51,301 nt of DNA, from the IMG/VR virus record IMGVR_UViG_3300007523_000017, positions 1 through 51,301 of that record; one strand, given 5' to 3'. A model generated the notes under the pieces. The model saw only the letters and a program-made list of their open reading frames with translations. It did not search any database and was not told the DNA's origin. How positions within the stretch are numbered: position 1 is the stretch's first letter; each line of letters opens with the position of its first letter. The translations under genes were made by a program, and so were the position numbers. Of the stretch, positions 1-51,301 are shown piece after piece. The stretch is from a virus.

Positions 1-144
1 GCATGTCCGGCCAGCTTCGGCCCGGCCGGGGGCGCGTGGGACAATCCGGCATGCATCCTGCCCCCTTATTACAAGCCTGTACCGACCTCTTGGCGCTGGT
101 CCTGAAGTTCGACCATCCGGCTGGCACTGGACGCGGTGCTGGTC
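1..144. other. GC-rich leader, no supported gene
   Basis: This stretch is much richer in G and C than anything else in the window, with runs such as CGGCCCGGCCGGGGGC near position 20. CC and TC dinucleotides are common here, then vanish abruptly after about 144. An open frame from 3 to 203 exists but has no ribosome-binding site and no recognisable protein features, so it is not called. The segment could be host or plasmid DNA at an integration or assembly junction, or a separate phage module. Confidence 0.6.
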
Positions 145-411
145 AGGTGTGGTGCAGTGGATGGCATGTGATGGTACAAGTGGAAAGGAACATTGCATTA
201 TAACACATAATGCAGGCGGTGGTTTGTTTGTTACACAATACAGATTACAGGGGATACAGCACGAAATAAAGCAAAGACGTACATGGGCAGCAGGCATTGA
301 TTGATGACAGCACTACGGGGCTAAAAACGGGCAAAAAACACGGCTGTTGGGGATGATGCAGAGTTGGTTTGGCTGACTAAGAGAAAAGATGTAACAAAGC
401 TAAAATAAAGC

Positions 412-439
412 TTGCAGCATGTGCATATGCTGTTATAAT
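412..439 (+). promoter_or_regulatory. sigma70-type promoter with spacer inverted repeat
   Basis: TTGCAG (412-417) and TATAAT (434-439) are separated by 16 bases. CAGCAT (415-420) and ATGCTG (427-432) form an inverted repeat filling the spacer, a natural place for a repressor. The start codon at 468 follows with AAGG at 457-460. The promoter at 767-794 has the same plan with different arm sequences. Confidence 0.65.
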
Positions 440-467
440 AAACACATAGCAACAAAAAGGACACACA

Positions 468-749
468 ATGTATTTAACACAAATTGTTAAAGTTGCAAAT
501 TCCGCAGCAATTGCAGCAGAGTTTGTGGAGAACAATTACGAGGGCTTGCTGGAGCGGTACATGCTGGAGGACGGCGAGAACAGCGCGGTGCAAGGTGAGA
601 TAGTGGGCACAGAAAAAGTGGACACTGTGATGTGGATGGCGGACTGCGGTGAGATGCGCTGCTACACGCACAACGACGTGCAGGTGTTGCGTGATTGCAA
701 CGGCAAGCTGTGGATAACTGAGGAGCAAGAAAGCGAATTGTTTTTGTAA
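468..749 (+). CDS. Small acidic protein of unknown function
   Basis: A 93-residue acidic soluble protein with no recognised domain, signal peptide or membrane segment. The start is set by AAGG seven bases upstream and a promoter ending at 439. Its + strand contains a single TC and a single CC, both in one TTCCG, although GA and GG are frequent, as its many Glu, Asp and Gly codons demand. It shares promoter design with the next gene, so the two probably form a module regulated by one factor. I do not recognise the family. Confidence 0.65.
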   Translation: MYLTQIVKVANSAAIAAEFVENNYEGLLERYMLEDGENSAVQGEIVGTEKVDTVMWMADCGEMRCYTHNDVQVLRDCNGKLWITEEQESELFL

Positions 750-766
750 CAAAGTGGAAATAACGC

Positions 767-794
767 TTGCGCTAACTGCGCAAGCTGTTATAAT
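767..794 (+). promoter_or_regulatory. sigma70-type promoter with perfect 8-bp inverted repeat
   Basis: TTGCGC (767-772), a 16-base spacer, then TATAAT (789-794). GCTTGCGC (765-772) and GCGCAAGC (778-785) are perfect inverted arms around a 5-base loop, overlapping the -35 box and spacer. It lies between the stop at 749 and the start at 826. The likely use is an operator, or a hairpin if read through from upstream. Confidence 0.65.
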
Positions 795-825
795 AAATGC
801 TTAGCAACAAACAAAGTAAAGCAAC

Positions 826-1437
826 ATGCACACTTTAACACTTACACAAGCGCAAAACGCAATCTCGTTGCGCGCAAACAACAACACGCTAAACGTTGCA
901 ATGCTGCAACAAATGTTGCAAAATGTTAGCGTAACATTTGCAAGCATTGTATACTGTACAAATGTGCAGCTTGCCGCTGCGCATAAAGCGCAAAATATTA
1001 TTAAAGTAACCCGCGCAAATGTGTTGCTTGCAAGCAACATTAGCGCACAAGCGCAATTGTATGCACGTGCAGTACGTAAAAGCGCAGCAAAGTATGCGCA
1101 AAACGATGTTGTTGCAATACAACAATTTGAAGCACAAAGTAATTACTTTGCGCATACTGCAATGCATTGCATTGTTGCGCACAAACAACATGCAGACAAA
1201 CTGTATTTGTATGCAATATACAACACTGCAAGCAGCGTATACATGCACAATAATGCTGTTGTAAGCAAGCAACACGTTGCACAATATTGTACTGCAAGCG
1301 CAGCAGCTAAGCTGTTGCAAGCAAACAACACTGTACACAATGTTACACATAATATAACGCATAACGTGCAAGTACGTACTATTGCGCTTAATAACATAGT
1401 TAGCATACGTGCGCGTAAGCAAATGCTTAGCGTGTAA
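826..1437 (+). CDS. 203-residue protein lacking Gly, Pro and Trp
   Basis: The predicted protein has no Gly, Pro or Trp, one Glu and two Asp. It is rich in Ala, Asn, Gln, His, Val and Thr and is strongly basic. This follows from the DNA, in which GA, GG, TC and CC are almost absent, so GAN, GGN, CCN, TCN and TGG codons cannot occur. TGA stops are also suppressed, so long open frames appear in several other frames (for example 889-1473 on the - strand). Openness alone is therefore weak evidence for coding. In favour are a good promoter (767-794), an ATG at sensible distance, and a terminator-like hairpin 14 bases after the stop. Ribosome-binding site is weak. Function unknown. Confidence 0.5.
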   Translation: MHTLTLTQAQNAISLRANNNTLNVAMLQQMLQNVSVTFASIVYCTNVQLAAAHKAQNIIKVTRANVLLASNISAQAQLYARAVRKSAAKYAQNDVVAIQQFEAQSNYFAHTAMHCIVAHKQHADKLYLYAIYNTASSVYMHNNAVVSKQHVAQYCTASAAAKLLQANNTVHNVTHNITHNVQVRTIALNNIVSIRARKQMLSV

Positions 1438-1450
1438 CACAAAATGTAGC

Positions 1451-1474
1451 AGTGTGCAAGTAGTATTGCACACT
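1451..1474 (+). terminator. 9-bp perfect hairpin after the 826-1437 gene
   Basis: AGTGTGCAA (1451-1459) and TTGCACACT (1466-1474) pair perfectly around GTAGTA. It sits just after the stop at 1437 and directly before the direct repeats. There is no clean U-run, only GTTACAAATTTT, so it may be a terminator or part of the repeat locus. Confidence 0.45.
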
Positions 1475-1539
1475 GTTACAAATTTTACACAAAGTTACAA
1501 ATTTTACACAAAGTTACAAATTTTACACAAAGTTACAAA
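1475..1539. repeat. Three 19-bp direct repeats (iteron-like)
   Basis: The unit GTTACAAATTTTACACAAA occurs at 1475-1493, 1494-1512 and 1513-1531 without mismatch, followed by a partial fourth copy to about 1539. Unit length, perfect identity and head-to-tail order resemble iterons of plasmid origins or partition sites. There are no spacers, so this is not CRISPR. The array ends exactly where the normal base composition resumes. Confidence 0.8.
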
Positions 1540-1540
1540 A

Positions 1541-1763
1541 TCCCAGTCAGCAGAACCTGTGTAAAAGATGTAACAATTGTAACAGCGTTGGCAAGCCGCT
1601 GCACCAAAATTTCCCAAAGTTGTATAGGATCTCTCCTCGAGGAAATTTCTACCTTAATCATACAGGACCGAATTCTGCCAAACCAAATCTCGGAATGTCC
1701 TTCCTGTATCACATTCTCTCCGCGCCACTTTACAACAAGGTTCTGGTTACGCTATAATAACTT
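1541..1763 (+). promoter_or_regulatory. Leader of the small-gene array with a possible promoter
   Basis: No convincing gene. A -10 TATAAT at 1753-1758 lies 17-18 bases after TTTACA/TTACAA (1729-1735), a plausible sigma70 promoter for the array. The predicted start of transcription then falls at or just past ATG 1764, so either the first gene is leaderless or it starts at ATG 1785. GAATGT and ACATTC near 1694-1716 can form a 6-bp hairpin. CCTCGAGG at about 1637 is a short palindrome. Confidence 0.4.
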
Positions 1764-1994
1764 ATGGATCTGATATCACCTTTTATGAAACACCCGGGCG
1801 ATAGCCCTGTATTTAAACACAGTGTGGAAATCCCATGGCCCCAGATGGCTGGACAGGATATGGATGAGTATATAAATGATTTAGAAGCGAATGGACTTAA
1901 AGTACATATCTTTTCAACATCCGCATTTTGCAGATTCTGGTTCCAGCATAAGGAGGATGCTGTAGCGTTCACACTAAAGTATAAGTGTGTATAA
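1764..1994 (+). CDS. Array paralogue 1
   Basis: First of 23 tandem small genes. The last residues, KEDAVAFTLKYKCV, carry the family signature: acidic pair, A-V-A-F, then L-K-aromatic. An aromatic strand (CRFWF) precedes it, as in most members. The N-terminal 55 residues match no other copy by eye. Start uncertain: ATG 1764 would be nearly leaderless from the TATAAT at 1753, and ATG 1785 (residue 8) is an alternative. Function unknown. Confidence 0.75.
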   Translation: MDLISPFMKHPGDSPVFKHSVEIPWPQMAGQDMDEYINDLEANGLKVHIFSTSAFCRFWFQHKEDAVAFTLKYKCV

Positions 1995-1998
1995 TCAT

Positions 1999-2193
1999 AT
2001 GAAAGAATTCAATTGCCGTGTGTTAATGGATAGATACTACTATACAGTGGAAGTCATGGTGTACATAAGGCTGTTGTTGGGGGTCGATCATAGTTATGTA
2101 AATATATTTGACACCGGCGGCTACAAGGAGATATGGTTTGCACATGAGGAGGATGCTGTAGCATTCAAACTAAAATTCAAATGTGAAACATGA
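1999..2193 (+). CDS. Array paralogue 2
   Basis: 64 residues ending HEEDAVAFKLKFKCET, a good signature with a charged tail in place of the usual final Gly. I chose ATG 1999; an in-frame GTG at 1987 would overlap paralogue 1. The stop shares ATGA with the next start at 2190, so translation is probably coupled. The middle is unusually rich in Val and Tyr. Function unknown. Confidence 0.75.
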   Translation: MKEFNCRVLMDRYYYTVEVMVYIRLLLGVDHSYVNIFDTGGYKEIWFAHEEDAVAFKLKFKCET

Positions 2194-2492
2194 TATATAT
2201 TGAAACACTCCCAGACCTTGGCGACGCATTGTATCCATACAAGTGTGATTATTGGAGAGCCTTTAACTACTTGGATAAGAATAGTTTAGCAGTAAGCGAT
2301 GTTGACACCATGTTTAGGGGTATGGTTAAATGGTTGGAAGATAATATATCATCGAATGGAATAAACTATAGATGGTCTAATATTACTATTATATTCTTCA
2401 CTGCAAAAGACCGTGTAAGCTATCCAAGATTTGTAGCCTTTGCGGATGAGACTGACTTGTTAGCCTTCAAGCTTGTGTGGGGTATAGTATGA
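2190..2492 (+). CDS. Array paralogue 3 (longest copy)
   Basis: 100 residues, about 30 more than typical. The extra length is N-terminal (Tyr/Trp-rich, residues 1-40). The core has the family's W-L-E-D-N helix (about 48-52) and ends DETDLLAFKLVWGIV, with Trp replacing the usual Phe. It overlaps both neighbours by four bases (ATGA at 2190 and 2489). Function unknown. Confidence 0.8.
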   Translation: MIYIETLPDLGDALYPYKCDYWRAFNYLDKNSLAVSDVDTMFRGMVKWLEDNISSNGINYRWSNITIIFFTAKDRVSYPRFVAFADETDLLAFKLVWGIV

Positions 2493-2704
2493 TTGATGAT
2501 TTTGACTACAGGCTGACACCGAGGTCGGGTTCTAAAGTTAGATATAGTGAGTTTATCGATTGGGTAATCAATATACGACCAGAATATATTTTTGATAAAG
2601 ATGCGTATGAATTAGACAAGAATGACATTACTGTATACATCCTTACAGCGATTAACTTGCAAGGTGAAGACTTGGTTGCATTTAAACTAAAGTTTGGAAT
2701 ATGA
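2489..2704 (+). CDS. Array paralogue 4
   Basis: 71 residues starting at ATG 2489 (ATGA overlap); an upstream GTG at 2477 is less likely. It has E-F-I-D-W-V in the helix position and ends GEDLVAFKLKFGI. Its 3' end contains TTTAAACTAAAGTTTGGA, the 18-mer found unchanged in paralogues 5, 7 and 8. Confidence 0.8.
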   Translation: MIDDFDYRLTPRSGSKVRYSEFIDWVINIRPEYIFDKDAYELDKNDITVYILTAINLQGEDLVAFKLKFGI

Positions 2705-2904
2705 ACCATACAACACAAGAATGTCCATATCAGATTAGTACCACAAATGCTAAGTTCTATAATACAGAAATAGCAAATTACTTAATCGCAATATATAAGA
2801 TAGGTGTAGAATTAACAGTTGTAGACATCGAGTTTAGGTCCAGACTAATATGTTTTAAACATTCGGAAGATTTGCTTATATTTAAACTAAAGTTTGGATT
2901 ATGA
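2701..2904 (+). CDS. Array paralogue 5
   Basis: 67 residues, ending SEDLLIFKLKFGL. The central Trp seen in most copies is missing; Y-L-I-A-I-Y occupies the helix. ATGA overlaps on both sides. It shares the 18-base junction sequence with paralogues 4, 7 and 8. Function unknown. Confidence 0.78.
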   Translation: MNHTTQECPYQISTTNAKFYNTEIANYLIAIYKIGVELTVVDIEFRSRLICFKHSEDLLIFKLKFGL

Positions 2905-3140
2905 AGTTACTGTTATTTAATATTAAGGCATTGGAAATTCTTACAGGTACTAAAGTAAGAATGGCATTGGAAAATTGTGGCATAGAATATAAATGGGCAA
3001 TGGATCCAACCAACAGCATTATTAATGCTGTTGGAATAAAGATAGATATATCCCATGAAGCTACTGTTAAGAAAATATTTAAGGATTGCTTTGTAGACGA
3101 CGAAGCTGCGGTTGCATTTAAACTACGGTGTAAGATATGA
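2901..3140 (+). CDS. Array paralogue 6
   Basis: 79 residues, ending DDEAAVAFKLRCKI, with Cys-Lys in place of Phe-Gly. Residues 30-35 (I-E-Y-K-W-A) give the family's central aromatic strand. Coupled to both neighbours by ATGA. At 3009-3031, AACAGCATTATTAATGCTGTT is a near-perfect inverted repeat within the gene. Confidence 0.78.
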   Translation: MKLLLFNIKALEILTGTKVRMALENCGIEYKWAMDPTNSIINAVGIKIDISHEATVKKIFKDCFVDDEAAVAFKLRCKI

Positions 3141-3331
3141 CTGCAATATATAAAAAGGTAATATTTATAGATGTTCCGCAAACTATACTGGAGACTAACG
3201 TGGCAAAGTTTCTTAATACTTTGCCAAACTTACCAGATGGTAAGAGACCATATGGATATTGGAATATTGATCAGATTGCGTTTGTATTGGATGAGGATCA
3301 GATTGTATTTAAACTAAAGTTTGGATTATGA
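3137..3331 (+). CDS. Array paralogue 7
   Basis: 64 residues, ending DEDQIVFKLKFGL. F-L-N-T-L-P followed by Y-G-Y-W gives the helix and aromatic strand. The stop/start ATGA at 3328 is preceded by the identical 18-base junction. Function unknown. Confidence 0.78.
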   Translation: MTAIYKKVIFIDVPQTILETNVAKFLNTLPNLPDGKRPYGYWNIDQIAFVLDEDQIVFKLKFGL

Positions 3332-3519
3332 TTGTACGATGTATATCTACTGCAGACGGACCGGCGTGGGGCACGGTAGAGCAACGCGAGGAATGCATAG
3401 TCTGGTTAGAAACTAATGTCGGACTGTATGACACGGATTGGAAATGGAGTAAGTTTGGATATGTTCTTATATATGATGATGAAGCAGCTTGTGCGTTTAA
3501 ACTAAAGTTTGGAATATGA
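3328..3519 (+). CDS. Array paralogue 8
   Basis: 63 residues with the clearest family pattern: an N-terminal strand, C-I-V-W-L-E-T-N-V helix (about 27-35), D-W-K-W-S strand, then DDEAACAFKLKFGI. Overlaps both neighbours by ATGA. A useful query for building a profile of the family. Confidence 0.82.
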   Translation: MIVRCISTADGPAWGTVEQREECIVWLETNVGLYDTDWKWSKFGYVLIYDDEAACAFKLKFGI

Positions 3520-3725
3520 TTAAGGTGAAGGTTAATGCTGATTTCTGGGTTATAGAAAACTCGTATTATCATTACGTAACAGAGTGGTTGACAGAACATA
3601 TTCCGGATTCTAAAGATTGGAATTATGTTAACTGTTACTCTTACATGGCAAGCCCCACTGATGGCTATTTTAACTTTAGACATGTCGAAGATGCAGTAGC
3701 TTTTAAATTAAGGTTTAAAATATGA
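3516..3725 (+). CDS. Array paralogue 9
   Basis: 69 residues. V-T-E-W-L-T-E-H-I and D-W-N-Y-V mark helix and strand; the end is VEDAVAFKLRFKI. ATGA overlaps at both ends. Function unknown. Confidence 0.8.
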   Translation: MIKVKVNADFWVIENSYYHYVTEWLTEHIPDSKDWNYVNCYSYMASPTDGYFNFRHVEDAVAFKLRFKI

Positions 3726-3949
3726 AGGCATTATTGTTTGATTGTGATGTGCCGATTATTTTGACAATTAGCAGTTGGCTTATGCAGCACAATATTAAAT
3801 TCGAATGGATTGTGTATATTATGGGCAGCCGACATTCCCTGGCATTTATATCGATGCAGAAAATGAACATAAGAACAGAATATGCATATGGTAAATTTCT
3901 ATGCGATGAAGATGCAGTTATTAAAGTATTGACACTTAAGGTAATATAA
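3722..3949 (+). CDS. Array paralogue 10 (diverged C-terminus)
   Basis: 75 residues. Helix I-S-S-W-L-M-Q-H-N and strand F-E-W-I are intact, but the tail reads CDEDAVIKVLTLKVI, losing the A-F-K-L-K-F core. It may be drifting in function or decaying. Stop and next start overlap as TAATG at 3949, unlike the ATGA used elsewhere. Confidence 0.72.
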   Translation: MKALLFDCDVPIILTISSWLMQHNIKFEWIVYIMGSRHSLAFISMQKMNIRTEYAYGKFLCDEDAVIKVLTLKVI

Positions 3950-4143
3950 TGTATAGAATAACATTTGACATATTTACATTTGGAAAGTTCGGCGAAGTAG
4001 TCGATTGGTGTATGCGTAACATTGGCTACCGTGACAATGGATGGACAACCTTCTTAGACGAGGATGGGCATTTTGTTATTGAGATAGAGGATGAGTATGC
4101 TACACTGTTTAAATTAAAATTTAATGCGAATGATTTTAAATAA
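3949..4143 (+). CDS. Array paralogue 11
   Basis: 64 residues. V-V-D-W-C-M-R-N-I helix, D-N-G-W-T strand, and a late DEYATLFKLKFNANDFK tail with seven extra residues after the signature. It is followed by the first real gap in the array (4144-4230). Confidence 0.78.
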   Translation: MYRITFDIFTFGKFGEVVDWCMRNIGYRDNGWTTFLDEDGHFVIEIEDEYATLFKLKFNANDFK

Positions 4144-4230
4144 TTAACAGCGTAGATATTGGTAGTAGAAAAATGCGCTTTACGGCGGCTTTGCAGCTTA
4201 ACGAGGGCCAGGAGAAAAAGTTCCAACATT

Positions 4231-4422
4231 ATGATTATACTAGATAAAAAATTTGTTACAATGAGAGATATAAGTGCATGGAATGAATGGAGATCTAAAT
4301 TTTCCCCAATAGCTTATTCAAAGATGCGATATCACCAAGACCGTCTTAGTGGGAGATTGTGGGGACTGGAGTTTGATACTTTAGAGGACGAAGTTGCATT
4401 TAAATTAAAGTTTGGAATATGA
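4231..4422 (+). CDS. Array paralogue 12
   Basis: 63 residues from ATG 4231, ending LEDEVAFKLKFGI. The frame stays open upstream to an ATG at 4159, but the extra 24 residues (Arg/Cys-rich) do not look like this family. GGAG at 4211-4214 is rather far (16 bases) from ATG 4231, so the start is not certain. ATGA overlap with paralogue 13. Confidence 0.72.
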   Translation: MIILDKKFVTMRDISAWNEWRSKFSPIAYSKMRYHQDRLSGRLWGLEFDTLEDEVAFKLKFGI

Positions 4423-4628
4423 TTAAAAATATATACAAAATTCCATTTCCCAAAACAGTGTTTTATGAACAGTTTGCAGAGTGGGCAATCAGAATTGGTA
4501 GAAGAAAAGATTATGTGGATGAAGAAACTTATGCATTGTGCAATAAGTCCATTGGCGTATGGCGTGTATGTGAAGCTGCCATATATGATGAAGATTCTGT
4601 TGCATTCAGGATAAAATTTGGTGTATGA
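4419..4628 (+). CDS. Array paralogue 13
   Basis: 69 residues, ending YDEDSVAFRIKFGV, a conservative variant of the signature. F-A-E-W-A-I-R-I in the helix position. ATGA overlaps on both sides. Function unknown. Confidence 0.78.
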   Translation: MIKNIYKIPFPKTVFYEQFAEWAIRIGRRKDYVDEETYALCNKSIGVWRVCEAAIYDEDSVAFRIKFGV

Positions 4629-4864
4629 TCGAACTTCATAAAGCATATATATTATCGACGGAGATCCCGGGGCTAAGTAAATGGGTCACAGATTACATGG
4701 AACGTTATCCCGGATCTATAGAATTGGAAATAGTTAAACCGACATATTCTACAATAACTTTTAAAGACACAAAGCAAGAATTTTGTACTAAAAGTGGATA
4801 TGCTCTTATGACTGTCATTGACGAGGCAGCACTAATTGTTCTCAAATTAAAGTTTGGATTATGA
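4625..4864 (+). CDS. Array paralogue 14
   Basis: 79 residues. L-S-K-W-V-T-D-Y-M helix; a longer, Lys-rich middle; end IDEAALIVLKLKFGL, where Val-Leu replaces Phe before the K-L-K-F. ATGA overlaps on both sides. Confidence 0.76.
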   Translation: MIELHKAYILSTEIPGLSKWVTDYMERYPGSIELEIVKPTYSTITFKDTKQEFCTKSGYALMTVIDEAALIVLKLKFGL

Positions 4865-5055
4865 CAAGAGTAATAATTAGTAATCCAAATTGGACAAGAG
4901 ACACAGACATAAATGAATTGATAGAATGGCTCTCGTCATTAAAGCATGGTCGTCTTGGTTGGTCGTATTGGATTGACAAAAACGAAGATCGGTACATAGA
5001 TTTTAAGGATCCAGAGGATGCAATAGCGTTTAAATTAAAGTACATTACAGCTTAG
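4861..5055 (+). CDS. Array paralogue 15
   Basis: 64 residues. N-E-L-I-E-W-L-S-S-L helix, L-G-W-S-Y-W strand, end PEDAIAFKLKYITA. The stop at 5053-5055 does not overlap the next start; an 11-base gap follows. Confidence 0.8.
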   Translation: MTRVIISNPNWTRDTDINELIEWLSSLKHGRLGWSYWIDKNEDRYIDFKDPEDAIAFKLKYITA

Positions 5056-5066
5056 CCTGCGGCAAA

Positions 5067-5270
5067 ATGTTTACAATTGATGTATCAAACTATCTCCCGA
5101 TATCTGACGCCAGAGGTCGCTGGGCACAAGAACGAGTGTATAAGCAATGGTGCATGGACAACTGTCCGAATAGTTGGAACTATTACGGGGAATATAAGAA
5201 ATGGCCGTATATATTCCGCTTCAGAGATGAGCAAGATTTACTTGCGTTTAAATTGAAGTTTATATTATGA
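5067..5270 (+). CDS. Array paralogue 16
   Basis: 67 residues. Y-K-Q-W-C-M-D-N-C and S-W-N-Y-Y match paralogues 9 and 17 in pattern; end DEQDLLAFKLKFIL. ATGA overlap with paralogue 17. Function unknown. Confidence 0.8.
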   Translation: MFTIDVSNYLPISDARGRWAQERVYKQWCMDNCPNSWNYYGEYKKWPYIFRFRDEQDLLAFKLKFIL

Positions 5271-5470
5271 ATAATAGAGCGTTCAGAGTATGTATGTCTG
5301 ATATTCAATTTGAGAATTTAGACGTAGATGTATTCATCAAGTGGGCTAATGATGTTATTAACAGCAATTGGACTTATTATAATGCATATAATTCTAACTG
5401 TCGCTATTTTAGTTTTTCCACCGAAGAGGATGAGTTGGCGTTTAGAATAAAGTTTGGACTATGCATGTAA
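5267..5470 (+). CDS. Array paralogue 17
   Basis: 67 residues. V-F-I-K-W-A-N-D-V helix, N-W-T-Y-Y strand, end EEDELAFRIKFGLCM. It overlaps the next gene by ten bases (ATGCATGTAA), the longest junction of this kind in the tight part of the array. Confidence 0.8.
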   Translation: MNNRAFRVCMSDIQFENLDVDVFIKWANDVINSNWTYYNAYNSNCRYFSFSTEEDELAFRIKFGLCM

Positions 5471-5664
5471 TTAAATTAAACCACTTTATATCTGACTCAC
5501 TATATCGTATACTAGACGAGGAGATCTGGTTGTATCATAATGTAGGCATGCCAGGCGAAGAGACTTGGAAGATAGTTTATAGCAGCTTATTGATAGACAG
5601 ATCTGTCTACGCGCACATTGCTGATCCAGAGACAGCAACTGTTTTTAAATTGAAATTTGGATGA
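5461..5664 (+). CDS. Array paralogue 18
   Basis: 67 residues, ending PETATVFKLKFG. The E-E-I-W-L-Y-H-N-V helix is recognisable, with E-T-W-K-I after it. It closes the first 18-gene run; an unrelated gene follows before the array resumes. Confidence 0.76.
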   Translation: MHVIKLNHFISDSLYRILDEEIWLYHNVGMPGEETWKIVYSSLLIDRSVYAHIADPETATVFKLKFG

Positions 5665-5665
5665 T

Positions 5666-6010
5666 ATGGACGATATAGATAAAAATTATGCTAAGCTGAA
5701 AAACATTCCGGAATTTTGTCTTGACAGGGTTTATTCTCTTACGGAAGGCGAGAGAACAATTCAGAGACAATACATGTTTGAATTTGAGAATGGATATGGT
5801 GCAAGTGTTGTGGAGTTTTTTGATAAGTCATTTAGTGGAGGGCATGCGTTTGAAGTAGCAATGCTGAAAATATCAGCCGATGGGTATACTATTGTGTATG
5901 ATAAAGACATAATTCCAGATGTATATCGAGGCAATGCTATATGCATAAGTGACAAATTAACAGAAATAGAGGAATACAATGGACAAGAATCTGATTCGCT
6001 TTTACCCTAA
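5666..6010 (+). CDS. Unrelated small protein inside the array
   Basis: 114 residues from ATG 5666 (an in-frame TTG lies at 5657). It has no C-terminal signature and is not an array member. F-E-N-G-Y-G-A-S-V-V (about residues 41-50) recalls a small conserved phage protein of unknown role that carries a similar N-G-Y-G-A-S-V motif. The end overlaps paralogue 19 by 32 bases. Possibly an ancestral neighbour around which the array expanded, or a later insertion. Confidence 0.75.
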   Translation: MDDIDKNYAKLKNIPEFCLDRVYSLTEGERTIQRQYMFEFENGYGASVVEFFDKSFSGGHAFEVAMLKISADGYTIVYDKDIIPDVYRGNAICISDKLTEIEEYNGQESDSLLP

Positions 6011-6233
6011 ACACAAAGACTTATCGGAGGAAGATCATGACAAGCAAGTTATGGTTTATCGCGATTGGTTGGATACACACGGAAGATATGGTAAGCTGTA
6101 TATGATGAATATTGGGAGAATAGAAGGCGATTCCTTCTTGACTGAGGCAGAAGTTTACCGTTCTATCATCAATGGTGTAAATATCTACGACGGCGAAATC
6201 GCCATATTGTTCAAGCTTAAATTTGAAGTATGA
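5979..6233 (+). CDS. Array paralogue 19
   Basis: 84 residues starting inside the preceding gene. Y-R-D-W-L-D-T-H-G helix; end DGEIAILFKLKFEV. ATGA overlap with paralogue 20. The 32-base overlap suggests it arrived by recombination into the end of the upstream gene. Confidence 0.75.
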   Translation: MDKNLIRFYPKHKDLSEEDHDKQVMVYRDWLDTHGRYGKLYMMNIGRIEGDSFLTEAEVYRSIINGVNIYDGEIAILFKLKFEV

Positions 6234-6463
6234 CTTGCATAGTCAGAGTATATTCAGGTTGGGCGCGTCGGGCCAAGTATTCCGAATTAAATGATTGGAT
6301 AGGAGATTCAAGTAACACTGCCGAGTGGGATCCTAACTCCGGTTTTACTATCGTAGATGGTGAAAAATTTCAGTCAGTTATACTCCTGGAGAGTGAGGAA
6401 GATATGCTTGTCTGCTTATTAAAATTTTCAGAGATAGCCGTACGTGGTACCTATAATATATAA
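6230..6463 (+). CDS. Array paralogue 20 (degenerate tail)
   Basis: 77 residues. E-L-N-D-W-I-G-D-S helix is family-like, but the end is SEEDMLVCLLKFS followed by an extra ten residues. The signature has lost its A-F-K core. It overlaps the GTG start of paralogue 21. Confidence 0.68.
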   Translation: MTCIVRVYSGWARRAKYSELNDWIGDSSNTAEWDPNSGFTIVDGEKFQSVILLESEEDMLVCLLKFSEIAVRGTYNI

Positions 6464-6695
6464 ATATTCCTATATTGTAATAAAACGGTATCAGGATTTT
6501 GGTGGTGAGCATCACATTAAATTGTATAGTAGCATTTCTAACTGGTGTGATGAAAATTGTAAAGCATCCGGCTGGCGATGGGACCGTGGACCGTGGGCAG
6601 AGATTCAGGAAGAAGATTGGGCTATACTGCCCATCCAGATATCATTCGACGATAGTGAAGATGCTATAGCGTTTAGGCTTGCATTTGGATTCTAA
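6444..6695 (+). CDS. Array paralogue 21 (GTG start)
   Basis: 83 residues from GTG 6444; there is no in-frame ATG before the family core, so the start is weakly supported. I-S-N-W-C-D-E-N-C and G-W-R-W-D are strong family features; end SEDAIAFRLAFGF. Confidence 0.68.
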   Translation: MVPIIYKYSYIVIKRYQDFGGEHHIKLYSSISNWCDENCKASGWRWDRGPWAEIQEEDWAILPIQISFDDSEDAIAFRLAFGF

Positions 6696-6701
6696 TATAT
6701 A

Positions 6702-6911
6702 ATGTGGCATGAAGTGATACTCAAACCTACCGTATCAGGTTATCCAGTAGAATGGGTACAGCGTCACCGTCGATATACCGAGTGTGTTAGATGGTGCGAG
6801 ATTAATATAAGTTCAGCAGGTGTTCTTTGGAAACGAGATGACATCTATCCAGGTATATTCTACTTTGCACAGTATGATGACGCAGTTGTCTTTAAATTAG
6901 TAAACGGATAA
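6702..6911 (+). CDS. Array paralogue 22
   Basis: 69 residues. C-V-R-W-C-E-I-N-I helix, V-L-W-K-R strand, end YDDAVVFKLVNG (truncated signature). Its stop codon lies inside the late-promoter motif at 6907-6914. Confidence 0.76.
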   Translation: MWHEVILKPTVSGYPVEWVQRHRRYTECVRWCEINISSAGVLWKRDDIYPGIFYFAQYDDAVVFKLVNG

Positions 6912-6929
6912 ATACTCCCAATTAGGGAG
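6907..6929 (+). promoter_or_regulatory. Late promoter plus RBS-masking hairpin
   Basis: GATAAATA (6907-6914) differs at one base from the T4 late promoter TATAAATA. CTCCC (6915-6919) can pair with GGGAG (6925-6929), which is the ribosome-binding site of ATG 6937. By T4 spacing (start six bases after the motif) transcription would begin at about 6920, in the loop, so late RNA lacks CTCCC while read-through RNA keeps it. This is the logic described for T4 gene e. Confidence 0.6.
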
Positions 6930-6936
6930 AACAATT

Positions 6937-7206
6937 ATGCCGTCTGTCAATCTAAAAAATATAGCGAATGATCTTAACACCGTCGATTCTTATTTACTTT
7001 TTAAATCGATTAGCAGTTGGTGTAATTCAAATGTAAAAAAGGAAAGATGGCAATTCGACTATGCTTCCGTTCTATGCGTCTATGGAGTTGATTTTCCTAG
7101 ACGCATTATTTTTTGGCACAGCATAGACTGTGTTGCATTCAAACTAAAGTTTGGAATAAATGATTCGATTGACATAAGTCCCGTAACACAATACAATAGT
7201 GTATAA
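6937..7206 (+). CDS. Array paralogue 23 (last; late promoter)
   Basis: 89 residues. I-S-S-W-C-N-S-N-V helix, R-W-Q-F-D strand, then IDCVAFKLKFGI plus 17 extra C-terminal residues. It alone has its own strong ribosome-binding site (GGGAG, seven bases before ATG) and a GATAAATA promoter, so it may be made late while the rest of the array is early. Confidence 0.8.
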   Translation: MPSVNLKNIANDLNTVDSYLLFKSISSWCNSNVKKERWQFDYASVLCVYGVDFPRRIIFWHSIDCVAFKLKFGINDSIDISPVTQYNSV

Positions 7207-7245
7207 TAAAAGGCTCATTGAAGTTCAAAAATTGTCTAATCACAA

Positions 7246-7273
7246 TTGACGAGAACCTTGAAGCAACTATAAC
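7246..7273 (+). promoter_or_regulatory. sigma70-type promoter
   Basis: TTGACG (7246-7251), 16 bases, TATAAC (7268-7273). AATTGT (7230-7235) and ACAATT (7242-7247) form an inverted repeat touching the -35 box. It serves the gene at 7286 and probably those to 7951. Confidence 0.55.
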
Positions 7274-7285
7274 GAAAGCAGAATA

Positions 7286-7468
7286 ATGTTAAATCGCGAA
7301 GACATAGAACGCATTGTAGAAAATTATATCAGAGATAATCTGGAAATCGAAGTTCGCAGCGGCGATTTTACAAATCCAAATTCCAGAACTATAACTGTAA
7401 CGGTAGGCGACAGGATAGTTTCCTCAGCAAACTTCGATATAGTTCAGCAAAGAGAATACGAGGGATAA
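7286..7468 (+). CDS. Small unknown protein
   Basis: 60 residues: a charged N-terminal helix (E-D-I-E-R-I-V-E-N-Y) followed by alternating strand-like stretches (T-I-T-V-T-V-G-D). Short soluble proteins of this kind are common in phages. The stop at 7468 is one base before the next start, giving a small operon with 7470 and 7727. Confidence 0.65.
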   Translation: MLNREDIERIVENYIRDNLEIEVRSGDFTNPNSRTITVTVGDRIVSSANFDIVQQREYEG

Positions 7469-7469
7469 G

Positions 7470-7679
7470 ATGTATATGCCGGGATGGGTTAGGACACTTG
7501 TTCTAATCATAACTGTGACAACAGGTATATCCGGGGTTATTTACGGATGTCTTTCTATAATGCCTGTTTATATACTGATAAGTATAGTATCTATTATATT
7601 CCTATGTGGGGTATGGTGCTATTTTATCATCGTGGATGATTCAATAGAAATGGGCATTAGCTATGGTAGAAAGTTTTAA
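7470..7679 (+). CDS. Small two-segment membrane protein
   Basis: 69 residues with two hydrophobic stretches (about 8-28 and 31-53) and a short polar tail. Probably inner-membrane, with both ends on the same side. Holin or superinfection-immunity roles are possible, but nothing specific is visible. Start one base after the previous stop. Confidence 0.65.
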   Translation: MYMPGWVRTLVLIITVTTGISGVIYGCLSIMPVYILISIVSIIFLCGVWCYFIIVDDSIEMGISYGRKF

Positions 7680-7726
7680 AGGATAAGAATGAGTGGAAAA
7701 AAGACTTGATTGTCAGGATTAAGAAA

Positions 7727-7951
7727 ATGCCCGAAGCTGAGTTGTCATCTTATTACAGGATAATCAAGACGATTAACACTGTTATTAATATATTTGGAAT
7801 TTCCCTATTCTTACTAATAATGTTCTTTACAAGTGCATTTGTGATTATAGTTGGAGCTATTCTGATTGCGCAGGCAGCAATGTCCGGAACTCACATAATC
7901 ATGTTAAAGAGACTCATACAGCAAGAATTAGTGAAGTTCGAAAGACGATAA
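7727..7951 (+). CDS. Small membrane protein, start unclear
   Basis: 74 residues from ATG 7727, with a long hydrophobic region (about residues 15-55), likely two membrane segments, and a basic tail. The frame is open back to TTG 7706. A better-placed ATG at 7689 (after GGATAAGA) is out of frame by one base, with six A residues between. One more A would give a product starting M-S-G-K-K-D-L-I-V-R. That points to a homopolymer error or a frameshift in nature. Confidence 0.6.
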   Translation: MPEAELSSYYRIIKTINTVINIFGISLFLLIMFFTSAFVIIVGAILIAQAAMSGTHIIMLKRLIQQELVKFERR

Positions 7952-7958
7952 ATAACGG

Positions 7959-8309
7959 ATGCAATATAATCCTATTTATACACCACAGAATACAGTGGCA
8001 CTTGATGCTAATGTCCAGGCGGTCGTCAATGCTATCAACACCAAGTCAATAATCCCATACGGTGATTATGGTGGACCGTCTGTTTATTATTTCCAAACAA
8101 TGAACAATGGCCTAGGAAACTTGGCATATACTATCTTCGATAAAGAAACAACATTGGGGTTGGCAAGCTTTATGGTTAGATATGGTGCTGCTGCAATAAT
8201 CCAACAAGTTCTCTTCCAGCCTTATCCGCGTAGCCAAATCGACTTGCAATTCCTGGTCTTGCCTAATATTCCAGTAGCAAGCTTTACTAATGGGACAGTT
8301 ATTCCTTGA
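7959..8309 (+). CDS. Unknown protein paired with the next gene
   Basis: 116 residues, with no signal peptide or obvious domain. Neutral, rich in Asn, Gln, Tyr and Pro, with an A-A-A-I-I-Q-Q helix; the character is that of a virion or secreted structural protein. Its stop (TGA 8307-8309) lies just before the next start, so the two are probably co-translated. Confidence 0.65.
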   Translation: MQYNPIYTPQNTVALDANVQAVVNAINTKSIIPYGDYGGPSVYYFQTMNNGLGNLAYTIFDKETTLGLASFMVRYGAAAIIQQVLFQPYPRSQIDLQFLVLPNIPVASFTNGTVIP

Positions 8310-8314
8310 CACAA

Positions 8315-8944
8315 ATGTTTGTTAGAAACGATACATCTGTAGCAGTGCTAACCTTCATTACGTTAGGTGCAACTTCGGGGTGTGTAAACGATGTTGCAAA
8401 TATAACTCTTAGCAGTGGTAAGATTACTAAACTCCATAATTTAATGGGGACATTTGTTGTTCCTGGCAATACTTCGATGGAGTTGGTTGCCCCGAAGGGT
8501 GATGGATTTAATGGTAACATTTCATTCAATACTCCGCCAATGAATTGCCCAACACCAAAATTTCCAGATGGTGTTAATCTTGCTGAATTTATTATTAATA
8601 ATGGATTTCAACAATACGGGCAAGAAACAGTTGATAACTCGTGTGTTGCTGGTGCAAATGCATTTATCGAATTTGAAATGAGCGCACTCGACTGGACAAG
8701 TAATGGTGGTTCTATACTCCGTGTTACAAAAATTACAAATGGCAAAAAATTAGATAACACAGGAAGAATTGGTGTATTCCCGTATGGTTGTGATAATTGT
8801 ACGTCCAGTGACAATCCGCCATCATGTGTTGGGCAACAATCACAATATGCAAATAAGATTCCAATCTGCAATGTTCAAAGGCCGGCCGGCAGCAATAAGG
8901 GAGGCACAGTAACCATTGCATTTAAAGGTTTTACTTATTATTGA
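8315..8944 (+). CDS. Possible thaumatin-fold protein
   Basis: 209 residues from ATG 8315 (an in-frame TTG at 8306 would overlap the previous stop). L-A-E-F-I-I-N (89-95) followed by E-T-V-D-N-S-C-V-A-G-A-N (104-115) recalls the thaumatin-family L-A-E-F-x-L-N ... D-V-S-L-V-D-G-F-N. An acidic G-D-G-F-N-G precedes it and several Cys lie in the C-terminal third. The formal thaumatin signature is absent and there is no signal peptide, so the assignment is remote. A carbohydrate-binding virion role would fit. Confidence 0.5.
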   Translation: MFVRNDTSVAVLTFITLGATSGCVNDVANITLSSGKITKLHNLMGTFVVPGNTSMELVAPKGDGFNGNISFNTPPMNCPTPKFPDGVNLAEFIINNGFQQYGQETVDNSCVAGANAFIEFEMSALDWTSNGGSILRVTKITNGKKLDNTGRIGVFPYGCDNCTSSDNPPSCVGQQSQYANKIPICNVQRPAGSNKGGTVTIAFKGFTYY

Positions 8945-8969
8945 CAGTAAACGTGTACCATGCTATAAT
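8941..8969 (+). promoter_or_regulatory. Consensus sigma70 promoter
   Basis: TTGACA (8941-8946), 17-base spacer, TATAAT (8964-8969): a full match at optimal spacing, overlapping the upstream stop codon. It drives the exonuclease cassette 8995-10197. Confidence 0.85.
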
Positions 8970-8994
8970 AAAATATAAATTACAGAAAGAATAT

Positions 8995-9507
8995 ATGGAA
9001 CAAAATGTAATGGTGGACGTCGAATCAGACGGCCCCTGCCCTGGAATGCACAGCATGATTTGCTTCGGAGCTGTCATCGTAGAGAAAGGTTTTCAACGAA
9101 CCTTCTACGCCGAACTGAAGCCTATTTCCGAAATCTATATTCCTGAAGCACTTGCTATTAGCGGCTTTGACCGTGAAAAGTGTATGAAGTTTCCTGACCC
9201 GCGTGACGCGATGCAGAACTTCGAAGCATGGTTACAAAAAGAAATCCCAGGTAAACGGCCCATTTTTTGGTCAGACAACAATGGATACGACTTTGCTTTC
9301 ATGAATTACTACTTCTGGCAACAGCTTGGTCGTAATCCGTTTGGATGGTCATCGGCTAATATGGGGTCATTCTACAAAGGTCAACAACAGAATTTGTATG
9401 CCACATTCAAGCATTTGCGTGAAACAAGGCACACCCATAATCCAGTCGACGATGCAAGGGGTAATGCAGAAGCATTACTGAAAATGTTTAATGACGTAAA
9501 GAAGTGA
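8995..9507 (+). CDS. DEDDh 3'-5' exonuclease
   Basis: 170 residues. Exo I motif V-D-V-E (D8, E10), Exo II around N-G-Y-D-F (D99) and Exo III H-N-P-V-D-D (H148, D153) give the full DEDDh set of RNase T/DnaQ-type exonucleases, which remove nucleotides from 3' ends with two metal ions. Start chosen at ATG 8995 because the promoter's predicted start lies near 8976; the frame extends further upstream but that would be untranscribed. The end overlaps the next gene by four bases (GTGA). Likely early nucleic-acid processing. Substrate (DNA or RNA) cannot be told. Confidence 0.85.
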   Translation: MEQNVMVDVESDGPCPGMHSMICFGAVIVEKGFQRTFYAELKPISEIYIPEALAISGFDREKCMKFPDPRDAMQNFEAWLQKEIPGKRPIFWSDNNGYDFAFMNYYFWQQLGRNPFGWSSANMGSFYKGQQQNLYATFKHLRETRHTHNPVDDARGNAEALLKMFNDVKK

Positions 9508-9944
9508 AGCTGTCTAAGGCTAAGCAGAAAGAGTTCGAGGATGGCTGGAAACAACGAAACAAGTTCCTTAAAAGTTTAGGATTAGGTAAGGAGCCTTTCG
9601 AAAAATATATGGAGTGGCTACATGGCAAGGGCAGGAAAGAGAAAAGGCAAGCGCAGTACAAGCCAGAACCTACGCCGCCCATACAAAGACTCAGTGAAAA
9701 ATCGACACCGAGTAATTATGGCATTAACGACATGTCTCTCCGCAGCGAAGGGATGGGCAGGAAAAATGATCTTCGGTCAACAAGATCAGCCTTATATCCG
9801 TCGGTCAGTAACGACGGGTGTGTTAAACCGACGATACTGTATACAGGCACGAAGATGGTTGGCATAGCGCAAATGTCGAAATCAAATGCCGTACCAGTTT
9901 TCAGCAATGAGGAAATATTAGACATAGCAAGGATGAGAAGATAA
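9504..9944 (+). CDS. Conserved phage protein of unknown function
   Basis: 146 residues from GTG 9504, coupled to the exonuclease by a GTGA overlap. A basic N-terminal half is followed by a C-terminal block, Y-T-G-T-K-M-V-G-I-A-Q-M then K-S-N-A-V-P-V-F and a final A-R-M-R-R, that I recognise from small conserved proteins in many phages. Function is not known. Position after an exonuclease hints at DNA metabolism. Confidence 0.75.
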   Translation: MKLSKAKQKEFEDGWKQRNKFLKSLGLGKEPFEKYMEWLHGKGRKEKRQAQYKPEPTPPIQRLSEKSTPSNYGINDMSLRSEGMGRKNDLRSTRSALYPSVSNDGCVKPTILYTGTKMVGIAQMSKSNAVPVFSNEEILDIARMRR

Positions 9945-9945
9945 A

Positions 9946-10197
9946 ATGGAAAACGATTTATATAGAGATGAAGAGTTTACTTTAGAGAATTTAAACGAGT
10001 TACATTGTTTTGAGGCATTAGATAGGTGCCATATGTTGCAAACGCATCTAGAAAATGCGTTATTTAATCATATGGGAGTTTCGGACAACGAAGCCAGACT
10101 GCTAAATCAAGTAAGCATATTATTGGCAGATGTATACCAATCTCTGGGACAACGGGCATTTAAGGAGCATGGTGACCCAGAGGCACCGGGTTTCTAG
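9946..10197 (+). CDS. Small acidic helical protein
   Basis: 83 residues, mostly predicted helix, acidic. H-C-F-E-A-L-D-R-C-H near residues 20-29 and L-A-D-V-Y-Q-S-L-G-Q near 61-70 are a pattern seen in small proteins of T4-like phages. Last gene of the exonuclease cassette; its end overlaps the convergent dehydrogenase gene by 38 bases. Function unknown. Confidence 0.7.
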   Translation: MENDLYRDEEFTLENLNELHCFEALDRCHMLQTHLENALFNHMGVSDNEARLLNQVSILLADVYQSLGQRAFKEHGDPEAPGF

Positions 10198-11416
10198 TAT
10201 TCCCGTAGTGAATAACTTTACAATCAGGAATTGGATTTTGTTTACGCCATATATCGAAGATAATCGAACCAGCAACTGGGCTGATTTCCTGTTTAGCAAC
10301 AATATTTCTCATCGGTGAATCACAGTATGTAATCTCTGAATCATGCATAAGAACATACATGCACGCTTGATTTAATATTTCGGATGGAGGAAGGCTCATT
10401 GTGTACTGGTCAAGGAAGTACACAGTTTCACCAAGCTGTTGAATATAGTGTTCTAGTAATATGCTGCCTGACCCTTCCAAATAATTGACTCCAGGCTTGT
10501 ATGCCTTACCAACTATAATAATCGGTAGGTCGCCTGCTTCAATAACTATTCTCTTAGCCATATTTTCTGTTTGCACCTCTCGTGCATGCATGATTGCACC
10601 GAACAGGTCGTAGTTCAGATTTAGATCTTCTGCCATCCACCGCAATGCAATATTGTCACGTGGGTGGCAAGCTCCGCCATCCGGGCCTCCGGCAATCATG
10701 TACTTTGGTCCCATGATACGTTGAGTAGAACGAGCAAGGGCGCCCGTAACTACATCGACATCTATGTTGCCCATCTTCTCTGCTACGTCTTGAATCATAT
10801 TCACTAGGCCGATTTTAGCCGAGATAAATGTGTTGTAGAAAATCTTAATAGCTTCAGCTTCGTCCCACGTTCCGACTTCATAACGCGGATTATTATTCAT
10901 GATAGTTTTGTAGAATGCAACTAGTTGCTCCGCATCTCCTGTCATGGATCCATCCTCGGTTCCTATAATAACCATCTCCGGATTTAGCATGTCCCATGCT
11001 ACACTGCCCATAGCTATTAGGTACGGATTATACACGAATTTTGCGTTATTTATGAGGCTAACGAACTCTCTGCGAGTCGTGCCGGGCAAGACTGTGCTGA
11101 TGAGCACAATTAGCTGATTTTTTGTGACGTGCTTATTTACTTCTAGTAGGATGCTTTTAACTGTATCGTAATTAAAGTCTTTAGGGGATAGTTTCGATGT
11201 TGGCAACTCCCCGCCATATTCTTCAACGTGTGGCGTAGGTACGGCAATGAAGATAATATCCTTATGCTCTAATACATCCTTAATAGTGTCTCTCATCACA
11301 ACAAGTTTTGGGTTCCTGGGATGAATATCATATCCCTCGACATGGTGTCCCATTGATGCAATAGCTTCGGCACAGTCCTGGCCCAGTTTGCCCATTCCTA
11401 TAAATCCAATACTCAT
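10160..11416 (-). CDS. UDP-glucose/GDP-mannose dehydrogenase family
   Basis: 418 residues. N-terminal Rossmann G-F-I-G-M-G-K-L-G (4-12), central helix with K191 and N195, catalytic Cys250 in G-G-A-C-H-P-R-D-N, and a C-terminal substrate domain (from about 285). The family oxidises a nucleotide sugar twice, with NAD+, to the uronic acid. Last gene of the glycan operon; it starts at the end of the methyltransferase gene (TAATG). It probably supplies an acidic sugar to the neighbouring transferases. Which sugar is oxidised cannot be told. Confidence 0.88.
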   Translation of the reverse strand: MSIGFIGMGKLGQDCAEAIASMGHHVEGYDIHPRNPKLVVMRDTIKDVLEHKDIIFIAVPTPHVEEYGGELPTSKLSPKDFNYDTVKSILLEVNKHVTKNQLIVLISTVLPGTTRREFVSLINNAKFVYNPYLIAMGSVAWDMLNPEMVIIGTEDGSMTGDAEQLVAFYKTIMNNNPRYEVGTWDEAEAIKIFYNTFISAKIGLVNMIQDVAEKMGNIDVDVVTGALARSTQRIMGPKYMIAGGPDGGACHPRDNIALRWMAEDLNLNYDLFGAIMHAREVQTENMAKRIVIEAGDLPIIIVGKAYKPGVNYLEGSGSILLEHYIQQLGETVYFLDQYTMSLPPSEILNQACMYVLMHDSEITYCDSPMRNIVAKQEISPVAGSIIFDIWRKQNPIPDCKVIHYGNTRNPVPLGHHAP

Positions 11417-12042
11417 TATTTTCTCCTTAGCAGTATGTTTCTGCCAGTGACCATCTCGGTGTATAAATCATTCTCTTCTACAAATTTATCTACAGCCCTA
11501 ATTAAATCTGGAAAATTGTGAGTATCATAATCATCTAATATAAGATTGCCTTCTACTTTAAGTTTAGGAAACCAGTGTACTAAGTCAGCATATACATCCT
11601 CGTAGGAATGTCCTGCATCATGGAATATAAAATCGAACATTGGAAAATTCTCATTATCCATACTAGTGAGTCCTTGAATAAATTCTGCATTAACTATATC
11701 ACCTACATAGGATTTATGTAAATCTACAAAGTCGATAGATTCGAGTCTGCCTGGATTTGGTCTTAGTTTACTACTCAGGAGTGCTAATTCGGTTACGCCT
11801 GCCCTGCCGTCATGGTAGTTAACCTCTGTGTGATTACTTAATAAGATTCTTGACCAAATATCTATAACTGTTAGTCTCACAGAATCTCTTTTATTATGCC
11901 CTAACGAATATGTGGATCTTCCAAACAATGCTCCTAGTTCTAAAATGTTTCCATTATCTGGAACATTCGATGCATATGCAGATATCACATCTAATATCTG
12001 ACTACTATTCCACCCGGGTATCTTTGTGTTTATTTTATACAT
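11416..12042 (-). CDS. Class I SAM methyltransferase
   Basis: 208 residues. N-I-L-E-L-G-A-L-F-G-R-S (33-43) is the SAM-binding loop; V-I-D-I-W (about 60-64) is the second motif; F-H-D-A-G-H-S-Y (about 140-147) with I-L-D-D-Y-D later is typical of the Methyltransf_24 type used on small molecules and sugars. One-base overlaps with both neighbours. It probably methylates a sugar of the same glycan; substrate unproven. Confidence 0.8.
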   Translation of the reverse strand: MYKINTKIPGWNSSQILDVISAYASNVPDNGNILELGALFGRSTYSLGHNKRDSVRLTVIDIWSRILLSNHTEVNYHDGRAGVTELALLSSKLRPNPGRLESIDFVDLHKSYVGDIVNAEFIQGLTSMDNENFPMFDFIFHDAGHSYEDVYADLVHWFPKLKVEGNLILDDYDTHNFPDLIRAVDKFVEENDLYTEMVTGRNILLRRK

Positions 12043-13220
12043 TATGATCTACTCACTGCAAATTCAGGTCGTTTCTTATTCGTCAGAATTGAATAGTTAT
12101 GGTCAACTATTGTCTTGATGTTGTTTTGCCACTCGATCCACTCCGACGAAGTTTTCTTGTTTAATCTTTCTATTTCATCGGCAATATATTTTAACCTAGT
12201 AGTATTATCCTCTATGTCGTCATATGTCTCGTCGATGAACGGGCTGAACGTCTTATATCCGAGTTTCCGAAGAAATGCAAGTGATCCTTTTACCGATACC
12301 ACCATGAATGGATGCTGCATAAGAATGGGTTTAAATATTTTTTCACTAAAAAATATTGCATCAAGATCTTGAACTATTTTATCTCCCCAACGATTATCTA
12401 CTGGGTAGAAAAATGTCTCAGTTACAATCGAAAGATAGCTTTCATCGAAATATATTCCGTCGTCCGCTCTCACGAAATTAATATTATCATCTGGCTCAAT
12501 ATTCAGCTTAAGTGGGATAGATATCTTGCTAAGACCATTTACAATCTCGGCTTGGACATCGGGGTCATTAATCGACGACTTTATATCGGCTGCCGACATT
12601 GTCGCCCCTTTACCATAGTCTGCATTCATATAAGAATAGAAACAGTTCTCGAGGATGTTTCTGTTGGAAATCATTCCTAGTAAAGCTAGACGATGTGATC
12701 TTCGTATACGATTAAAACACAGGAAATTTTTCTCTTTGGTCTTTATTGTATATGACTCTCTTTTTATTTGACTATTAATTTTGAGATGATGTTCCCAACT
12801 CGAGCATGTATTAATATGAATCTTTTCAGTTATACCAAAACGTTCACATAATTCGCTGTACGAATCGTCAGCATTTAGAGCACCAGTAAAGTAATATACC
12901 TGATTGGCAGGAATTAAATCTTTTATTATTTCATGTATCTTCAATAAACTAGTGCCTGTGGCACCTTCGTGGATATCCTCGAAACATAAGCGAGTCTTTT
13001 CGTTAACTGAACGCTTTATATCAGCTCTCATCATAGATGTCTTCACTGCATCGAGGCCGGGGAAATACTGTTTAGACGGTCCTGCATATATGACTAAAAC
13101 TTCCGGATCATTATTGAACTCATGGAAGAAATGCGGAATCATAGAAAAGATATCGGTATCTACTACCGAATAATGTTTACCGTATATATTCTTAATAGTT
13201 GGATTCTCTGTTGCAGCCAT
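12042..13220 (-). CDS. Probable glycosyltransferase
   Basis: 392 residues from ATG 13220, which overlaps the previous stop as TAATG; a longer frame to 13334 would overlap it by over 100 bases. The C-terminal S-E-K-I-F-K-P-I (about 290) with H-P-F-M-V-V-S and L-G-Y-K-T-F-S-P-F-I-D-E matches a phage/bacterial family resembling GT10/exostosin-type donor-binding domains. The central part has L-C-F-N-R-I-R-R-S-H-R. Context (sugar operon) supports a transferase. Confidence 0.6.
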   Translation of the reverse strand: MAATENPTIKNIYGKHYSVVDTDIFSMIPHFFHEFNNDPEVLVIYAGPSKQYFPGLDAVKTSMMRADIKRSVNEKTRLCFEDIHEGATGTSLLKIHEIIKDLIPANQVYYFTGALNADDSYSELCERFGITEKIHINTCSSWEHHLKINSQIKRESYTIKTKEKNFLCFNRIRRSHRLALLGMISNRNILENCFYSYMNADYGKGATMSAADIKSSINDPDVQAEIVNGLSKISIPLKLNIEPDDNINFVRADDGIYFDESYLSIVTETFFYPVDNRWGDKIVQDLDAIFFSEKIFKPILMQHPFMVVSVKGSLAFLRKLGYKTFSPFIDETYDDIEDNTTRLKYIADEIERLNKKTSSEWIEWQNNIKTIVDHNYSILTNKKRPEFAVSRS

Positions 13221-13813
13221 TATGTCATCCCTATAATCATGTATCTTGTGTACATTGGTAATATTAATTCTCCTGAGTACCATACCTTTGTTAGCCCGGA
13301 TTGTTTTACAAATTCTTCTTTTGATGAGACACAATTTATGTGATCTTCGCCACCTGTAAAATCATTGGATTGTAGTACAATTAGTTTACCTGAAGGGATT
13401 ACATTAATCCACTCTCTTAAGTCTGGAATATGTTCGCAGCTAGTATTTATAACAACATCCTCAGTATACATATGCTCATACATATCTTCGGTTACACATG
13501 ATACACCGGGAAGATTATATATAATACCATTTATGAATTTCTCACAACGAGGATCGATATCTATCATGACAATATTTGTAGGGAATTGTTTTCTGATCAT
13601 AAGTCCTAGTGTCCCAAACCACGCGCCTGCAATAGCAACGGATCGATGAGCAAACATAGACTCGTACTGCTTTAATTCATCCACAACCCATTGTTTACTT
13701 TGTAACTGACCAGACGAAAACATATCCCTGAACTCGTTGTATCTGGGAAGATATTTCTCTTGCACAGAATACAAACCGTTTGTATAGCGTATCATGAACT
13801 CCGTATCAATCAT
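13220..13813 (-). CDS. SAM methyltransferase-like protein
   Basis: 197 residues. V-A-I-A-G-A-W-F-G-T-L-G (59-70) is a glycine-rich SAM loop and M-I-D-I-D-P (83-88) the following acidic strand; N-T-S-C-E-H-I near 120 occupies motif IV. ATGA overlap with the upstream gene. A role in modifying the tail glycan is inferred from the operon only. Confidence 0.72.
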   Translation of the reverse strand: MIDTEFMIRYTNGLYSVQEKYLPRYNEFRDMFSSGQLQSKQWVVDELKQYESMFAHRSVAIAGAWFGTLGLMIRKQFPTNIVMIDIDPRCEKFINGIIYNLPGVSCVTEDMYEHMYTEDVVINTSCEHIPDLREWINVIPSGKLIVLQSNDFTGGEDHINCVSSKEEFVKQSGLTKVWYSGELILPMYTRYMIIGMT

Positions 13814-14811
13814 CTGTTAATTCTGCGTAATTCATTTAATTCTGTTTCCGTAAATAGTTTATTCATTCTAGGCACATTAACATAAGCAGCCTTGTAAAAC
13901 TTGCTCTGAGTCTCGTCTAATTCTGCAACTTCTATACCTAATCCTTTTCTTAGTTCTGTACCTAGCTCTTTAGTTGCAGACAATAGCGAACGTTGATCCC
14001 ATGTGAAATTTGTCTTATAACACTTCATCTCTGCTTCGGTGTCGGCTGCAACTGTAAATTTCGGAGCCACCTCTGTTCTGAAGAAATTATTTAAGTATCC
14101 AAAATCCCTGACATTAACAAAGTCCCAGTCAGATAAGTTAGTCATGTAACATCCGAGGCGAGCGCCATACATTGCCCAAAGACCGTTTTCTACATCTGCA
14201 CCTACACTACACCATGTAATTAATCTCTTGTAATTTCCCCACCAGATAATCTTTTTAAAATTATCAGGGTCGACTTTGCCTCCCTGATTTAAGCTCATTT
14301 TTACACCTTCGCGAAAACCTGCACGGAATGCCTGGCGTGGACTGCCATTTGGATAGGTAACACTATATTGGTTGGTCATTTGGACATAGCTATCTTCCCA
14401 ACAGAAGTCTACTTGGTTTCTGTTATCGGCAGTGTCAGCATTTTCATGTGTCTTCATATCCAGCACATATTGCCTGGGCCAACACTTTAGGCCGCCGTTT
14501 CCGTATTCTAGCCCATTTATATAATTCTGTGCGGCCCAACTAACTGCCTTTCCCAGAAATTTAGGATGGTCAAAGTCCAATTCTAAATCTAAAATAGATA
14601 CGTCCACAATATTGTCTGCATCTACAGAAATGAATCGATCAGTGTCGGACAATTCGGCGGCGGCCTTATGTGCGGCGTCAGATCCCTCTACGCCGTGGAC
14701 GCGCTTTGCCCACGGCACTTTTCTCTCTAAGTCTGCCCAATTTTCTTCACAATTATCTTCGTCGTAGCTTATAAAGATAATATCAAGTTCATTTAAATTT
14801 GTAAACGCCAT
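13810..14811 (-). CDS. GT-A glycosyltransferase-like protein
   Basis: 333 residues. D-I-I-F-I-S-Y-D-E at the N-terminus and S-V-D-A-D-N (D64, D66) give a GT-A nucleotide-sugar domain with a D-x-D metal site. W-A-K-R-V-H-G-V-E-G-S and H-K-A-A-A are familiar from a protein common in T4-like phages of aquatic bacteria. Coupled by TAATG (upstream) and ATGA (downstream). Confidence 0.75.
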   Translation of the reverse strand: MAFTNLNELDIIFISYDEDNCEENWADLERKVPWAKRVHGVEGSDAAHKAAAELSDTDRFISVDADNIVDVSILDLELDFDHPKFLGKAVSWAAQNYINGLEYGNGGLKCWPRQYVLDMKTHENADTADNRNQVDFCWEDSYVQMTNQYSVTYPNGSPRQAFRAGFREGVKMSLNQGGKVDPDNFKKIIWWGNYKRLITWCSVGADVENGLWAMYGARLGCYMTNLSDWDFVNVRDFGYLNNFFRTEVAPKFTVAADTEAEMKCYKTNFTWDQRSLLSATKELGTELRKGLGIEVAELDETQSKFYKAAYVNVPRMNKLFTETELNELRRINR

Positions 14812-15404
14812 TATTTAACCCTCTCTATATAACTGCATTCCTCGATTATTCTCCTGGAATATGCACTAGTGTTTTTGCAATCCATACTATAGTTAAAATA
14901 TAGAGTCTGTTTTACAAATAATTCCTCCGGAACAAAAGAGACTGTTAAGAATAATGAATAAGGATCATTTTTCTTAGTTATGTGGATTGATGTTTGGCCT
15001 TGCTGTCTGAATTCGTTTATAGACGAAATTTCCTCTGCTGAACTGTTATTATACATCCACAGAAATTCTTTTGATATAATTACTACTATAACCTTACTAA
15101 GGATTCTATTTTCTATACTGATTATATTATTTGAATTTCTGACACTGCCGAGTTTTGTCAAATAATTATCCAAAGTCCTTGTGTTTTTAACGTTTGTAAG
15201 TTTTTTTACTAATGTGGATTTCGGCCCATCTTTAGAGGATACATTTTTTACTAAAAAATTAAAAGGATTAGCTTGTGATGTTAAAAATATCGATACAGTT
15301 GATAATGGCATTTGAGATACAGAGTATGCTAGGCCCAGTTCTTTATCCAGCACAGGTGTTATTGCCTTAATTTCGCCGGCCGAATCATAATAGACATTCA
15401 TCAT
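14811..15404 (-). CDS. Unknown protein in the glycan operon
   Basis: 197 residues from ATG 15404 (TAATG overlap; ATG 15401 and 15413 also in frame). Opens with N-V-Y-Y-D-S-A-G-E-I-K-A-I-T-P, a beginning I associate with an uncharacterised small phage protein near tail genes. No catalytic motif seen. Basic middle and a Cys-containing tail. Confidence 0.65.
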   Translation of the reverse strand: MMNVYYDSAGEIKAITPVLDKELGLAYSVSQMPLSTVSIFLTSQANPFNFLVKNVSSKDGPKSTLVKKLTNVKNTRTLDNYLTKLGSVRNSNNIISIENRILSKVIVVIISKEFLWMYNNSSAEEISSINEFRQQGQTSIHITKKNDPYSLFLTVSFVPEELFVKQTLYFNYSMDCKNTSAYSRRIIEECSYIERVK

Positions 15405-16255
15405 TACTTCCATGATGCATTCTCTTCTAAAATTTCTATCATCTCATCTGTTAACCAAGATTTAATATGATAGTGTAATGGTAAATATTGTTCGTAATTT
15501 CCGATTTTCACTGACCCTTTGCTCGAAAAATAAGTTGGAATATTTAGAGTCCAATCCTCCGATAGATACTTCTCGTCCACATTTTGGATAAAAGATTTCA
15601 TGTGGACAAATGACGGGATGCTTCTGCCTGGATCCAAAAATTCATCTTCCAAGCCCATAATTTTTATAGCAAGTGCATATGCAACATCGCCCGATAGGTT
15701 CTTTGGTCGACTTTCGTCTAAGTACTCGTAATAGAACTTTTCCCAATTATTAAAAATTAGCTCGATAAGTCCAAACAGTTCCCCTACTGTTTTTGTTTTC
15801 TTAAAATACAAAAATGCAGTGTATACATTCGGCAACTTATTAGATTCGAATGTCGACCTATACTTTGTTGAAGTTATTATTTCACCCTTGTAAGTTACGG
15901 GATCAGACGTCGCCCATAATTCCTTATTCGACATTATATCCCACCAGTGACTTATATCTGATGTGAATATCATATCGGCATCTAAGATAACTGTCTCGTC
16001 GAATGGAGTCATGTAATAATATTTCCATTTATTTTCTATCTTCCAGGCCGAATCTTTTGCGTGATCGATCCACGGAATATCTACTATTTCATCAAACGCA
16101 TATCGATATTTTTCGGCTACTATTGAATCTGTTGCTAAAGCAACAGCGTTGACAGATGATTGTGTATTCTTTATACTTAAAGAAAGGGCATAAGCAAGTC
16201 GTATATAGTCATCCGACTTGGTGTTTTGAGCTAAAATTAAATAACCTTTCGACAT
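15404..16255 (-). CDS. GT8-like glycosyltransferase
   Basis: 283 residues. N-terminal Rossmann-like start, E-T-V-I-L-D-A-D-M-I-F with D92 and D94 as the D-x-D that holds metal and nucleotide sugar, and a distal H-Y-H-I-K-S-W-L near 265. The plan is that of glycogenin/GT8 enzymes. Starts one base after the preceding stop. A paralogue of 16257-17138 by shared layout. Confidence 0.78.
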   Translation of the reverse strand: MSKGYLILAQNTKSDDYIRLAYALSLSIKNTQSSVNAVALATDSIVAEKYRYAFDEIVDIPWIDHAKDSAWKIENKWKYYYMTPFDETVILDADMIFTSDISHWWDIMSNKELWATSDPVTYKGEIITSTKYRSTFESNKLPNVYTAFLYFKKTKTVGELFGLIELIFNNWEKFYYEYLDESRPKNLSGDVAYALAIKIMGLEDEFLDPGRSIPSFVHMKSFIQNVDEKYLSEDWTLNIPTYFSSKGSVKIGNYEQYLPLHYHIKSWLTDEMIEILEENASWK

Positions 16256-16256
16256 A

Positions 16257-17138
16257 TTAGTTTTTATATAAAGAGATTAATCTATCACTTACCCTGCCTA
16301 TTGCCCACTTATTCATAATATGTATGTCGGTGTTGTTTATGCAAACTAAGATGAATTTACCACGCTCCCCAGGTTTCGCTGCATACAAAACCATACTATT
16401 GATGTCGACCGACTTAATGTCATTTGTATCCCAAGACATTAGTAGACCGTTAATGGGTAATTCAGGTATAATAGGATTATTATTTGTAAACCCATTCAGC
16501 ATATGTATAGCAATGCTAACTGCATGATCATTCCTGAATATCCCATTATTAAACAGATATAGTTCTCTGTAATAGCCATAATTATGTTGCACATGATTTA
16601 TTATAGAAAATAAATGCTCTGCCAAAGAAGATTTCCTGAAATATATTACTGTTGCCCAATACAATTTAATTCCTAAATCATCTATACTATCGGTGTGGGG
16701 ATTATTTAAATCCATCGGAGAATATATATTGTGACTTACCATAACATCATTATTACTTCCCCAGCAATTGCTTAATGATGTACTCATAATTAAATAATCT
16801 GCATCGATGAATAGAGTCTCGTTGTAAGGTGTTAGTCGATAAACATCGCTGTGATTGCAATTGTAGAACGGTAACTTATCATTATGATCCGATGTATCTG
16901 CATAATTCTTTGTGTTTCTGAATTTGGTATCCTTATCGACGATTATAATGTTGTCGAAGCAATCTGCTAATAATTCCGGATATGATTTCTTACCCCAGGC
17001 AAGAGTTCCTTCATCAGTTACTAACGTGACGGGCACTTTCAAGTTATAAGAAATCATCAATGCATTAGTGCATGCTATTTTTAAATAGTCGATTTCCTTA
17101 TTATTATGAGCAAATAATACTGACCCTCTGGACATCAT
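16257..17138 (-). CDS. GT8-like glycosyltransferase
   Basis: 293 residues. V-L-F-A-H-N-N (7-13) start, E-T-L-F-I-D-A-D-Y-L-I with D112 and D114, and R-N-D-H-A-V-S near 202 as second acidic site. Same fold as the next gene but low identity, suggesting a different linkage. Its start overlaps the previous stop (ATGA). Probably decorates a virion protein, given the tail-fibre genes upstream. Confidence 0.75.
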   Translation of the reverse strand: MMSRGSVLFAHNNKEIDYLKIACTNALMISYNLKVPVTLVTDEGTLAWGKKSYPELLADCFDNIIIVDKDTKFRNTKNYADTSDHNDKLPFYNCNHSDVYRLTPYNETLFIDADYLIMSTSLSNCWGSNNDVMVSHNIYSPMDLNNPHTDSIDDLGIKLYWATVIYFRKSSLAEHLFSIINHVQHNYGYYRELYLFNNGIFRNDHAVSIAIHMLNGFTNNNPIIPELPINGLLMSWDTNDIKSVDINSMVLYAAKPGERGKFILVCINNTDIHIMNKWAIGRVSDRLISLYKN

Positions 17139-17494
17139 TCACTCTCCTGTAAGTCAATCAGTGATTTTACATTTCTTGCTTTTTTTATTTTTTGATATTC
17201 TCGGAGATAGTCGTTTGTAACTTCGAAATATCTAGTAGTTATATTTTCGAGAAATTCTTCTACATCTTCTATGTGAATAGGATTATTTTTGTTATCTAGT
17301 AAATTTGCAGATGATTGCCCACTGTTTTTCAGAAATGACAGGAAGCAAATCAGGATTTGATCGACGTTGAACGTTCCTCCATTTTTTGCAAAAATGAGAA
17401 GATTTTCAGTTTTTAATTTTAGTTTTTGTAATTGGCTGTTTAATGTGAGCCGATAGTTAGAAAATTCTAATGCTTGCTGTAGTCTCTGATCCAT
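17135..17494 (-). CDS. Small helical protein heading the glycan operon
   Basis: 119 residues, largely helical and probably coiled coil at both ends (Leu/Lys/Gln-rich 15-33; K-I-K-K-A-R near 105). M-D-Q-R-L-Q-Q-A-L-E-F-S-N-Y is a start seen in small proteins of related phages next to tail and transferase genes. First gene behind the GATAAATA at 17513-17520. Function unknown; a chaperone or adaptor is possible. Confidence 0.68.
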   Translation of the reverse strand: MDQRLQQALEFSNYRLTLNSQLQKLKLKTENLLIFAKNGGTFNVDQILICFLSFLKNSGQSSANLLDNKNNPIHIEDVEEFLENITTRYFEVTNDYLREYQKIKKARNVKSLIDLQESE

Positions 17495-17499
17495 ATAAT

Positions 17500-17535
17500 C
17501 CCCGGTTAAAGCTATTTATCAGCAGCGTTAACGGG
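17500..17535 (-). promoter_or_regulatory. Late promoter with SD-pairing arm
   Basis: GATAAATA on the - strand (17520 to 17513), 19 bases before the start at 17494. Upstream of it, CCCGTTAA (17535-17528) can pair with TTAAC and GGG around a bulged C (17509-17501); that GGG is the ribosome-binding site. Only RNA started upstream of the promoter would contain both arms. Confidence 0.55.
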
Positions 17536-17553
17536 TGTTATTATATTCGAACT

Positions 17554-18522
17554 TTATGTAGATACGAAGCCGAGATTTGTATATGTATATCCGCCGACGT
17601 ATGGAATAGCGCCTGATGACTGGATTCGATTAATTGTATATATTACCTTACCTGCTGGTTTAAGGACAGGGACAGTATCATTATCGAAAAGTGTTATTTT
17701 GAAATCAATTATTCCATTAGTTCCAGCTACATTTGCTAACCGTGCGTCAATCTGTGCATAATTTGTGGCGTAGTAATAGTAATACGAGCCACCGCCTCCG
17801 CCTGCAAATTTCCGATAAATGGGCTGATATAATGTTGTTAACCCGGGATACAACACAGGATTTGATGGATCCTGATAAAATCCTGGCTGATTTAGAATAA
17901 GATTCCATAATGGCTGAGTTGTTTTTTGCCAATTAAGCGTGACAGGAAAATGAACGTTAAACAAGGTCGCCCATGCATCTTCATCGGGCGTCGTTGGTGC
18001 AGAATATGTAGCAGTAATCGAGATTGCACTGCCAGTATTAAAATAATACCTTGCATTATTCCACGAACCAAAGTCTATCCGAAATGTATAGTCGAGCTGT
18101 GTTGACCATGAAGCTAAGTTGGCAAATGGTGCACCGAAAAGAACACTTCTCTGACTAACATCTACATTGAAACTGTTTGTCTTAAGTAATGCAATAAGAC
18201 TCGACATCGAACCTGCGGTTGTTACCGCATCAATATTGCTACCGATAATTGGGCCAGTAACCGGGATCGGTGGGCTAACCGATGTAGCTTGATGCGTCCC
18301 CGAAGATCTCATTGCAGTGAATAGTGAATTCCATTGTGCTGCGGTAACATTAGTTCCGACCGACACACCTGGTAGTGCGACTTGACCATAGCCAAGTCCA
18401 GCAGCTGGCAGAAGTGTTGCGCCCGAATGTGTATCGGCAAATAATTCATTCGTGCCCGTAACAGACGTAGCAAATGTATTATAATCTAACGCAGCTATTG
18501 GGCTGCCTGTAAGATATGTCAT
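17554..18522 (-). CDS. Tail-fibre-like virion protein
   Basis: 322 residues. M-T-Y-L-T-G-S-P-I-A-A-L-D-Y-N and N-V-T-A-A-Q-W-N-S-L-F are features I associate with a virion protein found beside baseplate genes in T4-like phages. Ser/Thr/Gly/Tyr-rich, with an F-A-G-G-G-G-G-S-Y-Y-Y-Y-Y turn near 240. Acts outside the cell as part of the particle. It could be a target of the downstream glycosyltransferases. Confidence 0.65.
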   Translation of the reverse strand: MTYLTGSPIAALDYNTFATSVTGTNELFADTHSGATLLPAAGLGYGQVALPGVSVGTNVTAAQWNSLFTAMRSSGTHQATSVSPPIPVTGPIIGSNIDAVTTAGSMSSLIALLKTNSFNVDVSQRSVLFGAPFANLASWSTQLDYTFRIDFGSWNNARYYFNTGSAISITATYSAPTTPDEDAWATLFNVHFPVTLNWQKTTQPLWNLILNQPGFYQDPSNPVLYPGLTTLYQPIYRKFAGGGGGSYYYYYATNYAQIDARLANVAGTNGIIDFKITLFDNDTVPVLKPAGKVIYTINRIQSSGAIPYVGGYTYTNLGFVST

Positions 18523-18538
18523 TTATGTTCCCCCAGTA

Positions 18539-19015
18539 TTATGAGTAAATTGCTGGGAATATTTGCTGCCAGGCTCCACTCGCCCGGATATTAATTGTCG
18601 GACCTGCTAAGACTTGTATGTCGCCATTTTTTGGAGTGCCACTTGGATTGACAATTGGAACTGTGCCTGTTTCAGTGGAACTGGTAGTTACAAGCCTTTG
18701 CCAGTTTGCGATTCCGCCGGATAGGTTTGAAGTAATTCTTACATTCAGATTTCCAGTTGTTGGTGATGTTTTCTCGAACCATAACTGACCTTGCAATGCA
18801 GTAGCATCACTTGGAAAGAGCGCGCCAGAGAAATTCTCAGTCAGTTGCAAAAGTGTTTGTGCTGTGGGAGCACCATAGTCGATAGCATTTCTGCCGTTAA
18901 GCTGAATTCCTATTGCTCTGCCTACGGCAGTGCCAGTTCCATTAAATTGCTGATCAATAGCGTTATCTGGTACAACGACAATAGTTCCGTCAGCCTTATA
19001 TATGTTATATGCCAT
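18539..19015 (-). CDS. Tail-fibre-type protein
   Basis: 158 residues. Y-N-I-Y-K-A-D-G-T then V-V-P-D-N-A-I-D-Q-Q-F-N and Q-L-N-G-R-N-A-I-D-Y-G (50-60) with A-L-Q-G-Q-L-W-F are characteristic of short tail-fibre-like proteins in large phages. Behind GATAAATA at 19038-19045 and AAGGA. Confidence 0.68.
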   Translation of the reverse strand: MAYNIYKADGTIVVVPDNAIDQQFNGTGTAVGRAIGIQLNGRNAIDYGAPTAQTLLQLTENFSGALFPSDATALQGQLWFEKTSPTTGNLNVRITSNLSGGIANWQRLVTTSSTETGTVPIVNPSGTPKNGDIQVLAGPTINIRASGAWQQIFPAIYS

Positions 19016-19037
19016 TATTAAAATTCCTTAGTTTCGT

Positions 19038-19045
19038 TATTTATC
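19038..19045 (-). promoter_or_regulatory. Late promoter motif
   Basis: GATAAATA on the - strand overlapping the stop of the upstream gene and 23 bases before ATG 19015. Predicted start near 19032. No strong anti-RBS arm is visible here, unlike six other sites. Confidence 0.6.
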
Positions 19046-19820
19046 AAGATACGCCCATTTGTATTCTGAGTGTATAAATTATCTCCAACGATCTGTTGGC
19101 AGACTTCTGAATAGGATGGAAAACCACATGGGTTAACATCAGTTTAGACTTAGAAACTGATGTATTTGAAAAATCTGGTGTCTGTGTTACAAACTCATTT
19201 ACTTCGGCAACAGTCGCTGTAAATTGTCCTGGGAACAGATTACCAGAACCAGCAAATAGACCAATTTCATTAAATACTAATTCGTTCGGGTCACAAGTAA
19301 TCGATGGTACAGATGCACTGTTTCCAATAAAAGTAGAATTGTCGAGTAATAATTGTTTGACGGTTGTTGATGCTCCAATGCCAACAGGGGGTTCATTGTA
19401 TCCTATGGTCACATCTACAATAATATCTTCGTAATTAACTGCATAATTTTCTGTAGGTATGTATGCTTTAGATAGCTGATTATAACTCGGGCCATCGGTC
19501 GAATCATTTGAAAGCTTCTTTACATAAATCGTATTATACAAATTAGCAGTCGGATTCTTAATTAAACTACCAGGACCACCTAATGATGGTTTATATGCAA
19601 CAGAACCTGTGGGACCCACATATGCACCGCCATTTCCGAATCCCATGTAGAACAGAAAACTATCTGCATTTCCGATAAGAGCATGTGCTAGTGCAGTCGA
19701 CATATTTCCGTACAATACACTATTATCTTTATCGGCTAATACCTCACCAGTTTCCTTATCTGTAATCTTTATTTTTCCAGTAATAATTACCGGGACATAG
19801 ATTAAATTATTATCGGACAT
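19044..19820 (-). CDS. Baseplate/tail structural protein
   Basis: 258 residues. I-K-I-T-D-K-E-T-G-E-V-L (17-28) leads a domain ending in L-T-H-V-V-F-H-P-I-Q-K-S (about 229-240) and I-Y-T-L-R-I-Q; with F-N-E-I-G-L-F-A this matches a conserved virion protein that follows the giant wedge gene in related phages. The start overlaps the homing endonuclease gene by 11 bases. A partial copy of its N-terminus lies at 20698-20838. Confidence 0.7.
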   Translation of the reverse strand: MSDNNLIYVPVIITGKIKITDKETGEVLADKDNSVLYGNMSTALAHALIGNADSFLFYMGFGNGGAYVGPTGSVAYKPSLGGPGSLIKNPTANLYNTIYVKKLSNDSTDGPSYNQLSKAYIPTENYAVNYEDIIVDVTIGYNEPPVGIGASTTVKQLLLDNSTFIGNSASVPSITCDPNELVFNEIGLFAGSGNLFPGQFTATVAEVNEFVTQTPDFSNTSVSKSKLMLTHVVFHPIQKSANRSLEIIYTLRIQMGVS

Positions 19821-20682
19821 CGTATCCCCTATCTATTATATGATTTTGTGTAAAATTAACTACTTTATCGAAATCCAACTTTGTAGACTCAGTAATAAAT
19901 CCGGGCACACCAGAATTGAAAATAGGTAAAGAACTTTTCAATTCTTGCTCTAGTTGCAGTGCATGGTCCCTGCGTGTTAAATTAAATATTTTTTGCTTGA
20001 CAACGCACTTACTGTAGTTGTTTAAATTGGTCCTATGTACAGATAATCTTGCATCTATATTACATGATATTCCGAATCCAGTAAATTGTGTATTTAGGTC
20101 GGAAATTTTTAATATATATAATGAGGCGGGTTTTGTATAATCCAACGCACAGTACGGGCATCCATTACCACGAATTATATTATCTGGTGTCGATGACCAC
20201 ACGTGCCCGGTTTCACATCGAAAATCAGTCTTCGTATGACTACTAGTATATTCGCCAATTAAGTTTATATTTCTTTTGTGTAATCTTTTATTTATTATTT
20301 CTTTCGTAAGTGTGACTCTGTTTGCACAGTGTGGGCAACCATGCCCAGCAAAAACTATATATGGCTTGGTATTCCATATATGCCCTTCGTTGCATTTAAA
20401 TGATGTCTTAGATTTTGCACTTATATAGTCGCCTAGCATAACAATGTTGCGGCTCAATAAACGAGTAGTTACTATTTCTTTTGTGATACCTACTCCCCCA
20501 TTGCATACTGGACAACCAGTTTTGTGTATTACATTCCCGGACGTTGCATCCCATGTATGACCGTGAGAGCACTGAAACTTAGTCTTAGTTATCGAATTAG
20601 CATATTCGCCAATCATAGCAATTCCTCGGCTTTTAATTCGATCATTTACTATTTCTTTAGTGAATCTAATATTTCCTGACAT
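19810..20682 (-). CDS. Zinc-finger GIY-YIG homing endonuclease
   Basis: 290 residues. Three tandem zinc-binding modules (about 8-60, 67-119, 126-178), each with C-x3-H ... G-C-P-x-C (C38/H42/C57/C60, C97/H101/C116/C119, C156/H160/C175/C178). They are followed by a GIY-YIG/T5orf172-like nuclease domain: L-Y-I-L (188-191), G-F-G-I-S (202-206), R212, H216 and E near 245. It would cut DNA and copy itself into alleles lacking it. It lies between a partial and a full version of the structural gene it borders. Confidence 0.78.
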   Translation of the reverse strand: MSGNIRFTKEIVNDRIKSRGIAMIGEYANSITKTKFQCSHGHTWDATSGNVIHKTGCPVCNGGVGITKEIVTTRLLSRNIVMLGDYISAKSKTSFKCNEGHIWNTKPYIVFAGHGCPHCANRVTLTKEIINKRLHKRNINLIGEYTSSHTKTDFRCETGHVWSSTPDNIIRGNGCPYCALDYTKPASLYILKISDLNTQFTGFGISCNIDARLSVHRTNLNNYSKCVVKQKIFNLTRRDHALQLEQELKSSLPIFNSGVPGFITESTKLDFDKVVNFTQNHIIDRGYDVR

Positions 20683-20697
20683 CCTAATATCCTAATA

Positions 20698-20838
20698 TCA
20701 ACCCCTTTTATTAACTAAAATTTCTTTAGTATCTTTATCTTTAATTATCAGATGACACTGAATATCCATATTAGCAGTATCAACATACCCCGATTTCTTC
20801 TCAGTTTCGGGTTTGTTATCTTTTTCTTTATTTATCAT
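20698..20838 (-). CDS. 46-residue partial duplicate of the 19044-19820 product
   Basis: Starts M-I-N-K-E-K-D-N-K-P and includes D-I-Q-C-H-L-I-I-K-D-K-D-T-K-E-I-L-V-N-K, which parallels I-I-T-G-K-I-K-I-T-D-K-E-T-G-E-V-L-A-D-K of the downstream structural protein, then stops. It looks like the 5' end of a second copy cut off by the arrival of the homing endonuclease. GATAAATA at 20841-20848 lies too close for ATG 20838, but suits an internal ATG at 20769. Confidence 0.6.
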   Translation of the reverse strand: MINKEKDNKPETEKKSGYVDTANMDIQCHLIIKDKDTKEILVNKRG

Positions 20839-20840
20839 AA

Positions 20841-20848
20841 TATTTATC
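20841..20848 (-). promoter_or_regulatory. Late promoter motif
   Basis: GATAAATA on the - strand just past the end of the giant gene. A second copy overlaps ATG 20838 (20829-20836). It would transcribe the endonuclease and tail genes downstream if active. Confidence 0.4.
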
Positions 20849-20861
20849 TACTTATTTAATT

Positions 20862-23800
20862 TCAGGGAATCCCTGTGCCTTGTTCATCTTTCAAGAATTC
20901 AGATTCCTGTGTTAACGCATACCACAGACCACCTAATGGTGTCGATATAATATTAGAATACTCGTCGACTGTTATAATTGACAACGGATCTGGATTGGAA
21001 TTCAATGCATTCCATACATCCACATAGCTGCCGGCAGGCATATAGTTGAATTTCTCGACCCACACTGGGTTTGGCACTAATACCATCGGATCGGCCAAAC
21101 TTGGGATCATTGCTAGATGTTCAGTTGGTGCCGTGTCCATTGTCCCCCTGTATATTAATCTTAATTCCCATGTATTAGGTAATATTAATTGTTTGTTCCT
21201 GTATTCTATTCTCTCGCCATTAATCCAGATAACACCGGCTTCTACGCCCGGATTAGGAAGTATATCAGTGCTTAATGGATGTGTCACTGGATCTACATAA
21301 ACTGTAATCACATCAATATTATAGGTATCTGCTGTTGGCGCAGGTAAGTCAAATAGTAGTGTTCCGGAAAATACTTCGGCATTCCTGTAGAAACTAGATC
21401 CGTATAATACGCTAGTGTTGTCTCTGAAACTAATTGTGTAGTCGAGTAAAATAGGTACTAACGGTGTATCCCACGATACTTGATCGGTGCCACCTTCGGC
21501 AATAAGAGCAGCCGCTATTTCCGGCTGATTCATTCCATCCCATGTATCTCCCCATCCCACATATGGTGCAACAGTTGCAGGCGCCCACGGCGGACCAACT
21601 ATTAAGCTTACATCATTTGCAACTAACTTAGTATCAGCAATGACTACGAGGTCATCGATTCCGACTACATTAGCAGTTTCGTTTCTCGGAGCATATTTCG
21701 TGAATGATAATAACTGGCCGCCGTCAATCCACACAAATGCAACTGGATCTGGTGTCCCGGGGTCATTGTAGAAATAAACAGTATACGTCATGTCATCATT
21801 ATACTCGACATAGTAATCTTGTCCGTAATATAATATTCCGGCAGAAGTCTGTATTGCAATAATATTATTCGGTGTCACAAAGGTTTGTGGATTATCCAAA
21901 TTCACACTATTAAAGTCGAATGTATATGGGAATAATGCTGATAATCCAATCTTAGAAGAATCGAAGAATGTTAATGGAACTTGTATTGTCGACTCGTCGA
22001 ATCCTGGCCAATTGGATATACCTGGATTGTAGAATGGTAACACAGCATTTCGAGACACGAATTGATTTGGAATTTCTGCCATATTGACCGGAGCATCCCA
22101 TTCTGTATCCCACGCAAATGTATCCCATCCGCCCTGCGGAGTAATTATATTACCATCGACGCCAATTTCTTCTCCGGCAAAATCTGGGCCGAACTTTAAA
22201 GTAATTTGATGCTTATAGCTATCTGATGCTGTACCGATTGCAATGTCACTTGTAGTATGTGTACTTGTATAATCTCGAATCTGTGTATGGTATGGTTTAG
22301 AATCCTTGATGTAACTAATGACATCGTCGATATTATCAGGAGCATATATACTGCTCTGTACTAACGGAACATTATTTTCTTTTATGTATATGTATGACGA
22401 TTTAAATACCCAATCTGGGTTTTTCTGCTCGCTCATTACATAGTTAAGCATGGCAAAATATAACTCGTTTTGGTCAACTATATTTTCATCTACCATAACT
22501 TGTGTTCTAAATGCATTTAGCAATTCTCTCAATTCTGTGGATAGCCCATATTTGTTTACTGCTGTGTAAACAGTATCTAACAATTTAATTGCGCTATTCT
22601 GAATTGCAACTTGGTCTAAACTTAGAGCAGGTACATTTGGATTTACTTTAACTACTGCATATAAAACATATCTGCCATCTACGGTTCCGTTTGTTACTTG
22701 AACAATTTGCCCAACATATAATTCGCCAGATAACATTGCAGTATTAGCCAATGCAAGTGTAGAGTACACAACTGTTGGTACAACATTTTCATATCCTACT
22801 TTGTACCAGTTTGTATATTCCCAATAAACTGATGTTGACACATTTACATTCCAGCTAGGAGTATCATCCCTTACTGGAATATATTGTAATAATGCATTTG
22901 CAGCTTGGACGAATACTTTCCTGGCAGGAAGCAAATTAACAAACATTCCCTGACGTGGCCTATATTCGATGCCGTACTTCTGACCAAGTGCTAACATAGG
23001 GTCAGGCACAGGCAATATTACGCCGTATTCTGGCGAAGTAAGTGTGGTTGCATCATCCCATGGTGCAACGTCCCATCCGTATATGTCCCATGGCAGATAG
23101 TTAGCAACAATTATGCTATTTGTAAATTCGGCTGATGCAGACAATACCTTTGTGTATCCGCATAAGCTGTCAACCATCTTATTCCAGAACTGGGCAGTAA
23201 TAAGTGATGCAGGATCTCCTTCGCGGAACAGTGCCCACTGAGTATGCTCTTGATCGTCGCGTTCCGATATCCTGTATTCAATTTGTACATTGTCTCCTTT
23301 ATACGCAAGAATATCTTGTGCATTATAAAACATGTATGAATTGTTTGTTGCAGTTTGTTGGATAGGCGCAAAGAATACAAACCCCTGGCTCTTAGGACTT
23401 TGTAACAGTCTTGCTACATCAGTTGCAGCCATTGTCCTGTTTATAACATTTGGCTTATTAGTCGAACCTAATACCCAGAAGTAATAGTTAATCTCTGTTA
23501 TGTTAGTAAATCTGTTTGATACTGTTATTACAACATATGATTCAGTGCTGCGTGGCACGCCGCTGCCTGTATATTCGGCAGGAGGGACGGGACTACTAAC
23601 CCACTCATATATCTCTATAGCAGATCCCGGGAACAATTGTGCCCAATGATCTCTTCTATAAACTAAGTTATCTAATTCAGTTTCACTTCCGTCTAAAGCA
23701 ATAGGCTGTTCGTAATATGTATAGCGTGTGGTCGATGTATCCCACCACAGTTGTCCCACCTGCCTCTTACCGAAAGTTATATTCTCGTCATATAATCTTG

Positions 23801-26800
23801 TTTCATCCGTTACATTATATCTTGCCGGATCTAGGTAAGATATATAAGATATGTTTTGTTTAGCTGGGCCTGGCAAGATATATTTAAACGGATCGTAAAC
23901 AGGCATTTGCACAATTTCGTTTCTGCTTAATGTTTCGTAAACACTTACACTTTTGAATAATGATGTGCTAATCAATGGTTCTTGTACACGATATGGATTT
24001 AAGAATAGCGGGCCTGTTATATCCCAGCCTGCTTCAAATCCCCAGATATCAACTAATGATGAGTTTACCGGATCCCATACAGACATATCCCAGAAGCCCG
24101 GCACACCCTTTACCTTAAATACTGCCCACTTGTTGTCAGCATTGTCTACCCAGATAAAGTTTTCTATTCCTACATATAATGGCAAATTAGGTGCTACAGG
24201 AGGTGTTATAAACCTCATAGTCTTATAAAGCAACATTGTATTTAAATCTGCGTAATCTCCTACGTCAGCGGAAGTAATAGGCAATCCATCTAAGTCTGTT
24301 AATGAGTATGCATTGTAATCTACTAATGTGTCCGGGTCAGTATATATCCCTGGAGCATTATAATCTTCGGTGATATATGGAACAAACGCATATGTATGAT
24401 TGTTTTCTTGTGGTACTACACCTAATGTACTCTGCTGTAATACTATTAAGTTACCAAAATCGGTTCTCTTACCAGTAGTTGAATTCCATAGCTGAGGTAA
24501 AAATGTTACACCTAGATCGGCTAATAATAGCAAGTTACCTGTATCATCTTCCTGCACTCTCCATGTGTTTGCCAAATATGGTGCAGATACAGCATTTACT
24601 AATTTGTAAACATTCCAGTCTTCCGTAAAATTCTTAGCGACCCATATAGTATCCGATTCTGTCGGATTAAAAGCATCAGATCCCCAATTAGCATATGTTT
24701 GTGTCGCATTAAAGGATGTATATGTTACGTCATTGAAATTAACATATCCTGCATTTGGCATAGGATAATCTATATTATTTGTGACAGGGAACTCTAAGGA
24801 TACGGTCGGGTCTGTAGGTCTTACAAGCCATATGTCTTCCTGGTCAATATCAATATTAACGATATTATCTAAAGTTTCATCTTTAACAATCTGGCCTTGC
24901 CACACTGCGTACAGTTTATCTAATTCATGTGGCTCAGTGGAATCAATAGTGATGTTCGGTGCTGTCAGATAACCGTAGCCTGGGTCGACCATATCGACTC
25001 TGGAAATTCTGCCAGTCGAGTCTAACACTATGTAAGCCTTTGCGATACGTGTCTCTAATAATATGTCCCATAATACAGGATTAAATATGCCAGCTGGTGC
25101 AGATTGGCCTGCATTGCTTGTGTAATATACTGGATATCCAAATGAATTATCATATCTTACCACGCTACCGATTGAGTAACCAGATAGAGAATCGTAATCT
25201 GACCATGCTACATCAGGTGTAGCATCTGGTAATGGTATAGAAACGCCAGGTACAGTTGTATATCTGTTCTGGGCATTTAATACTCTGATCTGTCTTATTA
25301 TACCAATGTCAGATGGCACGAAGTTTAGCCTTGCTACTATAACTTCACCTGTGTTCTGTTCTGGTATTAATCTGAATTCAATCGAAACTTGCTCGACGGT
25401 ATTGCCGAAGTCGCCTAGTTTAAGTGCCCATTCCTCGAACACTTCTATTGCATCCGAACTTTGCACTTTGGTTGACCTAAACAATTTATCAAATGCTTGC
25501 ACAGTGCCTTTCTGTCTAATAGCACCTTGATAGAACAGATATTGAACATCATTGGAAATTTGAAGATTATCTAAGTAACTCTTGCTTTCGTAACCTATCA
25601 AATGACGACCGAGGTCTTCTAAACTCGGATTATCGATGGTTACATCCGGGTCGTAGTAATAGCGCATTGCTTCGACGATAGTATCATAGTTTGGCACAAG
25701 CTGGTCATCAATGATTAGATACCCAGGTGCTTCCATTTTGCCATACCAGCCGTTGCTTCTGAATCCGTAGAATCTTAATCTCTGCTGTCTTGCCCTTAAC
25801 AACGGAGAATATATTGTATCATTAAATGATGTGACGTTATCGAATATCAAAACGTGTTCTGTCTCAGATACATTGATTTGTAAGAAATATATTCCACCAC
25901 TTGACAGATTTAGTGGCGATACGCTAATAAGCTGATCTTCTCGGTCTGTTGTTGTATTATTTGGTGCAATGGCAATTCCCGATTTGTCAAGAATGCTATA
26001 GACTCCATTAGATAAAGTTTCTACATCGTCCGGATAACCCCTGTCTACAACTAACGTAGCTTTATTAGCAAGTGGGCTTAACTGAATAGCTGCATCGGGC
26101 GCCCATGCTGTGTTTAACCAGAACAGATATTGTTTAGAAGATGATAACCAGTCTTCTAAGATATTAGTATCCTGATTGACTTCGTCGAACTTCCAGCCCT
26201 GCGATTCCAAGTATGCGCCCCAGCCGATAAGCATATCGAATACATCTTGAGGAGTTTTAAGAATAGTTCCATACGGAACCCTTGTTATTGTTTCCTTAGA
26301 CTGTGGCTTGTATGAGACAGAAATGCCGCCAGTTGTTGGCAATCCTGGTAGTTTTGTCCATCCGGATGCTACGAATTTCTGTACCACTTGTGTAACATTA
26401 CTTAAGAAGTAGACGCCATTGTATCGAACGATGTCACCGGGGTTATATGTTGCACCTGGTTCGAAATATCGAAACTCAGCAGGTGTTCCGCCGATTGTTA
26501 CATCTATTAGTTTGTTAACAGACCTGTCCAAAATAAGGAATTCTGAATTCAAAACGTCATAGCCGTAGACAACGAATGTTCCGTCTGTAAGTGAGCGAAT
26601 GATAACACCACTGTATGAATATGTTTTTACAGGTGGGCTCTTATGCAACATAACTTCGAAATTCGTAGAAGGTAATATTAATGAGCTATTAGTAGCGCAA
26701 GGTGTGATTGCTTCTATATAAGTATTTGTCGTGTCTTTATTTGTAAATCCGGCTAACTTATTAGCAAGATTTACATCTAATGTCCTAATTTTTTGACCAA

Positions 26801-29800
26801 AGACTGTGCTTACTGTCTTGTTCAAGAATAAAATTCTATCACTGATCCATGTCTGGTATCCGAAGCGAACAGCTATGACACCATCGATATTCTCGGCGTG
26901 AACAATCTGATCCTTGTTCTTCGGACGGAACCATTCAGAGAATTCATCATCGGAAGAGAAGGTATAATTCTGGACATACTGCCAGTTTGTATTAGACTTT
27001 ACGGGGCCCGCAATTCCCGGAATTGTTAGCTGGCCTGGAGAAAGTTCTGTGCCTAGTGTGTCCCACATCTGTTCGCCGTACGGCCCAGGTTTCATCAAGT
27101 ACATAAATTCCTGTAAGCTGAACTTATATCCGGAAGTAGATATCCACGCCTGCTCCACAGGCGCACCGTCACCGTATACCCAGTCATCATCGAAATGATC
27201 AAATGGCTCGTAATAATTTCCGGAGAATACTACATTAAACAATACCATTACCGAAATTACTTCGCCCGCTGAATCAACCGGAATAATTAGTGATAGTCCA
27301 GGCCTTGCCCACGTTATTTGCGGTTGTACAATTAGTGTAATGGGGTCGAAAATAGCAGATGGGCCCTGGCGTATTAGGCCTAATTCCAAGTCTGCCCACA
27401 TATTATTATTCCCAGATGCAGTTGCAGTCCAGACCTCTTGCCCGGCTATGTTTATTACTGGTGTACCGTATTCGAATCTCCACCACGAAGGTTCCTCGCC
27501 AAACCCTAGCATTTCCCATGGCCGAGTATCTGGATTATATGTGTCGTAGTAATAATCGAATATACCTTTCCAGTTACCAGGCAGATCACTTTGCACGCCA
27601 GGCGGTGTAATGCCAGGCTCGTAGAAATACATCGAAATATCGTCGCCTGACGATAATGGAATATTGAATGTTATCTGATTTGTCCCGGTAACTGTATACG
27701 ATAGTGCGGCGCCATCTAATTGTAATATACCATTAACAAACACAAGCCCGTATAATGTAGTAGTATCGATGACGGTGTTTACGATAGTTTGGGCTGCTAT
27801 TGCAAGTTGCGATTCGTAGAAAGGAGTTACCGAACTAGTAAACGATACCAACACAATGTCGTCGCTTAAAACTAACGGCACATTGAAGGTGATTTGCGTC
27901 GGGCCTGTGATAGTGTACGCCAGCGTAGCACCTTCCGATTGCATTACCCCGTTAATAAACGCTAAGTCGGGCAAATTGGCAGAATTAACTAAAGTCTGTC
28001 CGGCAGTTGCAACTTGTGTTTCGTAGCTCGGCACTGTATCTGCATCAAAGGAATACACTGCAATGTTATCGCTTAATAACAGCGGAGTATTAAATGTTAT
28101 CTGGTTTGCACCAGTAACAATAAACTCGAGCGCAGCGCCTTCCATTTGCATAACGCCATTGTTGAATATCAGCAGGTATGTTTGCCCTGCGCTTGTCGGC
28201 GAAGTCGATACTGTTGTATTGATAACTGTTTGGCCGGCAGCGGACAATATTAATTCGTAAGCAGGCGTGTACGATGTACTCGGCGATAATGTTATTGCAT
28301 CTCTATAATTATATAATTTCCAAATATTTCCAACACCTGGAACAAAACTTGGCACGACACTTGCATCGACACTTGCATCAGGCCAATTATTGGTTCGGTA
28401 ATTTGCACGATTCTTTGTAGACCACTTATTTAAGTATGATTGGGTTATGTCTAAATATTCGGCTCTGGTATAACGAGTTTTCCTGTAATACCCCGTCTTT
28501 ACATCTTCTACTCTTACCGGGGCACTGTATTCATATCTATATCTAGACTGTAGCGAATTGTAAATTCTTTTTTCTAATTCTAATAATAATATATCTCTGT
28601 AGTCACCGTACGCAATTGTCTTAGATCCGTCGTGTCCGATGATAACATTTGTTGGTGTAACAAAAGTTGTGTCGAGTTCGATCCTCGGAACATATGTTTG
28701 GTACGCACCCACTTTAGTCGGTGTAGACGGAATATATGTAGGCAGCGGCTCTTGGTATAATGCAATATACAAATCAACAGGTGCTACACCTAAATTCAAC
28801 TGAACATCGATCGAAAGATTAGTAGATGTTATTGTGTAATCGATGCCGTCCAATAATAACTCTTCCGAATTCGGATTAGTTACATTGTAAATGTACATTA
28901 CATTCTTAGGATTATCTAGATCCACATAGTTAGTTAAGGTAACTAATCCGTTTCCTGGACCCGAATATAGCTCGCTTGCAAACGGTGTACCACTTGCTGC
29001 CATATACGAATATGCAAAAGCATTCGAGAATTCCTTAGATACATTAAGAATCTTAAGAATTTCCCCGACCCAATATGATATAATAACACTATTATTAAAT
29101 ACTGCAACGGGCGAAAACTGTTGATTTATTAACTGGAGTGCAGTTGTCAAATATTTGTTTTTAAACTTAGTATATTCGTCGGAACTGAATCGTACACCTT
29201 TGATAAAATCTAAATCATCTTCAGAAGAAACTAGCATTGACTTCAATGCAGGTGAGACATTCTGTAATATGTATTGGCCCAGTGATCTATTTTTTCTGGA
29301 ATCTCTGTAATTATTCTTCCCGCCGAATGATGTTCCCTCGAATCCAATTTGATTCTGTATGATGGATGAAAACTGTTCCACAAGATTGCTGGCACTGATT
29401 TCACCGACCTCTAACTGAGTAGGGTTAGCCTCTAACTGTTGTGGTATCTCCGAATAACCCGTTGCTGCTGGATCTAATAATCCATGAGTATATGTCTGTA
29501 TTTCTACGACAGGAGCAACTGCTTGCGGTGTTAATAGCAGGTTAGTCAAATATGCTGATAAGTTTACATATACATATCCGTTTATAACAGATAATGTGTA
29601 TCCATTTACTTGATCTACGGAATTCTTTACTTCCGATGCATTAACCGATACAATAATATCAGGAGCTGTCGGGTAGCCGTACGGCTCAACGCTTACTCTG
29701 AATTGATATTCAGTGCCATAACCTACTGTATATTTGTCTATAACTCTTTGCTTACTAACATTAACGCAATTGACAGGTGGTGTCGGAATAATGTCGTCAC

Positions 29801-31499
29801 AATCACAAATATCATACATATTCCAGTTGTTATATAAAACAGGACTCGTAGATGTTTTGTAATAGTAATATCCGTTTATAGGCAATCTCTGTTCGGAATA
29901 TGTGTAACGATCAACTATTAAATTGTTTTGGAATATAATATCGGATGCCTGACCAAGTGATGTATAAACAATCGGAAATCCTAATACAGGATCATTGGTT
30001 GCGCCCGGTGTAGTATTTTCTTTATACGAAAATATCTTACTCCCGAAGAATGTGCTATCTGGATATGTCGAACTATCGTCCAACGGAATACCGTTGTGAT
30101 CATACAACTGGAACAGTGGAGCTTGATTAACTGAAACTTTATCATTGAATGCTTGGGACCACATGCCGCCCGAATAATACCATGTAGATCCCCTCTGAGC
30201 GCCATCGTATGGAGCATCCTCTGTAGCAAAGACAATATCGCCCTCTAATACAGGGGTGAGGAAAGATGTATATGGTACTAAATTAATTTCTCCGGTGCCC
30301 AAAACCTGCACCTCAAATATAAAGTTGTTAAATGTGCCGATACCTGCATCCCATGCATCCATAGGCGAGTCCCATAATGCAGCGTCCCAAAAATCAAATA
30401 CGCCAGTGTCGTTAAAGAAAACTATAAAGTCACCGGCTGCCATTCCGATAGAATATGTTGAGTTTACATCATTAAGTTGTTCACCTTGAATATCTGTAAA
30501 CTCTATGGGGTTACCGAATTGATTATTATTAAATCCGAATGTTATTTCGTTTCTAAATTGTGTTCCAGATTTATAAAGATCCAGGTTGGCTACAAATTGT
30601 ATAATTGAACGCAATGCTCTTGTAGCATTCGGCGGAAATGCTCCACCGGTTATATTTACTGATTGATTAATAGCATCGATGTGGAACCATTTATTTGTTC
30701 TTGACCATGCATTTCTGTCTGCCGCACCGCGCTCAATGGTGATATAATCTCCATGGCCGCGTACTGCCTGAATATCCCAGGTCGTACCGTCCCACAGAAT
30801 ATTTTGTATTATTTCTCCAGTGGACAACTCTAGCATGCCATCCCATGGTAAAAATTGGAATATTGTGCCAACAGTAAAGCCCGGAAATATAGGCACCAAC
30901 TGGATGCCATCGCAACCTCCCATATTTTCCACAACCACAGGTTCTGGATACAGCGGATCATCGAGTAACAAAATTGTCATGCCAGTGCTTAGTGTGAATT
31001 CAGATGGATCTGCCAAGCCTGGTGTAGTGTATGATGCTTTGCCGATTATATCTACACCCATTACTCCAGATATAGAAATTGTAGGTAATCCTTGCTCTAC
31101 CCAATAGTAGTTTTCGTAATTAGTAAACATATCATAGTCGATAGGTGGTCCGAAGCTATAATATTTAGACTCAAACAGGCGGTCCTGGTTTAATGTATTC
31201 CCGCCATAATATTCTATACGCTCTAATAAATCGTCGTAGAAGAATATGTTTGTTTTTGTAGAATCGGCTGTGCGAGCATATGCCGTGGCTTCTAGCTGCC
31301 ACCATGTTCTGTTCTTTGATGGTTCTGGAAGATAAAAATCGGTTATTGGATTATAGTCACCGGGATTTCTACGCCCAATGTAACCGGATAACAGGTCGCT
31401 ATCCTTTTTAGAGAATACCTGATCGAAGGTTGCATCAAAAAACTTCTTTTCAGTTACTGTTTGAAATACGGCCGGCAGTCGTTTAATATAAGATGTCAT
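20862..31499 (-). CDS. Giant baseplate wedge protein (gp7 position)
   Basis: 3545 residues, the largest gene here. The N-terminal region (K-K-F-F-D-A-T-F-D-Q-V-F-S, G-Y-I-G-R-R-N-P-G-D-Y and N-R-T-W-W-Q-L-E-A-T-A-Y) is a beginning I recognise from large baseplate proteins of T4-like phages. Placement directly after gp6 suggests the gp7 role, linking wedge parts; T4 gp7 is about 1,030 residues. No catalytic motif or membrane segment seen. Trp/Tyr/Asp-rich with many W-D-x-x-x-W-D turns. Residues about 1081-1293 hold three tandem beta repeats. ATG 31499 follows TTGGAA and a hairpin. Confidence 0.72.
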   Translation of the reverse strand: MTSYIKRLPAVFQTVTEKKFFDATFDQVFSKKDSDLLSGYIGRRNPGDYNPITDFYLPEPSKNRTWWQLEATAYARTADSTKTNIFFYDDLLERIEYYGGNTLNQDRLFESKYYSFGPPIDYDMFTNYENYYWVEQGLPTISISGVMGVDIIGKASYTTPGLADPSEFTLSTGMTILLLDDPLYPEPVVVENMGGCDGIQLVPIFPGFTVGTIFQFLPWDGMLELSTGEIIQNILWDGTTWDIQAVRGHGDYITIERGAADRNAWSRTNKWFHIDAINQSVNITGGAFPPNATRALRSIIQFVANLDLYKSGTQFRNEITFGFNNNQFGNPIEFTDIQGEQLNDVNSTYSIGMAAGDFIVFFNDTGVFDFWDAALWDSPMDAWDAGIGTFNNFIFEVQVLGTGEINLVPYTSFLTPVLEGDIVFATEDAPYDGAQRGSTWYYSGGMWSQAFNDKVSVNQAPLFQLYDHNGIPLDDSSTYPDSTFFGSKIFSYKENTTPGATNDPVLGFPIVYTSLGQASDIIFQNNLIVDRYTYSEQRLPINGYYYYKTSTSPVLYNNWNMYDICDCDDIIPTPPVNCVNVSKQRVIDKYTVGYGTEYQFRVSVEPYGYPTAPDIIVSVNASEVKNSVDQVNGYTLSVINGYVYVNLSAYLTNLLLTPQAVAPVVEIQTYTHGLLDPAATGYSEIPQQLEANPTQLEVGEISASNLVEQFSSIIQNQIGFEGTSFGGKNNYRDSRKNRSLGQYILQNVSPALKSMLVSSEDDLDFIKGVRFSSDEYTKFKNKYLTTALQLINQQFSPVAVFNNSVIISYWVGEILKILNVSKEFSNAFAYSYMAASGTPFASELYSGPGNGLVTLTNYVDLDNPKNVMYIYNVTNPNSEELLLDGIDYTITSTNLSIDVQLNLGVAPVDLYIALYQEPLPTYIPSTPTKVGAYQTYVPRIELDTTFVTPTNVIIGHDGSKTIAYGDYRDILLLELEKRIYNSLQSRYRYEYSAPVRVEDVKTGYYRKTRYTRAEYLDITQSYLNKWSTKNRANYRTNNWPDASVDASVVPSFVPGVGNIWKLYNYRDAITLSPSTSYTPAYELILSAAGQTVINTTVSTSPTSAGQTYLLIFNNGVMQMEGAALEFIVTGANQITFNTPLLLSDNIAVYSFDADTVPSYETQVATAGQTLVNSANLPDLAFINGVMQSEGATLAYTITGPTQITFNVPLVLSDDIVLVSFTSSVTPFYESQLAIAAQTIVNTVIDTTTLYGLVFVNGILQLDGAALSYTVTGTNQITFNIPLSSGDDISMYFYEPGITPPGVQSDLPGNWKGIFDYYYDTYNPDTRPWEMLGFGEEPSWWRFEYGTPVINIAGQEVWTATASGNNNMWADLELGLIRQGPSAIFDPITLIVQPQITWARPGLSLIIPVDSAGEVISVMVLFNVVFSGNYYEPFDHFDDDWVYGDGAPVEQAWISTSGYKFSLQEFMYLMKPGPYGEQMWDTLGTELSPGQLTIPGIAGPVKSNTNWQYVQNYTFSSDDEFSEWFRPKNKDQIVHAENIDGVIAVRFGYQTWISDRILFLNKTVSTVFGQKIRTLDVNLANKLAGFTNKDTTNTYIEAITPCATNSSLILPSTNFEVMLHKSPPVKTYSYSGVIIRSLTDGTFVVYGYDVLNSEFLILDRSVNKLIDVTIGGTPAEFRYFEPGATYNPGDIVRYNGVYFLSNVTQVVQKFVASGWTKLPGLPTTGGISVSYKPQSKETITRVPYGTILKTPQDVFDMLIGWGAYLESQGWKFDEVNQDTNILEDWLSSSKQYLFWLNTAWAPDAAIQLSPLANKATLVVDRGYPDDVETLSNGVYSILDKSGIAIAPNNTTTDREDQLISVSPLNLSSGGIYFLQINVSETEHVLIFDNVTSFNDTIYSPLLRARQQRLRFYGFRSNGWYGKMEAPGYLIIDDQLVPNYDTIVEAMRYYYDPDVTIDNPSLEDLGRHLIGYESKSYLDNLQISNDVQYLFYQGAIRQKGTVQAFDKLFRSTKVQSSDAIEVFEEWALKLGDFGNTVEQVSIEFRLIPEQNTGEVIVARLNFVPSDIGIIRQIRVLNAQNRYTTVPGVSIPLPDATPDVAWSDYDSLSGYSIGSVVRYDNSFGYPVYYTSNAGQSAPAGIFNPVLWDILLETRIAKAYIVLDSTGRISRVDMVDPGYGYLTAPNITIDSTEPHELDKLYAVWQGQIVKDETLDNIVNIDIDQEDIWLVRPTDPTVSLEFPVTNNIDYPMPNAGYVNFNDVTYTSFNATQTYANWGSDAFNPTESDTIWVAKNFTEDWNVYKLVNAVSAPYLANTWRVQEDDTGNLLLLADLGVTFLPQLWNSTTGKRTDFGNLIVLQQSTLGVVPQENNHTYAFVPYITEDYNAPGIYTDPDTLVDYNAYSLTDLDGLPITSADVGDYADLNTMLLYKTMRFITPPVAPNLPLYVGIENFIWVDNADNKWAVFKVKGVPGFWDMSVWDPVNSSLVDIWGFEAGWDITGPLFLNPYRVQEPLISTSLFKSVSVYETLSRNEIVQMPVYDPFKYILPGPAKQNISYISYLDPARYNVTDETRLYDENITFGKRQVGQLWWDTSTTRYTYYEQPIALDGSETELDNLVYRRDHWAQLFPGSAIEIYEWVSSPVPPAEYTGSGVPRSTESYVVITVSNRFTNITEINYYFWVLGSTNKPNVINRTMAATDVARLLQSPKSQGFVFFAPIQQTATNNSYMFYNAQDILAYKGDNVQIEYRISERDDQEHTQWALFREGDPASLITAQFWNKMVDSLCGYTKVLSASAEFTNSIIVANYLPWDIYGWDVAPWDDATTLTSPEYGVILPVPDPMLALGQKYGIEYRPRQGMFVNLLPARKVFVQAANALLQYIPVRDDTPSWNVNVSTSVYWEYTNWYKVGYENVVPTVVYSTLALANTAMLSGELYVGQIVQVTNGTVDGRYVLYAVVKVNPNVPALSLDQVAIQNSAIKLLDTVYTAVNKYGLSTELRELLNAFRTQVMVDENIVDQNELYFAMLNYVMSEQKNPDWVFKSSYIYIKENNVPLVQSSIYAPDNIDDVISYIKDSKPYHTQIRDYTSTHTTSDIAIGTASDSYKHQITLKFGPDFAGEEIGVDGNIITPQGGWDTFAWDTEWDAPVNMAEIPNQFVSRNAVLPFYNPGISNWPGFDESTIQVPLTFFDSSKIGLSALFPYTFDFNSVNLDNPQTFVTPNNIIAIQTSAGILYYGQDYYVEYNDDMTYTVYFYNDPGTPDPVAFVWIDGGQLLSFTKYAPRNETANVVGIDDLVVIADTKLVANDVSLIVGPPWAPATVAPYVGWGDTWDGMNQPEIAAALIAEGGTDQVSWDTPLVPILLDYTISFRDNTSVLYGSSFYRNAEVFSGTLLFDLPAPTADTYNIDVITVYVDPVTHPLSTDILPNPGVEAGVIWINGERIEYRNKQLILPNTWELRLIYRGTMDTAPTEHLAMIPSLADPMVLVPNPVWVEKFNYMPAGSYVDVWNALNSNPDPLSIITVDEYSNIISTPLGGLWYALTQESEFLKDEQGTGIP
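27620..28260 (-). repeat. Three tandem ~70-residue repeats in the giant protein
   Basis: Each unit has Y-E-x-x-x-x-x-A-x-Q-T-x-x-N, then F-x-N-G-V/I-x-Q-x-x-G-A-x-L, T-G-x-x-Q-I-T-F-N and L-S-D-D/N-I. Units begin near 28258, 28026 and 27823. Probably beta-sandwich domains from internal duplication, comparable to repeated fibre or adhesin modules. Confidence 0.75.
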
Positions 31500-31510
31500 T
31501 TATGTTCCAA

Positions 31511-31545
31511 AAATAGTAGGCATTACCTCTAACCTACTATTTATC
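31511..31545 (-). promoter_or_regulatory. Late promoter fused to a 10-bp hairpin
   Basis: On the - strand GATAAATA (31545 to 31538) overlaps the first arm of a perfect hairpin, AAATAGTAGG (31542-31533) with CCTACTATTT (31520-31511). A start six bases after the motif (about 31532) falls just past the first arm, so late RNA lacks the hairpin. Read-through RNA from gp6 would fold it right against TTGGAA of the giant gene. Confidence 0.6.
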
Positions 31546-31573
31546 ATGGAAATTAAAAGCTAACTTTATTTAA

Positions 31574-34500
31574 TTAGGCTCGGAGATTTTGCTCAGTAAG
31601 ATTTGCCACAATTTGAACATTATTAACGGTTGCAGTAGACAAAAACAGCTCTGTAGGGCTCGAAATAATCTCAAATAGATTTCCAAATTGTGAATTTGCA
31701 TTTGTCGGCACAATAACAACTGAGCTAATGATTCTAGACATCTGTTGGTGGATAAATGCTGCTAGTTCTGTATAAAAGAATTTTTCTCCAAAATCCCAAT
31801 TACGAATATCAAAGTATGTATCAATTGCTTGAATTACTTTGGTCTTCACTTCATTATCACTAATACTCGAAGATGGTGCTTTTACGACTTTAAATGTTGC
31901 CTGCAATTCAGCTTCTGCTTGTGTGCCGAATAATATCTTAAATGTACCAGAATTCCATATCATAGAATCACTTACCATCTTATATTGGTTTAAGTCTTGG
32001 AATTGTATTCTTAATTCCTCTGTTGTTGGGTATGCAGGTAATGTAGTAATACTTCCATTATTGTTTTTCCAAATTGTAACATCTCTGTAATATCCGTCAG
32101 TTATAACAATCATATCGATAATATTGGTCGGCGATGGGTCGACTCTTTGGTCAATAGGGGAATAATGACTCCATTTAAAATATAAAGGAATTCTCTGCAA
32201 TTCAGGTACTGTTGTGTTCTGAGTAAATACTTTTCCATTTTTGTCAAATCTGTATGTATCTATATCAGCTATTGTGATTATTCCAGTCGGGTATGCTGGG
32301 TCCGATGATGACTCATTTAATAACGAGTAATATACTCCATAGCCTGGAGGGCTAATACTGTATATTAAAAATGATTTATTCAAAAAATAATTACTCAATA
32401 TGTCAGATTTGTCACTAACATTTTGCGTATTCGAAAGCCACGGGTAGCTTAGCATCTGTGCAGCGGTTGGCCCATTGAAGAACGCAGTAACTTGATTCGA
32501 TATAGAATTAACATTAGTGACAGTGTTAAATTCTATTTGTGCAATGTTATTAATGAATATTAAATCCGCTTCACCCATATACACATATTCGAATCCTGGT
32601 GTTGCAACCGAGCCCGGATCTAATATTTCACTAGATAGCGATAACTGCTGATTGGCTATGTATGGGGAGCCATATAGCTCAGTTGGATCAGTTGGATTAA
32701 CAGGGAAATAAACATACAAATTAACAGATGCTACGTCCTTTAGTTCTCTTTTCCAACGTGCAATCCACGGCCTAGAAGTTTGTGAACCATACAACTCTGT
32801 GGATTCTAACTCGAAGACAATTCTGTCATCGGCTGTTACAATTTGATTGAATCCTGCTGGATTATCCGGAATACCGTCACTGTCGTAGTCGACCAATGAT
32901 ACTTCTACTTTAGAGTTATCTACATAACCGTCATCTTGCACAAATACACCGGTTATATTAAATCTGACTTGTTCTTTCAGGAACGATGTAGACGGATCAA
33001 TAATGACTGGTGCATTATTGTTTACCGAACTGTTTGTATTAACAAACGGCATAATTTCAATATTGTCCTGCAATGCAAGTCCACTTGCATTATCGACTAT
33101 AATTGTATTAGGTTCCCAGAAAAATCTTACATCCCTGTATGACTCGAAGACATATACGCGGCCGCGAGCTGACAATTCGTACGTTGTGGTTCCAGTTTCG
33201 CTGTTACTCGCAATTGCAATATATAACAATCCACCAGGCGGATATGGAGGCCAATCCGAATATATCTGAGTGTTAGGCCCCGATACAATAGCAGGTGCAT
33301 ATTCAAATGGCTGATCAATTTGATTTGACAGACCAGGTGATGCTGTCGTAGATGTGTGCCATTCGTTGACTAATAAGTCGTAATATAACCAGAAAGAAAT
33401 TCCTGCATCGACAGCAGCAACTATTTCATTTATTTCGGTTGTAGTTAAATCATTCCTAAATTCCGGATATATCTTCAATGCCTGAAAGGAATTTTGTTCC
33501 TCTTTGCCTAATTCGATAGGGCCAATATTAGCAAACGGATTAAGAGGATTAACAATTGTCGGTATTCCGGATTGGATGACGCTCCGTACAGGAACGGAAT
33601 TATGAGTAAGGGGATCAGAAAGATTACCTAATACAATGGCGGACCCAGATTGGATCATAGCCCAGGGCTCGTATGTTCCACCAATAAAATTATTAGTCGA
33701 GAAACTATTTACTAATGCTTCTGCTGCGGCGCCTGGTGTAATAGCAAAATAGCCTGTATCGTTTTTAAATTTTACAGGACTTGTTTGCCAAAACAATGCA
33801 GGAGATCCGACAGGATCAGATGACGTCGGCACTAAGTCTAATATTGATCGACCGGTCGGCTGTGCAATTGACGGATTCACTCTGATTGTAGATTCAAATT
33901 GTGGAAGATACTCGTCGTAGAAGAATGTCGATACCTTAGGATCTCTTAGCATTTCCTGTATAGTATTAACTATAATGGATTCGATTGTTCCAGCGTTAGA
34001 TGAATCTCTTATAACTTCACGCAACACGTTTTGATTATCTCTAAATAAAGCACCGTCTTGGCCGAAGATAATAAGATCTCTGTGAAATCCGGTTGGATCA
34101 TTTAAGTCGATGTATCTGCTTTGTCCACTATAAGTTCTATCAAATGCTTGTATTTTTGTGATTTGATTTCCGTAAATTAACGGTAAAACATTATAGTCGG
34201 CACCATTAACCATTCGCGACTGAGTCGAGAATACTTCGGGTGCTCTTAACTTAATTTGTTCATCTGTCTCCGATGCCGCCGCATTGCCGATAGTTTGTTC
34301 TAAATTAAATACTACACGAAGTGTATACTGTTGTAGATCACTCCCGATATAAGGAATGTTTATTTGCAATCCTTGAGCATTATCTGGTCGAATAACTAAA
34401 TCTTCATTTGCACTTACGCGAACCCAGAATCTAAATAAACCTGTCGGCACATTGCCAAAATTGCCATCGGCAAACCTAACATTAACTGTATCGTCGACTG

Positions 34501-35503
34501 CCGTGATAACATCAAATATGTTTCGTTCGGCAAATTGAATACTGTTGTAAATAATGTTTTCGCCGGCAAGTGCTGGGACCTTTTTCCACGACGATATTAC
34601 ATTACCATCAATATCAGTTTCTTGTACATATACATCGTCCTGATTAATATTTTGTATATCAATAGGAAATAGTCTATTAGGTGCCGGAAACTCGAAATTA
34701 GTATCTATGTTTAACAAGTTACCCTGTTTAAAATATAAAAAGAATCCAGTATTATCCGATGATACACCTAAGCTATCATTTCTGTAAACAAAATTGAACG
34801 CATTATTTGGATCTGGTTCACGTTCAAATATAGTTTCATTTGTAATAAGATCTGGATTGCAAACATCAATCGGATATTGTTGACCACTAACTGTTATGGT
34901 TGTGGGATATGTTACATTCAATTTCAATATATTATTTAATTGATATAAGTCTGTCGGAATGCTGCCAATACTTCCACTCTTCGATGGACGACCAAAGGGA
35001 TTCAGATTATTAAATGCCGCATTGCAAACTTGGATAAACTGGTCAAACCAGTCTGGATTATTTGGGTCATTCCAAAAGATTGTTAAGTCATTGATGTCTA
35101 TACCGTTAGCATCAACTAATGGCTGGTCAGTCTGAACTGCTGAAATCTTAAATAAGCCGCTTGCAGGTATATTTCTACGTGGGACGTAGTTAACCATTTG
35201 TGCAAGACGGATAATACTTTCCCTACGTTCGGCAGTATCGATAAAGTTTTCACGACTATTTAAATCTGTTCTAAACGCAAGGCTTGTACCAAAATACGCA
35301 AGCAATTCAATAATTGCAATAAATTCCGAACTTTCAATATAGTCATTGAAATCTTCCGGATAGTATGTCTGGATATAATTAATTAGTGCCTGTTTTAGAG
35401 TATCGAAGTCGTAAGCAGTATAATCAATAAAACTAAATGCCTTATACACCTTCCGATAATCAGATGCCGCAAATAGGTTCGACTGGCGAATTGAAGAACT
35501 CAT
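31574..35503 (-). CDS. gp6: Baseplate wedge protein gp6
   Basis: 1309 residues from ATG 35503 (ATGA overlap with the endonuclease gene; an ATG at 35530 would overlap it by 31 bases). I-R-Q-S-N-L-F-A-A-S-D-Y-R-K-V-Y-K-A-F and I-E-S-S-E-F-I-A-I-I-E-L-L-A-Y (about 47-61) with R-E-N-F-I-D-T-A-E-R-R are hallmarks of gp6, which dimerises to form the inner baseplate ring. About twice the length of T4 gp6 (660), the excess being central beta-rich sequence. Part of the wedge together with gp25 and gp53. Confidence 0.88.
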   Translation of the reverse strand: MSSSIRQSNLFAASDYRKVYKAFSFIDYTAYDFDTLKQALINYIQTYYPEDFNDYIESSEFIAIIELLAYFGTSLAFRTDLNSRENFIDTAERRESIIRLAQMVNYVPRRNIPASGLFKISAVQTDQPLVDANGIDINDLTIFWNDPNNPDWFDQFIQVCNAAFNNLNPFGRPSKSGSIGSIPTDLYQLNNILKLNVTYPTTITVSGQQYPIDVCNPDLITNETIFEREPDPNNAFNFVYRNDSLGVSSDNTGFFLYFKQGNLLNIDTNFEFPAPNRLFPIDIQNINQDDVYVQETDIDGNVISSWKKVPALAGENIIYNSIQFAERNIFDVITAVDDTVNVRFADGNFGNVPTGLFRFWVRVSANEDLVIRPDNAQGLQINIPYIGSDLQQYTLRVVFNLEQTIGNAAASETDEQIKLRAPEVFSTQSRMVNGADYNVLPLIYGNQITKIQAFDRTYSGQSRYIDLNDPTGFHRDLIIFGQDGALFRDNQNVLREVIRDSSNAGTIESIIVNTIQEMLRDPKVSTFFYDEYLPQFESTIRVNPSIAQPTGRSILDLVPTSSDPVGSPALFWQTSPVKFKNDTGYFAITPGAAAEALVNSFSTNNFIGGTYEPWAMIQSGSAIVLGNLSDPLTHNSVPVRSVIQSGIPTIVNPLNPFANIGPIELGKEEQNSFQALKIYPEFRNDLTTTEINEIVAAVDAGISFWLYYDLLVNEWHTSTTASPGLSNQIDQPFEYAPAIVSGPNTQIYSDWPPYPPGGLLYIAIASNSETGTTTYELSARGRVYVFESYRDVRFFWEPNTIIVDNASGLALQDNIEIMPFVNTNSSVNNNAPVIIDPSTSFLKEQVRFNITGVFVQDDGYVDNSKVEVSLVDYDSDGIPDNPAGFNQIVTADDRIVFELESTELYGSQTSRPWIARWKRELKDVASVNLYVYFPVNPTDPTELYGSPYIANQQLSLSSEILDPGSVATPGFEYVYMGEADLIFINNIAQIEFNTVTNVNSISNQVTAFFNGPTAAQMLSYPWLSNTQNVSDKSDILSNYFLNKSFLIYSISPPGYGVYYSLLNESSSDPAYPTGIITIADIDTYRFDKNGKVFTQNTTVPELQRIPLYFKWSHYSPIDQRVDPSPTNIIDMIVITDGYYRDVTIWKNNNGSITTLPAYPTTEELRIQFQDLNQYKMVSDSMIWNSGTFKILFGTQAEAELQATFKVVKAPSSSISDNEVKTKVIQAIDTYFDIRNWDFGEKFFYTELAAFIHQQMSRIISSVVIVPTNANSQFGNLFEIISSPTELFLSTATVNNVQIVANLTEQNLRA

Positions 35504-36261
35504 AATGTGTCTGCCTTTACCATAACCCACGAACCGTCGGGGTTATATTTTCTAGATTTGCCCTTTGTCGATAAGATCATTCTATTATATGCTTCGGGTA
35601 ACAGAACAGTGTTTTTAACTGATACACTTATCTTAGCTTTTTGTTCCATCGACATTGGGCCCTTTTTCTTGCCTATCTTTGAATTTGACATCTTTTGTTT
35701 TGTTTCAGTAGAATGTGTATGAGCCTTTGATCTCGAAGATGCGTTGTCCCTTAATATATCGGCCACATCTATACCATAAATCTCATTCCATGTTTTACCT
35801 GCTCTCGCATTACTCATATTTTTTCTGCTATCCTCAGTATGTATAAATCCGATCAATCCCACAGTCCTCTTTAATGTTTCTTCGGTAGATTCCTTTTTCC
35901 CTCGCCTAGAACTGCCCATTTTGTATCTAGTTTCCGCATTCGGTGATAATGAACCAACACCACCGTTAGTTAAATTAGTAAGAATTCCTGTTCCGAGATC
36001 ACGCCTGCCGTATTGTAGAATCAATTTGGTTTCCTCAGCATATGCTACCAATTCATCATCTGTTCTAAACACATATTTTACACCGGGTTTATTATTTTCG
36101 GATAACATTTTTCTAATAACATTCTTTTTAAACATATTACCATCATTCTTATCTAATGAAGATTTGGATGTGTGGGCGTATGTCCTTTTGCCAGTGCCTT
36201 TACCTACGTAAAATGGCACATTCTTAATCATATCCCGCATTTCGTATACATAATATTTCAT
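35500..36261 (-). CDS. GIY-YIG homing endonuclease (freestanding)
   Basis: 253 residues. Y-Y-V-Y-E-M (3-8) and F-Y-V-G-K-G-T-G-K-R (17-26) form the GIY-YIG core. The C-terminal half has NUMOD3-like DNA-binding repeats (M-S-N-A-R-A-G-K, M-S-N-S-K-I-G-K-K-K-G). It sits between gp25 (one-base gap) and gp6 (ATGA overlap) with no disruption of either, as freestanding homing genes do. Its target is probably the gp25-gp6 junction of related phages. Confidence 0.85.
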   Translation of the reverse strand: MKYYVYEMRDMIKNVPFYVGKGTGKRTYAHTSKSSLDKNDGNMFKKNVIRKMLSENNKPGVKYVFRTDDELVAYAEETKLILQYGRRDLGTGILTNLTNGGVGSLSPNAETRYKMGSSRRGKKESTEETLKRTVGLIGFIHTEDSRKNMSNARAGKTWNEIYGIDVADILRDNASSRSKAHTHSTETKQKMSNSKIGKKKGPMSMEQKAKISVSVKNTVLLPEAYNRMILSTKGKSRKYNPDGSWVMVKADTL

Positions 36262-36262
36262 T

Positions 36263-36682
36263 CTAAAATTTTTCCTTATCTTTCAAGCTGAACGACACAA
36301 ATAGATTATCTGTTACAGATTCTGGTTTAAACAGTAAAGTCATTACGACATTTAGAGCCTGATCTTCCTGGAATACATCTACGCTTACTAACTGGACACG
36401 TGGTTCCGATTGTACTACTCTCACAGCATCATCTGTAATAGCATTCTTTGTAAATTCATCAAATGGGTCGAATAATAACTCATATATCCGTGTGCCAAAT
36501 TCCGGGAGCATTAATCTCGATCCTATCGGGGTTGCGAAGTGATTATTTAGGTCTCGTTTTACTATATCAATATTAGTAAGTGAGTAGGGCGGCGAAGATT
36601 GATTCACCGTGTTAAAACCCACAAAATAAGGCTTTCTTGTTATGCGACGTTGTTGTACTAAACCTGTTTGATTTGATGCCAT
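36263..36682 (-). CDS. gp25: Baseplate wedge protein gp25
   Basis: 139 residues (T4 gp25: 132). D-I-V-K-R-D-L-N-N-H-F then G-S-R-L-M-L-P-E-F-G-T-R-I and L-L-F-D-P-F-D are the gp25/GPW family core, including the E-P-R motif (S-E-P-R-V near 98). Forms the wedge core with gp6 and gp53. Preceded by GATAAATA at 36702-36709. Confidence 0.92.
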   Translation of the reverse strand: MASNQTGLVQQRRITRKPYFVGFNTVNQSSPPYSLTNIDIVKRDLNNHFATPIGSRLMLPEFGTRIYELLFDPFDEFTKNAITDDAVRVVQSEPRVQLVSVDVFQEDQALNVVMTLLFKPESVTDNLFVSFSLKDKEKF

Positions 36683-36684
36683 GG

Positions 36685-36721
36685 TATAATTCTCTTTTTG
36701 TTATTTATCAAAAGAATTATA
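36685..36721 (-). promoter_or_regulatory. Late promoter enclosed by an inverted repeat
   Basis: GATAAATA (36709 to 36702, - strand). TATAATTC (36721-36714) and GAATTATA (36692-36685) are perfect 8-bp arms, extended by four A-T pairs after a two-base bulge. The 3' arm covers the AAGAGAA ribosome-binding region of gp25; the 5' arm lies upstream of the promoter, so late RNA lacks it. Confidence 0.55.
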
Positions 36722-36728
36722 TGTGTAC

Positions 36729-37466
36729 TTATGCAAATCGGAGTAATCCCGGGCTAAACTTATTTCTGTACATAGTCATAACTTTTGTAGAAATAGTTGC
36801 AGGTCTATTGCCTGATTTATTATAACTCAAATGAAACCAAGCTAACCCTGTCTTATCACTGTGTTCAAATATAAATTGATCGTAGGGTATATTATCTTTT
36901 ATCCATTGTGCATTATCCCAATATCGTGCATATGACCAACCAGCAAACTGTATATCCATTGCTTGACCTGTAATATGTTGACTTATGTTTGATCCGGATG
37001 ATCTGTTTCGAAGTCCCGAAGTTATAGTAAGAGTTCCAAATTTTGATCGCATGGGTTCGGCAATGTTGGTTGCTAAATTCTGCAAATTACAGAATCTGTC
37101 ATTTGCACTATACGGTGGATAGGCATTCAGCGGATACGGATAAAGTATATTAGTTGTGAACTGGCTCAAAACATAATTCGGACTTAATTGTGCAGTGTAT
37201 AAGCCATTCCAAGCCACGCAAGGCACAGGTGTGCCATTGCCTGCTTTAGATGGAGTATTGTTTGATTGATTCGGCGGCAATGTTATTGCGCCGGGCAGGC
37301 TAGTTTGTGCTGGCGGCGGAAATTGCACGCCGTTCGTACCGCCAGCATTATTCCCGCCAGCTATACTTTCTTCATACTCGTCTAACGTAGGATCTCCTTG
37401 ATCACCACTGATAGTATTTAATATAATTTGTGCATTTGCATATGCTGCAGGTAGTGGGCATGCCAT
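36729..37466 (-). CDS. M15-type zinc peptidase of the baseplate
   Basis: 245 residues. T-S-G-L-R-N-R (149-155), S-Q-H-I-T-G-Q-A-M-D-I (162-172; zinc ligands H164, D171) and W-F-H-L-S (210-214; H212) are the VanY/M15 D,D- or L,D-peptidase motifs. The first 115 residues are Pro/Gly/Asn-rich, probably a linker or anchoring part. It follows the spike gene by four bases and lies in the baseplate operon, so it probably cuts peptidoglycan cross-links during entry. It has no signal peptide. Confidence 0.82.
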   Translation of the reverse strand: MACPLPAAYANAQIILNTISGDQGDPTLDEYEESIAGGNNAGGTNGVQFPPPAQTSLPGAITLPPNQSNNTPSKAGNGTPVPCVAWNGLYTAQLSPNYVLSQFTTNILYPYPLNAYPPYSANDRFCNLQNLATNIAEPMRSKFGTLTITSGLRNRSSGSNISQHITGQAMDIQFAGWSYARYWDNAQWIKDNIPYDQFIFEHSDKTGLAWFHLSYNKSGNRPATISTKVMTMYRNKFSPGLLRFA

Positions 37467-37470
37467 ATTA

Positions 37471-39864
37471 TTATCCTAAAATCTTTTTGTTGCAATACGG
37501 TATATTTACATCTTGACCGATCATGCTAACTATATTAACTCCTCGGCGTCCTACTTGTGAGAACCACTTAGAGTCGCGAAGTTCTACAGCAGCGGTACTA
37601 AAATTACAGTCTCTCATTGCACTAAGGAATTTTGAAAAAGCTGCAAGGCGAGACCGGCCTAAGTTGAATGCTAAATCTATAACTGCACGTTTTCTGGTAT
37701 CGGACAAATTTCCCCAATTTGTGCCGATTAAATCCTGGGCAATCTTAATTGCAGATGCAGAGTCCTGTGTATACCATGTCTCGATTTGTTCGGTAGAAAT
37801 TGGTGTGTTAAGTGGATAGAGTGGAATTTCGTTGGCCCTTAATAAGTGGCCAATCCCACCATGTAATAATCCAGTCGAGTCTATGTACGATTTCTTTAAG
37901 TAGCCTTCATGGAAAACTAATTGGCATCTTAATGTTATTAAATCAATTTCGTTTGAGAAGGTATCTGCTACTGCCGGATCGCCTTCCACAGAAGTGTTAT
38001 TCACACCTGGAGCAGTTGCTGCCGCTGGCGCTGTTGTTGCATTATTGCCAGCTCCGCTAGATCCCTCGTAACTCTTGTCATCGTCGGTTAATATGGGTGC
38101 TCCTCCTGATGTGCTCGATGATGAGAAATTCGAATGTTCTGGACAAGGTTCGTAAGTTGCAAATCTCGACACTGTTGTCTTAAGAGATTCCGAATTCCTC
38201 CTAAATTTGGACTCGGGATCTGACCATGTTGCAAGTATATTCTTCTTTTCGTTTAACGGCTTAATTTCGGATGACTGTGCTGTGTTTGCAATCATTGCAG
38301 ATTCTGCCAGTATTGGATTTTCTGTGTCTGGTGCCGATGGACCACCTCCACCAATCGGTTGACCATCATAGACAATAGTATCTGAAATTACTGTGCCGGA
38401 TTGCAGTGATTCCATAGTTACACCTGTTCCTATTTGTACACTTTCTGCATCCATGCTTATTTTTCCACCAGCTGTTGCGATAATATCGTTTGTAGCATTA
38501 ATACTGATATCTGTTTCGGTACAAAATACAATTCCGTTTGTCCCTACAACAGATATAACTCCTTTAGATGTTGCACGGATATTGCCCGTAGCTGACAAGT
38601 CGAACGCGCCGTCTGTTGTCATTTTTGTACCCAATTTTGAGCTAAAATTCTGACCGCCATTTACTGTTGTTGCATTGATAGTATTGCCCACAATCAAATT
38701 AAAATCGTTCTCAACAACAGTCAGAAACGCACCCTTCTGGGTGGTGCTTTGCCAGTTGTTTAAGGCTTGCGTGACAATATTGCCGCCAGTTCCATTGCCT
38801 TCTCCAACGTATTTCCAGACTGGGATTGTCTCTGGTTTAGGAATATTATTAACATCATATGTGAATGTGGTAGTCGATTCTTCGGTATCTTTAGCAGCCT
38901 TCATAAAAATGTTCTGACCAGCCTCAATATTTACGTTTCTGTCGGCTCTGATATTTACATCATACTGTGCTCGCATTGAAATGCTACTTGCACCAAAGAT
39001 ATCAATGTTACCTTTGTGATCCATTTGTATCCATGATGTTCCATCTCTGTTGATTACATATACATTTCCATTAGTTTCGTCTATCTTTATTTGTGCTCCG
39101 GACTTAGTTGTCAGTTGTACATACTCGGAGTTTTCCCCGTCATCCATCACAAATGATGATCCGCCCTTTCTTCGTATGTTAGCTGCCGATGCTGTTTTAT
39201 CTATAACTGGTCCCGGTGTAAGGATTCCAAATACACTACTCGGCGAACTTCGACGGGCGCCCGAAGTTGTCGTGCCGCGCTGCTTGTCTTTGATCAACCC
39301 CTGATTACCAACACCCTTAAACTTTGTTTCTTGATATGGTTTTGTTACTGCATCTGGGATAGTATTCTTCTCGTTCCATTTGTTATATTCTGCTACAGGT
39401 ATATCTTCGCCGTGGTATTGATGATTATTAGGATCAGATGGCATACCTGGTACCATTTTATTCTGGAACTGGTTATACATACAGCCTATCCAAATACCTT
39501 TTGACGAATCCCCGTTTATAAACATTATGATAACTTGGTTATTAATATCAGGCGGAATCATCCACATACCGTATGATGTTTGTGTGTTATCGAACTTTTG
39601 GAAGTTTGTTCTGGATGCTGTGTTGACGTTTGTTGCGCCTGCAAATGGCGAACAATAACTAACAGTTATCCAACCTGATTCTTTATCAGGCACAGAGCCT
39701 AATTCCGGCACCCATACCCGTAAACGGCCATTGAGTTGAACATCTCTTGCATCTCTGACGAATCCGGAATATACACCATGTAATAGTGGTATCCTTCCTA
39801 GCAGTACGCCGGTTTCATTTTTAGTTGCCGATGTTGTCCTGTCATTTGTATTCAAATACGCCAT
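37471..39864 (-). CDS. gp5: Tail spike with C-terminal lysozyme (gp5-type)
   Basis: 797 residues. The N-terminal OB-fold (about 20-150; R-L-R-V-W-V-P-E-L-G, I-W-I-G-C-M-Y) attaches to the hub. A beta-helix spike (about 225-480) follows, then a Ser/Gly/Ala linker (480-635) and a T4-type lysozyme domain (from about 640). In T4 gp5 the lysozyme lies between OB-fold and helix; here it is last. Catalytic residues by alignment to T4 lysozyme: E653 (E11) and D662 (D20), but H668 stands where T26 should be (L-L-H-G-G-I-G-H). The enzyme would hydrolyse or transglycosylate peptidoglycan during penetration. Confidence 0.88.
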   Translation of the reverse strand: MAYLNTNDRTTSATKNETGVLLGRIPLLHGVYSGFVRDARDVQLNGRLRVWVPELGSVPDKESGWITVSYCSPFAGATNVNTASRTNFQKFDNTQTSYGMWMIPPDINNQVIIMFINGDSSKGIWIGCMYNQFQNKMVPGMPSDPNNHQYHGEDIPVAEYNKWNEKNTIPDAVTKPYQETKFKGVGNQGLIKDKQRGTTTSGARRSSPSSVFGILTPGPVIDKTASAANIRRKGGSSFVMDDGENSEYVQLTTKSGAQIKIDETNGNVYVINRDGTSWIQMDHKGNIDIFGASSISMRAQYDVNIRADRNVNIEAGQNIFMKAAKDTEESTTTFTYDVNNIPKPETIPVWKYVGEGNGTGGNIVTQALNNWQSTTQKGAFLTVVENDFNLIVGNTINATTVNGGQNFSSKLGTKMTTDGAFDLSATGNIRATSKGVISVVGTNGIVFCTETDISINATNDIIATAGGKISMDAESVQIGTGVTMESLQSGTVISDTIVYDGQPIGGGGPSAPDTENPILAESAMIANTAQSSEIKPLNEKKNILATWSDPESKFRRNSESLKTTVSRFATYEPCPEHSNFSSSSTSGGAPILTDDDKSYEGSSGAGNNATTAPAAATAPGVNNTSVEGDPAVADTFSNEIDLITLRCQLVFHEGYLKKSYIDSTGLLHGGIGHLLRANEIPLYPLNTPISTEQIETWYTQDSASAIKIAQDLIGTNWGNLSDTRKRAVIDLAFNLGRSRLAAFSKFLSAMRDCNFSTAAVELRDSKWFSQVGRRGVNIVSMIGQDVNIPYCNKKILG

Positions 39865-39866
39865 TG

Positions 39867-40973
39867 TTATCCTCTAATTGGTCTTCTCAACACATCCCTG
39901 TTTATTTCTGGCAGGGTTGATCCTCTAACTACACCGCGAACGACCGGAGTTACAACTACTCCGGTATCTTGGCCAACAGCATTATTTGCTGCAAATATCC
40001 TTGGATTTTTAGAAAATTCTGCTGGTATATTGTTTGTCCCACCAGTAGCAGGTAATATTAAATCTGGCACCTTGTTAGCAGCATCTATCTCGTCACTGAA
40101 ATTAAGTATGTTTAAGTTCGGATCTAACTGGCAATGTAAATCTTGATGAAATTTTCCACCTTCAAATCGACTTGTAACTCTTACTACCTTAAACAGTCCA
40201 CTAAAAGATTCCACATCAGTTATAGATTCTTCTCCTTCCGAATTGTTATCTATACTGTATATTTTAGGAGTTCGAAATCTTATAATGATAAAATTATCAG
40301 TCCCAAACAAATTAACAGAATCGGCTATCAATTTGTGACCATTTCTGATATTATTTATGGCGACGTCGTCTGGTTTTAACGAATTATAAATTCTTGCATT
40401 GTTATCAGTGTATGGCTGAGGATATAACCAAAATGGGTCTCCTTTAATAGTCATTGTGGTCTGCGCATATGAGCCATCAAGATTGCTGTGCAATGCTACT
40501 GCAAACATACTAGAGAGTTTCTGGATTCCTGAATTACTATTCGATTCAATCCCGCTACCAATTTGTCTCTGATGCATCGAATCAACTCTTGCAATAGGAC
40601 GCAATTTACCTTTTAGCATTTTTACATAATCTGCATATGCTTGTTTTGCATTGAAGCCGTTTTGGTCGACATCCGAAATAAATCTTAAATCTGTATCTTC
40701 GACTTTTTTACTACGTGGTGTCGCTAAGTCCCTTGCTATAAAGGATGATTGTTCCAGAGTGGCAGCCGCCTGCGCCTGCCTTACGAAATTTAATCTGGTA
40801 TCGGCCTTCACGCTACTTAATATCTTCCGAAGTTGTTCTCGCCTGGCTTCGGGTAATTTTACATTATTAATAGCATCGCGACTTTCTGCAAGTGATGCAT
40901 CAGCTTTATCGGCCGCTGCAGACGCAGATGTCGAGTCCGAACTAAATGATGCAGCGACATTCAGAAATGACAT
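39867..40973 (-). CDS. Candidate baseplate hub protein (gp27-like)
   Basis: 368 residues (T4 gp27: 391). The first 50 residues are Ala/Ser/Asp-rich helix. The C-terminal half has M-T-I-K-G-D-P-F-W-L and F-S-G-L-F-K-V-V-R-V-T-S-R-F-E-G-G-K-F-H-Q, the strand pattern of hub/tube domains on which gp5 sits. Immediately before the spike gene, overlapping the upstream gene by 13 bases. Assignment by pattern and position. Confidence 0.6.
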   Translation of the reverse strand: MSFLNVAASFSSDSTSASAAADKADASLAESRDAINNVKLPEARREQLRKILSSVKADTRLNFVRQAQAAATLEQSSFIARDLATPRSKKVEDTDLRFISDVDQNGFNAKQAYADYVKMLKGKLRPIARVDSMHQRQIGSGIESNSNSGIQKLSSMFAVALHSNLDGSYAQTTMTIKGDPFWLYPQPYTDNNARIYNSLKPDDVAINNIRNGHKLIADSVNLFGTDNFIIIRFRTPKIYSIDNNSEGEESITDVESFSGLFKVVRVTSRFEGGKFHQDLHCQLDPNLNILNFSDEIDAANKVPDLILPATGGTNNIPAEFSKNPRIFAANNAVGQDTGVVVTPVVRGVVRGSTLPEINRDVLRRPIRG

Positions 40974-42526
40974 TGTCTGCCGATTTGTGCTGTAATTTTT
41001 GCTTCCTCTGCCGCATGTTCCTGAGCCACTACCCCCATATCGTGCATGGCTGCATTGTAATAAATTCCACCCATGCGGGCTACAGCAGATGCGAATGCAT
41101 TGTTAATCTTTATGTCGAAATTAATAATCTGATCATTCAGTCCAGTGTAAATATAATTATATTTCTTTTTCAGAATACTTTTATCAGCGTATGTTGCTAA
41201 CCGTTTTCTTTCGGCTCGTATGGTATCTGGAGGAGCAGAATCCTGGAAGGAGTTTGAATCTAATATACCGATGTCGTATTTAAACACATAAATTGTAAAT
41301 TCTCGAGCATAATCTACTCTGCGTGGATCGAACACAATCGGCCTCGACTCTGTTACTATCCTCCAAAACGATTTCATCTGGCTCTTCTCGGCCTTCATTG
41401 TTTTTCCTTCTGCGCCGGGCGACCCTGCGCCTAACATGCTTTTCTGATATTCATCTGTCTGAGATAGCAAGGAATCGATTATCTTATCAATTGCTACGCC
41501 AGCGGGGAAGGTTGCATTTTTTGTATGGAGTTCAGTTGTACTATTACTTCTAACGGAATTTGTGTTAGCGTTTACAGGGGTTATATTATACAGTGCAATT
41601 TCAGGATCCACAACAATCCTATAACTATCCGGGATGCCATTATTATCTATTAATTTATAAAATTGATCCTCATTTAGTTTGTCCATCAACTTACCCATTG
41701 CCTTTTCGAATGTGGTTAAATTAGTTAATACCATCGGTTGTTGCAGTGTGAAGTATGCATTGCTCTGAGCCAGCTCATTATATATTAAGGCAGAAAATTC
41801 ATAGCGAGTTCCTACTGTAGTTACGTTTGCTTTAATGGATGTTAATTTTAATGTCCACAGCCATTTTAGATTTCCAATAGAACCAGGTGCTCCATCTTCT
41901 GCTTCTGACGATTCTGGACTTCTGCCTTTAAATTGTAATTGCAAATAAAACGGCATAACATTCCAGTTACCGATGCCCATAGCAATAGATTGATAAAATA
42001 TTTTATCAATCAACCCGGCGCCAGCTGGTTCTAATATTTCAAATTTAACATTAATAGATGTACCTGTGCCACTTTCTATAGATGGGGTCGCAAGACTATT
42101 AATTTCTACTTTGTCGATTGTTAAATCAGATACACCTGTTTCTGCAATAATAGTTTGATGTTTTTGATTAAACACCTCGCCGGTAGTGGCAGCTTTTTGG
42201 TTTACGATAAACAATTTCCAATGGTATGTAACTACGTCATACGCATCCAGCATATTTGGCTGAAATTGTAAATTAAGTGGAATCTTATCAGTTATATAAT
42301 CAGTGTTAACTGCGGAATCCCAGGACCCATTGGAGTCTGCGCCAGTGGACTCATGCGGATATGCATTTTCTGCTTTCCTAAAATTCCGAAAGGCAGCATT
42401 ATTTGTGCCGCCGCCTGCGGGTCCACCAGTTTTAACTTCGGGCTTCTGGTTTAGTCCATTTTTATATCTACTTATATCAGTTATTCTGCTATCATAGTTA
42501 TTATTTGGCGGTGTTTTACATGTCAT
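40961..42526 (-). CDS. Baseplate structural protein, possibly hub-related
   Basis: 521 residues. Residues 1-70 are Gly/Asn-rich and disordered. A-Y-D-V-V-T-Y-H-W-K-L-F and I-N-V-K-F-E-I-L-E-P open a beta domain; the last 60 residues are helical. Together with the next, overlapping gene it could supply the two halves of a hub that some phages make as one chain. I do not recognise a specific T4 counterpart. Confidence 0.6.
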   Translation of the reverse strand: MTCKTPPNNNYDSRITDISRYKNGLNQKPEVKTGGPAGGGTNNAAFRNFRKAENAYPHESTGADSNGSWDSAVNTDYITDKIPLNLQFQPNMLDAYDVVTYHWKLFIVNQKAATTGEVFNQKHQTIIAETGVSDLTIDKVEINSLATPSIESGTGTSINVKFEILEPAGAGLIDKIFYQSIAMGIGNWNVMPFYLQLQFKGRSPESSEAEDGAPGSIGNLKWLWTLKLTSIKANVTTVGTRYEFSALIYNELAQSNAYFTLQQPMVLTNLTTFEKAMGKLMDKLNEDQFYKLIDNNGIPDSYRIVVDPEIALYNITPVNANTNSVRSNSTTELHTKNATFPAGVAIDKIIDSLLSQTDEYQKSMLGAGSPGAEGKTMKAEKSQMKSFWRIVTESRPIVFDPRRVDYAREFTIYVFKYDIGILDSNSFQDSAPPDTIRAERKRLATYADKSILKKKYNYIYTGLNDQIINFDIKINNAFASAVARMGGIYYNAAMHDMGVVAQEHAAEEAKITAQIGRQCHF

Positions 42527-42527
42527 A

Positions 42528-42812
42528 TTATTGTAGAATGTTTGCAGGGATATAAATTTCTATGCCTGCGAGGAAGTCATTAATAGGGTCTATTAACAAA
42601 TTCGGATTTCTTACTGCAAATACCCACCAAAGTCGTGGTGTGCCATATTCTTGCTGACTCAGTAAATCCGGACGCTGATTAAATGCTGGCGGTATAATAA
42701 GTATTTTATCTGTATCTCTTTTAGGAACTGTCCTCGGTACCCATAGGTCTAAATGCCAATCTTTAATCGGTGTTCTGGAGTATTGACTTGTTATTTTTGA
42801 ATTTACTGCCAT
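42528..42812 (-). CDS. gp53: Baseplate wedge protein gp53, short form
   Basis: 94 residues. The C-terminal Y-G-T-P-R-L-W-W-V-F-A-V-R-N-P-N then I-D-P-I-N-D-F-L-A-G-I-E-I-Y-I-P is the gp53/LysM-like core. T4 gp53 is about 196 residues, so the N-terminal half is missing or reduced here. One-base overlap with the upstream gene. Confidence 0.82.
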   Translation of the reverse strand: MAVNSKITSQYSRTPIKDWHLDLWVPRTVPKRDTDKILIIPPAFNQRPDLLSQQEYGTPRLWWVFAVRNPNLLIDPINDFLAGIEIYIPANILQ

Positions 42813-43489
42813 TAAATGTATCCTTTACCTACTAATTCCCCACTTCTAAATTTATCTAGGTTAAACTCGTTTCTTAAATTAATAGGAATGTACTGTGTGT
42901 CCAACTCTAATGTAACAGTTAAGTTAGTCGGAACATATGAATATCCGCCATAGTTCGCACCTTCAAGTTGCACGCCTAATGTGGGTGTGTACAAACTTGA
43001 TCGGGCAGTGTTGACTGCAACATAGTTAATATTGCCAGGAAGGGTATAGTCGAAGTTTTTAATAACGACCGGAACATTATTAAACTGATATTCACCTAAA
43101 TAGTTAAATAGCAATGTCGGTGGTGGCGTTCCTGCTTTTTCGTAAGGGGTTATTCCAAAATAAGATTTCGTAACGGACCGGAAGAAATGCAGAACCGCTA
43201 ATAAATATAAGGCCTCATCGTTTGTCTGGGCGGTGAATTCAGCTGTTATCTGTATCGTTTTCGGATATGATCTCACATATGCATTATATCCGTAGTTCGA
43301 ATGAGTAAATGGTGTGTTGTCATATTCAGTGACAGATCCTGTCACAATAGTAGGAGTATATGGAAACAGGACACCACCTGTAGAATACAATGGAAACAAT
43401 AGATTTTCTTCCGAGCGAGCACCCAGAATACTTTGCGCCCTGTTAATATTCTTCGGCTGTAATCTTGCTCGTTGGTCTTGTTGTGGCAT
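42812..43489 (-). CDS. Baseplate-tail tube protein, gp48/gp54-like
   Basis: 225 residues. F-P-L-Y-S-T-G-G-V-L-F-P-Y-T-P-T and Y-Q-F-N-N-V-P-V-V-I-K-N-F-D-Y are tube-fold strands that resemble tube initiator or cap proteins. First gene of the - strand baseplate operon, behind GATAAATA and AGGAGA. The choice between gp48 and gp54 is not possible by eye. Confidence 0.6.
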   Translation of the reverse strand: MPQQDQRARLQPKNINRAQSILGARSEENLLFPLYSTGGVLFPYTPTIVTGSVTEYDNTPFTHSNYGYNAYVRSYPKTIQITAEFTAQTNDEALYLLAVLHFFRSVTKSYFGITPYEKAGTPPPTLLFNYLGEYQFNNVPVVIKNFDYTLPGNINYVAVNTARSSLYTPTLGVQLEGANYGGYSYVPTNLTVTLELDTQYIPINLRNEFNLDKFRSGELVGKGYI

Positions 43490-43494
43490 TATGT

Positions 43495-43523
43495 TCTCCT
43501 ATCTTGCTTATTTATCTTGGAGA
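43495..43523 (-). promoter_or_regulatory. Late promoter with anti-SD arm
   Basis: GATAAATA (43516 to 43509, - strand). TCTCC (43523-43519) just upstream can pair with GGAGA (43499-43495), the ribosome-binding site of the gene starting at 43489. Late transcripts (start near 43503) would lack TCTCC. Confidence 0.6.
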
Positions 43524-43548
43524 TTAACACGTACTTTTATACTGGGGT

Positions 43549-43577
43549 TTGACTTTCTGTCGAATGCCTGCTATAAT
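43549..43577 (+). promoter_or_regulatory. sigma70-type promoter of the gp55 gene
   Basis: TTGACT (43549-43554), 17 bases, TATAAT (43572-43577). It is divergent from the late promoter 33 bases away, so one intergenic region carries the early promoter for the late sigma factor and a late promoter that the factor should read. Confidence 0.82.
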
Positions 43578-43606
43578 AGTGAAAACCTTAATTGGAGAAA
43601 AGTTTA

Positions 43607-45541
43607 ATGAACGAAAATATGAATGACGAAGTAGATGATGAAACAGAAGACACAGAGGCACCGAAAGTAGTGTCGTTGTTTCCTGTTAAGAAAATAAACT
43701 ATCTTAACAATAAGGACATGCTGAAACAAATTCACCTAAGCAAAACATCCTTTTCCGAATATATCGACGACAAGTACACTGATTATGATGTAATCATCGA
43801 ATCAGTTGCAGAAATCTTTGATGTAGATGTGCAGGAAAAAGGTAAGATTGCTAAAGCAGCAAGGATTGCTGCGAGAGGGTACGAACATGCAATGGCTAAC
43901 ACTGTAATGCTGACGAAAGCAGACAAACCTAAGTTATCGGAATTTAAGATTAAACCAGACACTCTTTCAGTAGACGATTTAGTTTTTAGGGTTCTTACAT
44001 TTGACCATATTCCGTTGGCTCCGGGTAGGAAGAAGAATCCAAAGAGTGTTGCAGACAGCCACATTAAATTAAACTTCCACCCCTTCAAGCATTACATTAT
44101 TGTAGACAATGAAGCCGTAGAGGTTGGCAAATCCCATACGAAAAATGGTAAATTTAGTTTGGAACACGGCTCAATTACGAAAACATTGGCAAAGATGTTT
44201 ATCTTAATGGTTAATAAATATGCTCAGCGCGGTAACTGGCGTGGGTATTGTGTAGATGCAGAAACAGAGGCGTTAACTAAAAGAGGTTGGCTAGGGATAG
44301 ATGATATCGACGAAAATGATATAATTTTGTCATACAACGGAAATAATTTAGCATGGTCTTCTGTGAAATCTCTGTATCGCGGCGACTATAGTGGAAAAAT
44401 GCATAAATTGACTCAGCAAGGTATGGATTCTCTGATTACACCATATCATAAAATTGTAACAGAAAATGGGTTAGTTCCTGTTGAATTATTAAAGCGGTCG
44501 GATAAAATTTTAATGCTTGCTGATGCAGTTAATGATAAATTAGAAATTTATAACGACGATATAGTAGAATTAATGGCCTGGGTTATAACAGAAGGATGCT
44601 ATCAATTCGACAAAGAAGGAAAACTTAGATCCATAGGAATTTATCAAAATGAAGGTCTGGGCGCTGATCGTATACGAAATTGTATTATTTCGTTAAATTA
44701 CAAATATAGTGAAAAAATACATAAAGGTAATAACATAGTATTTAACATCAGTAGAACAAATTCTAAAGAGTTATTTGCAATTATACCAAATAAAAATGAA
44801 TTCACGGATGTTATTATGAATTTATCTGAACGTCAGCGACATATTTTCCTCAATACACTTATAGACGGTGACGGCTGGAGAACTGGCGATAATAAACAAC
44901 ATTTGAGATATACACAAAAAAATAAAACACACATCGATAATGTCCAGGCATTATGTGCAATGTTAGGATTAAGAAGTCATTCCCATTTCATAGATAATAA
45001 ATTGTCATTTGGTAAATTGACTAATTATTATACACTAAATATTTTTTCTAAAAAGAAAAATAAAACAAATGCATCTTGTATAAATTTCAATGGCGGATTT
45101 AATAATGGCAGAGATGGGTTAACTCAGCTCGGAAATGGTAAATTAAGTCACCAAAATATCCCCACCGAAGATTACAATGGCCGAGTTTGGTGTCCAGAGA
45201 CAGAATATGGATGTTTTGTTGCAAGGAGAAATGACACAGTCTATTTAACCGGAAACACATATTTAGACGAAATGAAGGGCCAAGCATTGTTGCAATTAGC
45301 ACAGATGGGCCTGCAGTTTGACGAATACAAATCGGATAATCCATTCTCATATTACACTCAATCGTTACAAAACAGTTTCACTCGTGTACTAAACTTAGAA
45401 AAGAAAAATCAAGACTTGCGAGATGACTTGTTAATCGATAGCGGCGCAAGTCCTAGCTTCTCGAGACAACTTGCTATTGAGGGTGAAATTAGACACCTAA
45501 GAGAAGAAGCTCAAGAGGCAGCTAAAAATGAATCTATTTAA
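43607..45541 (+). CDS. gp55: Late sigma factor gp55 interrupted by an intein
   Basis: 644-residue precursor; start ATG 43607, nine bases after GGAG (the frame is open from TTG 43592). The exteins (residues 1-214 and 551-644, 308 in all) match gp55: K-K-I-N-Y-L-N-N-K-D-M-L near 30-41, then N-W-R-G-Y / T-Y-L-D-E-M-K-G-Q-A-L-L across the splice point and N-P-F-S-Y-Y-T-Q-S-L-Q-N-S-F-T-R-V-L after it. gp55 directs host RNA polymerase to late promoters together with the sliding clamp. Excision of residues 215-550 is needed for a continuous protein. Followed by gp47 with a 14-base overlap. Confidence 0.85.
   Translation: MNENMNDEVDDETEDTEAPKVVSLFPVKKINYLNNKDMLKQIHLSKTSFSEYIDDKYTDYDVIIESVAEIFDVDVQEKGKIAKAARIAARGYEHAMANTVMLTKADKPKLSEFKIKPDTLSVDDLVFRVLTFDHIPLAPGRKKNPKSVADSHIKLNFHPFKHYIIVDNEAVEVGKSHTKNGKFSLEHGSITKTLAKMFILMVNKYAQRGNWRGYCVDAETEALTKRGWLGIDDIDENDIILSYNGNNLAWSSVKSLYRGDYSGKMHKLTQQGMDSLITPYHKIVTENGLVPVELLKRSDKILMLADAVNDKLEIYNDDIVELMAWVITEGCYQFDKEGKLRSIGIYQNEGLGADRIRNCIISLNYKYSEKIHKGNNIVFNISRTNSKELFAIIPNKNEFTDVIMNLSERQRHIFLNTLIDGDGWRTGDNKQHLRYTQKNKTHIDNVQALCAMLGLRSHSHFIDNKLSFGKLTNYYTLNIFSKKKNKTNASCINFNGGFNNGRDGLTQLGNGKLSHQNIPTEDYNGRVWCPETEYGCFVARRNDTVYLTGNTYLDEMKGQALLQLAQMGLQFDEYKSDNPFSYYTQSLQNSFTRVLNLEKKNQDLRDDLLIDSGASPSFSRQLAIEGEIRHLREEAQEAAKNESI
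44249..45256 (+). mobile_element. Intein with LAGLIDADG endonuclease
   Basis: 336 codons, residues 215-550. Block A begins C215-V-D-A-E-T-E-A-L; block B has T278-P-Y-H281; block F is Y-G-C-F-V-A-R-R-N-D-T-V-Y; the end is T-G-N550 with Thr as the first C-extein residue. The usual penultimate His is Gly. Endonuclease blocks L-M-A-W-V-I-T-E-G-C (about 322-331) and L-I-D-G-D-G-W (418-424) look complete, so homing is plausible. It interrupts the most conserved part of gp55. Confidence 0.88.
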
Positions 45542-46541
45542 TAAGACAGTAGTTTTCACTGATTGTCACTTTGGGTTGCGACATAATTCAGCCCAGCACA
45601 ACCAAGACGTTATAGAATTTATCGAATGGTTAGTTCTGTCTGCAAAGGAGAGAGGTGCAGAGACTTGTATCTTTATGGGTGATTATCATCATCACAGAAA
45701 TAGTGTAAATGCTCATACCCAAGATTTTATGATCAAGGGCATGAGAATACTTAATGATAATTTTTTAAAAACTTATTTTTTAGTCGGCAATCATGACTTG
45801 TTTTATCGAGAAAATAGATCTATAACGACTACTAAATTTGCCACACTATTCCCAAATATTGTTTTAGTTGACGAACCCTTAGTATTGAATGATGTTGCGT
45901 TTATTCCGTGGCTTGTTGAGGATGAATGGGAGACTGTTAAAAACATTAAATCGAAATACCTATTTGGACACTTAGAGTTGCCTGGATTCAAAATGAATGC
46001 TATGATAGATATGCCGGATAATGGCGCATTAAACTCGACACACTTCGAGCATCAAGATTACGTATTCTCTGGTCACTTCCATAAGAGACAAACTAAGGGA
46101 AAGATTAGTTACATCGGCAACCCGTTTGGGCACAATTATTCAGATGTATGGGACTTTGAACGCGGTGGCGCATATATCGAATGGGATAAAGAACCGGTGT
46201 TTCTAGACTACACAAATGGGCCGAGATTCATAAGCATAAACTTAGCTGCACTGTTAGAGAATCCGGAAATTTACCTAAAGCCGAAAACATATTTGCAAGT
46301 TACACTCGACCTCGATATAACATTCGAGGAAGCATCGTTCCTAAGAGAAACATTCCTAACACAATACGAAGTAAGAGAATTCAAACTTGTCAGGAATCAG
46401 ACTGACGAATTATCGAAAGAATATAAGGGCGACATAACTGTTAAAACAGTTGATCAGATCGTGATTGGGGAATTAACAAACATTGACGAAGGATCGAGTT
46501 TTGATCCCAAAAAGTTGATAGAAATTTATAATGGATTATAA
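45528..46541 (+). CDS. gp47: Recombination nuclease subunit gp47 (SbcD/Mre11-like)
   Basis: 337 residues (T4 gp47: 339). Metal-site motifs D12-C-H14, G-D52, G-N88-H89-D90, G-H148 and G-H183-F-H185 are all present. With gp46 it forms the exonuclease that resects double-strand ends for recombination-dependent replication. It begins inside the gp55 3' end, so the late sigma factor and recombination genes are co-expressed. Confidence 0.93.
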   Translation: MNLFNKTVVFTDCHFGLRHNSAQHNQDVIEFIEWLVLSAKERGAETCIFMGDYHHHRNSVNAHTQDFMIKGMRILNDNFLKTYFLVGNHDLFYRENRSITTTKFATLFPNIVLVDEPLVLNDVAFIPWLVEDEWETVKNIKSKYLFGHLELPGFKMNAMIDMPDNGALNSTHFEHQDYVFSGHFHKRQTKGKISYIGNPFGHNYSDVWDFERGGAYIEWDKEPVFLDYTNGPRFISINLAALLENPEIYLKPKTYLQVTLDLDITFEEASFLRETFLTQYEVREFKLVRNQTDELSKEYKGDITVKTVDQIVIGELTNIDEGSSFDPKKLIEIYNGL

Positions 46542-46544
46542 TAG

Positions 46545-48314
46545 ATGTTGAAACTGCACGGATTAACCATCAAAAACTTCATGAGTATCGGTAATGTTAC
46601 TCAGTCTATAAACTTCACCAGTAATGATTTAGTATTAGTGTTAGGTGAGAACTTAGATTTGGGTGGAAATGATAATAGGAATGGTGTTGGAAAATCTTCA
46701 ATTGTGAATGCTCTCAGCTATGCATTATATGGTTCCGCATTGACAAACATTAAAAAAGATAATCTTATTAATAAAACTAACATGAAAAATATGTTGGTTA
46801 CGTTGCTTTTTGAAATCAATGGTGTAAACTATAAAATAGAAAGAGGCAGAAAGCCGGGCATTTTTAAGTTCATTAAGGACGGTGTCGAGAAAGACACAGG
46901 GGAAGATGAATCACAGGGCGAAGGTCGACATACTCAAGTAGAGATTGAGCGCATTATCGGTGTTTCACACACTATGTTTAAGCACATTCTTGCACTGAAT
47001 ACTTATGTAGAACCTTTTCTTGCATTACGGACAAACGAACAACGAGAAATCATCGAACAACTTTTGGGTATAACTAAGCTTTCCGAAAAAGCCGACAAGC
47101 TAAAAGAAGAAGCAAAGGTGACAAGAGATGAGATTAAAGAAGAAGAGTTCAGGATTTCCGCGACTGCGTCAGCAAACGCAAGGATCGAGTCGAATATATC
47201 TACATTTGAAATCAAATCGAAGACATGGGATAAATCTAAAGAAGACAGAATTCGTACTTTGCAGACCTCTGTTATGGAGATGCTCGGAGTAGACATTGAT
47301 GCAGAGATTAGTTTGCACAATTCTAAAAAGGAAGTCGAAGACATAACTACTGAATATCGTTCCCTCACGAGAGAATTGTCTAGTCTGGAAAAGGATGTAA
47401 ATGACACCACTAAGTCTGTAACAAAGTTAAATAAAATCTTGGCAAGTTCGACGGAGAAAATATGCCCCACATGCGACCAAGAGATGGATAAAGAGACACA
47501 TAATAAGGTCCATAACGAATATATTGCTCAGCAAAAAGAAGCAAACGACAGATTGCAAGAGAAGTCAGTAAAGCTCGGAGAGGTAAAATCCCTTGCCTCT
47601 ACTGTTTCCTCATTGATTCCAAAACTTCCAGAAACATTCTATCCGAATTTAGATAAAGCCTACAACCACAAGACTACATTAGATACTCTTGGAAATAGCT
47701 TATCTGCAGAATTAGAATCTACAAATCCGTATCTGGACCAAATCGAGTCCCTTAAAAAGGACGGCTTGCAAGAAATTGTATTCGATAAAATGAATACATT
47801 AGTTAAGTTAAGAGACCATCAAGAATTTTTGATGAAGTTGTTAACTAATAAGGATAGTTTTATCAGGAAAAAAATCATTGATCAAAATCTTGCATTCTTA
47901 AATCACAGGTTAGCGCACTATTTGGCAGACATAGGATTGCCGCATTCTGTGAAATTCAAATCTGACTTAGAAGTCGAGATAGAAATGTATGGAAAAGAAT
48001 TCGACTTCGATAACTTGAGTCGCGGCGAAAGAACTAGACTTATTCTGTCATTATCGTGGTCATTTCGGGATGTTTTCGAATCCATGAATGAAAAGATTAA
48101 TTTACTCTTTATCGATGAACTTGTGGATAACGGATTGGATACATCTGGAACAGAATCGGTGTTAAAAATTCTAAAAGATATGTCTAGAGGTCAAGATAGA
48201 AATATTTTCTTAATATCACATCGAGAGGAATTTATTCCAAGGATACCGAGTATTATAAAAGTAATAAAAGAAGGTGGATTTACATCAATAGAAAGCTCGG
48301 ACTCCACTGTTTGA
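46545..48314 (+). CDS. gp46: Recombination ATPase gp46 (SbcC/Rad50-like)
   Basis: 589 residues. Walker A N-G-V-G-K50-S51, a central coiled coil broken by the zinc hook C-P-T-C (about 306-309), signature L-S-R-G-E-R-T-R-L (about 489-497) and Walker B L-L-F-I-D-E-L (about 519-525). Partner of gp47; ATP drives opening of the complex on DNA ends. Three bases separate the genes. Confidence 0.93.
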   Translation: MLKLHGLTIKNFMSIGNVTQSINFTSNDLVLVLGENLDLGGNDNRNGVGKSSIVNALSYALYGSALTNIKKDNLINKTNMKNMLVTLLFEINGVNYKIERGRKPGIFKFIKDGVEKDTGEDESQGEGRHTQVEIERIIGVSHTMFKHILALNTYVEPFLALRTNEQREIIEQLLGITKLSEKADKLKEEAKVTRDEIKEEEFRISATASANARIESNISTFEIKSKTWDKSKEDRIRTLQTSVMEMLGVDIDAEISLHNSKKEVEDITTEYRSLTRELSSLEKDVNDTTKSVTKLNKILASSTEKICPTCDQEMDKETHNKVHNEYIAQQKEANDRLQEKSVKLGEVKSLASTVSSLIPKLPETFYPNLDKAYNHKTTLDTLGNSLSAELESTNPYLDQIESLKKDGLQEIVFDKMNTLVKLRDHQEFLMKLLTNKDSFIRKKIIDQNLAFLNHRLAHYLADIGLPHSVKFKSDLEVEIEMYGKEFDFDNLSRGERTRLILSLSWSFRDVFESMNEKINLLFIDELVDNGLDTSGTESVLKILKDMSRGQDRNIFLISHREEFIPRIPSIIKVIKEGGFTSIESSDSTV

Positions 48315-48319
48315 TGCTC

Positions 48320-48360
48320 TTGTTTTTCGGTTGATGCTTCAGATACAATAGAACATCAAC
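48320..48360 (+). promoter_or_regulatory. Possible promoter with inverted repeat
   Basis: TTGTTT (48320-48325), 18 bases, TACAAT (48344-48349). GTTGATG (48330-48336) and CATCAAC (48354-48360) flank the -10 box as an inverted repeat, and TTGATGCT occurs twice (48311, 48331). Weak match to consensus. Confidence 0.4.
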
Positions 48361-48382
48361 AAACACAAAGGATTAAAGTAAT

Positions 48383-48925
48383 ATGCTAAATTTTCAGAAT
48401 AATGTAATCATGCCTAAGAAGCAGTTATGGGGGTTAAATATTTCTATATATGCTCCGGATGGGTTTAAAAAAATATGCAGAATTAAAAATACATCAAGCA
48501 TATATAAATGGACATATGAAGATATAAATGAATCAATGATGTATGACACACACAGAAGTTGGGTTTACATAATAACAGTCGATGATGTAGTATTTAAAAT
48601 AGGCGAAACTGCAAATCCATTAGGTATAAGAAGATCTATAGAATATACACAACCAATACCGGGATCCAGGAGTAGGTTGGGTAGATACACAACTGGTGAT
48701 GGAACTGATTCCAATATCAGGGATCAAGCAGACGAATATTTATTGGCAAGACACAATATTTCTATATATGCTAAAAAATGTGACATTGTACAAGCTTCTG
48801 CAATGATTGGCGGATTTGCTCAAGACACAGTAGGTTCTACACAGAAGGACCAAGAAATGCAATACTTGGATCATTTTGCTTGCATGATGGGTGCTATACC
48901 GTTATGGAACAAGTCACGCAAGTAG
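48383..48925 (+). CDS. GIY-YIG-like nuclease domain protein
   Basis: 180 residues. W-V-Y-I-I-T-V-D-D-V-V-F-K-I-G-E-T (about 60-76) is a GIY-YIG-type start; R-S-R-L-G-R-Y-T-T-G (about 95-104) with D-Q-A-D-E follows. Compact, without the DNA-binding repeats of the homing enzymes, so it may be a phage nuclease rather than a mobile element. AAAGG precedes ATG 48383. Confidence 0.62.
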   Translation: MLNFQNNVIMPKKQLWGLNISIYAPDGFKKICRIKNTSSIYKWTYEDINESMMYDTHRSWVYIITVDDVVFKIGETANPLGIRRSIEYTQPIPGSRSRLGRYTTGDGTDSNIRDQADEYLLARHNISIYAKKCDIVQASAMIGGFAQDTVGSTQKDQEMQYLDHFACMMGAIPLWNKSRK

Positions 48926-49167
48926 TCGAATATTTCTTAACTAACTCAATGTTAACATCTTTAGACCAAAAGTCATCCCAGCTTGTAAATACCCAACCTT
49001 TATACACAAGTGATCGGTTGACAATAAAGGTCAATTCTGCAGGATAGACAACCCATTTATCCTTCCTACCTTAATAAGAATCAAGTTCAAATCTCCTTCA
49101 TCTTCGACGTCCTTCTGCTGTTGGATCCAAGCGTCGAGGATTTTCACATCTTGTGTCCACGCAATCT
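48894..49167 (-). pseudogene. Fragment of a nuclease-like gene with a frameshift
   Basis: Reading leftward from 49167, one frame gives K-I-A-W-T-Q-D-V-K-I-L-D-A-W-I-Q-Q-Q then L-I-L-I-K-V-G and stops soon after. From about 49066 another frame continues D-K-W-V-V-Y-P-A-E-L-T-F, V-Y-K-G-W-V-F-T-S-W-D-D-F-W, to a stop at 48894. The two together resemble the C-terminal half of a phage PD-(D/E)XK or resolvase-like protein. No start codon is left. Either true decay or a one-base sequence error. Confidence 0.55.
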
Positions 49168-49665
49168 TTAAAAGAACACTGGTATATCCAGCGTTAACAC
49201 ATCAGCAAGCTTATACACATACGTTCCTTTATACTCAAAACACAACCTTATTGCTGGCAGCGTGTCTTTAGTAATTACAAATTCAGCTACGTTATTATAT
49301 TTAACAATTAACATCATTTTCTTTAGTGATTTAATGCTATCTTGTTCTGCTTGTGATATCCATAAATCCCATTCTTTTACGTCATTATTTAATACAGCAT
49401 TAAATGTAGGGGATGACTTATAATGTTTGCATTCTATTGAGAATTGGAATGTTTTCGGGCATATTAGATCACCGAAAATAGCAAAATCAGAATCATATAT
49501 TTCGGTCCTTGTATGATTTGTGCCGCCGAAAAAACTGCCACTATCCGGATTTCGTCTAAATCCCTTTTCTATGCCTAAGTGTGCCTTAAATCTGTCAGAC
49601 AACAAATTTGCTATTTTTCGTTCAAAGGTGTTACCTTTAGATTTTCCATTTACTTTAGTTACCAT
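49168..49665 (-). CDS. PD-(D/E)XK nuclease, resolvase-like
   Basis: 165 residues. G-N-T-F-E15-R, G-D66-L-I-C-P and S-I-E78-C-K80 supply the nuclease core. F-R-R-N-P-D-S-G-S-F-F-G-G near 36-48 is typical of phage Holliday-junction-type proteins of this group. Probably trims or resolves branched DNA during recombination and packaging. It reads away from the palindrome at 49691-49721. A fragment of a similar gene lies just downstream. Confidence 0.72.
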   Translation of the reverse strand: MVTKVNGKSKGNTFERKIANLLSDRFKAHLGIEKGFRRNPDSGSFFGGTNHTRTEIYDSDFAIFGDLICPKTFQFSIECKHYKSSPTFNAVLNNDVKEWDLWISQAEQDSIKSLKKMMLIVKYNNVAEFVITKDTLPAIRLCFEYKGTYVYKLADVLTLDIPVFF

Positions 49666-49679
49666 ATTTTTCTATAATA

Positions 49680-49734
49680 CCTTTTATGTCGTATTTATCA
49701 AGCCGTCGGCTTGATAAATACGTAAAACGAAAGG
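49680..49734 (+). promoter_or_regulatory. Divergent late promoters in a perfect palindrome
   Basis: GTATTTATCAAGCC (49691-49704), GTC, then GGCTTGATAAATAC (49708-49721): perfect 14-bp arms. Each arm contains GATAAATA, one reading left toward 49665 (49698 to 49691) and one right toward the endolysin (49713-49720). CCTTT (49680-49684) can also pair with AAAGG (49730-49734), the endolysin ribosome-binding site, from upstream of its late start. Confidence 0.62.
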
Positions 49735-49742
49735 AGAATACT

Positions 49743-50324
49743 ATGTACACAAAAGCATTTGACGAAGCGGTTAATCACGCCATGTTATACGAAGTTGGCG
49801 GCGGCTGGAAACTTACGACAGAAGTAGAAGCGGGGCTGATAGGAACAAAGGATCAACGCAGAGCAGTTGGCTACGTTGATGATCCAGTCGATAACGGTGG
49901 CGAGACTAAGTTTGGTGTTGCTAAAAACGCCAATAAAGACCTAAATATTGCCGCACTCACTTGGGCACAAGCAAAAGACGTTTACTATCGTAGATATTGG
50001 CTAAATGGTTCGTGCGACAAGTTACCAGCGCGTGTAGCTGTTCTCCATTTCGATGGTTGCGTGAATCATGGTGTCGGACGTGCAAACAAGTTCCTGCAAC
50101 GTGCTGCTGGTGTCGGAGTCGACGGAGTAATCGGCCCAATGACTATCGGTGCTGTCACGCGCCAAAGTGAGATTGTTATATGCAATGCAATTTGCGACCA
50201 ACGCGAAGCATTTTATCAAAGCATCATTGACAATAATCCTTCCCAAGGAAGATACAGAAACGGCTGGATGCGTCGTATTACAGAAATGCGCGACTTCGTT
50301 ACGGACCCACAAAACTCTTTTTAA
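49743..50324 (+). CDS. Endolysin, GH108 with peptidoglycan-binding domain
   Basis: 193 residues from ATG 49743, six bases after GGAG (49733-49736); the in-frame ATG at 49686 would lie upstream of the late promoter. F-D-E-A-V-N-H-A-M-L-Y-E-V-G-G-G-W (E near 15 is the expected catalytic acid) with P-V-D-N-G-G-E-T-K-F-G-V is GH108. F-D-G-C-V-N-H-G-V-G and V-D-G-V-I-G-P-M-T-I-G-A-V are the PG_binding_3 part. No signal sequence, so it needs a holin. Separate from the two baseplate-borne wall enzymes. Confidence 0.88.
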   Translation: MYTKAFDEAVNHAMLYEVGGGWKLTTEVEAGLIGTKDQRRAVGYVDDPVDNGGETKFGVAKNANKDLNIAALTWAQAKDVYYRRYWLNGSCDKLPARVAVLHFDGCVNHGVGRANKFLQRAAGVGVDGVIGPMTIGAVTRQSEIVICNAICDQREAFYQSIIDNNPSQGRYRNGWMRRITEMRDFVTDPQNSF

Positions 50325-50335
50325 TAGTTGAACAA

Positions 50336-50363
50336 CCGGTGGAAATTGCACAAATCCAGCCGG
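50336..50363 (+). terminator. Hairpin after the endolysin gene
   Basis: CCGGTGGA (50336-50343) pairs with TCCAGCCGG (50355-50363), eight pairs with one bulged G, 12 bases after the stop. No U-run follows. Probably transcript end or 3' stabiliser. Confidence 0.45.
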
Positions 50364-51301
50364 CTTCTACACCCACGATTATAACCGAATCGTTTATATC
50401 AAGATTATTAGCCTTGTTTAGACGATAGGCATAAAATACAGTAACAGCTAAACACTGTTCAGTAAAACTAAAGCAAAAACAGATAGCGGGACCGACGCGC
50501 CCCGTGAACGTACAAGATCAAAGCGTATAGGTTACACATAAAAATCACATAAACACAAACCCAAATCATTTTCAAAAGCACAATAATAGTTTCGAATCAC
50601 AGTTAAGGTTAGCGAGCCAAGTTAGAATTTCGCCGGCGTGTCTTTCGGAGAGGAGAGCAACAGCCAGGTCCTATGGATGTGCATAGGCGAACTCCAAAGA
50701 ACTAGATCGGACCCATGAAAGTGGCTGACACCTTGCAATCTAATGTAAGTGGAGTGAATTAAAAATTTGTTGCGGGTAAGTAAAAGAAAGGTATGCCCCG
50801 CAAACGGTGTAGTGACTGTCTGATAGGAACTACTAATACCGCGAGGACGTATGAAGCTGAGCTTCTTATCCCCCATCCAGGCCGCTGTAATATGCGTGAA
50901 GTTGACATAAGCAATCCAATACTTCAATTAATAGTCTGTTCAGACTCTGGCGACGCTGTTAAGTCGTGACGAGAAAGGGTATCGAAGCATTTTCTAATTT
51001 TATTTAGATTTTGCTTCGTTACCCTTTCTCTGACTTTACCGTTAAGTATTCTAAGTCCAATGCAGTATGAATAATTGTTTTGCTTTACTAGCTGATCGAA
51101 CGAGAAGTGAACGAAGTTTACGTAGTGAGTGTTTCGTGAAGATCATGGTCCACTGGACCACTAAGCATTACATTAGTTCTTTTATAAATTCGCTTTATAA
51201 GTTTAAGGACATCCACGTCCGTTTCAGAATGAATGTCAGTATGTGATCGAAGACGTATTCTGAATATTTCGTTTGAGTGACATTCGAATGATATTATGCC
51301 A
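50364..51301. other. Gene-free region rich in hairpins
   Basis: No credible protein gene in about 940 bases. Many perfect stems are visible: CCTATG/CATAGG (50670-50687), TGCGGG/CCCGCA (50771-50802), GAAGC/GCTTC (50853-50865), AGTCTG/CAGACT (50933-50946), TGGTCCA/TGGACCA (51146-51160), TTATAAA/TTTATAA (51182-51200) and GGAC/GTCC (51207-51220). The density suggests one or more structured RNAs, or an origin or packaging region. No tRNA was found. Confidence 0.5.
50971..51030. other. 19-bp near-perfect hairpin
   Basis: GAGAAAGGGTATCGAAGCA (50971-50989) pairs with TGCTTCGTTACCCTTTCTC (51012-51030) with one mismatch, around an AT-rich 22-base loop. The strongest stem in the window. It is followed by TGACTTT, not a U-run. 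It could be a small RNA, an RNase III site or a cruciform. Confidence 0.6.

Follow-up and report, generated by a model that had tools for sequence, protein, structure and literature searches.

The internal (capsid) proteins of phage T4 carry a capsid targeting sequence that is N-terminal and linear. Phage T4 also has accessory counter-defence genes in its dmd-tifA and adfA regions (Srikant et al. 2022, PMC9391042), and it amplifies the toxin inhibitor tifA via microhomology of 6-10 bp (PMC9391042). Bacillus phage G and coliphage 121Q have been described as having over 30 similar genes in tandem (Hua et al. 2017, PMC5646251), and a zinc-ribbon expansion of about 35 copies has been reported for phage G (Iyer et al. 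2021, PMC7824862), which may be the same array. Large paralogue arrays in jumbo phages are already known from phages G and 121Q, but they are of other families than the one described here, a previously unnamed family of 60-100-residue proteins that has expanded within one lineage of jumbo phages related to T4. The window that we analysed is a stretch of 51,301 nucleotides (IMG/VR virus record IMGVR_UViG_3300007523_000017, positions 1 to 51,301), and it holds 23 genes of this family at 1764-7206.

Layout of the array

All 23 family genes lie on the + strand and have 63-100 codons each. The first-pass annotation had called them consecutive; their number, strand and size stand, but they are not all strictly consecutive, because a non-family ORF (5657-6010) sits between genes 18 and 19. 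Adjacent family genes meet in a 4-base overlap (ATGA) at 12 junctions, a 1-base overlap at one, other overlaps at four and short gaps at three. Gene 12 may start at TTG 4159, where its ORF opens, or, more likely, at ATG 4231, which has AGGAG upstream. Scores below are against the family HMM.

1729..1758, +, candidate sigma70-like promoter TTTACA-18-TATAAT directly 5' of gene 1 (consensus scan, 11/12 matches)
1764..1994, +, array gene 1, 21.7 bits; start uncertain, family match from about 1812
1987..2193, +, array gene 2, 30.4 bits
2190..2492, +, array gene 3, 32.6 bits
2477..2704, +, array gene 4, 24.9 bits
2701..2904, +, array gene 5, 23.9 bits
2901..3140, +, array gene 6, 11.7 bits, barely over the shuffle maximum of 11.2
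3137..3331, +, array gene 7, 17.1 bits
3328..3519, +, array gene 8, 34.6 bits; product modelled (pLDDT 84, pTM 0.67)
3516..3725, +, array gene 9, 34.4 bits
3722..3949, +, array gene 10, 8.9 bits, marginal; tail degenerate
3949..4143, +, array gene 11, 28.0 bits
4231..4422, +, array gene 12, 23.0 bits; start uncertain
4419..4628, +, array gene 13, 18.2 bits
4625..4864, +, array gene 14, 9.5 bits, marginal; divergent
4861..5055, +, array gene 15, 31.8 bits
5067..5270, +, array gene 16, 42.7 bits
5267..5470, +, array gene 17, 28.8 bits
5461..5664, +, array gene 18, 21.5 bits
5657..6010, +, unrelated inserted ORF, likely ATG 5666; phrog_4074 (E 2.5e-8), family score 0.5 bits
5979..6233, +, array gene 19, 14.5 bits
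6230..6463, +, array gene 20, family HMM match; possible orthologues in G002 and G007
6444..6695, +, array gene 21, 37.7 bits
6702..6911, +, array gene 22, family HMM match; possible orthologue in G007
6937..7206, +, array gene 23, family HMM match; orthologue of the last array gene of G002 (45% over 74 aa)

One family with a common fold

Using a family HMM trained only on copies from other phages, with 4,754 shuffled sequences as the control, we found that 21 of the 23 window products outscore every shuffle. The other two, from 3722-3949 (8.9) and 4625-4864 (9.5), lie above the 99.9th percentile of the shuffles (8.3) and below their maximum (11.2). Removing the tails does not abolish the relationship between bodies from different phages (p<0.05 for 16 of 23, each tested against its own shuffles; Fisher p about 7e-18). 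Together, these two tests rule out chance similarity of the tails. In addition, hhalign matches the window array to the copies of a 561-kb phage with a probability of 97.8 (E 7e-13). That the 23 genes share a single ancestry is thereby confirmed. The first-pass annotation had proposed a paralogous array with one C-terminal signature, to be dropped if HMM comparison showed no significant relationship among the copies, and the scores bear the proposal out.

AlphaFold models of two distant members (window gene 8 and a protein of the 561-kb phage), each built with a family alignment, both end in a beta-alpha-beta-beta-alpha core, and in both the last helix of this core is the conserved tail. The copies had been pictured as a constant tail on variable bodies, with unrelated folds as the finding that would overturn a common origin. 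The two models instead share the same C-terminal core, and the picture itself needs revision: the bodies are homologous too, and the tail is a helix of the common fold. A constant tag on unrelated bodies is ruled out by the related tail-less bodies and by both models. Fold searches gave no significant PDB match to the family models (best E-values 4.0 and 0.45). The top BFVD matches are uncharacterised proteins of 57-92 residues from uncultured Caudovirales phages (A0A6J5LU01 and A0A6J5L4C8 among them; probability up to 1.00, TM 0.5-0.7, with E-values of 0.06 or worse that are not significant alone), which are probably further family members. Scattered baculovirus rows in the same search (E 1 or worse) were treated as chance.

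Distribution of the family

Searches of 112 members against Pfam, PHROGs and PADLOC, and of 100 members against PHROGs, gave isolated, non-recurrent weak rows and no recurrent Pfam, PHROG or PADLOC family. Related contigs hold 43, 32, 30 and 14 copies, and the 561-kb phage has at least 243 family ORFs in the 432 kb read, where no reversed decoys matched. Among cultured phages, Sinorhizobium phage Phosso has 52 copies, Atu_ph07 seven, PA5oct three, and close relatives such as Paride at least one. The family had no match in 13 phages (T4, KVP40, P-SSM2, XacN1, CcrColossus, PAU, phiKZ, vB_OspM_OC, 121Q, G, RaK2, SCTP-2 and VEcB); the positive controls, Phosso and PA5oct, matched in separate searches. 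A tblastn match in VEcB was dropped as antisense to annotated genes; single-protein tblastn against phage records is too weak to detect the family, and many IMG/VR pattern matches are chance. The signature had been thought to occur in single proteins of T4-like phages. It does occur in T4-related phages, but the statement was too broad, since 13 phages including T4 have no copy, which also rules out a widespread T4-like family; nor are the proteins single, given the three, seven and 52 copies of PA5oct, Atu_ph07 and Phosso.

A hypervariable island between conserved genes

About ten related contigs carry the array at one conserved position, where it forms a hypervariable island. Across ten syntenic loci most array genes have no match and the remainder 29-59%, compared with 60-87% for the anchors, and reciprocal best hits between arrays are not colinear. 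A variable accessory island flanked by conserved genes is what a counter-defence repertoire would require. The flanking genes are as follows.

826..1437, +, upstream anchor gene, conserved (68% in G005, 68% in L233, 45% in G002)
7286..7468, +, small downstream gene of moderate conservation (35-52%); missing or undetected at some loci
7959..8309, +, downstream anchor gene, 60-83% identity at ten syntenic loci
8941..9507, +, downstream anchor, RNase_T / Rv2179c-like exonuclease, 70-87% identity at ten syntenic loci

Array DNA is too diverged to compare in most phages; only L172 and G002 are close enough, and a single clean event was resolved, in this pair. In L172, array genes 6708-6917 and 6914-7144 abut via an ATGA overlap. 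Their G002 orthologues (74 and 78% identical) have three extra family genes between them, each with an ATGA junction. This is an exact three-gene insertion or deletion at an ATGA junction. Tail DNA is also more uniform than the protein requires in the two largest arrays tested, with simulations reaching the observed level in 5 of 500 runs for the window and 0 of 500 for G005; by the same test neither G002 nor L169 showed a significant codon excess. Instead of recombination, the excess may have its origin in signals for initiating the following gene. Array orthologues are under purifying selection, with dN/dS of 0.14-0.61 in five orthologous array pairs versus 0.05 for the exonuclease.

What the array may do

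The array is probably a single operon that is expressed early and whose genes are translationally coupled. Promoter-like sites in the array region are no commoner than in shuffles, and the T4-type late motif TATAAATA was found four times against 8.7 expected, a test that is uninformative on late expression. In favour of early or non-virion products are the sigma70-like promoter before gene 1, the position of Phosso copies amid topoisomerase, kinase, MazG and polymerase genes, and the missing virion note of the three PA5oct copies (see below). An early, diversified, host-directed role for the products is plausible. We give about even weight to reading the array as a modular, probably early-expressed repertoire of inhibitors directed at the host or its defences. 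On this reading each product would most likely work on its own, as a small inhibitor or adaptor aimed at a different host, defence or rival-phage protein, and the repertoire would be tuned to the hosts encountered.

How might such a repertoire change? Genes enter, leave and are swapped as whole units, with the breaks at gene boundaries. In each gene the conserved 3' end encodes the last helix of the fold and overlaps the start codon that follows; at most boundaries it is also a short direct repeat (AAAGTTTGG-ATGA at junctions). Because gene 3' ends are direct repeats, a recombination event joining two tails would insert or excise exactly one or several whole genes. It is tempting to go further and see a "variable cassette" system, in which one mini-fold is diversified into tens to hundreds of early inhibitors per genome, the 3' end combines helix, next-gene start context and recombination repeat, and whole genes pass from phage to phage at a single island. 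We advance this only tentatively; if true, every phage could adjust its own arsenal against hosts or competitors.

Other readings have to be weighed against inhibitors. The products might be small nucleic-acid-binding regulators with a truncated ferredoxin- or RRM-like fold, each member serving phage regulation at different RNA or DNA sites. The modelled core does resemble a ferredoxin-like fold cut short, ACT, RRM and ribosomal proteins appear among the weak Foldseek rows for the model from the 561-kb phage, about 15% of family residues are aromatic, and the roughly 35 zinc-ribbon paralogues reported for phage G are regarded as possible transcription factors (PMC7824862). However, members carry a negative net charge on average in every phage (-0.5 to -2.7), which is unusual for such proteins, and the PDB matches are not significant; we regard this reading as unlikely but not negligible. 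Unlikely, too, is a C-terminal helix that acts as a docking signal for one common partner (a virion-packaging, localisation or protein-quality receptor), with products that are internal or ejected like T4 internal proteins or are subunits gathered at one place. In 359 of about 390 members at most two residues lie between the end of the family match and the C-terminus, while N-terminal extensions occur in some, and the K-x-K of the final helix is kept across highly diverged paralogues. Yet the tail belongs to a globular fold and is no linear tag in either model, the start of the next gene may itself constrain C-terminal ends, and the PA5oct members (gp209, gp210 and gp237) lack the ESI-MS/MS virion note that several neighbours have, although proteins of this small size can easily escape notice.

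The array encodes many different subunits with one fold side by side, and they are probably co-translated; they could also assemble into a large structural or compartment-forming hetero-oligomer, but phages carry anything from 3 to at least 243 copies, with freely changing gene content, and therefore a fixed assembly fits poorly and seems very unlikely. We likewise give little credence to the array as mostly genomic ballast, that is, duplications with little function tolerated in large capsids. Jumbo genomes may grow through tandem duplication (PMC5646251) and two window copies have degenerate signatures; against this, the reading frames are intact, the orthologues are under the purifying selection described above, and identity is only about 50% even between the closest paralogues found, which are therefore not fresh duplicates.

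Comparison with known systems

We found neither a name nor a function for this family, yet in one 561-kb phage it accounts for about 77 of the 432 kb read. If its products are individually targeted inhibitors, they would form a large library, already at hand, of small phage proteins that act on host or defence targets and share one easily expressed scaffold, and a testable answer to the many small unknown genes of jumbo phages. The cultured phages with copies (Phosso, PA5oct and Paride) open the family to testing now.

Like the T4 internal proteins, the family combines variable small proteins with a common terminal signature. Unlike theirs, this signature is the C-terminal last helix of a fold whose bodies are homologous; no N-terminal capsid targeting sequence of the T4 kind was found, the conserved element being the C-terminal helix. 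The T4 dmd-tifA and adfA genes offer another parallel, in that they encode small accessory proteins in T4-like phages and their copy number shifts by recombination at short homologies. However, amplified tifA copies are identical, whereas copies of the window family diverged long ago, and the family is set apart from TifA and Dmd by the T4 genome having no family match rather than by direct sequence comparison. The arrays of phages G and 121Q are likewise large runs of small paralogous genes in jumbo genomes, read as growth by tandem duplication. They consist of other protein families, and neither genome matches the window family, whose copies are far more diverged and number up to at least 243. 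In contrast to those arrays, its syntenic island varies between phages, with one exact whole-gene insertion or deletion.

One full-length family

At 1764-7206 of the window, 23 small plus-strand genes encode products with a common C-terminal signature, and a single non-family ORF (5657-6010) sits among them. A family model trained solely on copies from other phages scores 21 of the 23 products higher than any of 4,754 shuffled sequences and the other two above the 99.9th percentile of shuffles, which bears out the first-pass annotation of a 23-gene array with one signature; the inserted ORF obtains no score with this model. The same annotation had pictured a constant tail with variable bodies, and this part is not supported, since the bodies are related without the tail and share a fold that includes it. 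With tails removed, a body-only model built on other phages still recognizes 16 of 23 bodies (each at p<0.05 against shuffles of itself; p ~7e-18 when combined by Fisher's method, an optimistic value because simple shuffles lose hydrophobic patterning). The window array also aligns with the copies of a 561-kb phage (hhalign probability 97.8%, E 7e-13). AlphaFold predictions for one window member (pLDDT 84, pTM 0.67) and for one member from that distant phage (pLDDT 82, pTM 0.69) both close with beta-alpha-beta-beta-alpha, where the signature, (E/D)DAxAFKLKFG, forms the last helix. Altogether, the model scores, body-only matches, hhalign comparison and two predicted folds show that the array products are one full-length family rather than a tag on unrelated bodies.

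The family models have no significant match in a PDB chain/fold search, and their best BFVD fold matches are small uncharacterized proteins of uncultured phages. Searches of 112 members against Pfam, PHROGs and PADLOC, and of 100 members against PHROGs, returned no recurrent family.

Distribution across phages

IMG/VR was searched by tail pattern, and the family-model search was then run on the records found.

Family copies in IMG/VR contigs
G001, 385-kb contig: 43
G007, 369-kb contig: 32
G005, 123 kb: 30
G002, 82 kb: 14
G006, 344 kb: 7
G008 (IMGVR_UViG_3300046616_000314; loci L075-L079, L102-L118), 561-kb contig: at least 150 among the matches listed

Family contigs above 300 kb contain a terminase and are phages. 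Piecewise reading of 432 kb of G008 gave 243 family ORFs at E<0.01 with zero reversed decoys, or ~77 kb of coding sequence with starts set at the first start codon. These ORFs occur in runs of up to 16, some bear long N-terminal extensions, and 10-base overlaps between neighbors are commoner than 4-base overlaps. Copies in cultured phages number 52 in Sinorhizobium phage Phosso, 7 in Atu_ph07 and 3 in PA5oct; the single member tested is present in PA5oct relatives, Paride among them. No family copy was found in T4, KVP40, P-SSM2, XacN1, CcrColossus, PAU, phiKZ, vB_OspM_OC, 121Q, G, RaK2, SCTP-2 or VEcB.

The window, a 51,301-base IMG/VR virus record, represents part of the genome of a T4-related jumbo myovirus. 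The gp6-like baseplate wedge that it encodes is 35-46% identical to the PA5oct, SCTP-2, RaK2 and Atu_ph07 counterparts, and genes for a gp55-like late sigma factor, a metallophosphoesterase and an AAA/SMC ATPase are present in what we take to be the T4 order.

43592-45541, plus: gp55-like late sigma factor gene, interrupted (sigma matches at residues 33-220 and 556-642)
35500-36261, minus: homing-endonuclease-like gene among baseplate/tail genes
19810-20682, minus: homing-endonuclease-like gene among baseplate/tail genes
10160-17138, minus: gene run adjoining structural genes, including UDP-glucose/GDP-mannose dehydrogenase (Pfam on 10160-11416 only)

An apparent intein splits the sigma gene, with a weak LAGLIDADG match; judged by eye, the 10160-17138 run likely includes methyltransferases and glycosyltransferases. 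Across the whole window, the T4 late-promoter motif TATAAATA occurs 4 times against 8.7 expected and so shows no enrichment, even though the window encodes a gp55-like sigma; the late promoter may differ.

A hypervariable island with whole-gene turnover

The island is bounded by conserved genes.

826-1437: upstream anchor gene, 68% conserved in G005, with odd composition and open frames on both strands
1475-1539, plus: 19-base repeat GTTACAAATTTTACACAAA, 3.4 perfect copies, between upstream anchor and array
7959-8309: downstream anchor gene
8941-9507: downstream exonuclease gene

PHROG and NCBIfam scans gave no match for the upstream anchor. With the exonuclease as query, 65 loci were fetched, and closer relatives have 2-27 family genes immediately 5' of it, the low counts partly reflecting contig ends. 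In ten syntenic loci, the exonuclease is 70-87% identical to that of the window and the 7959-8309 gene 60-83%, each over at least 90% of length. For most of the 23 array genes, no match was detected in these loci; the remainder reach 29-59% identity, mostly over partial length. Arrays share few reciprocal best hits, and those that they share are not colinear. The closest within-phage paralogue pairs found are only ~50% identical, so the copies are old.

Two phages, L172 (a 210-kb contig) and G002, are near enough for alignment. L172 genes 6708-6917 and 6914-7144 share an ATGA at their junction; in G002, exactly three extra family genes lie between the two orthologues (74% and 78% identical), and each joins its neighbor by an ATGA overlap. 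The junction sequence in this stretch is AAAGTTTGG(A/T)(A/T)TATGA. Recombination between tails would lose or gain whole genes in frame. In the two largest arrays compared, tail codons are more uniform than expected from body codon usage (G005, 0.66 versus 0.46, 0/500 simulations; window, 0.58 versus 0.48, 5/500), which selection on the start context of the following gene could explain instead of recombination; in G002 and L169 the excess is not significant. One orthologue pair (L172:6708-6917 and L173:5539-5748) has a dS of 0.24, whereas other estimable array pairs are at 0.8 or above, which suggests that one array gene was recently exchanged between phages.

Possible functions

A sigma70-like promoter candidate lies directly 5' of gene 1, and repeated TATAAT-type sites, seen by eye, precede the G005 array; both fall short of proof. 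In Phosso, the family genes are located among genes for topoisomerase, polynucleotide kinase, MazG and polymerase. Family products are mildly acidic on average and aromatic-rich. The array genes are probably expressed early. Small, individually conserved and probably early proteins, encoded in a variable island of T4-related phages, match what is expected of counter-defense and host-takeover genes, so we favor over all rivals, at roughly even odds, the reading that the array is a repertoire of inhibitors with separate targets. A precedent in T4 itself is the amplification of the ToxN inhibitor gene tifA via 6-10 bp microhomology (PMC9391042).

The products could instead be nucleic-acid-binding regulators, which seems unlikely. 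A docking or virion role is slightly less probable still, and the annotation of the three PA5oct members has no virion mass-spectrometry note. Assembly into a hetero-oligomer we regard as improbable. Purifying selection acts on the array orthologues (dN/dS 0.14-0.61 versus 0.05 for the exonuclease), which argues against the array being ballast, an equally improbable reading.

Relation to known phage arrays

In 121Q (L137-L140; 117-131 kb and 155-177 kb), consecutive genes encode RCC1-like repeat proteins and there are several small sets of other small paralogues; a zinc ribbon expansion of ~35 copies is reported in phage G (PMC7824862). Neither genome matches the window array family, and the 121Q paralogue groups are unlike it. 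As far as the open-access literature and libraries show, the family and its scale are new, as are the hypervariable island at a syntenic position and the exact turnover of whole genes at tail junctions.

Follow-up and report, generated by a model that had tools for sequence, protein, structure and literature searches.

A tandem array of small genes in a phage genome raises the question of why its gene junctions are alike as DNA while its gene bodies are not, and whether this likeness allows whole genes to be added, deleted or swapped, as a preliminary description had proposed. The sequence analysed, hereafter called the window, is the 51,301-base IMG/VR virus record IMGVR_UViG_3300007523_000017. 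It is a fragment of a large contractile-tailed phage, with PHROG matches for a baseplate wedge, a hub/lysozyme, a late sigma factor and SbcCD-like genes; the wedge is ~46% identical to that of PA5oct-type phages, and an exonuclease-like protein encoded downstream of the array is ~50% identical to proteins of metagenomic phages of 462 and 735 kb. The carrier of the array is an uncultured giant phage. On the minus strand, a UDP-glucose dehydrogenase-like gene (10160-11416; PHROG 9148, E 1e-93) lies beside the array and one reading frame of 3,545 codons (20862-31499) adjoins the baseplate genes.

The array itself is real, but it extends well beyond positions 2489-4864, where it had been placed. 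The array and its surroundings comprise the following features.

1764-7206, plus strand: array of about 23 small paralogous genes (63-100 aa), with translations, alignment and HMM matches for all 23
5666-6010, plus strand: non-family gene within the array, with a 39% identical homologue at another position in the array of the relative G006
6937-7206, plus strand: last array gene, whose orthologues are also last in the arrays of the relatives G001, G004 and G006
7959-8309, plus strand: conserved 116-aa gene downstream of the array, 64-84% identical in five relatives and used as an anchor for finding them
8968-9507, plus strand: conserved exonuclease-like gene with an uncertain start codon, the other downstream anchor, 78-88% identical in four relatives

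The array genes lie head to tail, interrupted by the one non-family gene, and their proteins share a C-terminal motif (EDAxAFKLKFG), which is their best-conserved part, and a tryptophan in helix 1. Their bodies are strongly diverged, with a mean column identity of 18% in the protein alignment. Gene starts and motif positions follow a rule-based assignment, and the start of some members may be wrong. From a 50-member alignment, AlphaFold2 predicted a beta-alpha-beta-beta-alpha fold (pLDDT 84). A scan of 50 family members gave no Pfam match at 0.01 and a single PHROG match, of one member at E=0.01, and no family was assigned. Foldseek found no PDB match to the predicted fold at E<=0.001; in comparisons with ferredoxin-like, ACT and RRM folds, the best VIA-align Z was 5.7, to an ACT domain, which is within the range of common arrangements, and the structure searches yielded no usable PDB relative. 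Among predicted structures, the best matches are to phage proteins that are uncharacterised, one of them from Atu_ph07. Our guess, from general knowledge, is that the many fast-evolving copies interact with the host. Another lead is the overlap of the array genes described below, which may point to complex subunits, by analogy with overlapping gene pairs that frequently encode such subunits (PMC10666635).

At least nine further contigs of uncultured large phages in IMG/VR carry arrays of this family or pieces of them: G001 (82 kb), G002 (369 kb), G004 (210 kb), G006 (91 kb), G011 (123 kb), L041 (15 kb), L044 (127 kb), L046 (385 kb) and L048 (70 kb); L047 (363 kb) contains weaker family genes. 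The relatives' arrays sit upstream of the two conserved anchor genes; the closest exonuclease found is 90% identical, and the homologue in the Sinorhizobium phage Phosso is annotated as an exonuclease. Family matches are also dispersed across the G002, L046 and L047 records and are present in cultured phages (42 in Phosso, 6 in Atu_ph07 and 4 in PA5oct); those of Phosso (record L068) are scattered over its genome, in which no exact match to the junction pattern was found. The contig L008 (30 kb) belongs to a near relative of the window, with an identical SbcC-like protein, and contains no array-family member; no near relative covering the window's array was found. A broader ATGA junction pattern matched 22 stretches, the newly matched contigs being devoid of family members, a search with five window array proteins fused into one query yielded no close relatives from genome or viral contig collections, and the phage collection contained no DNA similar to the window.

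Several elements lie upstream of the arrays. A 203-aa gene of strongly biased composition (rich in N, A and Q) is located at 826-1437 of the window, and one homologue, 68% identical, lies ahead of the array of G011, while another, 45% identical, is found in reverse orientation close to that of G001. A tandem 19-nt repeat, TTACACAAAGTTACAAATT, is situated just upstream of the array leader of the window (1466-1539). In five relatives, one to four copies of CTNTATAGGNCC lie upstream of the array (L039 3123-3193; L042 5060-5103; L043 6526-6537; L045 4778-4789; L048 4889-5016) and nowhere else among the 88 loci examined; its counterpart in the window is only the degenerate TGTATAGGATC, near 1621-1632. 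This element could be a common promoter or leader element of the arrays. An Rfam scan of window positions 1-9500 gave no match.

The junctions of the window share both a sequence and a geometry. An 18-mer, TTTAAACTAAAGTTTGGA, had been described at the 3′ ends of genes 4, 5, 7 and 8, and it occurs there exactly in all four (2681-2698, 2881-2898, 3308-3325 and 3496-3513). When up to three mismatches are allowed, it has 10 sites in the window, 9 of them near 3′ ends of array genes, against 0.13 expected from shuffled sequences, none of which reached 10. The near-identity attributed to the other paralogues therefore holds for five near copies, but the remaining ends are more diverged, and a short identical sequence at every boundary, as had been supposed, does not exist. 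The ATGA overlap follows the 18-mer, not directly as first described but after two further bases (AT or TT). The four-base overlap is used, as had been counted, at thirteen of the 22 junctions, and one further junction overlaps at -1. The thirteen overlaps start at 2190, 2489, 2701, 2901, 3137, 3328, 3516 and 3722, which are eight in succession, and at 4419, 4625, 4861, 5267 and 6230. The longest identity between junctions in the window is 26 nt, shared by junctions 7/8 and 5/6. Representative junctions are as follows.

2190-2193, plus strand: junction of genes 2/3, ATGA overlap, the first of the eight in succession
2681-2704, plus strand: junction of genes 4/5, exact 18-mer, then ATA with the ATGA overlap at 2701-2704
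2881-2904, plus strand: junction of genes 5/6, exact 18-mer, ATGA overlap at 2901-2904
3308-3331, plus strand: junction of genes 7/8, exact 18-mer, ATGA overlap at 3328-3331
3496-3519, plus strand: junction of genes 8/9, exact 18-mer, ATGA overlap at 3516-3519
4399-4422, plus strand: junction of genes 12/13, one mismatch (TTA leucine), ATGA overlap at 4419-4422
4625-4628, plus strand: junction of genes 13/14, ATGA overlap
4841-4864, plus strand: junction of genes 14/15, three mismatches, ATGA overlap at 4861-4864
5267-5270, plus strand: junction of genes 16/17, ATGA overlap
6230-6233, plus strand: junction of genes 19/20, ATGA overlap

The FKLKFG helix and the start of the next gene might make the DNA alike by amino-acid constraint only. 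When the proteins were held fixed and codons were redrawn from each genome's array bodies, the window junctions, which encode the best-conserved part of the proteins, still had a mean identity of 0.586; the observed identity was 0.654 (p=0.002). Junction identity also exceeded this null in G001 and G011, and did not exceed it in G006, G002 and L046. BLAST comparison between phages gave 103 short matches that terminate at gene 3′ ends, compared with a mean of 18.5 and a maximum of 25 after codon resampling with fixed proteins, and the other short matches were unchanged by resampling (11 vs. 12). The comparison of synonymous sites in junctions and bodies that the preliminary description had called for thus indicates conservation of junctions beyond amino-acid constraint. 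Codon choice is, moreover, position-specific and dependent on junction geometry. Amino-acid constraint as the sole cause is refuted by the between-phage matches. The surplus of synonymous codon matches falls largely within the final ten codons, in comparisons between genomes as well, and is greatest at codon positions -6, -4, -2 and -1, the last of which provides no independent evidence because the overlap forces the final codon to end in A. Of the 103 matches, 75 persisted when codons were shuffled within each column and genome; hence most of the excess identity is a column-wise, position-specific codon preference, and the remainder is linkage between columns. This preference is explained better by an embedded translation start than by selection for shuffling.

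In the standard junction geometry, two residues follow the motif and the ATGA overlap is present. The second lysine of the motif is encoded by AAG rather than AAA in a ratio of 41:5 in standard junctions, 21:13 in other geometries and 190:193 in bodies, and in standard junctions this AAG occupies -11 to -9 of the next ATG, namely the Shine-Dalgarno register, where non-array genes of the phage often have AGGAG-like sequences. Third-position GC is 76% at this lysine codon, 20% at the other five junction codons and 37% in bodies, and the sequence ahead of standard array starts is AAACTAAAGTTTGGANT. A purine codon in this register is thus kept by synonymous choice, and the idea that a junction encodes the tail of one protein together with the start context of the next is borne out by the conserved motif and the AAG bias. 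Computed anti-Shine-Dalgarno pairing exceeds that of resampled tails overall (p=0.01), in the window (p=0.02) and in G001 (p=0.02); the gain is borderline in G002 (p=0.05) and absent in G006 and G011. Reduced mRNA structure at array starts found no support (p=0.2). From the sequence, we infer that the junction AAG is a weak embedded ribosome-binding site.

Other features of the tails bear on exchange. The leucine of the motif in the window is encoded by CTA in genes 1, 2 and 4-8, by TTA in genes 9, 11, 12, 14 and 15, by TTG in genes 16 and 18, and by CTT in genes 19 and 21. Synonymous tail codons are clustered along the array (lag-1 test, p=0.013 in the window and p=0.0005 in G011); body controls, which have lower power, were mostly flat, one reaching p=0.034 (window, lag 3). 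G006 and L046 exhibit neither the junction excess nor the clustering. In G011, the bodies of genes 13-17 are mostly unrelated (11-33% amino-acid identity), while their 33-nt tails are 91-97% identical, and junctions 9/10 and 10/11 share a 55-nt exact repeat between diverged bodies. Tandem duplication followed by fast divergence of the bodies, in which neighbours would be old duplicates that share junctions, has some basis: certain neighbours are tandem duplicates (G011 2/3 and 9-12), and dN/dS in G001/G004 is 0.14-0.61 for array genes vs. 0.06-0.08 for two flanking genes. However, synonymous sites of the G011 bodies 9/10 and 10/11 are also far diverged (dS 1.4-1.95) whereas their junction codons hardly differ (p=0.02 each; the corresponding contrast for 9/11 is not significant), and the nearly identical tails of genes 13-17, with their mostly unrelated bodies, speak against old duplication. 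As a general explanation, it is improbable.

Footprints of exchange with one end at a junction occur in relatives. G001 and G004 share two homologous blocks, one formed by G001 gene 5 (= G004 gene 3) from the start overlap to the stop, and the other by G001 gene 9 (= G004 gene 4) together with 25 nt of the tail before it; G001 carries three extra genes between these orthologues, which are adjacent in G004. In gene 5, 75 of the first 76 nt from the junction are identical, the rest is 78% identical and the genes to the left are unrelated; the change point has a likelihood ratio of 22 and was picked after seeing the data. Gene 5 shows greater synonymous-codon similarity than the flanking genes (p=0.0004) and the other array orthologues (p=0.015). 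The three-gene difference is compatible with crossing-over inside a 12-nt junction core common to both phages, and is indistinguishable from other deletions or insertions followed by mutation. In L048, a miniature 28-codon gene (6276-6362) still has its ATGA start along with the conserved tail, and it matches the terminal part of G001 gene 7. A longer gene in L043 (7702-8196) and L048 (6363-6836) has an extra N-terminal part fused to the array domain. Between these two phages its synonymous codons differ less than those of the genes on either side (p=0.0001), which suggests more recent exchange. The breakpoints, namely the start of the one 76-nt tract and the ends of the homologous blocks, are those of the G001/G004 pair and have no counterpart for the window, in whose own lineage no breakpoint was caught. 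As many tests were made with no common correction, p values of 0.01-0.03 would not all survive one; the AAG bias, the 103-match test, the G001/G004 75/76 tract and the G011 clustering would.

A translational constraint without homologous recombination also deserves consideration: a coupled start would be under selection, and of the products of illegitimate recombination only whole-gene events would survive. The AAG/GGA bias with its dependence on geometry, and the column-wise nature of most of the excess, are consistent with such a constraint, and gene-boundary exchange without homology is an accepted phage mechanism (PMC3029335). On the other hand, the CTA/TTA blocks are neutral for the start site and yet clustered, and recent exchange is required for both the 55-nt repeat and the 75/76 tract. 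We regard this alternative as possible but doubtful.

Shared orthologues are mostly collinear among relatives (six in G001 and G004), the exceptions being two genes swapped between G001 and L048, one gene displaced in G011 and the non-family gene that lies elsewhere in G006. Comparison with relatives, which had been proposed as a check for changes in copy number and order, thus revealed whole-gene differences and blocks ending at junctions, while order was largely kept: whole genes are gained and lost between arrays, and turnover is mainly of this kind. What had been named as refuting the preliminary description, junction likeness due wholly to amino-acid constraint together with conserved gene order, is thus contradicted on both points, on the second by this gain and loss.

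Taken together, it is probable that the junction is constrained by protein and translation and is then exploited by recombination. The junction encodes a conserved helix (DAxAFKLKFG) at the C-terminus of one small protein and overlaps the next start codon as ATGA, and synonymous bias in an otherwise A/T-ending stretch places AAG/AGG at -11 to -9 of the next ATG, putatively for coupled translation. Because these two constraints would keep 20-35 nt alike at many places, DNA homology recurs at the junctions and nowhere else in the array. Recombination among copies and from phage to phage, whether by unequal crossing-over, gene conversion or inter-phage exchange, would then tend to break at junctions, so that whole genes are gained, lost or replaced with frame and coupling intact. 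Junction recombination as the cause of turnover in the window is what we infer. Selection for intact genes would by itself place surviving breakpoints at junctions, which counts against the favoured explanation. Unequal crossing-over, the route originally envisaged, agrees with the junction-touching footprints in relatives, but as a specific mechanism it is unproven, both for this reason and because the 26-nt identity of the window falls short of the ~30 bp quoted as minimum homology for RecA and Red (PMC2327257); the window also contains no near-identical tandem copies, no close relative covers its array, and shared genes largely keep their order. Shuffling is more likely a by-product than the "design" once suggested.

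Short conserved boundary sequences have been proposed as mediators of phage mosaicism (PMC3029335). The array junctions likewise offer a short common sequence between different genes on which general recombination could act, in four exact and five near copies and in common between phages at non-orthologous genes; they differ in being protein-coding, in overlapping the next start and in recurring many times among paralogues. The PeSL of T4-type phages is described as an intergenic cassette of an early promoter and a stem-loop (PMC4503421). On that description, both systems place a repeated functional sequence that supplies shuffling homology between small genes of large myoviruses, whereas the function of the array junction is translational and protein-coding; the junctions are not PeSLs, because thirteen of them in the window overlap by 4 nt and leave no intergenic DNA. 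The Start-Associated Sequence (SAS) of Cluster K mycobacteriophages, 13-bp GGGATAGGAGCCC, precedes the starts of unrelated genes (PMC3203893). It too is a short repeat at many small-gene starts with a proposed role in translation initiation, but in the array the repeat forms the last part of the preceding paralogue's reading frame, and standard array starts are preceded by a sequence other than the SAS consensus. Coupling by termination-reinitiation at ATGA overlaps is established in bacteria and archaea (PMC6728339, PMC10666635). The same overlap is found here (13 of 22 junctions at -4 and one at -1); unlike in those pairs, eight overlaps follow in succession among paralogues with one junction sequence, and coupling is putative.

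More tentatively, giant phages may possess a dedicated cassette array with rapid turnover, where a single coding junction would serve as protein helix, ribosome-binding site and homology arm, and genes of a large unannotated small-protein family would be swapped between phages as plug-in units with frame and coupling unbroken. The array provides a concrete, testable case of how phages may swap small genes cleanly, in which a protein tail and a start site, both bound to stay alike in any case, would supply the homology for recombination. It also brings to light a large small-protein family outside Pfam and PHROG families, of which some giant phage genomes contain ~40 matches each, among them that of the cultured phage Phosso, which is open to experiment.

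Follow-up and report, generated by a model that had tools for sequence, protein, structure and literature searches.

In a subset of the late genes of a T4-like jumbo phage, RNA that reads through from upstream very probably hides the SD in a fold, while RNA begun at the gene's own late promoter frees it, an arrangement evolutionarily kept at four genes. Our computational analysis of a 51.3-kb virus fragment (the window, that is, the whole stretch of DNA analyzed) and its relatives reveals the pairing itself, compensatory evolution of the paired arms in four gene families, their absence in two others, and an association of such structures with co-directional upstream genes.

The Window and Its Late Promoters

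The window is a fragment of a T4-like jumbo phage, whose 521-aa structural protein matched PA5oct, Atu_ph07, CBB, GAP32, and 121Q-type jumbo phages alike. It has in common with PA5oct the gene order 3545-aa gene, gp6-like, gp25, baseplate genes, gp55 sigma, gp47, gp46, in which the gp55-like late sigma gene (43592..45541, plus strand) contains a probable intein. The late promoter box of the window, GATAAATA, corresponds to the T4 late box and is three to four times commoner than its reversed control in three near-complete relatives (77 vs. 25 occurrences in G001, 64 vs. 15 in G002, and 88 vs. 27 in G003). Since the first base of the T4 late box lies at −13 (PMC2988020), +1 would fall six bases after the box, and we assumed throughout, by analogy with T4, that late RNA probably starts there, six bases 3′ of the box. 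A search of Rfam gave no match anywhere in the window.

Single-Site and Family Tests

Individual sites were tested by calculating how strongly the pre-start segment and leader interact (interaction energy), against 100 shuffles of the upstream segment in which the promoter box was kept, with SD accessibility (200 shuffles) as a second measure. The window p-values are nominal, covering eight sites by two measures, and exploratory, because interaction energy was picked after SD accessibility had been seen. Two sites, 36709 and 31545, are absent from the accessibility scoring, their SDs being too weak for the detector, and as a genome-wide statistic this measure was blunt and was superseded by interaction energy. 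When the interaction-energy test is applied to T4, gene e ranks first and I-TevII second, while the known cases soc, 49, and I-TevI reach only p 0.09–0.16; single-site calls are therefore weak in both directions, and counts in relatives may be underestimates.

Our conclusions are carried by family tests and not by these per-site p-values. Orthologous leaders of six genes were taken from scans of viral contigs, leaders more than 85% identical were removed, and a few 3545-aa-gene, 119-aa-gene, and endolysin leaders lacking the consensus box were placed via a looser TAAATA match. For each set, the free energy gained when the leader is joined to the segment preceding +1 (made up of 36 nt, box, and 5 nt) was compared between native pairs, arms swapped among orthologues, and shuffled arms. 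The swap test used 5,000 permutations, which sets a floor of p=0.0002, and its results could be inflated by close relatives because phylogeny was not modeled. The first-pass annotation of this DNA had proposed scoring SD pairing against shuffled controls and looking for covariation in relatives; so examined, the gp25, 3545-aa, 119-aa, and endolysin families passed. At the corresponding window sites (36709, 31545, 17520, and 49713), the late promoter lies between the two arms, the 5′ arm being located upstream of the box or overlapping it.

Paired Arms at Three Minus-Strand Genes

The gp25-like baseplate wedge gene (139 aa; 36263..36682, minus strand; PF04965, PHROG) is preceded by a late promoter box GATAAATA at 36702..36709 on the same strand. 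The 5′ arm, TATAATTCTTTT (36721–36710), which would be missing from late RNA, pairs, with one bulge, with the 3′ arm AAGAGAATTATA (36685..36696), which contains the gp25 SD. Interaction energy is significant at this site (z −4.1, p 0.01; window only, 100 shuffles), and in the gp25 family (n=24 distinct leaders) native arms outperform both shuffled arms (z −17) and swapped arms (p=0.0002). On average over the family, the SD region is unpaired at 0.12 in read-through RNA vs. 0.82 in late RNA, and the best helix covers the SD in 22/24 leaders. This helix of 14 bp passes through the AUG, and six of its 14 pairs have changed on both sides, giving a covariation score of 0.210 vs. 0.169 for shuffled alignments (0/500 as high) and at most 0.134 for slid versions. 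Two further results agree with what RNA pairing predicts: measured against shuffled arms, pairing is stronger on the sense than on the antisense strand (p 0.007), and there is more GU than AC, to a degree reached in only 2/2000 column shuffles; the GU vs. AC count is informative on the gp25 alignment and uninformative in the best ungapped helices.

The upstream stop is so close to the gp25 arm (8–11 nt) that a terminating ribosome might disturb it. The minus strand contains no terminator-like site from promoter 43516 to gp25, which follows virion-type genes, and the RNA silenced at gp25 may therefore well be late. By inspection, no obvious arm is present before gp25 in PA5oct, Phosso, and Atu_ph07, in which the adjoining upstream gene is on the opposite strand, and no comparable trap was seen in the gp25 and 3545-aa-gene leaders of PA5oct, Phosso, Atu_ph07, SCTP-2, and CBB. 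A TATAAT in the gp25 arm was considered as a sigma-70 element and rejected by inspection, many relatives having TTTAAT or GTTAAT.

The 3545-aa gene (20862..31499, minus strand), which has a virion structural relative in PA5oct, is preceded by a late promoter box at 31538..31545. The first-pass annotation had pointed to what proves to be an inner stem of 10 bp, in which AAATAGTAGG (31542–31533), overlapping the box, pairs with CCTACTATTT (31511..31520). It had missed an outer helix, recurring in relatives, between TTCCA (31551–31547), just upstream of the promoter, and the weak SD TGGAA (31509–31505). The site is supported singly (z −3.2, p 0.02; window only, 100 shuffles) and by its family (n=22), with z −13 against shuffled arms and native arms better than swapped ones (p=0.0002). 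The family mean for the unpaired SD region is 0.28 in read-through RNA vs. 0.63 in late RNA, with the best helix covering the SD in half of the leaders (11/22).

As for the 119-aa gene (17135..17494, minus strand), to which no function is assigned, its late promoter box (17513..17520) is flanked by the 5′ arm CCCGTTAA (17535–17528), which pairs with TTAA(C)CGGGG, the 3′ arm being TTAACCGGGG (17500..17509), SD included. Its interaction energy has z −3.4 and p 0.01 (window, 100 shuffles), with p 0.14 for SD accessibility. The family (n=10) gives z −9 vs. shuffled and p=0.0002 vs. swapped arms, a mean unpaired SD region of 0.23 in read-through vs. 0.64 in late RNA, and a best helix that covers the SD in 8/10 leaders. 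The changes on the two sides can be followed directly: the window's pair CCCGTTAA/TTAACCGGGG is replaced by CCTCCGTT/AACGGAGG in four relatives and by CCCCCGTT/AACGGGGG in one more.

Unrelated Arms Before Endolysin Genes

The endolysin (193 aa, Glyco_hydro_108 and PG_binding_3; 49743..50324, plus strand) lies downstream of gp55-gp47-gp46, and its late promoter box (49713..49720, plus strand) belongs to a perfect palindrome of two divergent late promoters with 15-bp arms (49690..49722). Behind this palindrome sits an arm, CCTTTT (49680..49685, plus strand), which pairs with the AAAGG of the endolysin SD, AAAGGAG (49730..49736, plus strand). In the window, neither 49713 (p 0.46) nor 49699 is significant for interaction energy (100 shuffles), and SD accessibility at 49713 has p 0.08 (200 shuffles). 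The family (n=34) gives z −11 vs. shuffled arms, a mean unpaired SD region of 0.26 in read-through RNA vs. 0.60 in late RNA, and a best helix on the SD in 27/34 leaders.

Because the AAAAGG of the opposite gene is likewise complementary to CCTTTT, the arm at 49713 could be a mere by-product of the SDs and inverted promoters of divergent genes, with no selected regulation, a possibility to which we give some weight while doubting it. The T4 divergent pairs 53/4 and 26/51 show the same effect, and the lack of significance at the window site itself also speaks for it. Against it, the upstream gene is co-directional and not divergent in many endolysin relatives, which still possess strong arms of unrelated sequence, some overlapping the box and some upstream of it (for example, ATACTCCT/AGGAGTAT in L157, GTTCTCTCC/GGAGAGAAC in L185, and a 14-bp stem in L192), and native arms in this family pair better than swapped ones (p=0.0002).

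In a scan of RNA 5′ ends, the endolysin SD opens only if the RNA starts downstream of the box, whereas in the 3545-aa and 119-aa families every start between the box interior and +1 leaves the SD open; of the gp25 leaders, only four met the length filter.

How Read-Through RNA Would Be Silenced

In the mechanism that we propose, DNA upstream of, or overlapping, the late promoter would encode an arm complementary to the ribosome-binding region. RNA entering from upstream would hold both arms, and its fold would hide the SD and often the AUG too, while RNA begun at the gene's own GATAAATA promoter would be without the 5′ arm and translatable. We infer that such read-through RNA exists and that hiding the SD lowers translation in the window phage. 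The gene's translation would be tied to its own late promoter, with read-through RNA of any age silenced. This predicts late genes that are translated solely from their own promoter, and the protein output of endolysin and baseplate genes in these phages could be mispredicted from transcript abundance.

The first-pass annotation had cast the pairing as a switch that separates early read-through from late translation. The hiding and freeing of the SD is borne out in four families, and early RNA as the sole target is not supported, given the virion-type genes upstream of 36709, 31545, and 17520. With such genes upstream at the minus-strand sites, what the device prevents is most likely the translation of any read-through RNA, whatever its age. 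At the endolysin, and perhaps at 6907 (see below), the silenced RNA would be early or middle read-through, and at the gp25, 3545-aa, and 119-aa genes, it would be read-through from upstream virion genes; only at the former two is early read-through plausible as the natural source, with expression times taken from T4.

It is improbable that the folds serve translational coupling instead, whereby ribosomes finishing the upstream gene would open the SD, so that the late gene would depend on them and read-through RNA would not be silenced. Upstream stops are indeed near the arm for both gp25 and the 3545-aa gene, most of them 19–33 nt before the box, and the upstream stop overlaps the box at 6907, but the arms of the supported families lie outside the upstream coding region. 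Furthermore, relatives whose 3545-aa gene lacks a late promoter, and which necessarily rely on upstream ribosomes, have an SD that is more open (0.47 vs. 0.24, p 0.012) and a start almost at the upstream stop, 3–13 nt 3′ of it in those relatives where this was measurable.

We regard it as very unlikely that the hairpins act outside translation, whether by terminating transcription weakly, by affecting the processing or stability of the RNA, or as a promoter palindrome at the level of DNA. Some stems are near-palindromic, the palindrome at 49713 includes both promoters, and the strand test (sense vs. antisense), significant in gp25 only, is not so in the other three families. Yet, in most leaders of gp25, the 119-aa gene, and the endolysin, it is the SD or AUG that the 3′ arm covers, a T-run is missing from most stems, and the gp25 sense strand tolerates GU.

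A Minority of Late Promoters

The five pairings listed by the first-pass annotation are all present in the sequence. They exceed chance at 36709, 31545, and 17520, by both shuffles and relatives, and at 49713 by relatives only; that at 43516 is not upheld in relatives. The arms are unlike between sites, as that annotation had remarked, and covary within the four families.

At 43516 (minus strand), TCTCC (43523–43519) pairs with GGAGA, with an interaction energy that is not significant (p 0.21; window, 100 shuffles) and p 0.03 for SD accessibility (200 shuffles). The arm is absent from relatives, and the family of the 225-aa gene concerned (n=16) is null (z 0.4, p 0.41), with its SD region unpaired at 0.53 in read-through vs. 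0.65 in late RNA. The box at 19038..19045 (minus strand), correctly singled out beforehand as the one exception without an arm, is the negative case: its interaction energy is not significant, its SD accessibility has p 0.95, and the family of the 158-aa gene (n=11) gives z 1.2 and p 0.20. That these two families are null in the family test argues against a method artefact. A further candidate, which was not among the five, is a CTCCC/GGGAG hairpin (6915..6929, plus strand) between the late box at 6907–6914 and an 89-aa gene for which no relatives were found; it is borderline for interaction energy (z −1.9, p 0.05), with p 0.07 for SD accessibility. Sigma-70-like matches at 43549 and 7169 would fit early or middle RNA reading into the endolysin gene and the gene at 6907, but matches of this sort are not enriched over shuffled sequence.

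In the three near-complete relatives, which are of 360–385 kb, only 13/46 (G001), 9/46 (G002), and 5/55 (G003) promoter–gene units reach p 0.05 for interaction energy. The excess of strong pairings (≤ −8 kcal/mol) over within-genome swapped arms, which also counts local hairpins not covering the SD, is about 13/46, 10/46, and 3/55, and SD accessibility is weakly below the null (z −1.6, −2.0, and −1.1, respectively). We estimate, as a matter of judgement, that ~10–30% of late promoters in these phages carry such a structure.

These structures almost always follow a co-directional gene. Nominally significant ones are found at 30/120 promoters with a co-directional gene ending nearby vs. 1/28 without (Fisher p 0.007), a comparison that is not fully independent, because the window contributed and orthologues are shared between genomes, and that was made only after a split by gap or overlap with the upstream gene had failed (no effect, p 0.70). 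Without the window, it stands at 26/115 vs. 1/25 (p 0.022). This suggests a simple rule, in which the trap occurs almost only where a co-directional gene can send read-through RNA into the late gene.

A genome-wide switch, as first put forward, with an arm at every late promoter silencing early read-through, is scarcely credible: there is some pairing at most window promoters, and native arms pair better than within-genome swapped arms in G001 (z −12) and G002 (z −6), but most late promoters of the three relatives lack the structure, which is seldom seen without a co-directional gene upstream, no arm is supported in the families at 43516 and 19045, and three sites have virion-type upstream genes.

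Relation to Known T4 Systems

The proposed regulation belongs with that of T4 e and I-TevI, although the lineage is new and the setting partly so; nor is this regulatory layer undescribed. In T4, the genes e, soc, 49, and I-TevI are established cases of a hidden RBS (PMC3014915), with long-transcript hairpin control of the lysozyme gene e dating back to McPheeters et al. 1986 (reviewed in PMC3014915). Hairpins over the RBS have been described for T4 I-TevI, I-TevII, I-TevIII, and segB and for Aeh1 mobE, genes 25 and 26 are also listed, and a possible general role in coordinating translation along polycistronic messages has been suggested (PMC2988022).

As in T4 e, the late promoter in the window phage lies between the arms, the SD is hidden in the long RNA and freed in the late one, and an endolysin is among the targets. 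In contrast to T4 e, the phage belongs to another lineage, the arms are unrelated, and virion-type rather than early genes precede three of the four sites that are supported; no such structure was seen at e in Aeh1, 44RR, 25, 31, and FelixO1 (PMC3014915). With I-TevI, I-TevII, I-TevIII, segB, and Aeh1 mobE, the window sites share a late promoter combined with an RBS-sequestering fold on polycistronic RNA, although homing endonucleases are targeted in that set and baseplate, virion, and lysis genes here. As is reported for T4 soc, 49, 25, and 26 (PMC3014915, PMC2988022), the genes concerned are late genes whose RBS would be hidden by RNA structure, gp25 being the best supported. However, the gp25 fold of the window spans a late promoter, while a search of the 150 nt before T4 gene 25 gave no late box; T4 gene 25 also has a split RBS, the helix of which aids initiation (PMC3014915).

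In the open literature searched, the silence of which is weak evidence, we did not find described the device in this jumbo-phage clade, convergent endolysin arms, joint presence or absence with the promoter, or use between virion genes. The classical T4 device is thereby extended, with strong comparative evidence, to uncultivated jumbo phages.

Proposed Insulation from Read-Through RNA

At two CBB genes, a terminator-like hairpin precedes the promoter, an arrangement also seen at some T4 late genes. Given these hairpins, the association with co-directional genes, and the promoter loss at the 3545-aa gene, we read the structures as insulation of the gene from read-through RNA. A tentative extension of this reading, about which we are rather evenly divided, is that late promoter and SD trap are gained and lost as a single cassette between genes of a late operon, each gene being translated only from its own message, which would make them insulation within the late phase and not a timing switch. 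On this reading, trap and promoter would occur or be missing jointly at the 3545-aa gene, the endolysin trap would have been built anew from arms of unrelated sequence, and a terminator may meet the same need in other phages. A terminator-like hairpin directly before a late promoter, as in T4 and CBB, could equally stop the upstream transcription that feeds the late gene, and would presumably act on transcription and not on translation.

The late sigma gene and a putative intein

In the window, the gp55-like late sigma ORF (43592-45541, plus strand) contains an insert of ~330 aa with intein features; the sigma gene of PA5oct is 843 bp long. The insert displays the motifs CVDAETEALTKRG, near residue 220, and VYLTGN followed by T, near residue 555, and weak matches to LAGLIDADG_3 and to intein splicing that fall under the curated cut-offs. 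If the insert is indeed an intein, as its motifs suggest, protein splicing would be needed for late transcription.

Palindromes, hairpins, and leaders

The endolysin gene is separated from a PDDEXK nuclease gene by a pair of divergent late promoters, which together make up a perfect palindrome with a 3-nt loop (window 49690-49722). The inverted boxes at this junction are kept in several relatives, with altered flanks. An inverted late box is present in relatives in the leader of a 280-aa gene as well, where GATAAATA is followed ~30 nt downstream by TATTTATC (minus strand; relatives L146 at 13083, L148 at 13021, L149 at 6241, L181 at 12846, and others). When the upstream arms of these 280-aa gene leaders were exchanged between orthologues, the difference in pairing energy from the native arms was not significant (n = 7). 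In leaders such as GATAAATAgtgtatcattGGAGtgatacacgATG, a hairpin begins directly after the promoter box and the SD lies in or adjoining its loop (minus strand; L201 at 3863, L222 at 1226, L247 at 842, and L202 at 11376).

As for the 3545-aa gene, in relatives L105, L117, L019, L118, L115, L119, and L252 it has no late promoter and its ATG lies 3-13 nt after the upstream stop codon. The window also exhibits a perfect sigma-70 promoter match, TTGACA-17-TATAAT plus TG (8941-8969, plus strand), located among clustered small plus-strand ORFs.
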